Below, one piece after another: positions 1 to 37,729 of a stretch of DNA of 37,729 bases (positions are counted from its first letter, which is position 1; every line of letters starts with the position of its first letter). Source of the stretch: Bacillus rhizoplanae (GTDB lineage: Bacteria; Bacillota; Bacilli; Bacillales; Bacillaceae_G); assembly GCF_917563915.1 (NCBI RefSeq), contig NZ_CAKJTI010000032.1, forward strand, positions 1-37,729, written 5' to 3'. The translations under genes were made by a program, and so were the position numbers. Below the pieces are notes generated by a model. The model searched no databases. It saw nothing but the letters and a program-made list of their open reading frames with translations, and was not told where the DNA came from.

Positions 1-43
1 TCGGTAACGGCAGATAACTTGGTTTCTAAAGAGTATTTCGTCA

Positions 44-93
44 TAAAAAAACTGCACCTCCAATTGTTAGACTGTGTCTAACAATTGGGGTGC
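44..93 (-). terminator. Intrinsic terminator of the FAD oxidoreductase gene
   Basis: An 18-bp stem with a one-base bulge (arms 54-72 and 76-93) is preceded on the plus strand by a run of A at 44-50. On the minus strand this is a long hairpin followed by a T run, 45 bp past the stop codon of the gene ending at 138. Confidence 0.85.
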
Positions 94-137
94 AATTCAC
101 GGCAGGTGCTTTATTTTTACGGAATGTACGGCTTCTC

Positions 138-1586
138 TTATCGTGGAATGATCTTTTCCAGTATTTCTTCAAGCGGCCGATGATGCTGCTCCAGCAGCTC
201 GGCGAGGATTTCCTTTCCTTCGTCCGATGCTTCCAGCACCGCTCTGATCATTTGCGGATTGAACAGCTCACCAAGCGGAACAGACAATGTGTTTACTCCC
301 CAATACATGCCGTAAAGCTGGAAGTTGCGATTCACCGTACCCTCTTTAAGCAGCATATCCATCACCTTCCGGCAAAAATCTACCCCTTCAAGCGGTTCTG
401 ACCCGGCTTCATATTCAACGCCCTCCCACTGTAAATCCGCCGCACAGTTCAGCCACCAGGCAGGCGTAATGGCTTCACGCTGCATTCGTTTAAGTACCCG
501 CTTTTCAAACTGCGGCTTCGGATTGCTAAGCTGCTCCCGCAAAGAGGATTGCAGTATTTCCGCTTCGATTGCCGCAACCGTCATCCCTTGACCGAAAATC
601 GGATCATAGATGCAGTAAGCATCACCAAGGACGAGCAGGCCAGCAGGCCAATGGTGAACCTGTTCATAATGGCGGCGGTATAATTCCGCTACACGAAAGC
701 CCCGCGGGTTGCCAACAGGTTCCAAATCCTTGACGATTTCCGCGATCAGGGAAGACGGCAGCCCGGCCACCGTTTGTTCGAATGCCTCCGCATCTGTAGG
801 AGGAAATTGTCCTCCGGGACGGTACAGCAGCAGTTCGGCGACTTGATTCTCAATGAAGGAGAAGACGCCTGTAAAGGTGTTGTTCTCCGGCTGGCCCATA
901 ATGTTGACGACATCCCAATCTTCGGCCAGATGTCGCATTGCAGGCGGCAATGTATAGCGGCGAGTGCTGTACCCGATGGCCGTCTTCATCAGATCGGGCT
1001 TCGGCACTTCGTACCCCAGGCTCTCCAGCCACTCTGGCAGCCGGGAGGATCGTCCGCTGGCATCGACGATCAGGTCGGCCATCCGGACACTTTCTTCTCC
1101 GGCAACTTTCCGCTCCCGAACCCGTACTCCGGTAATGGCTGAACAGTCTGGAGCTGCAATGAGTTCAAGTACGTCATGCCCTTGAAGAAACCTCACATTC
1201 GGACTCGCGCTCACGCGTTCGCGGATGACCCATTCAAGCACGGCGCGGCTGAATTTATAATCATTGCGCATATAAGGTCCGCTGACGATCCCATACGGAT
1301 TCATAATATGCGCTGTCTTATTGAGCGAGGAAGGCGAGCCAAGCGCGGCCAATTCCTCTTCGTAGCCGGGAAACAGATTTTCCGTAATCATTTTGCCGCG
1401 ATTTGTGAATCGATGCGGATGGAAACCGTGAGGTACGCCAGCCCGGTCAGCCGGATGTTCCGGATATTTATCTTTATCAATAACAAGCACTTCTCCATAA
1501 ACATCCGCCAATACGCGAGCAGTCATCAAACCTGCCATACTGCCTCCGATAACGATTGCTTTTCCCATTCGAAGATTGTATTCCAT
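138..1586 (-). CDS. FAD-dependent oxidoreductase (PHBH / geranylgeranyl reductase-like fold)
   Basis: A 482-residue flavoprotein of unknown substrate. The N-terminus has a Rossmann dinucleotide-binding motif (GGSMAGLMTARVLAD, about residues 15-29) followed by an acidic strand end (VIDKD). Near residue 325 is the second FAD motif GDAYCIYDPIFGQGM, the GD...P..G.G pattern of aromatic hydroxylases, halogenases and geranylgeranyl reductases. No membrane segment is evident. The start is supported by an AAGGAGAG Shine-Dalgarno. It is a single-gene unit with its own terminator at 44-93. Composition is unlike the neighbours: 35 of 60 bases are G/C in 181-240 and 41 of 60 in 1021-1080, while most of the window is near 35-40 percent. 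This suggests transfer from a GC-richer Firmicute such as Paenibacillus (inference). The reaction cannot be assigned from sequence. Confidence 0.85.
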   Translation of the reverse strand: MEYNLRMGKAIVIGGSMAGLMTARVLADVYGEVLVIDKDKYPEHPADRAGVPHGFHPHRFTNRGKMITENLFPGYEEELAALGSPSSLNKTAHIMNPYGIVSGPYMRNDYKFSRAVLEWVIRERVSASPNVRFLQGHDVLELIAAPDCSAITGVRVRERKVAGEESVRMADLIVDASGRSSRLPEWLESLGYEVPKPDLMKTAIGYSTRRYTLPPAMRHLAEDWDVVNIMGQPENNTFTGVFSFIENQVAELLLYRPGGQFPPTDAEAFEQTVAGLPSSLIAEIVKDLEPVGNPRGFRVAELYRRHYEQVHHWPAGLLVLGDAYCIYDPIFGQGMTVAAIEAEILQSSLREQLSNPKPQFEKRVLKRMQREAITPAWWLNCAADLQWEGVEYEAGSEPLEGVDFCRKVMDMLLKEGTVNRNFQLYGMYWGVNTLSVPLGELFNPQMIRAVLEASDEGKEILAELLEQHHRPLEEILEKIIPR

Positions 1587-1981
1587 AAGCTAACTCTCCT
1601 TTTTTATGATTGATTAAATCAGTCAACAAAAGAATAATATATTTACCATTATATGTCAACTCATAAAAGATATTGTTTTAAATCGAATAAACTGGGGTTT
1701 AAGGGGTAAAGGAAAAACCCTATATTAATACAGGGTTTTATCAAACTTTGTTTTAAATTATCAATCTTCTTTATAAATGATTGAACTTTTTTACAAATTA
1801 TCAAACTTTATTTTAAAGCAACAAATACAGCGCAATGAGGAACAAACAAAAACCTGCAATTGTAAGAATTAAGACGGAAAAGAGGGCCAATTGGGGGTGC
1901 CGATAGATTCTGGTGCAGCGAAATAAATTGTGCTATGATGTGGATAAATATAGAATAAAGCCATCTAACGGAGGGATTCAC
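1587..1981. other. AT-rich intergenic region between divergent genes
   Basis: This holds the divergent promoters of the oxidoreductase (minus) and the DUF1904 gene (plus). An inverted repeat AAAACCCT...AGGGTTTT spans 1714-1739, with no T run after it on either strand. A four-unit 20-bp array follows (1738-1817). I see no gene in it. Confidence 0.6.
1738..1817. repeat. Four tandem 20-bp units
   Basis: Four consecutive 20-base units begin at 1738, 1758, 1778 and 1798. Units 1 and 4 differ at one base (TTATCAAACTTTGTTTTAAA against the same with A at position 13). Units 2 and 3 are diverged but keep the length and the AAA end. The period is close to two helical turns. The array lies between divergent promoters and has no coding potential. 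Confidence 0.7.
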
Positions 1982-2314
1982 TTGCCGCATATTGTATTTC
2001 GTGGAATTACTACTGAACAATTAAAGAGTATAAGTAAACCATTAGTAGAAGAGCTCGCAGAGATTTGCGAATGTGGTACGGATAATTTTACATTAGAACT
2101 ACCAAATTCTACATTTGTATATAATGGAGAAGAAACAGAGGCTTTTCCTCTTATTGAGGTTAAATGGTTCGAACGTGGACAGGAAATTCGTGATCGATTT
2201 GCCGGGGCACTTACCACATATATAATGGATTTTGGTCTTCCTGAAGTAGAGGTTGTGTTTACGGTTTTCTCAGAATCAGCATATTATATTAACGGAAAGC
2301 ATTGTGCAAATTGA
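1982..2314 (+). CDS. DUF1904 family protein
   Basis: A small cytoplasmic protein of 110 residues assigned to DUF1904, a tautomerase-like alpha/beta family with no established reaction. A longer reading frame opens at 1913, but a GGAGGG Shine-Dalgarno at 1970-1975 precedes a TTG at 1982. From there the protein begins LPHIVFRGITTEQL (initiator read as Met), with proline in second position as in tautomerases that use Pro1. The C-terminal half contains FPLIEVKWFERGQEIRD and EVEVVFTVFSESAYYING, typical of the family. The gene appears monocistronic. Family assignment is from memory of these motifs and function remains unknown. Confidence 0.75.
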   Translation: MPHIVFRGITTEQLKSISKPLVEELAEICECGTDNFTLELPNSTFVYNGEETEAFPLIEVKWFERGQEIRDRFAGALTTYIMDFGLPEVEVVFTVFSESAYYINGKHCAN

Positions 2315-2476
2315 AGTTAATTAGGTTCTGGTGTAAGTTTTAGCAAAATGTAAGGTTAATACCGAATTGTATATCTTTGTATACACTGAAAAAAGTGTTT
2401 GTGTTATGTGATTGTATGAAATTAGGGTACCATATAGATAGGAATACAAGTTTATATACATAGGAGGACATATATT

Positions 2477-2791
2477 ATGATCGTTACAACAACTTCTGCT
2501 ATTCAAGGAAAAGAAATTGAAGAGTATATTGATATCGTAAACGGAGAAGCAATTATGGGAGCTAATATTGTTCGTGATTTATTCGCTTCTGTTCGTGATG
2601 TTGTTGGTGGCCGTTCCGGTGCGTATGAAAGTAAGTTAAAAGAAGCACGTGATATTGCGATGGACGAAATGAAAAATCTTGCAAAGCAAAAAGGCGCAAA
2701 TGCAATTGTTGGTATCGATGTTGATTATGAAGTAGTTCGTGAAGGTATGTTAATGGTAGCTGTGAGCGGAACAGCGGTTAGAGTTCGATAA
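2477..2791 (+). CDS. YbjQ / UPF0145 family protein
   Basis: A 104-residue protein of the YbjQ/UPF0145 family, small pentameric proteins sometimes annotated as heavy-metal-binding, with no proven role. The typical features are present: [16 protein letters not shown] at the N-terminus, [24 protein letters not shown] in the middle and [13 protein letters not shown] before the C-terminal strand. An AGGAGG Shine-Dalgarno lies directly upstream, and a strong terminator follows at 2826-2861, so the gene is a single transcription unit. I see no signal peptide or membrane segment. Confidence 0.9.
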
Positions 2792-2825
2792 GGGAAGCAG
2801 CTGTGCGTACCCTATGATAATATGT

Positions 2826-2861
2826 GAACCCTTTTTTCTATCAGGAGAAAGGGTTCTTTTT
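2826..2861 (+). terminator. Intrinsic terminator after the YbjQ gene
   Basis: GAACCCTTT and AAAGGGTTC arms enclose a short loop and are followed by TTTTTG. Confidence 0.85.
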
Positions 2862-2962
2862 GTGTGAATGAAGATAGAATATTGATCCGTCAATTCCTGC
2901 TTGATGGACTGTAGGTTGTCTTTTTAATAAAATCGATTAGACTAGTAGAGAGGTGAAAACGA

Positions 2963-3376
2963 ATGAAAGAGAAGGTTTCAAGTACGAAATGGTTCGGACT
3001 TGCTGTGCAGTCCTTATTGGTACTGGCAGATTATGACGGTATTTGTCCTAGTGCAATCATGGCTGAAAAGTTAGGAACAAAGCCACTCTTTTTGAGAAAA
3101 ATCCTTACTCATTTAGTTAAGGCAGAACTGATTGTAGCGAAAGAAGGCCGAGATGGCGGTTATTATTTAGCTAGAGCAGCAAATGAAATTACATTAGTAG
3201 AGGTTTATGATGCGATAAGAGCTGATCCATATTCAAAAGGATTCCTTGATGTAGATGGTAAGGAGTGTTTTTCTCCTTCAACATGTTCAGCTTTATATGA
3301 ACTAAGAGATGAAATGGAAAGATGGCTTGTAGAGGGGCTAGCAAAGAAAAAACTAGCTGACTTACTTCCTAAATAA
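2963..3376 (+). CDS. Rrf2-family transcriptional regulator
   Basis: A 137-residue winged-helix regulator of the Rrf2 family. The N-terminal HTH lies around residues 10-60, and the wing contains EGRDGGYYLARAANEITL, close to the GxxGGxxLA signature of Rrf2 proteins. Only three cysteines are present (about C28, C102 and C108). The last two sit in the region that carries three iron-sulfur ligands in IscR and NsrR, so thiol sensing is more likely than a [2Fe-2S] cluster (inference). The next gene is a nitroreductase whose promoter carries two copies of a palindrome (3430-3487), making that gene the probable target. No such palindrome is seen in this gene's own upstream region. A terminator at 3391-3427 separates the two genes. 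Confidence 0.88.
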   Translation: MKEKVSSTKWFGLAVQSLLVLADYDGICPSAIMAEKLGTKPLFLRKILTHLVKAELIVAKEGRDGGYYLARAANEITLVEVYDAIRADPYSKGFLDVDGKECFSPSTCSALYELRDEMERWLVEGLAKKKLADLLPK

Positions 3377-3390
3377 TGAAGAGTAACTAA

Positions 3391-3427
3391 TAAAACGGGG
3401 CTGTAGTTTTCGTTTTATTTTTTTATT
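3391..3427 (+). terminator. Terminator between the Rrf2 and nitroreductase genes
   Basis: TAAAACG and CGTTTTA arms are followed by a T-rich run. The stem is short, but the position and tail fit. Confidence 0.6.
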
Positions 3428-3429
3428 TA

Positions 3430-3487
3430 ACTGTTCTTGACAAAGGAACAGTTAGAAGAATATACTGTTCTTAAAAATAGAACAGTT
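3430..3487 (+). promoter_or_regulatory. Nitroreductase promoter with twin palindromic operators
   Basis: A sigma-A-type promoter has TTGACA at 3437-3442 and TATACT at 3461-3466 with an 18-bp spacer. Two copies of the palindrome CTGTTC-N9-GAACAG occur, at 3431-3451 over the -35 box and at 3465-3485 overlapping the end of the -10 box and the likely start site. Their centres are 34 bp apart. The adjacent Rrf2 protein is the obvious candidate repressor. Confidence 0.85.
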
Positions 3488-3501
3488 AAGGGAGAAAAAC
3501 A

Positions 3502-4209
3502 ATGTCAGGAAAAAAATCTGCAGCAGAAGAGTATTTGAATAAAATACATGAACTTAATATTCATACGGAAGGTCCGAAAGAAATTACCGACACAGATTTT
3601 TTTACAATTGCTAAGGAACGCCAGTCTGTACGTCATTACGATCCTCAATTTAAAATGGATGAAAAAGATATTCGTGAAATTTTAGAGCTAGCAACTTTAG
3701 CTCCGTCATCCTCAAACTTGCAGTCATGGAGATTTCTTGTTGTGCAAGACGAAGCGGCGAAGGAAGAATTATTACCGATCGCAAACAATCAACAGCAAAT
3801 TGCAGATGCTTCCGTTGTAATTGCCGTTTTAGGAGATAAACAAGCATATAAAAATGCTGAGAAAATTTACGGAGAAGTAGTGAAAAAGGGAAGAATGACA
3901 GAAGAAACGAAAAACTTTTATGTAAATTCGATTATTGAAAACTATGGAAAGTTCTCTAACGAACAAGCTACTCGCGTGGCGATGATTGATGGTGGTTTAG
4001 TAGCGATGCAGCTTATGTTAGCTGCAAAAGCAAAAGGTTTTGATACTGTACCAATTGGCGGTTTCCATCCACAGAAGTTTGTAGAAGCTTTTCATGTTCC
4101 AGAAAACCTTGAACCTGTCATGTTAATTTGTGTAGGTAAAGCAGTTAAGGCTGGTTTTGAAAAAGTTCGTCTTCCGCTTGATGATGTGTTAACGTGGAAT
4201 AAATTTTAA
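3502..4209 (+). CDS. Nitroreductase family protein (FMN-dependent NAD(P)H oxidoreductase)
   Basis: A 235-residue nitroreductase-fold flavoenzyme that would reduce nitro compounds or quinones with NAD(P)H; the natural substrate is unknown. The FMN-binding N-terminal motif AKERQSVRHYDPQFKM (about residues 35-50) and ATLAPSSSNLQSWRFLVVQD (about 67-86) are family hallmarks, and the C-terminal TVPIGGFHPQKF segment completes the FMN site. It carries about 30 extra N-terminal residues compared with typical 200-residue members such as YodC. It starts at an ATG after a GGGAG Shine-Dalgarno and is controlled by the promoter with twin operators just upstream. A terminator follows at 4226-4262. Confidence 0.92.
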   Translation: MSGKKSAAEEYLNKIHELNIHTEGPKEITDTDFFTIAKERQSVRHYDPQFKMDEKDIREILELATLAPSSSNLQSWRFLVVQDEAAKEELLPIANNQQQIADASVVIAVLGDKQAYKNAEKIYGEVVKKGRMTEETKNFYVNSIIENYGKFSNEQATRVAMIDGGLVAMQLMLAAKAKGFDTVPIGGFHPQKFVEAFHVPENLEPVMLICVGKAVKAGFEKVRLPLDDVLTWNKF

Positions 4210-4225
4210 TGGGAAGAAAAAAACG

Positions 4226-4262
4226 GGGCTGACCTGAAAATAGACTTCGGTCAGCCCTCTTT
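4226..4262 (+). terminator. Intrinsic terminator after the nitroreductase gene
   Basis: Perfect arms GGGCTGACC (4226-4234) and GGTCAGCCC (4249-4257) are followed by TCTTT. An A run upstream of the stem could let it act on the minus strand too. Confidence 0.85.
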
Positions 4263-4297
4263 AGTGTGTTCAGTGTGTCTAATTTTGTCGAAGGGTC

Positions 4298-4421
4298 TTT
4301 ATCCCGCATTAACGGGCAGTAAAGGATGGAGAAGAGCAGGGAAGAAAACTGCCCGTAAAAGCCCGATTGGTTCAACTAACCATCAGTGAGAAAAGCATCA
4401 CTGATGGAAGTTTCACTTTAT
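4298..4421 (+). repeat. bcr1-like repeat, full form
   Basis: Bounded by TTTAT at both ends (4298-4302 and 4417-4421). Its internal order is a GGGCAGT arm, a variable A/G-rich segment, the complementary ACTGCCCGT arm, the conserved core CCCGATTGGTTCAACTAACC, a hairpin (CATCAGTGA / TCACTGATG) and AAGTTTCAC. Length and TTTAT ends agree with bcr1 of the B. cereus group as I remember it. Its first 74 bases match the copy at 37656-37729 with one mismatch. Confidence 0.75.
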
Positions 4422-4435
4422 ATTGTGTCGAATCG

Positions 4436-4507
4436 CCGATATATTTTAAAGAACGATCGATATATTATGAAAATCGCCGATATATTGCAAAGAACAGCCG
4501 ATATATT
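4436..4507. repeat. Four-unit 20/21-bp array around CCGATATATT
   Basis: The decamer CCGATATATT occurs at 4436, 4477 and 4498, and TCGATATATT at 4457, giving spacings of 21, 20 and 21 bp. The units also share AAAGAAC-type spacers. The array fills the gap between the bcr1-like copy and the ABC-F gene, and the last unit covers the stop codon of that gene. This resembles variable minisatellites common between B. cereus-group genes. Confidence 0.75.
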
Positions 4508-6143
4508 AGAGGACAGATTTTTTACATTCTTGAATTTTGTGCAGCAATTGCTCGTATTCATTTTCCAGAAGAATAACATTATCATGACGCCCTGGCATCG
4601 AAATGCGCCCAATTACTTCTGTTAATTTTGTTTGCAGGCGCAGCAGTTCCTGCTCTGTTGGATTAATAGAAGCTTGTTCTGTCCGCTTTGTATACTGTTC
4701 ATAATTCCCTTGAAAGAGCCGCGGTGCTTCTTCATCTAGGTGTAAAATGTGATCAGCAATTTTATGAACAAAGGTACGGTCGTGACTAATGAATAAAACA
4801 GTACCAGGATAATGTTGCAGCATTTGCTCTAGTTCTTCTTGAGTGGCAAGATCTAGATAGTTTGTCGGTTCATCAAGAAGGAGTATATTGTAGTCTCCTA
4901 AGAAGATTTTGGCCAGCGCTACTTTTACGCGTTCGCCGCCGCTTAATACGTTCACTTGTTTATGAACATCTTCTCTTCGAAAGAGAAGACGTGCAAGAAT
5001 TGTTCGTACAAATGATTCGTCATAACGTGTTTCTTCCATAACGTTTTGTAAAATGGTTTTGTCATTTTGCAGAATTGCTAATGTTTGTTCAAAGTAACCA
5101 ATTTTACAGCTTTTCGAAAGCTGAATTCCTCGTTCATTTGTTTGAATCATATGAAATAGTGTTGTCTTTCCGCTTCCATTTTTTCCAAGAATAGCAAGCT
5201 TTGCGCCCGGAGCCATACTTCCATTTATATTGTGAAAGAGGGTGCGGCTGCCGATTTTTTTTGTAACCTTATTAAATTGCACAATCGTTTTACTATGAAT
5301 CGGTGCGTGGTACTGCGCATCAAACTTTGCCTGCACAATTTCCCTTGGCTTTTCTTTCTTTTCTAATTGCTCTAATCTTGTTTCTAATGCTTTTGCGGCT
5401 TTTTGGACATTCCCTTGACTGTAAGCTGCATCTGATTTGTATAGCTTAGATTCAGAGGAACTAAATCGTGTTGGGATTTTTGTCATACCGGCAGCCCGCT
5501 GTTGCCTACTGGTGATTGCTTTTTCTAATCGCTGTTTTTCTTTCGTATACTGCTCAAATTCTGATTGCTGGTGCTGCCTTTGCTGTTCTTTTTGCTCCCG
5601 ATAGTTTGTGTAATTTCCTTTATATTCACGAACAGAGCCATCTTCAATTTCGATAATCTTTGTGCAAATGGCGTCTAACAAGGAACGGTCATGGGAAATT
5701 AAAAGGATTGCTCCTTTATAAGATTGTAATGCTTTCTCTAATTGTTCTGTGCCATACATATCGAGATGACTCGTTGGTTCATCAGCGAATAAGATAGATG
5801 CTTCTTGTTCAAGAGCATGAGCAATTTTTAAACGTCCGCGTTCACCGCCGCTCATATTTGTTGTGATATGAGAAATTCCCCATTGTCCTTTTGAAAGAGA
5901 AGAAGCTGTTTCTAATGTCTCTTCATGGAACTGCGGAATGATGGCGATAGAACCGTAGTGGTCGATTGTCCCGTAATCAGGTTCTATTTCTTTACTTAAT
6001 ATTTGTAATAGCGTTGATTTCCCTGCACCGTTTACACCGACGATTCCAATACGGTCATACGCATGAATATCAAGTGCTTGTAACGTAAATAAAGTACGGT
6101 CACCAAAGCTTTTTTCAATGTTTCGTGCTGTTAAAATGGTCAT
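4506..6143 (-). CDS. ARE-type ABC-F ATPase (ribosome-protection protein)
   Basis: A 545-residue protein with two ATP-binding cassettes and no membrane segments. ABC-F proteins enter the ribosomal E site; the ARE class dislodges lincosamides, streptogramins, pleuromutilins or macrolides. Cassette 1 has Walker A GVNGAGKST (about residues 36-44), signature MSGGERGRLKIAHAL and Walker B FADEPTSHLD. Cassette 2 has GKNGSGKTT, LSGGERVKVALAKIF and LLLDEPTNYLD; both catalytic glutamates are intact. The long charged linker between them, with a Q/R/K-rich helix, TRFSSSESKLYKS and KAAKALETRLEQLEKKEKP, is of the Vga/Lsa/Sal kind that reaches the peptidyl-transferase centre. The drug spectrum cannot be read from sequence. 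A leader of about 235 nt with a start-codon-proximal hairpin (6144-6415) suggests drug-induced expression. Confidence 0.88.
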   Translation of the reverse strand: MTILTARNIEKSFGDRTLFTLQALDIHAYDRIGIVGVNGAGKSTLLQILSKEIEPDYGTIDHYGSIAIIPQFHEETLETASSLSKGQWGISHITTNMSGGERGRLKIAHALEQEASILFADEPTSHLDMYGTEQLEKALQSYKGAILLISHDRSLLDAICTKIIEIEDGSVREYKGNYTNYREQKEQQRQHQQSEFEQYTKEKQRLEKAITSRQQRAAGMTKIPTRFSSSESKLYKSDAAYSQGNVQKAAKALETRLEQLEKKEKPREIVQAKFDAQYHAPIHSKTIVQFNKVTKKIGSRTLFHNINGSMAPGAKLAILGKNGSGKTTLFHMIQTNERGIQLSKSCKIGYFEQTLAILQNDKTILQNVMEETRYDESFVRTILARLLFRREDVHKQVNVLSGGERVKVALAKIFLGDYNILLLDEPTNYLDLATQEELEQMLQHYPGTVLFISHDRTFVHKIADHILHLDEEAPRLFQGNYEQYTKRTEQASINPTEQELLRLQTKLTEVIGRISMPGRHDNVILLENEYEQLLHKIQECKKSVL

Positions 6144-6173
6144 AAAAAACCCTCCCTAGTTTCACCAGAGAGG
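6144..6173 (-). terminator. Terminator-like hairpin that also sequesters the ABC-F Shine-Dalgarno
   Basis: On the minus strand CCTCTCT (6173-6167) pairs with AGGGAGG (6157-6151), one G-U pair included, around a nine-base loop. The stem is followed by GTTTTTT and then the ATG at 6143. The 3' arm is the only good Shine-Dalgarno for the ABC-F gene, so the same hairpin could stop transcription or block translation. Confidence 0.75.
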
Positions 6174-6299
6174 ATATACGTCACCCATAGTATGTAAAAA
6201 GGTATGCACAAAAAAATTGTACACGTATTTTTTACATGTTCCTGTCAAAAGAAAGTTATCGACAAAAGGGCATACTAATCCTCTTCTAGTTTTCATCAT
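6162..6299 (-). CDS. Candidate 45-codon leader ORF upstream of the ABC-F gene
   Basis: In the ABC-F leader an ATG at 6299 opens a 45-residue frame that begins MMKTRRGLVCPFVDNFLL and ends at a TGA (6164-6162) lying in the loop of the start-proximal hairpin. Its last sense codons cover the CCTCTCT arm, so a ribosome finishing it would open the hairpin and free the AGGGAGG ribosome site. The start has no strong Shine-Dalgarno. A five-codon frame, MPFCR (6273-6256), has a better AAGAGGA site and is an alternative leader peptide. Expression of either is an inference. Confidence 0.35.
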   Translation of the reverse strand: MMKTRRGLVCPFVDNFLLTGTCKKYVYNFFVHTFLHTMGDVYPLW

Positions 6300-6385
6300 T
6301 TCGTTTCACTATTTGTGATGGATGAATAAAAAAGAGAATTAGAACTTCATTGGCCGATGTACCTTCCTTTCATAAATTTACATTT

Positions 6386-6415
6386 ATTGTATGCGTATGG
6401 AGGTGTATTTGTCAA
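6386..6415 (-). promoter_or_regulatory. Promoter of the ABC-F gene
   Basis: TTGACA (6415-6410) and TACAAT (6391-6386) on the minus strand with an 18-bp spacer. It lies just beyond the 3' end of the reductase gene and gives a leader of about 235 nt before the ABC-F start codon. A 9-bp stem (ATGTAAAAA / TTTTTACAT, about 6191-6236) lies within the leader. Confidence 0.8.
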
Positions 6416-6428
6416 ACCATTCTGTTAA

Positions 6429-6968
6429 TTATTTTTGTTTGAGAGTATGATTATATACTTTTACTTTTTCCATTGCTTCTTTATCATTCACGATTTCGCT
6501 TGGTGCGTTGGCAGCCCCAATAATATAACCTTCAAAAGAAGCTCCTACAAAGTCAAAAATATATTGAAACTGTGCAATAAGCGGGAGAGCCTTTAATTTT
6601 GGATTGTCGCCGCCGACAATGACAACATACATTTTCTTACCTTGCATACGTTCTTTAAAATGCAACGATGCATCCCGCAAGCTTTGCGACCAGCGATCCA
6701 CAAAGTTTTTCATATATCCGCTCATACCATACCAATAAAGTGGTGTTGCAAACACAATTGTATCATGCTCAAGCATACGTTTCGTTATACCTTCGTAATC
6801 ATCATGAATAGGTTGAAAGCCTTCTGCATCATGACGCTGATCTGTAATGGGTTGGATTGTATGGCTGCGTAAATATACTTCTTCAGCATGTACGCCTTCT
6901 AGCATCATATGCGTTAATTGTTCTGTATTCCCATTTGAACGTGAACTTCCATGTAAAACGAACATCAT
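6429..6968 (-). CDS. Flavodoxin-like NAD(P)H-dependent FMN oxidoreductase
   Basis: A 179-residue flavodoxin-fold reductase of the NADPH-dependent FMN reductase group. The phosphate-binding loop is HGSSRSNGNTEQL near the N-terminus. The FATPLYWYGMSGYMKNFVDRW segment (about residues 73-93) is the characteristic second FMN loop. Its MerR-family regulator lies upstream with only 3 bp between the genes, so the two form an operon. Such pairs often answer electrophile or quinone stress (inference). The start can be the first or second of two adjacent ATG codons after AAAGGAA. No clear terminator was found before the promoter of the ABC-F gene. Confidence 0.88.
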   Translation of the reverse strand: MMFVLHGSSRSNGNTEQLTHMMLEGVHAEEVYLRSHTIQPITDQRHDAEGFQPIHDDYEGITKRMLEHDTIVFATPLYWYGMSGYMKNFVDRWSQSLRDASLHFKERMQGKKMYVVIVGGDNPKLKALPLIAQFQYIFDFVGASFEGYIIGAANAPSEIVNDKEAMEKVKVYNHTLKQK

Positions 6969-6971
6969 ATA

Positions 6972-7340
6972 TCAATTCCTTTCTTTCCTTTGTTTTAACA
7001 GTGTAACGTGTTTTTGTAAGTTTGTTTGGATATGAGAAAGCAACGAAATTTGCTTTGTGACTTCATCAAGCTTTTCTTCGTAAAGCGTGATGATGCTGCT
7101 GCATGGATTATCGTATAAGTGTGGTTCTATTTCTAAACAGCGCAGCATTCGGGCAGTTTCTTCTAGGTTTAAACCGAGCTGTAAATACATTTGAATGAGC
7201 TCTACTTTTTCAATCATGGTTTCATCAAAATCACGATAGCCATTTGCAAGCCGTTTTGAAATAAGTAAGCCTTTTTCTTCGTAATGCCGTAGTGACCGTT
7301 CACTTACGCCTGTACGTTTCGATAATTCTCCGATGCGCAA
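6972..7340 (-). CDS. MerR-family transcriptional regulator
   Basis: A MerR-family activator of about 122 residues. The N-terminal winged helix reads RIGELSKRTGVSERSLRHYEEKGLL, followed by the NGYRDFDETMIEKVELIQ wing and helix and a C-terminal coiled coil. I place the start at TTG 7340, eight bases after AAGGAG. The GTG at 7349 and the ATG at 7346 are on or too close to that site, and MRIGELS is the usual MerR beginning. One or two cysteines in the RCLEIEPHLYDNPCSS stretch could be ligands or thiol sensors. It is co-transcribed with the flavodoxin-like reductase. A MerR-type promoter with a dyad lies at 7506-7537, and a bcr1-like copy fills the leader between promoter and gene. Confidence 0.88.
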   Translation of the reverse strand: MRIGELSKRTGVSERSLRHYEEKGLLISKRLANGYRDFDETMIEKVELIQMYLQLGLNLEETARMLRCLEIEPHLYDNPCSSIITLYEEKLDEVTKQISLLSHIQTNLQKHVTLLKQRKERN

Positions 7341-7359
7341 AACCATCACTCCTTCTTTC

Positions 7360-7507
7360 TTTATCCCGCATTAACGGGCAGTAAGCCCCCTACCTCAAGA
7401 TTGAGAGAGGCGAAGAGGATAGGTGGGGGATAACTGCCCGTAAAAGCCCGATTGGTTCAACTAACCATTCGGAGGAAAAGAATCTCCGAATGGAAGTTTC
7501 ACTTTAT
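7360..7507 (+). repeat. bcr1-like repeat, full form (148 bp)
   Basis: TTTAT ends at 7360-7364 and 7503-7507. It contains the GGGCAGT / ACTGCCC arms, an inner CCTACCTC / AGGTGGGG-type stem, the CCCGATTGGTTCAACTAACC core and the hairpin CATTCGGAG / CTCCGAATG. It lies between a MerR-type promoter and the MerR gene, so that operon should carry it, in reverse orientation, as its 5' leader. Confidence 0.78.
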
Positions 7508-7537
7508 TCTAAACCTTCACATTAGTGTAAAGGTCAA
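7506..7537 (-). promoter_or_regulatory. MerR-type promoter with spacer dyad
   Basis: On the minus strand TTGACC (7537-7532) is followed after a 20-bp spacer by TAGAAT (7511-7506). The spacer and its edges hold a dyad, ACCTTTACA...TGTGAAGGT. A long spacer with an internal palindrome is the hallmark of promoters twisted open by MerR activators. The -35 box overlaps the stop codon of the LysR gene and the -10 box overlaps the TTTAT end of the bcr1-like copy. Confidence 0.75.
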
Positions 7538-8436
7538 CTATGTTTGTCCGCAAAGTTTTGCACATGCTCTAAAAATACTTGAATCGCTTTGGAAGGAATG
7601 AAATATTTTCCTCGTACGATCGAGAAAGGGCGCATGAGCTTTTCGTTTGGGACAGGTATATGACATACTTCACCAGCTTGCAGTTCTTTACGTACCGTCC
7701 AATCTGATAAAATCGCAATTCCGAGCCCGGCAGCAACGGCTTCCTTTACACTTTGAATGCTGCTAAATGTGAAGTAACGCTTCATTTTTAAATGGTGGTC
7801 ATGGATGAAGCGGTCGCTGTAAGCTCGCGTTCCTGAACCCGTTTCACGGAGCACCCATACTTGATCTTGCAGCATGTTTGTATGAATCGGACTTGTCACC
7901 GTAAGCGGATGATTTGGCGAAACGACAAGTTTCATTTCATCTTCCATAAATGGCTCTGTTTTTACATCCGTGTATACGACTTGCCCTTCTACTAAGGCAA
8001 TATCAAGTTGATTCGAACGAACTCTTTGCAACACTTCTTCTGTGTTTGAGATAAAGGTATGAACTTCAACGAGTGGATGTTCTTTCGCATAGTTTGCTAA
8101 TATTTTAGGAAGAAGATATTCTCCGATTGTAAAACTAGCGCCAATGCGCAGTGTACCCGTAACAATATTATGCAGCGCATGAATTTCTTGTTTTGCTTCT
8201 TCGTATAGAGTAAGCATTTGTTTTGCATGTATGTATAAAATGTTCCCAGCTTCTGTGACTTGCACATGTTTTGGTGAGCGCTGAATGAGCGTTGCACCAA
8301 ATTCATTTTCTAAATTGCGAATGTGCATGCTTACCCCGGGCTGTGAAAGATTCAACATTTCAGCAGCTCTGGAAAAATGCTTTTGCTCTACGACTGTTAC
8401 AAAGATTTTTAAAATGTCGGTATTTATTATAATCAT
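7534..8436 (-). CDS. LysR-family regulator, CysL/YeiE-like
   Basis: A 300-residue LysR-type regulator. The N-terminal HTH is ILKIFVTVVEQKHFSRAAEMLNLSQPGVSMHIRNLENEFGATLIQR (about residues 8-55, quoted only to show the class), and the rest is a periplasmic-binding-protein-like effector domain containing RIGASFTIGEYLLP. These features resemble CysL (YwfK) and YeiE, regulators of sulfur-anion metabolism. It is divergent from a YeiH-type transporter, the arrangement seen for yeiE/yeiH in enterobacteria. An 11-bp inverted repeat in the shared upstream region is a likely operator. The ATG at 8436 directly follows AAAGGA with no spacing, so the true start may be slightly downstream at a non-canonical codon. 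Confidence 0.88.
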   Translation of the reverse strand: MIIINTDILKIFVTVVEQKHFSRAAEMLNLSQPGVSMHIRNLENEFGATLIQRSPKHVQVTEAGNILYIHAKQMLTLYEEAKQEIHALHNIVTGTLRIGASFTIGEYLLPKILANYAKEHPLVEVHTFISNTEEVLQRVRSNQLDIALVEGQVVYTDVKTEPFMEDEMKLVVSPNHPLTVTSPIHTNMLQDQVWVLRETGSGTRAYSDRFIHDHHLKMKRYFTFSSIQSVKEAVAAGLGIAILSDWTVRKELQAGEVCHIPVPNEKLMRPFSIVRGKYFIPSKAIQVFLEHVQNFADKHS

Positions 8437-8482
8437 TCCTTTCAGTGACTAAAGGAGTCGGCTCCGCTTTTCTCTTCATTTT

Positions 8483-8534
8483 ATCATAAGTTTTCTTGAT
8501 GATTGAGATAGCATATTAGTATTAAACTTATGAT
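8483..8534. promoter_or_regulatory. Long-spaced dyad between LysR and YeiH genes
   Basis: ATCATAAGTTT (8483-8493) and its exact reverse complement AAACTTATGAT (8524-8534) are separated by 30 bp, about four helical turns between equivalent points. A TATAAT (8546-8551) for the transporter lies just downstream. LysR tetramers bind such spaced sites; the assignment is inferred from position. Confidence 0.6.
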
Positions 8535-8602
8535 TAAAATACTCTTATAATGAAAGTAGAACGAACATGCATGTTATAAGATGATTATTGGAGTGGTATA
8601 AA

Positions 8603-9625
8603 ATGGAACAAATGTTAACCTTACAAAAGGAGAAGCGTTTTGGATTTGCGCAAGGTATTGGGATTACGTTACTTATTGCTATTGTTGCAAAATATTTGGC
8701 GCAGCTTCCATTTTTAAGTATTATGGGCCAATTAGTGATTGCTATTCTAATTGGAATGGTATGGAGAGCGGCAATTGGTGTACCGAGTCAAGCAATTGCA
8801 GGAACGAATTTTGCGAGTAAAAAACTACTGCGTCTAGGGATTATATTACTCGGTATGCGGTTAAATTTAGTTGATATTGTGAAGGCGGGCCCGAAGGTAT
8901 TGGTAATGGCGGCAATTGTCATTACGTTTACACTTATTGTTGTATATGCATTAACACGTGTTTGTAAAGTGGAGAAGAAGCTTGGCATGTTAACAGCATG
9001 CGGAACAGCGATTTGCGGAGCAGCAGCTGTTATTGCGATTGGACCGCAAGTAAAAGCAAAGGACGAAGAAGTAGCAGTTAGTGCAGCGATCGTTGCGATT
9101 TTAGGAACCATTTTCACATTAGCATATACACTACTGTATCCTGTACTTCATTTGTCTCCGTATGAATATGGTGTTTTTTCGGGTGCAACATTGCATGAAA
9201 TTGCTCATGTAATTGCAGCAGCAGCACCTGGTGGAAGTGAGTCGGTTGATATTGCGGTAATTATGAAGTTAACGCGCGTTGCCTTTCTTGTACCTGTAGC
9301 AATTTTAATTGGCATATGGTTTCAGCGCGGAGAAGAAGCGGGGGAAAAGAAATCTTGGCGTGATGTTCCGATTCCGTGGTTTATTTTTGGCTTCTTAGCA
9401 GTTAGTGCGTTTCATTCATTAGGAATTGTACCTGAAAAAATTGCAAGCGATATTGTCGTTGTTTCTTACATGCTTATGGCTATGGCAATGGCTGGGCTTG
9501 GTTTAAATGTAGAATTTAAGACATTTCGTAAACTAGGAACAAAAGCATTTGTTGCAGGATTGATTGGATCGGTATTGCTTTCTGTTCTTGGGTATATACT
9601 TGTATATGTATTGCATTTTGCGTAG
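8603..9625 (+). CDS. YeiH/UPF0324 family putative sulfate/sulfite exporter
   Basis: A roughly 340-residue integral membrane protein with about ten hydrophobic segments. It has family landmarks LLRLGIILLGMRL, LTACGTAICGAAAVIAI and FSGATLHEIAHVIAAA. The family (YeiH, PSE) is annotated as putative sulfate exporters, and enterobacterial work links it to sulfite. The frame opens at a TTG at 8588, but GGAG at 8590-8593 fits the ATG at 8603. Divergent transcription from a CysL/YeiE-like regulator supports a role in sulfur-anion export. A strong terminator follows at 9674-9707. Confidence 0.88.
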   Translation: MEQMLTLQKEKRFGFAQGIGITLLIAIVAKYLAQLPFLSIMGQLVIAILIGMVWRAAIGVPSQAIAGTNFASKKLLRLGIILLGMRLNLVDIVKAGPKVLVMAAIVITFTLIVVYALTRVCKVEKKLGMLTACGTAICGAAAVIAIGPQVKAKDEEVAVSAAIVAILGTIFTLAYTLLYPVLHLSPYEYGVFSGATLHEIAHVIAAAAPGGSESVDIAVIMKLTRVAFLVPVAILIGIWFQRGEEAGEKKSWRDVPIPWFIFGFLAVSAFHSLGIVPEKIASDIVVVSYMLMAMAMAGLGLNVEFKTFRKLGTKAFVAGLIGSVLLSVLGYILVYVLHFA

Positions 9626-9673
9626 AAGACCGTGGATTATGATACGATTAAATGGAGTTTGGAATAGATAATA

Positions 9674-9707
9674 AAAACTGCTGAACGTTATGGTTCAGCA
9701 GTTTTTT
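9674..9707 (+). terminator. Intrinsic terminator after the YeiH-type gene
   Basis: A perfect 13-bp stem, AAAACTGCTGAAC (9674-9686) with GTTCAGCAGTTTT (9693-9705), continues into a T run. Confidence 0.92.
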
Positions 9708-9712
9708 TATGA

Positions 9713-9735
9713 ATACATATTCTTAGAATATGTAT
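9713..9735. repeat. 23-bp near-perfect palindrome
   Basis: ATACATATTCT and AGAATATGTAT flank a single central T. The palindrome sits six bases past the YeiH terminator and no gene is close enough for it to be an obvious operator. Confidence 0.7.
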
Positions 9736-9800
9736 CTAGCAATCGTTATGCTAATTATAAAGAAAAGTAATGAAATAAATAGGCTTGATAGGGCTTTTTT

Positions 9801-9965
9801 CCATCGCCATCAAGTTAAGAAATTCATTGTTCCCCAAAAGGAAAAAAATGAGCTGAATTCTTATAGATAACTGTGGAGGGATAAATTTTTTGTTTTGAAG
9901 GTACTTCAAAATATTAGCTTGATGGGCAGGGGGTATTTAATTACTTTACCTTGATGGAGATGTGT
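9801..9965. mobile_element. Remnant with IS231-like terminal motifs
   Basis: CCATCGCCATCAAGTTAAG (9801-9819) is close to the IS231 (IS4 family) terminal repeat CATGCCCATCAACTTAAGA as I remember it. Related ends in the opposite orientation follow: TTAGCTTGATGGGCAGG near 9915-9931 and TTTACCTTGATGGAGATG near 9945-9962. No transposase remains. The first end and its flank recur inverted at 29515-29553. It could be a collapsed mobile cassette or solo ends. Confidence 0.45.
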
Positions 9966-9976
9966 TTCCTACCCTA

Positions 9977-10054
9977 AAAAACACCTTTGTGCAGGAACAA
10001 GAAGTAAAATTCAACTTAATCATAAGAAATGTTGCGAATAAAGAAGGTGTTTTT
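9977..10054. repeat. 78-bp unit with 11-bp inverted ends
   Basis: AAAAACACCTT (9977-9987) and AAGGTGTTTTT (10044-10054) are exact reverse complements around 56 bp. The whole 9708-10167 stretch holds no convincing gene, only this, the palindrome at 9713 and the IS231-like ends. Confidence 0.55.
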
Positions 10055-10167
10055 ATCCGTATATTTCATGCACTTATATGCGATTTTTTCATCAGAAACA
10101 AAATGCAATAACTAATAGAAGCTCTGTAATTTTCAAGATGAAACTACCAAAAATAAGTCCGCTTCCC

Positions 10168-10617
10168 TCACTCCTTTTGCCCAGATTCTTCTTCCTCAAA
10201 TCGAACCAGCGCTGCTTTCGCACGGTCCCTGAGTGAGACTAAATCTTCTTCGACATTTAAGAGGTTTTTCTTTTTTTGTTCGATGAAGTTCAGCTGCTCT
10301 TCGATAGTATTTACTACTTTTCTTAACTTTTCTGTTTGTTCACTTGTGCCTTTTACTTGCCTGTAATCCGCTTTGCGAAGCTCTAACGTGTCGCTGAGCG
10401 CGATGAATTGCTGAAGCTCTTGAAGGGAAAAGCCCATTACTTCTTTGGCATTTGTGATTTTTTTCAGGAAGTCAATATGTTCCTGGGAATATAATCTTAT
10501 GCCTCCTTCACTTCGCGGGGGAGCAGGCAACAGTCCGATTTGTTCGTAATATCTAATGGTTCGTTTCGTTAAACCGCTTTGTTTCGCTACGTCATCTATT
10601 TTTATTCCGTCCATCAT
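10168..10617 (-). CDS. MerR-family regulator, YfmP-like
   Basis: A 149-residue MerR-family regulator. The HTH is IDDVAKQSGLTKRTIRYYEQIGLLP (residues 6-30), then a wing with GGIRLYSQEHIDFLKKITNAK. A long C-terminal coiled coil (about residues 75-140) is rich in E, K and Q. There are no cysteines, so metal sensing is unlikely. It is divergent from an MFS exporter. In B. subtilis the MerR regulator YfmP controls the MFS pump YfmO, and this pair looks like a rearranged version of it. AGGAG precedes the start, where two ATG codons are adjacent (10617 and 10614). The expected target is the promoter at 10779-10813. Confidence 0.85.
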   Translation of the reverse strand: MMDGIKIDDVAKQSGLTKRTIRYYEQIGLLPAPPRSEGGIRLYSQEHIDFLKKITNAKEVMGFSLQELQQFIALSDTLELRKADYRQVKGTSEQTEKLRKVVNTIEEQLNFIEQKKKNLLNVEEDLVSLRDRAKAALVRFEEEESGQKE

Positions 10618-10778
10618 TTCGCTCCTATATTTCTTTATTTTTACTATTACACTAACAGGATGGAGCTTTTTAGCTCAAGAATATTATACTACAACCAGAG
10701 CTTTTCAGAAAAAACAAGCGGTTTACGCTAACGATGAAGAGGGAGTTATTAATGAAATTATTATTTTGTCCATTTAAA

Positions 10779-10813
10779 TTAACGTTGACGTTAAGGTTAA
10801 AAAGTTTTATACT
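10779..10813 (+). promoter_or_regulatory. Promoter and operator upstream of the MFS exporter
   Basis: TTGACG (10785-10790), a 17-bp spacer and TATACT (10808-10813). The palindrome TTAACG-TTGA-CGTTAA (10779-10794) covers the -35 box, a position suited to repression. The 10618-10939 gap otherwise contains a small GAGCT-AAAA-AGCTC hairpin near 10667-10680 and no gene. Confidence 0.65.
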
Positions 10814-10939
10814 AATATTTGTAACGAAATTGCAATCATAGCTTTTTTCAATGTAAAGGGGATGGATAAGGGATATCAATCAGGGAACTGTAATAGGTTG
10901 AACTCGCCCCAAAACCGTATATAAAGGAGTTTGTAATGG

Positions 10940-12142
10940 ATGAATTTAAATCAATCATATTCACTTAGTGCCCAAAATCAATCGGCCAAACAGCCGCTTG
11001 TCGTTTGGGTTATCTTTTTTGCCTCAGTCATTTCTTTCATGGGCTTAGGACTTGTCGATCCTATTTTACCTGCGATTGCAGAACAACTTCATGCCACCCC
11101 AAGCCAGGTTTCCTTACTATTTTCAAGTTATAACTTGATTACTGGGATTGCGATGCTGATCACCGGCGTTGTCTCCAGCAGGATTGGCATTAAATGGACT
11201 TTATTGACTGGCGTTCTATTTATCATCGTCTTTTCGGCACTGGCGGGTTCTTCAAACGGAATATGGCAAATTGTCGCTTTCCGAGGCGGATGGGGACTTG
11301 GCAACTCATTATTTATTGCCACAGCGTTGTCTGCGATAGTAGGTTTATCTGTAGGCGGAACCACCAAAGCAATCATTTTGTATGAAGCAGCCATCGGGCT
11401 TGGTATTTCCGTAGGCCCGCTGCTTGGCGGAGAATTAGGCTCTATTTCTTGGCGCGGCCCGTTCTACGGGGTAAGCGTGCTAATGATCATCGCTTTTTTT
11501 GCTCTTTTATTAAAAATGCCTCAGGTTGCAAAGCCGAAAGTAAAAAGCTCTATCCTTGATCCGATCAAAGCATTGAAATTCCCTGGATTATTAAGACTTG
11601 GGATTACAGCATTCCTTTATAACATCGGATTTTTCACGTTAATGGCATACGCTCCATTCGTCATGGGTTTGGATGAGCATGGATTGGGATATGTGTTCCT
11701 TGGATGGGGAATTTGTCTCGCTATCACATCTGTCTTTGTTGCTCCGAAGCTTCAAGCCAGATTTGGAACGATTAAATCAATGTGCGCGATGTTAACCTTG
11801 TTTGCATTAACTCTTTTGGCAATGGGAATTTGGACAGAATCAAGAACAGTTATTATTGTTTCCGTTATCATCGCAGGCCTATTCTTGGGAACGAATAATA
11901 CATTGATCACTACAGCGGTTATGCAGGTTGCGCCAGTAGAGCGCGCTACGGCCTCCGCAGCATACAGCTTCGTCCGTTTCATCGGCGGAGCGATCGGACC
12001 TTGGCTGGCAAATAAGCTTGCTGAAACGTATACTCCACATGTTCCTTTCGTAATTGGCGCTGTATTTGTATTCTTGGCCATGCTGGTCGTTGCTTTTGGA
12101 CGGAAACACATTGCACATGTAGATCAAGTTAGCGGCCACTAA
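10940..12142 (+). CDS. MFS drug/metabolite exporter, YfmO-like
   Basis: A 400-residue major facilitator with twelve predicted transmembrane segments. Motif C-like and antiporter features include FMGLGLVDPILPAIAEQL in the first segment and IGLGISVGPLLGGEL (about residues 152-166) in the fifth, typical of drug:proton antiporters. The start at 10940 is ten bases after AAGGAG. An ATG at 10936 is in another frame. Its regulator is probably the divergent MerR protein. A UspA gene follows 74 bp downstream with no terminator between, so the two may be co-transcribed. Composition is uneven and partly GC-rich (36 of 60 in 11401-11460), in contrast to the core genes. The substrate is unknown. Confidence 0.88.
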   Translation: MNLNQSYSLSAQNQSAKQPLVVWVIFFASVISFMGLGLVDPILPAIAEQLHATPSQVSLLFSSYNLITGIAMLITGVVSSRIGIKWTLLTGVLFIIVFSALAGSSNGIWQIVAFRGGWGLGNSLFIATALSAIVGLSVGGTTKAIILYEAAIGLGISVGPLLGGELGSISWRGPFYGVSVLMIIAFFALLLKMPQVAKPKVKSSILDPIKALKFPGLLRLGITAFLYNIGFFTLMAYAPFVMGLDEHGLGYVFLGWGICLAITSVFVAPKLQARFGTIKSMCAMLTLFALTLLAMGIWTESRTVIIVSVIIAGLFLGTNNTLITTAVMQVAPVERATASAAYSFVRFIGGAIGPWLANKLAETYTPHVPFVIGAVFVFLAMLVVAFGRKHIAHVDQVSGH

Positions 12143-12216
12143 AAAAGCACGTACTCCCAAACCATGCAGCCGCGGTTCAGTGTACACAGGCAACTATATA
12201 TGAGAGGACGATACGT

Positions 12217-12636
12217 ATGTATAAAAAAATGTTAGTGGCGTTCGACGGCTCGGCACCTTCTGTCCGCGCCCTTCACCATGCAGCGGAGCTGGGGAAAACA
12301 ATCGGATCTGAAAAGTTGACGATTCTGCATGTGAATAAAGACCTTCCGATGCAGGAGCCTATTCTGAACATCGATCTGGATCAACTATTAGACGAGGAGA
12401 ATCAAGAGATATTAACCTCTGCAATCCAGTTTCTCTCAGAATCCAATGTGAATTATGAGGCCCGTACACTTGATGGTGACCCAGCCCACATCATTACTGT
12501 ATATGCTTCAGAGCACGATTACGATATCATTATAATGGGAAACACAGGAAAGGGACTAATCAAGGAAGCGTTGTTAGGAAGTGTAAGCAATAAAGTGGCA
12601 CAGTCCGCGCATTGTCCAATACTTATTGTAAAATAA
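12217..12636 (+). CDS. Universal stress protein (UspA family)
   Basis: A 139-residue single-domain universal stress protein. The N-terminus MYKKMLVAFDGSAPSVRALHHA has the Asp/Ser nucleotide-site pattern. The C-terminal GNTGKGLIKEALLGSVS matches the G-x2-G-x9-G-(S/T) ATP-binding motif, so it should bind ATP. GAGAGGA precedes the ATG. It follows the MFS exporter with no terminator between and shares its higher GC (38 of 60 in 12241-12300), so the MerR-MFS-UspA block probably arrived together. A very strong terminator ends the unit. Confidence 0.93.
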   Translation: MYKKMLVAFDGSAPSVRALHHAAELGKTIGSEKLTILHVNKDLPMQEPILNIDLDQLLDEENQEILTSAIQFLSESNVNYEARTLDGDPAHIITVYASEHDYDIIIMGNTGKGLIKEALLGSVSNKVAQSAHCPILIVK

Positions 12637-12640
12637 ACAT

Positions 12641-12692
12641 AAAACACTTTTGGTAAATAATTAATAATTTACCAAAAGTGTTTTTTATTTTT
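12641..12692 (+). terminator. Intrinsic terminator after the UspA gene
   Basis: A perfect 18-bp stem (12641-12658 with 12667-12684, ends AAAACACTTTTGG / CCAAAAGTGTTTT) runs into a T-rich tail. Confidence 0.93.
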
Positions 12693-12753
12693 CTTCGAAA
12701 AAATCCCTTCTATATAATTGTGGTATTTTTCGTTAAATGGATCAGGGTCTAAC

Positions 12754-12960
12754 ATGGAAAATATGATAGCGAATAAACAAGAGGAAGTGGAGGCGCTTGA
12801 AAATATAGCTAGTTTTGATGCAGATGTATTTTTAAGCGAAACCGCGAATCGTGTGAGTAAAGTGTGGAGAATTGTTTTTTGTGTAGATACGCTTATTACT
12901 CTCTCTTATGTTATTTTCCCAAAAAAGAAAAAGAAAGAGAAAGAGACGTTGCCGCGCTAG
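12754..12960 (+). CDS. Hypothetical small protein with one possible membrane segment
   Basis: 68 residues from ATG 12754; the frame opens further upstream at 12718, but MENMIANKQEEVEALENIAS is the more natural start. The N-terminal half is acidic and probably helical. A hydrophobic stretch IVFCVDTLITLSYVIFP (about residues 42-58) is followed by a lysine-rich tail, PKKKKKEKETLPR, consistent with a single-pass protein whose tail stays in the cytoplasm. The ribosome site is weak. I do not recognise the family and function is unknown. Confidence 0.55.
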   Translation: MENMIANKQEEVEALENIASFDADVFLSETANRVSKVWRIVFCVDTLITLSYVIFPKKKKKEKETLPR

Positions 12961-12991
12961 GGTAACATCTCTGTTTTCTTTTCTTCATTTC

Positions 12992-13393
12992 TCACAGCAG
13001 ATACAGATCAATTTTTTTGATGAATACATGCAATCCACCTTGAGCAGAGTCAAGATTTGAGACACTCAAGCTCTCAAAGTTTTCTACTTGAAATATTCTT
13101 GCACTTTCTGTAATTATAGCAGTAATAGGGTTACGGGGGCTTTTTGTTATAATGGTTATCGCCAAAGGTAAAGGCTTTCCACACTTTAATGAGGCAGAAG
13201 TCAGCTGAAGTAATGTTTTATTCTGATTACCAGTAAAATCTTGAAAAACAGGTTGATGGCTAGTGCCTCCTGGTACGAGAACTAGTACTGGGGAATTTGT
13301 TGATCCAATTGTATGATTTTCAAAAAAACAGTTATGAGTATTTGATTTATCTTTAAGGCATTCCTCATCAGATTTGTTATGATGATCAGGCAT
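12992..13393 (-). CDS. Hypothetical protein, possibly beta-rich and spore-surface-like
   Basis: About 133 residues from the ATG at 13393; the frame extends to a GTG at 13453 without a ribosome site. An AAGAGG lies 12 bases before the ATG, a long spacing. After a polar N-terminus with two cysteines (DEECLKDKSNTHNC) come repeated beta-strand-like stretches: SPVLVLVPGGTSHQPVF, KTLLQLTSASLKCG, LPLAITIITKS, ITAIITES and LHVFIKKIDLYLL. There is no signal peptide. The layout recalls small beta-sandwich spore appendage or exosporium proteins of this group, but I cannot match a family and the comparison is weak. It stands alone between convergent and same-strand neighbours. Confidence 0.5.
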   Translation of the reverse strand: MPDHHNKSDEECLKDKSNTHNCFFENHTIGSTNSPVLVLVPGGTSHQPVFQDFTGNQNKTLLQLTSASLKCGKPLPLAITIITKSPRNPITAIITESARIFQVENFESLSVSNLDSAQGGLHVFIKKIDLYLL

Positions 13394-13581
13394 ATTGGTG
13401 CTAAACCTCTTTTCTTTATTTTTGATACATTGTATTCCAAAAGTAGAAAACACGTGTGGACAATGCGTGACGAGCTAGCTGTTCATTCAAGTTGAAAACA
13501 TCTTGTTTGAGCTACGTGAATTTGATGTATGTCAATATATAAAAAAGCTGCTGCCCTTAATGGACAACAGCTTTTTTGTTA

Positions 13582-13896
13582 CCTCGTATTATCGGATAGT
13601 AAAACCCTCACTGATGTAAGTTTCACTTTATCCCGCTATTTGCGGGCAGTAAGATCTCCACCTCAAGATTGTGAGGAATCCGAAGAAAAAAGGTGGGAGA
13701 TAACTGCCTGTAAAAGCCCGATTGGTTCAACTAACCTTCTGGGAAAAAACGCTCTCAGAAGGAAGTTTCACTTTATCCCGCCCAAACAGCCGGTAAGAAG
13801 TAAGGCAAGGAAGAGAGACAAACCGTCTGTAAGGTCCCGATTGGTTCAACTAACCATTCGGAGAAAGAACATCTCCGAATGGAAGTTTCACTTTAT
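13582..13896 (+). repeat. Cluster of three bcr1-like copies sharing TTTAT junctions
   Basis: A degenerate short copy (about 13582-13631), a full copy (13627-13776) and another copy (13772-13896) are joined so that each TTTAT junction (13627-13631, 13772-13776) is shared. The last TTTAT, 13892-13896, contains the stop codon of the permease gene. The two longer copies keep CCCGATTGGTTCAACTAACC and terminal hairpins with different sequence but matching arms (CTTCTGGGA/TCTCAGAAG-like and CATTCGGAGA/TCTCCGAATG). Confidence 0.78.
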
Positions 13897-15302
13897 GCGG
13901 CGTCGTCTTTTTGTTCGTTTCTCAAAGTACTATTTTTATATCCGTAGCTGAAATATACAATTAAACCGATAACTAACCAAACACCAAAGCCAATCCATGT
14001 TGTTACTGGAAGCTGTAATGTTAGGTATCCGCAGAATAGAATTGCTAATATTGGAACCCATGGTACGAAAGGTACTTTAAAGGCACGCGGCAAGTCTGGC
14101 TGTTTTTTGCGTAAGATGATAACACCAATTGATACAACGATGAATGCAAATAATGTACCAATGTTTGTTAGTTCTGCTAGCTTGCTTAATGGAACAAAGC
14201 CAGCAAAGAAAGCAACCATAGCTGCTGTAATCCAGCTATTCATAACAGGTGTTTGCGTTTTTGGGCTTACACGAGAAAGTGCTTTTGGCAGTAAGCCATC
14301 GCGGCTCATTGCATAAAATAAACGTGTTTGTCCATATAACATAACGAGTAACACGGTTGTAATCCCAGCAATTGCTCCTAAAGAGACAAGGCCGGCAACC
14401 CAATCTTGATGAATATATTGCAGTGCAAATGCTACAGGGTTTTTTACATCTAACTGACTGTAGGGAACGATTCCTGTTAATATTAATGAAACAACGATAT
14501 ATAAGATTGTACAGATTGCTAAGGAAGCGATAATACCAATTGGCATGTTACGCTGTGGATTTTTTACTTCTTCAGCAGCTGTTGATACAGCATCAAATCC
14601 AATATAAGCAAAGAATACAGTTGCAGCTCCAGTTGTTACGCCAGAGAAGCCAAATGGCATAAATGGTGTCCAGTTTTCAGGTTTTACATAGAAAGCACCA
14701 ACACCGATGAATAGAAGAACAACAAATAATTTGATAGCTACCATAATAGCGTTAAAACGAGCTGATTTTTTTGCACCTCTTGTTAATAACAATGTCATGA
14801 TGAAAATAATGCAAATTGCCGGCACGTCTACATATGTTCCAGCCGCAGGGTTGTAAGCGCTTGTTAAAGCATGCGGCAGTTTAATACCAAAGCCAGCTAA
14901 TAATCCTTGGAAATATCCAGACCAACCAGATGCAACGGCTGAAGATGCCAAACCGTATTCTAGAATTAAATCCCATCCTAAAATCCAAGCGATTATTTCT
15001 CCAAATGTTGCGTAACTGTAAGTGTATGCACTACCTGATACCGGTACAGTTGAAGCAAATTCGGAATAACATAATGCTGCGAATACACAGGCTAAACCGG
15101 ATAAAATAAACGATAAAATAAGTGCTGGTCCTGCATGTTCTGCTGCAGCAACGCCAGTAAGAACGAAAATGCCCGTTCCGATAATAGCGCCGACTCCTAA
15201 CATTGTTAAATCAAATGCCCCTAAATCCTTTTTTAAAGAAGCTCCTTTCTGCTGTGATTGTGCTAACATTGCGGAAATCGATTTTTTTCGAAATAGATCC
15301 AT
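13893..15302 (-). CDS. APC-superfamily amino-acid permease (YfnA/CAT-like)
   Basis: A 469-residue membrane transporter with about twelve hydrophobic segments. Early in the protein GVGAIIGTGIFVLTG (about residues 36-50) is the helix-1 substrate-binding signature of the APC superfamily. FFAYIGFDAVSTAAEEVKNPQRNMP (about 240-264) is the conserved cationic-amino-acid-transporter segment. It resembles B. subtilis YfnA and the Geobacillus CAT homologue GkApcT; the exact amino acid cannot be read. The C-terminal codons ...KDDAA end at a TAA that lies within the TTTAT end of a bcr1-like copy. It is divergent from the DUF4362 lipoprotein gene, with a large dyad between them. Confidence 0.92.
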   Translation of the reverse strand: MDLFRKKSISAMLAQSQQKGASLKKDLGAFDLTMLGVGAIIGTGIFVLTGVAAAEHAGPALILSFILSGLACVFAALCYSEFASTVPVSGSAYTYSYATFGEIIAWILGWDLILEYGLASSAVASGWSGYFQGLLAGFGIKLPHALTSAYNPAAGTYVDVPAICIIFIMTLLLTRGAKKSARFNAIMVAIKLFVVLLFIGVGAFYVKPENWTPFMPFGFSGVTTGAATVFFAYIGFDAVSTAAEEVKNPQRNMPIGIIASLAICTILYIVVSLILTGIVPYSQLDVKNPVAFALQYIHQDWVAGLVSLGAIAGITTVLLVMLYGQTRLFYAMSRDGLLPKALSRVSPKTQTPVMNSWITAAMVAFFAGFVPLSKLAELTNIGTLFAFIVVSIGVIILRKKQPDLPRAFKVPFVPWVPILAILFCGYLTLQLPVTTWIGFGVWLVIGLIVYFSYGYKNSTLRNEQKDDAA

Positions 15303-15433
15303 ATAGATCCCTCACCCTCATTGTTGTTATAATATTCTGAACATTAAGATCGCGTTGTCGTAAAATGTCGAATCTTTAAACGTATTGTAATATGAAAAAT
15401 GGGCATTGTAAATACTAATTTTTTAGAAAATTC

Positions 15434-15480
15434 TACCTATACAAAAAACGATAGATTTCTTGTCGATATTTGTATAGGTA
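15434..15480 (+). promoter_or_regulatory. Large hairpin with T tail between divergent genes
   Basis: Exact 12-bp arms TACCTATACAAA (15434-15445) and TTTGTATAGGTA (15469-15480), with further pairs (CGA / TCG) inside, followed by TTTTTATTG. It looks like an intrinsic terminator on the plus strand, but the permease (minus) and the lipoprotein gene (plus) diverge here, so it can only be an attenuator of the lipoprotein gene, an operator, or a remnant. Confidence 0.6.
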
Positions 15481-15552
15481 TTTTTATTGCTACGACAAGT
15501 TATTTCATTTTGAATGATAGTATCAAGTCAAAATGGGTTGGAGAGGATTAAG

Positions 15553-16017
15553 ATGAGAAAAGGAATTGTCTCATTGTGCTTTCTATTCTACATAGGCGGT
15601 TTGGCGGGTTGTTTATCTACTGTAAAAACAGTAGAAGATAATCAGAAACATGGTGAAGCGAAAGTTGATGAAAAGAATGATATCGTCGCAAAAATAGGTG
15701 AGGGATCTAATTTAGATCGGTTTCAGCAGTTTCTGACTCATGTGAAAAGCGGCAAAGCTGATAGAGTGCGTATTGTGAATTATACAGATGAAGGAGATCC
15801 GATTTTTCAAACATTAGATTATGATGGAATCAATATAAACTATCTTTTTGATGATTCTAACGACAAATTTGGAGGAAGTCATAAAGGGAAAAAAAGCAAT
15901 GTGTGTAAAGGGATTATGAAAGAAAAAAGCGGTGAAGACGTAAGCTGTAAATTAAGTGAATGTAAAGAAAATCATGAGTATATCAGTTATTTTTTGTTGA
16001 AGATACCTCATGGATAA
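15553..16017 (+). CDS. DUF4362-type lipoprotein
   Basis: A 154-residue predicted lipoprotein. A short basic N-terminus (MRKG) precedes a hydrophobic segment and the lipobox LAGC, so cleavage and lipidation at about Cys20 are expected, with Lgt, also encoded here, as the modifying enzyme. The mature part contains RVRIVNYTDEGDPIFQTLDYD and a DDSNDKFGG segment that match DUF4362 as I remember it; function unknown. GGAGAGGA supports the ATG at 15553 over the upstream opening of the frame at 15514. The stop codon TAA lies inside the ATAAA end of a short bcr1-like copy. Confidence 0.78.
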   Translation: MRKGIVSLCFLFYIGGLAGCLSTVKTVEDNQKHGEAKVDEKNDIVAKIGEGSNLDRFQQFLTHVKSGKADRVRIVNYTDEGDPIFQTLDYDGININYLFDDSNDKFGGSHKGKKSNVCKGIMKEKSGEDVSCKLSECKENHEYISYFLLKIPHG

Positions 16018-16078
16018 AGTGAAACTTCCATCAGTGGGGGTTTTCTTCAGCCCTCACTGCCCGTTAATGCGGGATAAA
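16014..16078 (-). repeat. bcr1-like repeat, short form (65 bp)
   Basis: ATAAA ends at 16014-16018 and 16074-16078. It keeps GTGAAACTTCCATCAGTGG and ACTGCCCGTTAATGCGGG but lacks the middle of the element, including the GATTGGTTCAAC core. Bases 16015-16017 are the stop codon of the lipoprotein gene. Confidence 0.75.
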
Positions 16079-16157
16079 CAAAAAAGATGCTTAGTAAATA
16101 GGCTTCTTTTTTTGTTGTTATATATTGAATTTGTAGAAAGGGTGTCGAATTGTTTAT

Positions 16158-16171
16158 CGAATATTTGTTCG
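16158..16171. promoter_or_regulatory. LexA (DinR) box upstream of uvrB
   Basis: CGAATATTTGTTCG matches 12 of 14 positions of the Bacillus LexA consensus CGAACRNRYGTTYG. It lies 86 bp before the uvrB start and just upstream of a TAAAAT at 16202-16207, placing uvrBA under SOS control as in B. subtilis. Confidence 0.8.
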
Positions 16172-16243
16172 TTTTTTTGGTTTTTTTATGAGCATTCGTG
16201 GTAAAATGGGAATACAGATTTTTTACGAGGAGGGCGGATTTAT

Positions 16244-18226
16244 TTGGAACATCAATTTGAAATTGTCTCAGAATATTCCCCGCAAGGTGACCAGCCAAGA
16301 GCGATAGAGCAGCTGGTAGCTGGGATTAAAAATGGTAAGAAACATCAAGTGTTGCTTGGAGCGACAGGAACGGGTAAGACATTTACGATTTCAAATGTCA
16401 TTAAAGAAGTCAAGAAGCCAACACTTGTAATGGCTCATAATAAAACGTTAGCAGGACAGCTATACAGTGAGTTGAAAGATTTCTTTCCGAACAATGCGGT
16501 TGAATATTTTGTTAGTTACTACGACTATTATCAACCGGAAGCGTATGTACCGCAAACCGATACATTTATTGAAAAAGACGCACAAATTAATGATGAGATT
16601 GATAAATTGCGTCACTCAGCGACATCGGCTTTATTTGAACGAGATGATGTTATTATTGTAGCGAGTGTGTCTTGTATTTACGGTTTAGGTTCTCCAGAAG
16701 AATATAGTGAGCTTGTTGTCTCTTTACGCGTTGGTATGGAGAAGGAACGCAATCAACTGCTTCGTGAACTTGTTGATGTGCAGTACGGCCGTAATGATAT
16801 TGACTTCCAGCGTGGAACGTTTCGCGTGCGCGGGGATGTAGTTGAGATTTTTCCAGCATCCCTTGATGAACATTGTATTCGGATTGAGTTTTTTGGCGAT
16901 GAGATTGATCGTATTCGAGAAGTGAATGCATTAACAGGTGAAGTATTAGCAGAACGTGAGCATGTGGCAATCTTCCCGGCATCTCACTTCGTTACACGCG
17001 AAGAAAAAATGAAAGTTGCCATTGAAAATATTGAAAAAGAATTAGAAGAACGTTTAAAAGAATTAAATGATAACGGTAAATTGTTAGAAGCGCAGCGGAT
17101 AGAGCAGCGAACACGTTACGATTTAGAAATGATGCGTGAGATGGGTTTTTGTTCAGGGATTGAGAACTACTCCCGTCATTTGACGCTCCGTCCAGCTGGT
17201 TCAACACCATATACATTATTAGATTATTTTCCTAAAGATTTTCTTATCGTGATGGATGAGTCGCATGTATCAGTGCCGCAAGTAAGAGCGATGTATAACG
17301 GAGATAAAGCGCGTAAGCAAGTGCTTGTTGATCATGGATTCCGTCTGCCATCAGCGCTAGATAACAGACCGCTTATGTTTGAAGAGTTTGAAGAGAAAAC
17401 GAATCAAGTTGTGTACGTATCAGCAACGCCGGGACCGTATGAATTAGAACATACACCGGAAGTTGTGGAGCAAATTATTCGTCCAACTGGGCTTTTAGAT
17501 CCGCAAATTGATGTACGTCCAATCGAAGGACAAATTGATGATTTATTAGGAGAAATTCACGACCGAATTGCAAAAAATGAGCGCGTTTTAATTACAACAT
17601 TAACAAAGAAAATGTCAGAGGATTTAACTGATTACTTGAAGGATGTTGGGATTAAAGTAAATTATTTGCATTCTGAAATTAAAACATTAGAACGGATTGA
17701 GATTATTCGCGATCTTCGTCTAGGGAAGTTTGATGTGCTTATTGGTATTAACTTACTTCGTGAAGGACTCGATATTCCAGAAGTGTCGCTTGTAGCAATA
17801 TTAGATGCAGATAAAGAAGGATTCCTTCGTTCAGAGCGCTCGCTTATTCAAACGATTGGCCGGGCAGCACGTAATGCAAATGGTCATGTTGTGATGTATG
17901 CGGACCGAATTACAAAATCGATGGAAATCGCAATCAATGAAACGAAGCGTCGTCGTCAAATTCAAGAAGCATACAATGAAAAGCATGGGATTACACCAAA
18001 AACAATTCAAAAAGAGGTGCGCGATGTCATTCGTGCAACGATGGCTGCGGAAGATACAGAAACGTATGAGACAGCACCACTAACTTCTAAGAAAATGACG
18101 AAAAAAGAACGAGAAAATGTCATTGCAAAAATGGAAGCGGAAATGAAAGAAGCTGCAAAAGCGCTTGATTTTGAACGGGCAGCTGAGCTTCGTGATTTAT
18201 TACTAGAGCTAAAAGCAGAAGGGTGA
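16244..18226 (+). CDS. uvrB: UvrB, excinuclease ABC subunit B
   Basis: A 660-residue helicase-like damage verifier of nucleotide excision repair; with UvrA it loads on lesions and recruits UvrC for incision. Walker A GATGTGKT is at about residues 39-46. The beta-hairpin region contains [21 protein letters not shown]. Motif II is DESHV, motif VI is QTIGRAARN, and the C-terminal UVR domain ([20 protein letters not shown]) that contacts UvrC is complete. The start is TTG at 16244 after GGAGGG. uvrA follows with a 5-bp gap, or overlaps if its GTG is used, so the two form an operon under the LexA box at 16158. Length is normal for the family. Confidence 0.97.
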
Positions 18227-18231
18227 AGGCG

Positions 18232-21102
18232 ATGAGTAAAGATTTTATCGTTGTAAAAGGTGCGAGAGCCCACAATTTAAAAAATATTGATGTCACCATT
18301 CCGAGAAATCAACTTGTTGTTGTAACAGGGTTATCTGGTTCAGGAAAATCGTCGTTAGCATTTGATACGATTTATGCGGAAGGACAGCGCCGTTATGTAG
18401 AATCACTATCGGCGTATGCACGTCAATTTTTAGGACAAATGGATAAACCGGATGTGGATGCAATTGAAGGATTGTCTCCGGCTATTTCAATTGATCAAAA
18501 AACGACGAGTCGCAATCCGCGTTCAACAGTCGGAACGGTGACAGAGATTTACGATTATTTACGTTTATTATTTGCGCGTATCGGAACACCAATTTGTCCA
18601 AATCACGGCATTGAAATTACATCGCAAACAGTTGAGCAAATGGTAGATCGTATTTTAGAATATCCAGAGCGTACGAAACTCCAAGTGCTCGCGCCGATTG
18701 TATCAGGCCGTAAAGGTGCGCATGTAAAGTTGTTAGAAGATATTAAAAAGCAAGGGTATGTTCGCGTTCGTGTTGACGGGGAAATGCTTGATGTATCGGA
18801 AGAAATTACGTTAGATAAAAATAAAAAGCATTCGATTGAGGTTGTAATTGATCGCATTGTTGTGAAAGAAGGAATTGCAGGCCGTCTTGCTGATTCGTTA
18901 GAAACAGCTTTGAAGCTTGGTGAGGGCCGCGTTTTAATTGACGTAATCGGAGAAGAAGAGTTGCTGTTTAGCGAGCATCATGCTTGTCCGCATTGCGGAT
19001 TTTCTATTGGTGAACTTGAGCCGCGCATGTTTTCTTTTAACAGTCCTTTCGGTGCGTGTCCGTCTTGTGATGGTCTTGGTGCAAAGCTAGAAGTAGATCT
19101 TGATTTAGTGATTCCAAACTGGGATTTATCATTAAATAATCATGCAATTGCGCCTTGGGAACCAACAAGTTCGCAATATTATCCGCAATTGTTGCAGTCT
19201 GTTTGTAACCATTATGGTATTGACATGGATGTGCCGGTAAAAGATATTCCGAAGCATTTGTTTGAGAAGGTGTTATACGGAAGCGGAGATGAAAAAGTAT
19301 ATTTCCGCTATGTGAACGACTTTGGTCAAGTGAAGGAAAGCGATATTATTTTTGAAGGCGTGATTCCAAACATTGAGCGCCGTTACCGGGAAACGAGCTC
19401 TGATTATATTCGTGAGCAAATGGAAAAATATATGGCGGAGCAAGCTTGTCCAAAATGTAAAGGCGGCCGTTTGAAACCAGAAAGCTTAGCTGTTTTTGTA
19501 GGTGAGAAAACGATTGCGGAAGTAACGCAGTTTTCCGTTCAGGAAGCGCACGATTTCTTTACAAATATTGAATTAACAGAAAAGCAACAAAGTATTGCTA
19601 ATCTTATTTTGCGTGAAATTAAAGAGCGTCTTAGTTTCTTAATTAACGTAGGACTCGATTATTTAACGCTTAGCCGTGCAGCCGGAACATTATCAGGCGG
19701 AGAAGCACAGCGTATTCGCTTAGCGACGCAAATTGGATCGCGGTTAACGGGTGTATTGTATATCCTTGATGAACCTTCTATCGGTTTGCACCAACGTGAC
19801 AATGATCGCTTAATCCATACGCTGCAAGAAATGCGTGATTTAGGAAATACGCTTATTGTTGTTGAACACGATGAAGATACGATGATGGCCGCAGACTATT
19901 TATTAGATATTGGTCCTGGTGCAGGTATTCACGGCGGGCAAGTCGTTTCAGCAGGTACGCCGCAAGAAGTGATGCATGATGACAATTCCTTAACAGGACA
20001 ATATTTATCAGGCAAAAAGTTTATTCCAGTTCCGCTGGAGCGCCGCAAAGGTGATGGGCGTAAAATAGAGATTATTGGAGCGAAGGAAAATAACTTAAAA
20101 AATGCGAAGATGTCATTCCCGCTTGGCACATTTGTTGCTGTAACGGGTGTATCAGGTTCAGGGAAAAGTACACTAATTAATGAAGTGCTATATAAAGCGG
20201 TTGCTCAAAAATTATATAAATCGAAAAGTAAGCCTGGTATGCATAAAGAAATTAAGGGTCTTGAGTATTTAGATAAAGTGATCGATGTTGATCAATCACC
20301 AATTGGGCGTACACCGCGTTCAAACCCAGCAACATATACAGGTGTGTTTGATGATATTCGTGATGTGTTTGCACAAACGAATGAAGCGAAAGTGCGCGGT
20401 TATCAAAAAGGGCGCTTCAGCTTTAATGTGAAAGGTGGCCGCTGTGAAGCGTGCCGCGGCGATGGAATTATTAAAATTGAAATGCATTTCTTGCCAGATG
20501 TATATGTTCCGTGTGAAGTTTGTCACGGAAAACGTTATAATCGTGAAACATTAGAAGTAAAATATAAGGATAAAAACATTTCTGAAGTATTAGAGATGAC
20601 AATTGAAGATGGAGTAGAGTTCTTTGCGAATATCCCGAAAATTAAACGTAAGCTCCAAACGCTTGTGGATGTAGGGCTCGATTACATGAAACTCGGTCAA
20701 CCAGCAACGACGTTATCGGGCGGAGAAGCGCAGCGCGTGAAGCTAGCATCTGAGCTGCATCGTCGTTCAACAGGACGAACGTTATACATTTTAGATGAAC
20801 CGACAACTGGCCTTCATGCACATGACATTGCTCGTCTATTAAAGGTGCTTCAGCGTCTTGTTGATAATGGTGAAACAGTGCTTGTGATTGAACATAATTT
20901 AGATGTTATTAAAACGGCAGACTACCTTATTGATCTTGGGCCTGAAGGCGGCGATAAAGGCGGACAAATCGTTGCAACAGGTACGCCGGAGCAGGTTGTG
21001 AAAGAAGTGCGTTCTTACACAGGCAAGTATTTAAAAGATGTTTTAGATCGTGATAAAGCACGCATGAAAGAAAAAGTGGAAGAAGTAGAATTAACACAGT
21101 AA
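18232..21102 (+). CDS. uvrA: UvrA, excinuclease ABC subunit A
   Basis: A 956-residue ATPase that scans DNA for lesions and hands them to UvrB. Tandem ABC modules are complete: Walker [10 protein letters not shown] near the N-terminus and GVSGSGKST in the second half, with signatures [17 protein letters not shown] and [17 protein letters not shown], and Walker [10 protein letters not shown] and LDEPTTGLH. Zinc-binding CPHCGF...[14 protein letters not shown] and CEACRGDG...CEVCHGKR sites are present. I prefer the ATG at 18232 ([16 protein letters not shown]). A GTG at 18223 overlaps the uvrB stop and would add three residues. A 18-bp-stem terminator closes the operon. Confidence 0.97.
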
Positions 21103-21106
21103 AACA

Positions 21107-21150
21107 AACATCTAATAAAGAAGTATTACTTCTTTATTAGATGTTTTCTG
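21107..21150 (+). terminator. Intrinsic terminator of uvrBA
   Basis: Perfect arms 21107-21124 (AACATCTAATAAAGAAGT) and 21128-21145 with a three-base loop, then TTTTC. Confidence 0.88.
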
Positions 21151-21179
21151 CTATATCCATGAAAAAGGGAGTGGATTTT

Positions 21180-21491
21180 GTGGATTCTACGCAAAAGATT
21201 TTAGCTTCATGCTGCTACTTCAGTATTTTTGTGGCTCCGTTATTGTTTCCTATTATCGTGTATTTTGTTGTTCCCCATGAAGAAGTGAAATCTCATGCAA
21301 AGAAAGCTTTCATTTCACATTTACTACCATTCTTTTGTTTATTTCTCGTGTTTCTACTTGTATTTGTTATGAACACACCAGAACAAATTGGTGCACTCGT
21401 GCTTGTAGCTATGTTGTTATTTGGTCTTGTGAATCTTGTTATTTTTATATGGAATATTGTGAAAGGTGTACAGGTGCTTGCGAATGAGTAA
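21180..21491 (+). CDS. DUF4870-type small membrane protein
   Basis: 103 residues from GTG 21180, chosen because AAGGGAG lies just upstream; the frame is open from 21141 but has no ribosome site there. About three hydrophobic segments are visible: CCYFSIFVAPLLFPIIVYFVV, then, after EEVKSHAKKAFISH, LLPFFCLFLVFLLVFVM, and finally LVAMLLFGLVNLVIFIWNIV. The pattern of a short polar loop before an amphipathic HAKKA helix is typical of DUF4870 proteins. It occupies the place of the yvlA-yvlB genes in the B. subtilis uvrA-yvlD interval; whether it is a yvlA counterpart is unsure. Function unknown. Confidence 0.75.
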   Translation: MDSTQKILASCCYFSIFVAPLLFPIIVYFVVPHEEVKSHAKKAFISHLLPFFCLFLVFLLVFVMNTPEQIGALVLVAMLLFGLVNLVIFIWNIVKGVQVLANE

Positions 21492-21492
21492 A

Positions 21493-21684
21493 TGATCCCG
21501 CTACTTTTGGACAACTCAAGATTCGGAGAAAAAGCATTACCGAAAGGAAGTTTCACTGTACCCCGCTCAAACAAGCAGTAAGCAAAGATGAAAATTCGAG
21601 AAGGGGGAACTGCTTGTAAGAGCCCGATTGGTTCAACTAACCCTTCGGAGAAAAAAGCATCTCCGAAGAGAAGTTTCACTTTAT
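21493..21684 (+). repeat. Two joined bcr1-like copies, the first degenerate
   Basis: A deleted copy (21493-21561; TTTAT decayed to TGTAC at its right end and no GATTGGTTCAAC core) is followed by a longer one (21557-21684) with the core CCCGATTGGTTCAACTAACC and hairpin CTTCGGAGA / TCTCCGAAG. The second copy ends immediately before the yvlC remnant. Confidence 0.72.
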
Positions 21685-21685
21685 C

Positions 21686-21772
21686 TGTACTTGGTGTTTT
21701 TTTCTGATTGGAGTATTATTGTTGATATATGTAGTTTGGGTTGTAATTGTCCCTAATGAAAAGGAAGTGTAA
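21686..21772 (+). pseudogene. C-terminal remnant of a PspC-domain protein (yvlC-like)
   Basis: A frame ending at TAA 21770-21772 encodes CFFLIGVLLLIYVVWVVIVP plus NEKEV. A hydrophobic helix ending in IVP(N/E)E is how PspC-domain proteins such as YvlC finish. In B. subtilis yvlC lies directly upstream of yvlD, which is exactly where this fragment is. Upstream the frame runs straight into the bcr1-like copy, so the N-terminal two thirds of the gene are gone. A TTG at 21719 after GGAG could at most make a 17-residue peptide. Confidence 0.55.
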
Positions 21773-21777
21773 GGAAT

Positions 21778-22152
21778 ATGAGATGGATTCTATCACTTAT
21801 TGTGAATAGTATTGTGCTAATTGCTGTATCGGGTCTTCTTAAAATTTTTGCACCAGGTGCGTTTGAAATAGCAAATATACAAACAGCAATTATTGCAAGC
21901 TTAATTTTAGCAGTTTTAAATGTAGTTGTGAAACCGTTCTTAATTTTAATTACGCTGCCAATTACGATATTAACATTTGGTTTCTTCTTAATTGTTATTA
22001 ATGCGATTACGTTGGAAATTACAGATTCGTTACTTGGCGATGCGTTTAATTTATCTGGATTTGGCGTAGCGATTGTTGCAGCAATCTTTATTTCGATTTT
22101 AAACATGTTAATTGATAAAGTGATTATTGAACCATTGTCTGAGAAAAAATAA
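21778..22152 (+). CDS. yvlD: YvlD, phage-holin-IV-superfamily membrane protein
   Basis: A 124-residue membrane protein with four hydrophobic segments: [59 protein letters not shown] and [41 protein letters not shown] is the signature of the family named Mycobacterial 4-TM phage holin superfamily IV. The name is historical; in Bacillus it is a chromosomal gene next to hprK and no phage genes are near. TAAGGAAT precedes the ATG. The related yvl genes respond to envelope stress in B. subtilis, but here the upstream partner genes are missing or truncated. Confidence 0.88.
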
Positions 22153-22181
22153 GTGGAGAGTATAAGTATCCGACAAAACGT

Positions 22182-22216
22182 AAAACATTTTGCGCAAAGC
22201 GTGGAATGTTTTTTTC
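22182..22216 (+). terminator. Probable terminator after yvlD
   Basis: AAAACATT (22182-22189) and AATGTTTT (22205-22212) arms around a GC-containing loop, followed by a T run. Confidence 0.65.
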
Positions 22217-22322
22217 TTTTTCAAAAGAAACCGTGTTTCGTGTTTTAAGAAAAAAATGGTACAATAGCGGGGAGAGTGGTAGTACGCTGCTTAGATACAT
22301 TCCGCAACGTGGAGGTTTACAT

Positions 22323-23252
22323 ATGCCAAAAGTTCGAACGAAAGATTTAATTGAACATTTTCATTTAGAACTAGTAAGCGGTGAAGAAGGAATTCATCGT
22401 CCGATTGATACAAGTGATTTATCACGACCAGGAATTGAAATGGCGGGATTTTTCACATATTATCCAGCGGATCGTGTTCAGCTTCTTGGGAAAACAGAGC
22501 TTACTTTTTTTGATACGTTAACAGAAGGACAAAAGCAAGCGCGTATGCAAGCACTTTGTACAGAAGAAACACCGTGTATTATCGTAACGCGTGGTCAAGA
22601 TGTACCTGAGGAATTAATGCAAGCATCTCGCCAGGCAGATGTGCCCCTGCTGCGTTCACCGTTAAAAACAACACGCTTATCAAGCCGCTTGACGAATTAC
22701 TTAGAAAGTAAATTAGCACCAACAACAGCAATTCACGGTGTATTAGTTGATATTTACGGTGTTGGTGTAATGATTACAGGACAAAGTGGTGTCGGGAAAA
22801 GTGAAACAGCACTTGAGCTTGTGAAACGCGGACATCGACTTGTGGCTGATGATAGTGTAGAAATTCGTCAAGAAGATGACGATACACTAGTCGGAAGTTC
22901 ACCGGAGTTAATTGAACATTTACTTGAAATTCGTGGACTTGGCATCATTAACGTTATGACGTTATTTGGTGCAGGTGCAGTGCGTAATCATAAACGTATT
23001 TCACTTGTAATTAATCTTGAGATTTGGGATCAAAAGAAAAACTACGATCGCCTTGGTTTAGATGAAGAAAAAATGAAGATCATTGATACAGAGATTACAA
23101 AGATTACACTTCCAGTACGACCTGGTCGAAACTTGGCTGTTATTATTGAGGTGGCAGCGATGAATTTCCGTTTAAAGCGTATGGGTGTCAATGCAGCGCA
23201 GCAATTTTCAGAGCGTCTTATGAGTGCGATTGAACTAGGAGATCAAAATTAA
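22323..23252 (+). CDS. hprK: HPr kinase/phosphorylase
   Basis: A 309-residue bifunctional enzyme that phosphorylates Ser46 of HPr and Crh when glycolytic intermediates are high and dephosphorylates them otherwise, thereby setting CcpA-dependent catabolite repression. The C-terminal catalytic domain has Walker A GQSGVGKS (about residues 154-161) and the HprK signature [11 protein letters not shown]. The N-terminal domain begins [15 protein letters not shown]. The frame is open from 22206, but GGAGG at 22311-22315 identifies the ATG at 22323, and the length then equals the B. subtilis protein minus one. TACAAT at 22260-22265 is a likely -10 box. Its substrate Crh is encoded 14 kb downstream. 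A degenerate repeat follows the stop. Confidence 0.96.
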
Positions 23253-23292
23253 TAAAAGTGAAGATTTCGTCAGTGGAGGGGTTCTTTCTCCT
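23251..23292 (-). repeat. Degenerate short bcr1-like sequence
   Basis: ATAAAAGTGAAGATTTCGTC followed by an imperfect hairpin (CAGTGGAGG / CCTCTACTG) aligns with the ATAAAGTGAAACTTCCATCAGTGG start of the short form. The distal GCGGGATAAA end is lost. It begins on the last base of the hprK stop codon. Confidence 0.5.
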
Positions 23293-23324
23293 CTACTGAT
23301 AGAAAGAGAAAGGAAGTGAAGAAT

Positions 23325-24137
23325 ATGCTGTTAGGGTCTGTACCACAGCTTGATCGTGTGGCGATTCAGCTCGGACCGTTTCCGATTTATTGGTATGGTG
23401 TAATTATTGGCACTGGTGTCTTACTTGGATTATGGCTTGCAACTCGAGAAAGTGAACGGCTTGGTCTGCCGAAAGATACAATTATTGATTTAGTATTGAT
23501 TGCGGTGCCGATTGCAATCCTTTGTGCACGTGCATACTATGTTATTTTCGAATGGGGCTATTATTCGCAAAATCCAAGCGAAATTCTTAGAATTCGTCAC
23601 GGCGGCTTAGCCATTCATGGCGGATTAATCGGAGCGGTTCTTACAGGCTGGGTATTTGCGAAAAAACGCGGTCTTTCTTTTTGGAAGCTAGCAGATATTG
23701 TTGCACCAAGTATTTTACTTGGGCAAGCGATTGGACGCTGGGGAAACTTTATGAACCAAGAAGCACATGGCGGTGAAGTGACGCGTCAATTTCTCGAAAG
23801 TTTACATTTGCCACAGTTTATTATAAATCAAATGTATATTGATGGTGTATATTACCAGCCGACATTCTTATATGAATCATTATGGGACTTTGCTGGGGTT
23901 ATTTTGCTTTTACTTCTTCGTAAAGCAAATTTACGCCGCGGTGAACTATTCTTTACATATTTAATTTGGTATTCTACCGGGCGCTTCTTTATAGAAGGAT
24001 TACGTACAGATAGCTTAATGCTCGGCCCGCTTCGTGTTGCACAAGTTATATCAATTGCCATAATTATCGTCTCCATTATTTTCATTGTTGTGAGACGCAA
24101 AATGGGGTATGCAGATAAACGATATTTAGAACAATAA
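23325..24137 (+). CDS. lgt: Prolipoprotein diacylglyceryl transferase
   Basis: A 270-residue polytopic membrane enzyme that transfers diacylglycerol from phosphatidylglycerol to the lipobox cysteine of prolipoproteins. It has about seven hydrophobic segments. The catalytic His-containing motif [14 protein letters not shown] and the [14 protein letters not shown] signature (about residues 135-148) are intact. The start is ATG 23325; a GTG at 23316 lies on the AAAGGAAG ribosome site. It follows hprK by 72 bp as in B. subtilis (hprK-lgt-ppaX). A terminator-like stem and a bcr1-like copy now separate it from ppaX. Confidence 0.96.
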
Positions 24138-24183
24138 TGATATAACTTTGTAATTCAGTGAATGAGTCGGGGTTGAATGAAAA

Positions 24184-24219
24184 AAGTAGCGTCACATATG
24201 CGGCGCTGCTTCTTTTCTT
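24184..24219 (+). terminator. Probable terminator after lgt
   Basis: AAGTAGCG (24184-24191) pairs with CGCTGCTT (24204-24211), one G-U pair, followed by CTTTTCTT. It abuts the bcr1-like copy at 24217. Confidence 0.7.
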
Positions 24220-24343
24220 ATCCCGCTATTCGCGGGCAGTTATCCCCCATCTCAAGAGTGTTGGGGGATAACTGCCCGTAAAAGCCCGATTGGTTCAACT
24301 AACCATCAGCGGGAAGAAATCGCTGATGGAAGTCTCACTTTAT
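24217..24343 (+). repeat. bcr1-like repeat between lgt and ppaX
   Basis: Ends CTTAT (decayed TTTAT) and TTTAT 24339-24343. It has the GGGCAGT / ACTGCCC arms, an inner TTATCCCCCA / TGGGGGATAA stem, the CCCGATTGGTTCAACTAACC core and the hairpin CATCAGCG / CGCTGATG. It ends 27 bp before the ppaX start. Confidence 0.78.
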
Positions 24344-24370
24344 CATACAACAACTAGGGGTGGCGAAAAG

Positions 24371-25009
24371 ATGAAAATTAATACAGTGTTATTTGATTTG
24401 GATGGAACGTTGATTAATACAAACGAACTTATTATCTCTTCATTTTTACATACATTAGAAAAGCACTACCCAAATCAATATAAACGTGAAGATGTACTGC
24501 CATTTATTGGTCCGTCATTACATGATACATTTAGTAAAATCGACGAGAACCGAGTGGAAGAGCTTATTCAATGTTATCGTGATTTTAACCATGAATATCA
24601 TGATGAATTAGTAGAAGAGTATGAAACAGTGTATGAAACTGTACAGGTGCTTCGAGAAAAAGGTTATAAAATCGGGATTGTAACAACAAAGGCGCGCAAA
24701 ACTGTTGAAATGGGATTACAGTTAACGAAATTAAAGCAGTTTTTTGATGTTGTGGTAACAATTGATGATGTAGAACATGTGAAACCACATCCAGAGCCAA
24801 TTCAAAGAGCGCTTCAGTTATTAGAGGCAAAGCCGGAAGAATCTTTGATGGTAGGCGATAACCATCATGATATTGTTGGTGGACAAAATGCTGGTGTGAA
24901 GACAGCTGCTGTTGCATGGACAATTAAAGGACGCGAATATTTAGAGTCTTACAAACCTGATTATGTGTTAGAAAAAATGAGTGACTTATTAACAATCTTA
25001 CCTCACTAA
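24371..25009 (+). CDS. ppaX: Pyrophosphatase PpaX (HAD superfamily)
   Basis: A 212-residue HAD hydrolase that removes the pyrophosphate released when HprK dephosphorylates HPr-Ser-P, hence its place beside hprK. Motif [11 protein letters not shown] (residues 8-17) has both catalytic aspartates, motif II is IVTTK, and motif III plus IV is KPHPEP ... [12 protein letters not shown]. The frame extends upstream into the repeat, but that part encodes repeat sequence; an AGGGGTGG ribosome site and the family length fix the ATG at 24371. With a terminator and repeat between lgt and this gene, co-transcription is probably weakened and a local promoter may be needed. Confidence 0.92.
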
Positions 25010-25073
25010 TCGTTTTTCTTACGAGCGGCTGGGCTCAGCAGTTAAGCGAGAGTACAAAAAGGGAGAGAGCAAG

Positions 25074-25586
25074 GTGCGACGGACAACGCGCTATCCAGTA
25101 TCAGGAGCAAATTCATTATGGAATGTATATAAAACGGTTTCATTTTGGAAAGTGATGAAAAATTTCATTGTGATCCAAATCGCGCGATATACCCCTTTTT
25201 TACGAATGAAAAATTGGTTATATCGCACATTTTTGCGCATGCAAATCGGAGAGAAAACTTCTTTTGCACTTATGGTTATGCCAGATACTATGTTCCCAGA
25301 GAAAATTACAGTTGGACGTAATTCAGTGATTGGCTATAATACAACGTTGTTAGCTCATGAATACTTAATTACAGAATATCGCCTTGGTGAAATTATTATT
25401 GGAGACGAAGTAATGATTGGTGCAAATTCGACTGTTTTACCTGGTGTTGTCATTGGAGACGGGGCAATTGTTTCAGCAGGGACACTTGTTCATCGTGATG
25501 TACCGAGCGGCGCTTTCGTCGGTGGGAATCCTATGCGAATTATTTATACGAAAGAGGAAATGGCAGCGAGAGAAGGGAAATGTTAG
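25074..25586 (+). CDS. yvoF: YvoF-like hexapeptide-repeat acyltransferase
   Basis: A 170-residue left-handed beta-helix acyltransferase of the LacA/maltose O-acetyltransferase-like group. The N-terminal 60 residues are basic and aromatic. From about residue 78 the hexapeptide repeats appear: ITVGRNSVIGYNTTLLAHEY, then IIIGDEVMIGANSTVLPGVV and IGDGAIVSAGTLVHRDVP, closing with GAFVGGNPMRIIY. The acyl acceptor is unknown. GTG start at 25074 after AAGGGAG. It follows ppaX by 64 bp as in B. subtilis, where the his operon comes next; here a terminator overlapping the stop codon ends the unit instead. Confidence 0.88.
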   Translation: MRRTTRYPVSGANSLWNVYKTVSFWKVMKNFIVIQIARYTPFLRMKNWLYRTFLRMQIGEKTSFALMVMPDTMFPEKITVGRNSVIGYNTTLLAHEYLITEYRLGEIIIGDEVMIGANSTVLPGVVIGDGAIVSAGTLVHRDVPSGAFVGGNPMRIIYTKEEMAAREGKC

Positions 25587-25612
25587 AAATGTAACATTTC
25601 CCTTCTCTTTTC
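25571..25612 (+). terminator. Intrinsic terminator overlapping the yvoF stop
   Basis: Perfect 15-bp arms AGAAGGGAAATGTTA (25571-25585) and TAACATTTCCCTTCT (25592-25606) with a six-base loop, followed by CTTTTC. Confidence 0.9.
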
Positions 25613-25708
25613 GGGAATGAAAAGGAAATATTTGTGTATAATATATGGTTTTGTTTTTAGCGGAATCGTTTATACTTAGAGATAGAAGAATGAAATAATG
25701 GAGGAGTT

Positions 25709-27220
25709 ATGGGGAAAAATCAAGAAATTCATAAAGAGAACGGACAAGTTATTTCTTTTAATCAATTAGCTGACTTCTTTTATAATAAAGGTATGAAGGC
25801 TTATCGCAATCATCATTTAGAAGATGCAATTAAATATTTTAAGAGAGCGGCACAAAATCAGAAAGAGCCGTTTATTTTATGTCAATTAGCAACGGCATTA
25901 TCGGAAGCGGGAGAGTATCACGAATCGAATCAAATCTTATTACAAATTGTTCGTACGGGTGAACAAATAGAAGAATGCTATTATTTTATGGCAAATAATT
26001 ATGCGTATCTTGGGTTATTCCAACAAGCAAAAAAATATGCAGAGCGGTATTTAGAGATTGCGACGGATAAAGAATTTATTGCTGAAACGATAGAACTTCT
26101 AGAGATCATTGAAGAAGAAGAAATGGATACGCCGGAATTCGAAGATGAAGATGGATTAATTGTGATGCAAGAGCAAGCAAATCATTATATTCGTAACGGT
26201 CAATTAGAAGAGGCGATTGCGACGCTTGAAGGAGTCATAACGGAATATCCGGAATTTTGGTCAGCGCATAATAATTTAGCAATTGCTCATTTTCAGCTTG
26301 GGAATGTTGATCAAGCGTTGAAAATGACAGAGCTGATTTTAGAGAAGAATCCAGGGAATATTCATGCGTTATGTAATACGCTTATTTTTCTATATTCCAT
26401 TGGGGAATATAAGCAAGTAGAAAAGTTAGCAGAGCAATTGGAAACAGTGTATCCGATGTCGTTTGAACATCGTGTGAAACTAGGGACAACATTTGCGACA
26501 ATTGGTCGTTTTGAAAGTGCATATAAATGGTTAAAAGTGTTAAAACGTCAAGGTTACGAAGGTGATGTTAGCTTTTATTATTGGTTTGCATATTCTGCCT
26601 ATATGGTAAAGGATGAGCAAACAGCCGAGAAAATGTGGGCGCATGTAGTGGAATTACATCCTGATAAAAAGGGAAAAGAACCTTGGAATGCTATTAATTT
26701 AGTAGATGAAGGCCAAAATATTTTATTCCGAGAGCTTCAGCAATCGTTTCAAAAAAGTGAAACATTGGAAGAACAAATGCTCGCTTTATATTTAATGAAT
26801 GAACTGACAACACCAGAGAAGCTTGGCTTTTTCTTTGATGTTATGCAATCTCCTAAGCGTGTTCCGATTGTATCGCAACTAGCGAACTATTTCTTCTTAA
26901 TTAACAGTCATAAAAGTATTCCAAGAGAACTGCAGCAGTTTGAACAATGTATTCGTATTGCAGATGCTTTATACAATTATACGAAAAAAGATGATGAGCT
27001 TATTGAAGAATGTTTACATCTTTGGTTTTGTACATTTATACGTTTATACACGAGCGGAACGTCCTTTACAAATGTATATGGCTGGTCAGCAGCAGTTGAA
27101 TATATTGTACGCGGCGAGTGCCGAGATAAGTTAACGCAGGCAGAGCTTGGTAATATATATAATGTATCGGTAGCAACTGTAGGAAAATATGTGCAAGCAG
27201 TGAGACGTTTGCATGCATAA
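25709..27220 (+). CDS. yvcD: TPR-repeat protein with C-terminal HTH-like segment (YvcD-like)
   Basis: A 503-residue cytoplasmic protein. Tetratricopeptide-type helix pairs fill the first half: NKGMKAYRNHHLEDAIKYFK (about residues 28-47), YYFMANNYAYLGLFQQAKKY, ANHYIRNGQLEEAIATLEG and AHNNLAIAHFQLGNVDQALK. An acidic linker (EIIEEEEMDTPEFEDEDG) lies near residue 135-152. The last 30 residues, KLTQAELGNIYNVSVATVGK onward, look like a recognition helix-turn-helix of the TFIIB or sigma type. It precedes trxB as yvcD does in B. subtilis. Its role is unknown; TPRs suggest protein scaffolding. GGAGGAG precedes the ATG. The TAA stop lies within the ATAAA end of a bcr1-like copy. Confidence 0.85.
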   Translation: MGKNQEIHKENGQVISFNQLADFFYNKGMKAYRNHHLEDAIKYFKRAAQNQKEPFILCQLATALSEAGEYHESNQILLQIVRTGEQIEECYYFMANNYAYLGLFQQAKKYAERYLEIATDKEFIAETIELLEIIEEEEMDTPEFEDEDGLIVMQEQANHYIRNGQLEEAIATLEGVITEYPEFWSAHNNLAIAHFQLGNVDQALKMTELILEKNPGNIHALCNTLIFLYSIGEYKQVEKLAEQLETVYPMSFEHRVKLGTTFATIGRFESAYKWLKVLKRQGYEGDVSFYYWFAYSAYMVKDEQTAEKMWAHVVELHPDKKGKEPWNAINLVDEGQNILFRELQQSFQKSETLEEQMLALYLMNELTTPEKLGFFFDVMQSPKRVPIVSQLANYFFLINSHKSIPRELQQFEQCIRIADALYNYTKKDDELIEECLHLWFCTFIRLYTSGTSFTNVYGWSAAVEYIVRGECRDKLTQAELGNIYNVSVATVGKYVQAVRRLHA

Positions 27221-27416
27221 AGTGAAACTTCCATTGGAAGGTGCTTTTCCTTCGAATGGTTAGTTGAACTAATCGGGCTTTTACGGACAGTTATCCCCCA
27301 CCTATCTTCTTCGCTTCTCTCTGAATCTTGAGGTGGGGATCCTACTGTCCGTTAATGCGGGATAAGGCGAAACTTTCATCAGTGGAGGTCTTACTGCCCG
27401 TGAATAGCGGGATAAA
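27217..27416 (-). repeat. Full plus short bcr1-like copies in tandem
   Basis: A full copy (27217-27366) in reverse orientation with CTTCCATT...AATGG hairpin, GGTTAGTTGAACTAATCGGG core and CCACCT / AGGTGG inner stem is joined through a decayed ATAAG junction to a short copy (27362-27416) lacking the core. The first ATAAA includes the yvcD stop codon. Confidence 0.78.
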
Positions 27417-27481
27417 TGCAAGCAAATCACTGGGAAAAACCGGTTGCCAGCAGTATAATGAGGGTATCAAAAGAGCGATAA

Positions 27482-28450
<969 letters not shown>

Positions 28451-28460
28451 TGAACAAGGA

Positions 28461-28497
28461 AAAGAAGCTATCTTTATTAGGGTAGCTTCTTTTTTTG
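28461..28497 (+). terminator. Intrinsic terminator after trxB
   Basis: AGAAGCTA (28463-28470) and TAGCTTCT (28483-28490), then TTTTTTT. Confidence 0.88.
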
Positions 28498-28631
28498 TGA
28501 TATAGGATTTCAGCACTTTAATTGTCATCGAGATGTCATATATGCTTTTGGGTTTTGATAGTACTCTTTTTCTTTTGTTGTTATACTTTAATTTGGGAAA
28601 ATATGCAAAAGAAATGAGGAATGTACACAGG

Positions 28632-29438
28632 ATGGAATGGCGTAATGTATATCGTGGTTTTTGTATGGGAGTTAGTGATTTAATTCCTGGTGTGAGCGGC
28701 GGCACAATCGCTGTTGTACTGGGGATTTATGAGCAGCTACTTGCAGCCATCAGCGGATTCTTTAGTCGTGAGTGGAAAAAACATTTAGGATTTTTGATTC
28801 CGCTTGGTGCTGGTATAGCAGCAGCATTTTTGACGTTAAGTCATGTAATTAAGTATTTACTGGAAAATCATTATGAGCCAACGCAATTTTTCTTCCTTGG
28901 CTTAATCTTGAGCATTTTACCAATGTTAATGAGGGAAGCAAATGCGAAGGAAACATTTAAAGCAGGACATATTATTATATTGTTTGTTGCGGCAGCTCTT
29001 GTAGCCGTAACAGTATTTTTTAAGCCAGATCAAGCGGCAGATCCAATTATGACGTTAACAATTTTAAATACGATTGGGCTGTTCCTTGCGGGCTGGATGG
29101 CTAGTATGGCTATGCTGCTTCCAGGGATTAGTGGATCGTTTATTTTATTAATCATTGGTGTGTATCCAACAGCGATTGAAGCTTTAACAACATTAAATCT
29201 ACCATTAATTGCAGTAATTGGTGCAGGTGTTATGGTAGGGTTTGTTGTAAGTAGTAAAGGGATTAGCTATTTATTAATGCATTATAAAAGTGGAACATTT
29301 GCGGCAATTATCGGACTTGTTATTGGGTCAATTGCAGTGGTGTTTCCTGGTATTCCAACAGGCGGTATGTCGATTGTAAGTTCTATTATTACGTTTATCT
29401 TAGGATTTGCGATTGTATCCTATTTTAGTAAGAAATAA
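28632..29438 (+). CDS. popT: DUF368 family undecaprenyl phosphate translocase (PopT)
   Basis: A 268-residue membrane protein from ATG 28632. DUF368 proteins (PopT) recycle the lipid carrier undecaprenyl phosphate across the membrane for cell-wall synthesis. The family signature GVSDLIPGVSGGTIAVVLGIYE (about residues 13-34) and the second, inverted-repeat-like MLLPGISGSFILLIIGVYP are both present, and eight or so hydrophobic segments follow. The frame opens at 28533, but that part (LLLGFDS...) has no ribosome site and would overlap the likely promoter (TATACT near 28582). GAGGA lies 11 bases before ATG 28632; ATG 28614 is an alternative. It is flanked by terminators on both sides. Confidence 0.88.
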   Translation: MEWRNVYRGFCMGVSDLIPGVSGGTIAVVLGIYEQLLAAISGFFSREWKKHLGFLIPLGAGIAAAFLTLSHVIKYLLENHYEPTQFFFLGLILSILPMLMREANAKETFKAGHIIILFVAAALVAVTVFFKPDQAADPIMTLTILNTIGLFLAGWMASMAMLLPGISGSFILLIIGVYPTAIEALTTLNLPLIAVIGAGVMVGFVVSSKGISYLLMHYKSGTFAAIIGLVIGSIAVVFPGIPTGGMSIVSSIITFILGFAIVSYFSKK

Positions 29439-29474
29439 GTGATTGAGGGATAGCCCTCAATCACTTATTTTTTT
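29436..29474 (+). terminator. Intrinsic terminator after the DUF368 gene
   Basis: Long perfect stem AAGTGATTGAGGG / CCCTCAATCACTT (29437-29449, 29454-29466) with a four-base loop and a T run of eight. Confidence 0.93.
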
Positions 29475-29514
29475 TGTTTATTGATGTTTTGGGTAACCCC
29501 TTGGATATTTTCGT

Positions 29515-29575
29515 TTTGGAGAACAATGATTTCTTAACTTGATGGCGATGGGGCGGGACCCCATAGTTAAGTGGG
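29515..29575. mobile_element. IS231-like solo end with hairpin
   Basis: GAGAACAATGATTTCTTAAC (from 29520) and then TTGATGGCGATGG match, in inverted orientation, the sequence at 9801-9839 over about 38 bp with two differences. Next comes ATGGGG-CGGGA-CCCCAT, with outer arms CTTAACT / AGTTAAG. It could be a solo terminal repeat of an IS4/IS231-type element. It may also act as a terminator for the convergent DoxX gene. Confidence 0.45.
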
Positions 29576-29579
29576 GTTG

Positions 29580-30014
29580 TTAGCCTGCGAGCAGTACTAG
29601 TACAATAAAGATGACTTGTATACTAGTTCGTAGCCATAGTGAGGGAGGATGTTTTCCAGCGATAGTTAACTTCTCTTTTGATGCCTTGATATTTGCTGGA
29701 AACATAGCAATGAGTAAGATCGCTAAGCAAATGGAAGTCAATCTAGACATAGATGGAATTAATATACCTATCGCTGCAGCAATTTCTAACAAACCAGTAA
29801 TCAAGACTATTAAATCAGGTCTGGGGAAAATCGATGGTACCATGCGGATTAAGTCAGTTTTTCTCTTTCCCCACCTGGCGGAAGCAGCAATAAGTAACAT
29901 AGCAGCAATAGCTGCTTGAAGTGATGTGTGCCAACTATCAAAATAAGACAAACCCATTTGCCCCATACCTAGAAATAAAAAGAATGAAATAATGAGCACG
30001 TAAAATGCTACCAT
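29580..30014 (-). CDS. DoxX-like membrane protein
   Basis: A 144-residue protein with four hydrophobic segments: VLIISFFLFLGMGQMG at the N-terminus, AAIAAMLLIAASARWG, LIVLITGLLEIAAAIGILIP and LAILLIAMFPANIKA, and a short C-terminal segment WLRTSIQVIFIVLVLLAG. PDLIVLITGLLEIAAAIGIL is the usual DoxX helix and the PANIKA motif is also typical. DoxX-like proteins are linked to redox or quinone-associated membrane functions; the role here is unknown. GGAGGAGGAG precedes the ATG. A decayed TetR-family gene lies directly upstream on the same strand and was probably its regulator. Confidence 0.82.
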   Translation of the reverse strand: MVAFYVLIISFFLFLGMGQMGLSYFDSWHTSLQAAIAAMLLIAASARWGKRKTDLIRMVPSIFPRPDLIVLITGLLEIAAAIGILIPSMSRLTSICLAILLIAMFPANIKASKEKLTIAGKHPPSLWLRTSIQVIFIVLVLLAG

Positions 30015-30034
30015 AACTATTCTCCTCCTCCTGA

Positions 30035-30388
30035 TTAAGCTTTTAATAAATTACTCATGAGTAATTTTAGTTCTTCAGTTTGAAAAGAAGGTTTTTTTCC
30101 AGGAATAGCATGATGTACTTGGTAACCAAGCATCAGTAAAATCTACAGTTCTGCTGTTCTACTACTATCGATGGAGCTTTTAATCACACCATGTTGTTGG
30201 TCACTTTCAATCCATTGTTTTGAAAAATGTAATGCATGTTCATAGTATTGCTGTAGTACCTTCATGACAGAAGGTTCATTTTCTCTTCCTAATAAATATA
30301 ACAGCACTCGATTTGTCACTAGATGATCCTCAGAAGTCGACAAGTTCTGTATAACTTTCTCTAAGGATGCCTCAAAAGTTTTTCTCCT
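30035..30388 (-). pseudogene. Decayed TetR-family regulator
   Basis: Read on the minus strand, the frame from 30388 encodes KTFEASLEKVIQNL, then HLVTNRVLLYLLGRENEPSV and further to SSIDSSRTAEL. It then meets an in-frame TAG (30145-30143) and continues as ILLMLGYQVHHAIPGKKPSF to a TAA at 30037-30035. This is the C-terminal ligand domain of a TetR repressor. The N-terminal DNA-binding HTH is absent; a TAA precedes the fragment and only AT-rich non-coding sequence lies upstream. The gene is therefore both truncated and interrupted. It sits 21 bp upstream of the DoxX start, an arrangement typical of a repressor and its target. Confidence 0.8.
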
Positions 30389-30498
30389 TTACTTATCATT
30401 TTTATTCATATTTTTCATGTTTTTTACTAAAAATACAAAAAAGGTAGATTGGTTGACAAAGTTACTTGAACATACAGTGATTATCTTTGCTTTTCTAC

Positions 30499-30634
30499 TG
30501 TATCCCGCTCTAACAAGCAGTAAGCGAAGGTGGAAATTCAAGGAGGAGAACTGCTTGTAAGAACCCGATTGGTTCAACTAACCATTCGAAGGAAAAGCAC
30601 CTTCGAATGGAAATTTCACTTTATCCCGCTACTT
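30499..30634 (+). repeat. bcr1-like repeat upstream of lutA
   Basis: Ends TGTAT (decayed) at 30499-30503 and TTTAT at 30620-30624. Arms AAGCAGT / ACTGCTT replace the usual GGGCAGT pair with compensating changes. The core CCGATTGGTTCAACTAACC and the hairpin CATTCGAAGG / CCTTCGAATG are intact. CCCGCTACTTT after the last TTTAT resembles the start of a further, truncated copy. It ends about 23 bp before the lutA start. Confidence 0.78.
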
Positions 30635-30656
30635 TACCTTATTTGGAGGTGTCAAT

Positions 30657-31388
30657 ATGAAAGTATCCGTATTTATTACTTGTCTTGGGGATGTTTTTTA
30701 TCCAGAAGTAGGAAAAGATGTTGTTGAAATTCTTGAAGATTTAGGTTGTGAAGTCGACTTTCCAAAAAATCAAACCTGCTGTGGTCAACCTGCTTATAAT
30801 AGCGGTTATCAAAAAGAAACGAAAACAGCTGCAAAACATATGATTGAAGCATTTGCTGGTTCAGAATATGTTGTGGCACCATCAGGGTCTTGTGTCATGA
30901 TGGTTCACGAGTTTTCAAGCTTATTTTCTGAAAGTGAAACAGAATGGAAGCAAAAGGCTACTGAACTTGCAAAGAAAACATATGAATTTACACAATTTCT
31001 TGTAGAAGTGTTAGGTAAAGAAGATTTAGGTGCGGAACTTCATAAAAAAGCAACTGTTCATACATCTTGTCATATGAGCCGGTTAATGGGTATTAAGGAA
31101 CCTCCTCAAAAGTTATTAAAACATGTAAAAGGGTTAGAAGTCGTTCCATTATCACACAATTATGATTGCTGTGGATTCGGCGGTACATTCTCAGTGAAGA
31201 TGGCAGAAATCTCAGAGCAAATGGTTGATGAAAAAGTGAAACATATTATGGAAACAGGTGCGGAAGTGTTAATCGGAATGGATTGCAGCTGTTTAATGAA
31301 TATAAAAGGTCGATTAACACGTAATGGCTATCCAATTGAGGTAAAGCATATTGCTCAAGTATTAAATGAGGATAGAAGGGGGATATAA
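30657..31388 (+). CDS. lutA: LutA, L-lactate oxidation iron-sulfur protein
   Basis: A 243-residue protein of the lactate-utilization LutABC complex, which oxidises L-lactate to pyruvate. It consists of two cysteine-rich CCG domains: CxxC-type and [12 protein letters not shown] near residues 35-47, then a second domain with [11 protein letters not shown] and [14 protein letters not shown] near residues 140-180 and a final DCSCLMN. These CCG motifs are hallmarks of heterodisulfide-reductase-like proteins. GGAGGTG lies eight bases before the ATG. It is the first gene of a three-gene operon, with lutB two bases downstream. A TTGACA (30454-30459) lies beyond the bcr1-like copy, so the lut mRNA may carry the repeat in its leader. 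Confidence 0.93.
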
Positions 31389-31390
31389 AA

Positions 31391-32806
31391 ATGGGAATGA
31401 AAATTGGAAACGATCCCTTTCATAAACGCACTGAAACGGCCGTTGGTGATCAATTCATGAGAAGGGCTGTTGCGAAAGCTCAAGATGGCCTTAGAAGTAA
31501 GAAATTAAAAGCTACTGAAAGTCTTGGAAACTGGGAAGAATGGCGATCTTTAGGAGAAGAGATTCGGAAGCATACACTAGAAAACCTTGATTATTATTTA
31601 TATCAACTCAGTGAAAATATCGAAAAAAACGGGGGCTTTGTTTATTTCGCAGAGACTGCTGAAGATGCAAGGGAATACGTAAAAGGTATTATAAAAAAGA
31701 AAAACGCGAAAAAAATTGTAAAGTCAAAATCTATGGTAACGGAAGAAATCAGTCTAAATGAAGCAATGGAAGAAGTTGGCGGGGAAGTATTAGAAACGGA
31801 TCTTGCAGAATTTATTTTACAAATTAATGACCATGATCCGCCATCACATATTGTTGTTCCTTGTCTTCATAAAGATAAAGAAAGTATTTGTGAGTTGTTT
31901 AAAGAAAAAATAGGTTATACCGGAACAGCTGATCCTGAAAAAATGGCGAGGTTTGTACGGAACTATTTGCGTAATGACTTTTTAACAGCGGATGTAGGAG
32001 TGACTGGGTGTAATTTTGCTGTTGCAGAGTCCGGGTCTGTTTCTATTGTAGCGAATGAAGGGAATGCGAGGTTAGTTACGACCATTCCGAAAACGTTAAT
32101 TACCGTTATGGGTATGGAACGGATTGTCCCAACATGGGAGGAGCTGGATGTGTTAGTAACACTCCTGTGCCGAAGTTCTGTAGGGCAAAAGTTAACAAGT
32201 TATATTACAGGCTTAACGGAACCTGGGGGGACAGATGGACCTGAGGAATTTCATTTAGTAATTGTTGATAATGGGCGTTCCAATATTTTAAGAACAGAAT
32301 TCCAAAGTGTCCTTCAATGTATTCGTTGCGCGGCATGTATTAATGTATGTCCAGTATATCGTCATATCGGAGGTCATGCATACGGCTCAATCTATCCAGG
32401 TCCGATCGGTGCTGTATTGACACCGCTTTTAGGAGGATATGATGAATATAAAGATCTACCTTATGCATCTAGCCTTTGCGGTGCTTGTACGGAAGCATGT
32501 CCCGTAAAAATACCTTTACATGAATTGTTAATTCGACATCGCCGACAGATTGTGGAAGAAGCGAAAAAGTCTCCTTTAGCTTGGGATATGGCTATGAAAG
32601 GCTTTGAAAAAATGGCGAATAGCTCGAGGTCGTTCTCCCTTGCAGCGAGGACAGCTCCGTACGCATTAAAGCCCTTTATAAAAGGAGACAAAATTGAACG
32701 CGGGGTAGGGCCGTTAAAAGCTTGGACAGAAGCGAGAGATTTTCCGGCTCCGAAAAAACAACCGTTTAGAGATTGGTTTGAAAAACGGTCAAGGGAGGAG
32801 AAATAA
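31391..32806 (+). CDS. lutB: LutB, L-lactate oxidation iron-sulfur protein
   Basis: A 471-residue LutB/YkgF-like protein. The N-terminal two thirds are an LUD domain ([17 protein letters not shown] and [20 protein letters not shown]). The C-terminal part is a ferredoxin-like segment with two [4Fe-4S] motifs, [19 protein letters not shown] (about residues 311-329) and [17 protein letters not shown] (about 361-377). Together with LutA and LutC it converts L-lactate to pyruvate and passes electrons on. It starts two bases after the lutA stop, and its TAA shares a base with the lutC ATG, so the operon is translationally coupled. Length is close to the 479 residues of the B. subtilis protein. Confidence 0.94.
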
Positions 32807-33507
32807 TGGCTATTCAAAATCGCGATACATTTTTATCCCGATTATCAGAGAAACTGGGCAGAAAACGCCCGGAAACAGTAAAAAAACCAAGTTGGTCTTT
32901 TTCTCCACAATGGAGCGTTTTTGACGGATTAACACAAGATGAACTTATATCGAAGTTAGTTGAACAATGTGAAGATATTCATACAGAAGTTCAGCGAACA
33001 ACGAAGGCAAACCTTGTTGAAACGTTACAATCCTTTATGAAAGAATGGAATATCGGATCTGTTATTTATTCTTATGATGAACGGTTTGATGAATATAATC
33101 TGAATGGATTTTTTACAAGTGAAGGGGAGATACATTTCCATAAATGGGATTTGGATCATAAAGAAGAGAGTATTGAATTTGCAAAAACAGCTGATGTTGG
33201 AATTACGTTTAGTGATATAACTCTTGCTGAATCAGGAACTGTCGTTTTATTTAATGAGGGTATAAAAGGGAGGCCAGTTAGTCTTCTTCCTGAATCATAT
33301 ATCGCAATTGTCCCGAAAAGTACGATTGTGCCAAGATTAACACAAGCTACAAAGATGATTCATAATCAAAATATGAAGGGTGAAAAAATCCCATCCTGTT
33401 TGAACTTCATCTCTGGTCCATCAAACAGTGCTGATATTGAAATGAATCTTGTCGTAGGTGTTCATGGACCAATAAGAACAGCATATATTATTGTGGATGA
33501 TCAATAA
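32806..33507 (+). CDS. lutC: LutC, L-lactate utilization protein (LUD domain)
   Basis: A 233-residue single LUD-domain protein (YkgG/LutC family), required with LutA and LutB for growth on L-lactate. TADVGITFSDITLAESGTVVL (about residues 125-145) and CLNFISGPSNSADIEMNLVVGVHGP (about 197-221) are family landmarks. The ATG overlaps the lutB stop (TAATG). No lutR gene is present nearby, so regulation is not visible here. Downstream are a decayed bcr1-like copy and a terminator. Confidence 0.94.
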   Translation: MAIQNRDTFLSRLSEKLGRKRPETVKKPSWSFSPQWSVFDGLTQDELISKLVEQCEDIHTEVQRTTKANLVETLQSFMKEWNIGSVIYSYDERFDEYNLNGFFTSEGEIHFHKWDLDHKEESIEFAKTADVGITFSDITLAESGTVVLFNEGIKGRPVSLLPESYIAIVPKSTIVPRLTQATKMIHNQNMKGEKIPSCLNFISGPSNSADIEMNLVVGVHGPIRTAYIIVDDQ

Positions 33508-33575
33508 TTGTACAAGGCCTCTCTCTGCCACCTGCCGATCAAATTAATATGCTGAAGTATCCCAATTAGAAAATT

Positions 33576-33680
33576 TTTTTCGCTACTTTGGAGCAGTAAG
33601 ATTCCCGCCTCAAGATTCAGAGAAAAACAAGAAATATAGGTGGGGGATGAAAAAAATTACTTATGGAAGTTTCACTTTAT
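33576..33680 (+). repeat. Decayed bcr1-like repeat after lutC
   Basis: GAGCAGTAAGATTCCCGCCTC and AGGTGGGGGAT keep the left half and inner stem; the GATTGGTTCAAC core and terminal hairpin are deleted, and the end GGAAGTTTCACTTTAT (33665-33680) is preserved. Confidence 0.65.
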
Positions 33681-33695
33681 TTTTTTCACTGAATG

Positions 33696-33726
33696 GTGAT
33701 GGGAATAGTCTCCCATCATCTTTTTA
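33696..33726 (+). terminator. Intrinsic terminator downstream of lutABC
   Basis: TGATGGGA (33697-33704) and TCCCATCA (33711-33718) with a six-base loop, then TCTTTTT. It sits after the repeat remnant. Confidence 0.85.
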
Positions 33727-33753
33727 ATTTGTCAGAGGCCGGGCGTTCCTTCA

Positions 33754-33782
33754 TTGTGACAAACTGTATTTGATAGTATAAT
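33754..33782 (+). promoter_or_regulatory. Promoter of the yvcI-crh operon
   Basis: TTGTGA (33754-33759), a 17-bp spacer and TATAAT (33777-33782), about 54 bp before the yvcI start. Confidence 0.8.
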
Positions 33783-33835
33783 GAAGTGAGTATATAATGG
33801 GGATTTCCCTGTTATAAGTAGCTGAGGTGAGAAGC

Positions 33836-34294
33836 TTGCAAAGAGTGACAAACTGTGTGTTAATCAAGGATAATGAAGTTCTCCTATTACAAAAGCCTCG
33901 TCGAAATTGGTGGGTTGCTCCAGGCGGCAAGATGGAGCGCGGCGAAACAGTAAGAGAGTCGGTTGTTCGTGAATATCGCGAAGAAACGGGTATTTATTTG
34001 AAAAATCCAACATTAAAAGGTGTTTTTACTTTCGTGATCCAAGAAGGAGATAAGGTTGTTTCTGAATGGATGATGTTTTCCTTCTTAGCTACAGATTTTG
34101 CAGGAGAAAATAAATTGCAAAGCGAAGAAGGGATAATAGGCTGGCATACAGTTGATAAGATTGATGAGCTGCCAATGGCGCCAGGAGATTATCATATTAT
34201 TGATTATTTAATTAAAGGAAATGGTATTATTTACGGTACATTTGTATATACACCAAATTTTGAATTACTTTCGTATCGATTAGATCCGAGTTAA
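33836..34294 (+). CDS. yvcI: YvcI, Nudix hydrolase
   Basis: A 152-residue Nudix hydrolase, first gene of the conserved yvcI-rapZ-yvcK-whiA-crh cluster. The Nudix box GGKMERGETVRESVVREYREETGI (about residues 33-56) satisfies G-x5-E-x7-REUxEExGU with all catalytic residues. The substrate is a nucleoside diphosphate derivative in general terms and cannot be specified. The frame opens at a GTG at 33827, but GAGGTGA at 33824-33830 serves the TTG at 33836, giving the expected beginning QRVTNCVLIKDNEVLLLQKP. rapZ follows within 20 bp. Confidence 0.93.
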   Translation: MQRVTNCVLIKDNEVLLLQKPRRNWWVAPGGKMERGETVRESVVREYREETGIYLKNPTLKGVFTFVIQEGDKVVSEWMMFSFLATDFAGENKLQSEEGIIGWHTVDKIDELPMAPGDYHIIDYLIKGNGIIYGTFVYTPNFELLSYRLDPS

Positions 34295-34313
34295 ACCATA
34301 AGGGGGGGATATG

Positions 34314-35195
34314 ATGGACGCACATAATGATATTAAAATGGTCATTATTACAGGAATGTCCGGAGCAGGAAAAACGGTTGCTCTGCAAAGCTTTGAGGAT
34401 TTAGGATATTTTTGTGTGGATAATTTACCGCCCATGTTGTTGCCGAAGTTTGTTGAATTAATGGCAGATTCGAAAGGGAAAATGAATAAAGTAGCGCTTG
34501 GTATCGATTTGCGTGGCCGAGAGTTTTTTGATCACTTATGGGAAGCACTTGATGATTTAACAGAACGTACATGGATTATTCCGCATATTTTATTTTTAGA
34601 TGCAAAAGATAGTACGCTTGTAACTCGTTATAAAGAAACGAGGCGTTCACATCCACTTGCTCTAACAGGTCTTCCGTTAAAAGGAATAGAAGCAGAGCGT
34701 ACGCTGTTAACAGATATGAAGGCGCGCGCGAATATTGTCCTTGATACGTCAGACTTAAAACCGAAAGAGTTAAGAGAAAAGATTATTCAATTATTCTCAC
34801 CTGAGAGTGAGCAAGCATTTCGTGTGAACGTGATGTCATTTGGATTTAAATATGGTATTCCAATTGATGCTGATTTAGTATTTGATGTTCGTTTTTTACC
34901 GAATCCATACTACATTCCACACATGAAGCCGTTAACAGGTCTTGATGAGGAAGTATCATCCTATGTGCTGAAGTTTAATGAAACGCACAAATTTCTAGAG
35001 AAGTTAACAGACCTTATTTCCTTTATGCTTCCACATTATAAGCGAGAAGGAAAAAGTCAACTTGTCATTGCAATTGGATGTACAGGCGGACAACATCGAT
35101 CCGTTACGCTTGCAGAATATTTGACGAAACATTTGAAGCAAGAGTGTCCAACTCATGTGTCTCATCGTGATGTGGAGAAGAGAAAGGGACATTAA
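34314..35195 (+). CDS. rapZ: RapZ/YvcJ, nucleotide-binding adaptor protein
   Basis: A 293-residue P-loop protein. The Walker A GMSGAGKT is near residues 14-21 and the following [15 protein letters not shown] is the RapZ signature; the C-terminal domain has [20 protein letters not shown], the conserved GCTGGxHRSV motif. In E. coli RapZ is an RNA-binding adaptor for small-RNA decay; the Bacillus homologue YvcJ hydrolyses GTP and affects competence. Two adjacent ATG codons exist; the spacing from AGGGGGG (34301-34307) favours the second, at 34314. It is tightly packed, three bases before yvcK. Confidence 0.94.
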
Positions 35196-35198
35196 GCG

Positions 35199-36152
35199 AT
35201 GGAAAAAGAGAGAAAACCGAAAATCGTTATTATGGGAGGCGGAACTGGTTTATCCGTTTTATTGCGCGGGTTAAAAAAGTATCCTGTCGATATTACAGCG
35301 ATTGTAACGGTTGCTGATGATGGGGGAAGTTCTGGGAGACTTCGTGATGAGTTAGAAATTCCACCTCCTGGAGACATTCGCAACGTGCTTGTTGCGTTGT
35401 CTGATGTGGAGCCTCTTGTGGAGGCGTTATTCCAACATCGTTTTACATCAGGAGAAGGATTAACAGGACATGCGCTTGGTAATTTATTGTTAGCTGGAAT
35501 GACAGCTATTACGGGCGATTTCTTTCATGCCATTACGGAAACAAGTAAAGTGTTAAATGTAAGAGGCCGTGTACTTCCAGCTGCGAATCAAAGTGTTGTT
35601 TTGCATGCGGAATTGGAAGATGGGCAAATTGTAAGCGGGGAATCTAAAATTCCGTATTACGGCAAAAAGATTAACCGTGTATTTTTAACACCGGGGGAAG
35701 TAGAACCGCTTCATGAAACACTAATGGAAATTCGAAAAGCTGATTTACTTGTATTTGGGCCAGGTAGTCTATACACAAGTATTTTGCCGAATTTAATGGT
35801 AAAAAAAATCGGCGATGCAGTCCTTCGTGCAAAAGCGAAGAAAGTGTATGTGTGTAATGTAATGACTCAAGTTGGTGAAACAAGGGGATATACAGCGTTT
35901 GATCATGTGAAAGCATTGCATGATCATCTTGGAGAAGCGTTTATTGATACAGCAATAGTGAACGATGAACCAATTCCAGTTGAATTATTAGGACGTTATG
36001 CAGAAGAAATGTCGAAGCCAGTTACAATTGATGAAGAGCATTTTACAGCGCATAATATTAAGTTGATTAAAGATCGTTTAGTAAAATATGATGATCAAGT
36101 TGTGCGTCATGATACAGTAAAATTAGCTTCGATTTTACATTCGTTAATATAA
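35199..36152 (+). CDS. yvcK: YvcK/MgfK, gluconeogenesis factor
   Basis: A 317-residue member of the YvcK/CofD-like family, a UDP-sugar-binding protein needed for growth on gluconeogenic carbon sources and for normal cell shape. The N-terminal glycine-rich loop GGGTGLSVLLRGL (residues 13-25) and ADDGGSSGRLRDE (about 41-53) form the ligand site, followed by PPGDIRNVLVALSD; FGPGSLYTSILPNL (about 185-198) is another conserved stretch. It lies between rapZ and whiA, as in most Firmicutes, and no terminator is seen on either side, only a short GCGTTAC / GTAACGC stem before whiA. Confidence 0.95.
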   Translation: MEKERKPKIVIMGGGTGLSVLLRGLKKYPVDITAIVTVADDGGSSGRLRDELEIPPPGDIRNVLVALSDVEPLVEALFQHRFTSGEGLTGHALGNLLLAGMTAITGDFFHAITETSKVLNVRGRVLPAANQSVVLHAELEDGQIVSGESKIPYYGKKINRVFLTPGEVEPLHETLMEIRKADLLVFGPGSLYTSILPNLMVKKIGDAVLRAKAKKVYVCNVMTQVGETRGYTAFDHVKALHDHLGEAFIDTAIVNDEPIPVELLGRYAEEMSKPVTIDEEHFTAHNIKLIKDRLVKYDDQVVRHDTVKLASILHSLI

Positions 36153-36281
36153 ATTGTAAGCTTGAAGAAATAGTGAAGAGGCTTGCATAGTAGAAGGCGT
36201 TACTTCTTTGAGGTAACGCTACAAATTCATTTAGGGCATGAAAATAATTATGATTTTACATTTTGTCAGGAGGTGAAATGG

Positions 36282-37232
36282 TTGTCATTTGCATCAGAAA
36301 CAAAGAAAGAGCTGACAAAGCTTGAAATGAAGGGGTGCTGTGAGAGGGCAGAGTTATCAGCATTACTTCGGATGAACGGTTCACTCTCCTTTTCAAATCG
36401 CCGTGTAATCATTGATATTCAAACGGAAAATGCAGCGATTGCTCGAAGAATTTATACATTATTGAAAAAAGGATATAACGTTACAGTTGAGTTACTTGTG
36501 CGTAAGAAAATGCGCTTAAAGAAAAATAATGTGTATATCGTTCGTTTAGTCGAAAAAGCACGTGAAATTTTATCGGATTTGCAAATTGTACGAGAGGACT
36601 TTTCGTTTATTCGTGATATTTCACAAGAATTAATTGAGAAAAAGTGTTGTAAACGTTCATATTTACGCGGTGCGTTTTTAGCTGGTGGTTCCGTTAATAA
36701 TCCGGAAACATCATCATATCATCTAGAAATTTTCTCGTTATACAAAGAACATAATGATGCGATATGTGAACTTATGAACGAGTTTGCATTAAATAGTAAA
36801 ACGTTAGAAAGGCGAAAAGGGTATATTACGTATTTAAAGGAAGCGGAAAAGATTACCGAGTTCTTAAATATTATTGGTGCTCATAATGCTCTTTTAAGGT
36901 TTGAAGATATTCGCATTGTGCGCGATATGCGTAATTCTGTAAATCGTCTTGTGAATTGTGAAACAGCAAACTTAAATAAGACGATTGGTGCAGCCTTAAG
37001 GCAAATCGAAAATATTCGTTATATTGATGAAACAGTTGGTCTGGATTTTTTACCAGATAAATTACGTGAAATCGCAGAACTGCGTATCAATTATCAAGAT
37101 GTTACATTGAAAGAATTGGGGGAAATGGTATCCGGGGGAAACATTAGTAAATCGGGTATCAACCATCGTTTACGTAAAATCGATGATATTGCTGATAAAT
37201 TGCGTGCTGGAGAAGCAGTTGCAAAAAAATAA
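36282..37232 (+). CDS. whiA: WhiA, DNA-binding regulator
   Basis: A 316-residue WhiA protein: an N-terminal degenerate LAGLIDADG homing-endonuclease-like domain ([21 protein letters not shown] in the second repeat, about residues 126-146) and a C-terminal HTH ([33 protein letters not shown], about 270-302). In Bacillus WhiA binds DNA and influences cell division and chromosome segregation. The frame opens at 36183, but AGGAGGTG (36268-36275) points to the TTG at 36282, which gives [15 protein letters not shown] and the same length as the B. subtilis protein. crh follows by 21 bp. Confidence 0.96.
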
Positions 37233-37253
37233 AAGGTAAAGGGGAATGGAGCT

Positions 37254-37511
37254 GTGGTTCAAAAACAGGTAGAGGTGTTGTTGAAAACTGGATTGCAAGC
37301 ACGTCCGGCAGCGTTGTTTGTACAAGAAGCAAATCGTTTTCAAGCCGATATTTTTATGGAGAAAGACGGAAAAACAGTCAATGCTAAGAGTATTATGGGG
37401 ATTATGAGCTTAGCAATTGGATCTGGATGTAAAGTTACAATTACTGCAGAAGGATCAGATGAAACAGCAGCATTAGAAGCACTTGTTGCTTATGTGCAAA
37501 AAGAACAATAA
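37254..37511 (+). CDS. crh: Crh, catabolite repression HPr-like protein
   Basis: An 85-residue HPr paralogue. Position 15 is glutamine (GLQARPA) instead of the histidine phosphorylated by enzyme I, so it cannot take part in sugar uptake. Ser46 is present (KSIMGIMSLAIGSG), the site used by HprK, and Crh-Ser-P is a co-effector of CcpA. GTG start at 37254 after GGGGAATGGAG. It is the last gene of the yvcI cluster. Its TAA stop is bases 37509-37511, inside the ATAAA end of a short bcr1-like copy, and a terminator follows that copy. Confidence 0.97.
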   Translation: MVQKQVEVLLKTGLQARPAALFVQEANRFQADIFMEKDGKTVNAKSIMGIMSLAIGSGCKVTITAEGSDETAALEALVAYVQKEQ

Positions 37512-37562
37512 AGTGAAACTTCCATCAGTGGGGGTCTTACTGCCCGCGAATAGCGGGATAAA
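37508..37562 (-). repeat. bcr1-like repeat, shortest form (55 bp)
   Basis: ATAAA ends at 37508-37512 and 37558-37562; GTGAAACTTCCATCAGTGG, then GTCTTACTGCCCGCGAATAG. It is almost the same as the short copy at 27362-27416. The left ATAAA contains the crh stop codon and the right one leads into the crh terminator. Confidence 0.78.
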
Positions 37563-37597
37563 AAGAGCTATCGCGAATGTGCGATAGCTCTTTATTG
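37562..37597 (+). terminator. Intrinsic terminator of the yvcI-crh operon
   Basis: Perfect 13-bp stem AAAGAGCTATCGC / GCGATAGCTCTTT (37562-37574, 37581-37593) with a six-base loop. Confidence 0.88.
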
Positions 37598-37655
37598 TGA
37601 ATCGAGTTTTGGTGGCTGGATTACTCACTCGCATGTCGAACATCGTCGAAGGGTC

Positions 37656-37729
37656 TTTATCCCGCATTAACGGGCAGTAAAGGATGGAGAAGAGCGGGGA
37701 AGAAAACTGCCCGTAAAAGCCCGATTGGT
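37656..37729 (+). repeat. bcr1-like repeat cut by the window end
   Basis: TTTAT at 37656-37660, then GGGCAGT and ACTGCCCGT arms and the beginning of the GATTGGT core. It matches 4298-4371 with a single A/G difference, and the match extends at least ten bases to the left of TTTAT. Confidence 0.78.

Follow-up and report, generated by a model that had tools for sequence, protein, structure and literature searches.

A bcr1-like repeat of Bacillus rhizoplanae and its relatives coincides with TAA stop codons more often than the frequency of ATAAA predicts

The GTAG REPs, which are mobilised by RAYT transposases, have termini that, according to the available text of PMC3733652, 'often provide' the ORFs beside them with a TAG stop, and the enterobacterial RU-1 repeats are, in the available part of PMC2759123, likewise small mobile repeats at gene 3' ends. 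The Bacillus cereus repeat bcr1 is a group A MITE-like element with a TTTAT motif; the accessible portions of PMC6542083 and PMC3446304 describe TTTAT/ATAAA ends, as found here, and transcription in UTRs, and a link between bcr1 and stop codons was not found in those portions.

The window analysed here, meaning the whole 37,729-nucleotide stretch of B. rhizoplanae DNA, contains a repeat that a sequence-only reading had named bcr1, a name that fits by description in its TTTAT motif and size. Five window copies span 124–150 nt from ATAAA to ATAAA (to ATAAG at 27217), in agreement with a repeat of about 150 bp with TTTAT at both ends, and other window copies have altered or absent 3' ends. The 16-mer ATAAAGTGAAACTTCC occurs at 14 places in the window with up to three mismatches, against 0.71 expected, and no Rfam family matched the window at gathering thresholds. 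Folding and alignment revealed two adjacent imperfect hairpins, with folding z-scores of −2.4 to −5.6 for six window copies and changes on both sides in 6 of 26 consensus pairs, with a small covariation term (−0.44). bcr1 is reportedly confined to the B. cereus group and absent outside it, whereas the relatives described here lie outside: among 397 genomes from the order to which a Neobacillus genome belongs, 57 contain the exact 16-mer (12 of them with at least 11 places), compared with 7/397 for the reversed 16-mer. The repeat as found here is not restricted to the B. cereus group, and whether the term bcr1 covers these relatives depends on how it is defined. A scan of genome contigs for the window repeat gave one Neobacillus locus, a plasmid collection gave no match to window positions 13755–13896, and among 13 viral stretches with the exact 16-mer only L007 and L009 resemble the repeat by eye. 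The window proteins are at most 87% identical to those of the relative loci over at least 100 residues, and the best yvcD match among 398 Bacilli genomes is 41% identical.

In four window copies the 5' ATAAA contains the TAA stop of a gene, and the ORF ends and the sequence confirm this claim of the sequence-only reading to the base. The gene for an amino acid permease of 469 residues (13893–15302, minus strand; PF13520 and PF13906) has its TAA inside the ATAAA at 13892–13896, which is the 5' end of a minus-strand copy at 13772–13896; this copy shares its 3' ATAAA (13772–13776) head to tail with a second minus-strand copy (13627–13776), after which a third begins at 13627–13631. The gene for a DUF4362 protein of 167 residues (15514–16017, plus strand; PF14275) ends inside the ATAAA at 16014–16018, where a short copy of 65 nt (16014–16078, plus strand), recognized by 16-mer match and folding, begins. 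The gene called yvcD in the sequence-only reading (25709–27220, plus strand), encoding a TPR protein of 503 residues that is full length against its homologues, ends at the ATAAA at 27217–27221 of a full-length plus-strand copy (27217–27366; 3' end ATAAG), and a short tandem copy, recognized from the sequence and a 16-mer match, lies immediately 3' of it (27362–27416, plus strand). Finally, the gene called crh in the same reading (37254–37511, plus strand), encoding an HPr-like protein of 85 residues (PF00381), ends at the ATAAA at 37508–37512 of a short copy of 55 nt (37508–37562, plus strand; 16-mer match and folding). Derivatives of 55–65 nt thus make up two of the four copies at stops. Each of the four genes has its end no more than five codons from the ends of its listed homologues, and none of the 17 listed homologue ends, all from other genera, has an ATAAA stop. 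In all four cases GTGAAACTTCC follows the ATAAA; this common orientation, also pointed out before, is forced because TTTAT contains no stop and only the ATAAA strand carries TAA, and it is not separate evidence.

Twelve window ends were scored with one gene caller and one definition of ATAAA: four lie at stops, seven are intergenic and one is within a called gene. Outside genes, 4/11 ends are at stops, compared with 4/44 of the other non-disruptive ATAAA words (p = 0.013); a cruder gene caller recovered just two of the four coincidences. A repeat-like 3' end precedes three of the 11 listed ends, and two of these three (13616–13631 and 13761–13776) form clear head-to-tail junctions. As head-to-tail copies share one ATAAA, the element's own end is a target too.

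The search for empty ATAAA sites at gene ends of related strains, proposed with the sequence-only reading, gave one base-exact case among the relatives of bcr1. Genome G024 has ..GGAACATAAAGTAAAATGCCC.. with a single ATAAA stop, and G397 has ..GGCACATAAA-element-ATAAATAGAAATGCCC.., with ATAAA on both sides of the element. The earlier proposal that ATAAA/TTTAT is the target is supported. The pattern of the G024/G397 pair, one word when empty and two when filled, is that expected of a MITE and was seen in this one pair, in which an element-borne second word would look identical. At a second empty site (L173) the element is absent without base precision. For the two sites of L155, the stop at 5823 extends over the first base of ATAAA and the end of the gene in G024 is not alignable base by base, and for 14165 no match to the upstream gene lies at the corresponding place in G024; the G024 matches to L165 are scattered over contigs, none spanning the site. 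An extended target motif was also considered and dropped, the flanks being near background.

We regard it as probable that bcr1 is a two-hairpin mobile element that inserts at ATAAA and that leaves genes intact when it lands on their stops. The small element would insert at this fixed five-base word (TTTAT on the other strand) and would then have ATAAA on either side. At an ATAAA stop the TAA and the protein would stay unchanged, because the 5' ATAAA stays joined to the gene, and the DNA after the stop would be pushed downstream over a distance equal to the element's length (54–214 bases where both ends are recognized). Target specificity, together with purging of insertions in genes and control regions, would make the coincidence with stops common. 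This proposal draws on the observed target word, stop coincidence, intact genes and exact empty site, and we infer the sorting of insertions by selection.

It is also possible, though less probable, that ATAAA is part of the element, which would insert without duplicating a target, in the manner of IS200/IS605- or REP-like single strands, so that the gene takes the stop of the element. With a single word at both ends, the sequence is the same for this route and for target duplication. The two adjacent imperfect hairpins and the fixed word at the ends would suit it, as would the strand bias: the ATAAA strand lies opposite the G-rich strand for 48/51 and 39/49 copies in two genomes and, more weakly, for 28/44 in a third (p = 0.014). 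Lagging-strand single-strand transposition would give such a bias. However, G252 shows no bias (18 versus 16), no clear bcr1 copy was found near Y1 transposases in the 30 loci examined (from a total of 82 Y1 matches, spread over 24 genomes), 11 of which gave weak single-piece matches at three to four mismatches allowed, and the high-copy genomes G023 and G057 gave no Y1 match; a Y1 transposase was rejected as a partner on the basis of the 30 loci. The marks of a GTAG REP/RAYT system, a GTAG tag with a palindrome of 20–40 nt and a repeat-flanked RAYT gene, were likewise not found, either as GTAG at the element ends in the alignment or as a clear repeat at these 30 of the 82 Y1 loci.

For comparison across genomes, copies of the bcr1 relatives were picked by an exact ATAAA-bearing motif in five genomes picked for high copy number, and genes were called with a home-made caller; when the ATAAA condition was dropped, 220 of 254 matches carried ATAAA. 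Excluding the 13 of 220 non-window copies inside called genes, 33 of 207 copies (15.9%) start on the TAA of a gene, compared with 213 of 5364 other non-disruptive ATAAA words (4.0%; p = 1e-11). The sequence-only reading had named a coincidence no higher than the frequency of ATAAA as its refutation, and it withstands this test, since 33/207 exceeds the 4.0% background, the copies tested being bcr1 relatives rather than those of B. cereus. By genome, stop copies number 3/44 in G246, 5/47 in G173, 6/43 in G397, 14/55 in G252 and 5/18 in G229; in the pooled test the p value is 0.37 for G246, which has no excess, and a borderline 0.057 for G173. With near matches, 49, 51, 44, 58 and 18 copies were counted, and 41, 41, 54, 54 and 37 exact places are known, respectively; G397 is represented by a subset of its places, G229 by 18 of 37, and G358 was left out.

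Much of this excess comes from the type of gap occupied. Within single intergenic gaps, 23 stop copies were observed against 17.4 expected among 145 copies (p = 0.02), 75 of the 220 being skipped for lacking a recognized 3' end or neighbours or for lying inside genes; the weight of the stop site is 2.2 (95% CI 1.1–4.2) for 196 copies, including those without a recognized 3' end. Taken alone, only G252 and the window (3/7) exceed expectation, and G397 has 3 against 3.2 expected. The stop site within a gap is therefore preferred modestly, about twofold, and gap composition accounts for the remaining excess. The suggestion that stop insertion explains tolerance in compact operons fits poorly, as 22 of the 33 stop copies have a convergently oriented gene as their next called neighbour. 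The additional twofold preference comes on top of what target specificity and purging would give, and it seems unlikely that the bcr1 machinery favours stops beyond tolerance, seeking gene ends with TAA(A) as a safe harbour; one such route might be a target at gene ends that is single-stranded or tied to transcription.

That stop copies are kept because their hairpins serve the host, for example by stabilizing or ending the mRNA, is in our judgement quite unlikely. The folding z-scores and two-sided changes given above, the residual stop-site preference and the one stop copy common to the related genomes G252 and G229 would be in line with it, although a DNA-level transposition signal would equally predict pairing. 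A structured mRNA 3' end at these genes is only predicted. No T-run follows either hairpin in a 40-copy alignment, unlike in intrinsic terminators. A consensus scan around two window copies, those that start at 16014 and 37508, found no terminator, whereas a home-made detector reported a hairpin with T's after both, and given this disagreement no terminator is claimed there. Among 164 non-window copies scored (27 stop, 131 intergenic and six one-base overlaps that were not tabulated), strict terminators lie 3' of the element at 6/27 stop copies, compared with 31/198 ordinary ATAAA stops; an element seeking ATAAA beside terminators was dropped on the same figures. In B. cereus RNA data for 18 repeat families, 84/165 and 62/155 repeats were transcribed in two strains, and mRNA decay correlated with bcr3 alone and not with bcr1, according to the available part of PMC3446304.

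That a common word and common stops merely meet by chance is very improbable: an ATAAA stop is found in roughly 10% of called genes (64/696, 71/628 and 57/573) and G246 alone is compatible with chance, but the pooled and within-gap tests disfavour it except as part of the between-gap share.

Among 45 same-strand genes overlapping the 5' end of an element, 33 have the TAA of ATAAA as their stop, seven end on the first A of this word, three end in the TGA of ATAAAGTGA and two further in. Because 33 genes use the TAA register and three that TGA, the stop pre-exists, and the element lands on it and leaves it intact. The earlier wording that the repeat supplies the stop is therefore right in placing the stop in ATAAA, but the register and the empty site indicate a stop that was already there and was preserved. 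A Pfam family was found in 18 of 20 scanned stop genes (of the 33), including domains of RNase J, GreA/GreB, seryl-tRNA synthetase and cobalamin-independent methionine synthase, and for the stop gene of L295, 31 of the 37 relatives examined, with G229 and G252 excluded, give a match that reaches or passes the last TAA base (match ends only); domains and homologues suggest full-length proteins. Truncation of genes by insertion within coding sequence is thus extremely improbable, even though two of the three reading frames of ATAAAGTGA contain a stop and five genes extend past ATAAA into the element, given the register, the apparently full-length proteins and the stop already present in the one empty site.

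The stop codon is seemingly a harmless landing place for the element. The numbers show how a mobile repeat can spread in gene-dense chromosomes with little harm, because the word it targets coincides in part with a common stop codon and is regenerated on insertion, and a number of genes thereby gain a movable hairpin 3' of the stop. Target choice and selection become testable against each other in genera beyond the B. cereus group where the element is abundant.

Compared with known systems, RU-1, in the case described in the available part of PMC2759123, took away the usual stop and made the protein longer, whereas the stop is kept here. The closest precedent is that of the GTAG REPs that supply TAG stops; in the available text of PMC3733652 they too are short hairpin repeats beside gene 3' ends, in gaps that are mostly convergent or same-direction. 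The present element differs in its stop, a TAA that lies in an ATAAA target, in its size of about 150 bp with two hairpins and in having no clear copy at the Y1 genes examined. A further difference is the present measurement of how far stop coincidence exceeds chance.

The DNA of the window, which we take to be Bacillus cereus-group-like, carries a repeat that we take to be bcr1, and the 5' end of this repeat, ATAAAGTGAAACTTCC, was found at 14 places with at most three mismatches in a scan of the window. The sequence-only reading had claimed that the ATAAA end of the repeat supplies the TAA stop of four genes, and this was confirmed at exactly the coordinates claimed. As identified from their domains, the genes encode an amino acid permease (stop within 13892-13896), a DUF4362 protein (16014-16018), a TPR protein (27217-27221; presumably YvcD) and an HPr-like protein (37508-37512; presumably Crh), and the TAA of each lies within the ATAAA that opens a repeat copy. 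The same orientation of the four copies provides no extra evidence, because TAA exists only on the ATAAA strand. Such stop copies account for four of the 11 copies outside genes in the window (p = 0.013). The four genes end within five codons of the ends of their listed homologues, and an ATAAA stop was found at none of the 17 listed homologue ends of window genes, all from other genera.

Regions around copies were taken from five genomes (G246, G173, G397, G252 and G229), and genes were called by a hexamer-based script. With the first caller, in three genomes, 14 of the 135 copies outside genes coincided with a stop, compared with 170 of 4249 background sites, i.e. other non-disruptive ATAAA (4.0%; p = 0.0011); with the final caller, in all five, the values were 33/207 (15.9%) and 213/5364 (4.0%; p = 1e-11). 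The coincidence thus exceeds chance in the pooled genomes, but not in G246 alone (3/44, p = 0.37); the stop copies numbered 5/47 in G173 (p = 0.057), 6/43 in G397 (p = 0.002), 14/55 in G252 (p = 5e-9) and 5/18 in G229 (p = 0.0002). The motif used for picking the regions itself includes ATAAA; since 220 of the 254 matches of a pentamer-blind 20-mer also have ATAAA, the choice of motif should not create a four-fold effect.

The type of gap that receives the element explains part of the excess. Occupancy was 0.186 at or overlapping the upstream stop, 0.055-0.060 up to 30 nt from it and 0.02-0.04 farther away, and the median gap was 74 nt for stop copies (with the copy removed), 238 nt for other copies and 143 nt for 1776 copy-free gaps. 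When each copy was compared only with the other ATAAA sites of its own emptied gap, 145 copies gave 23 at stops where 17.4 would be expected (p = 0.02), with a stop-site weight of 2.2 (95% CI 1.14-4.22) from 40 informative gaps; a stop-embedded ATAAA was occupied in 33 of the 53 gaps offering one. From this within-gap comparison, much of the four-fold enrichment therefore reflects gap type, and a modest preference for stops is left. Compact operons, proposed earlier as the setting, are not the main one, as 22 of the 33 stop copies are followed by a convergent called gene.

The order of events could be read in one case, where the predicted empty ATAAA site was found at an orthologous gene end. 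The gene at locus L175 of G397 ends in ..ACATAAA, followed by the element and then ATAAATAGAAATGCCC.., whereas its orthologue in genome G024 ends in ..ACATAAAGTAAAATGCCC.., with one ATAAA only; judging from this pair, the stop is older than the insertion in the single case read. For a pyridine nucleotide-disulphide oxidoreductase gene of G229 (L295), 31 of 37 relatives gave a match extending at least as far as the final TAA base, as judged from match ends only, and a Pfam family was found in 18 of the 20 stop genes scanned (of 33 in total). Truncation of genes by the element is disfavoured, as it should use the TGA register of ATAAAGTGA about as often as the TAA register, and the observed numbers were 3 and 33. 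A stop copy is common to L242 (G252 C4:58227) and G229 C8:60266-61839, with 88% identity over 1601 bases, which suggests one insertion inherited by both related genomes.

A full copy consists of ATAAA, an imperfect hairpin 1, a long hairpin 2 and ATAAA, with folding z-scores of -2.4 to -5.6 in six window copies. In an alignment of 40 copies, two from the window and 38 from two other genomes, six of 26 consensus pairs showed both-sided, pair-keeping changes, with a small covariation term (-0.44); the first stem of the two aligned window copies differs from that of the others and is paired with a complement of its own. Shortened copies (55-65 nt), in which the middle is mostly absent, lie at 16014-16078, 37508-37562 and 27362-27416, and a simple pattern found this type in 21 of 220 copies in other genomes; they perhaps originated by deletion between two GTGGGGG stretches of the full copy. 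At 13627-13896 and 27217-27416 head-to-tail copies have one word in common, and therefore bcr1's own end acts as a target. Regular head-to-tail arrays were seen at G346:C1:1197224-1197679, G013:C1:488896-489183 and G358:C1:785180-785437, with spacings of 146-147, 136 and 121 nt, respectively. Three copies of G246 (L091:16848, L092:12998 and L094:18099, minus-strand count) have a near-identical upstream flank, and the repeat therefore also belongs to a longer repeated unit.

After the stop, the element would add 54-214 nt of predicted structure (element lengths). It is unlikely to be a terminator: no T-run was found within the element itself, and strict terminators past the 3' ATAAA (6/27 stop copies, 31/198 ordinary ATAAA stops) were not clearly commoner. 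The window copies at 16014 and 37508 had a terminator according to our own detector and none in a consensus scan. From the part of the source available to us, 84/165 and 62/155 repeats of all families are transcribed in two B. cereus strains, and a correlation with decay is described for bcr3 only (PMC3446304).

The ATAAA strand lay opposite the G-rich strand for 48/51 copies in G173 (L120-L152), 39/49 in G246 (L085-L119) and 28/44 in G397; the bias was absent in G252 (16/34, loci of at least 10 kb only), and background ATAAA sites leaned slightly to the other strand. Single-strand transposition on the lagging strand gives a comparable bias, which the bcr1 pattern resembles by analogy, and the counts hint at strand-specific transposition in some lineages. 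No clear bcr1 copy was found beside a Y1 transposase, a possible mobiliser, in the 30 of 82 Y1 loci inspected, and two high-copy genomes had no Y1 match.

Within the order to which a Neobacillus genome belongs, 57 of 397 genomes contained exact matches to the 16-mer (for example at loci L016 and L028). As the reversed 16-mer matched in seven of the same 397, lone matches are possibly due to chance, and several single-match loci were unlike the repeat on inspection; twelve genomes have 11 to 54 exact copies. Window proteins showed at most 87% identity over at least 100 residues to loci of the sampled genomes, and we therefore take these genomes to lie outside the B. cereus group. Some bcr1-like repeats outside the group carry lineage-specific inserts in mid-element. 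To our knowledge, earlier reports restrict bcr1 to the B. cereus group, and the bcr1-like repeats in these genomes would go against this restriction.

A link between bcr1 and stop codons was not found in the portions available to us of PMC3446304 and PMC3733652, and a prior mention in the main bcr1 literature is possible. The nearest precedent, as far as the accessible part of the source goes, is that of the GTAG REP elements, which lie close to gene 3' ends and, through their termini, 'often provide' flanking ORFs with their TAG stop (PMC3733652).
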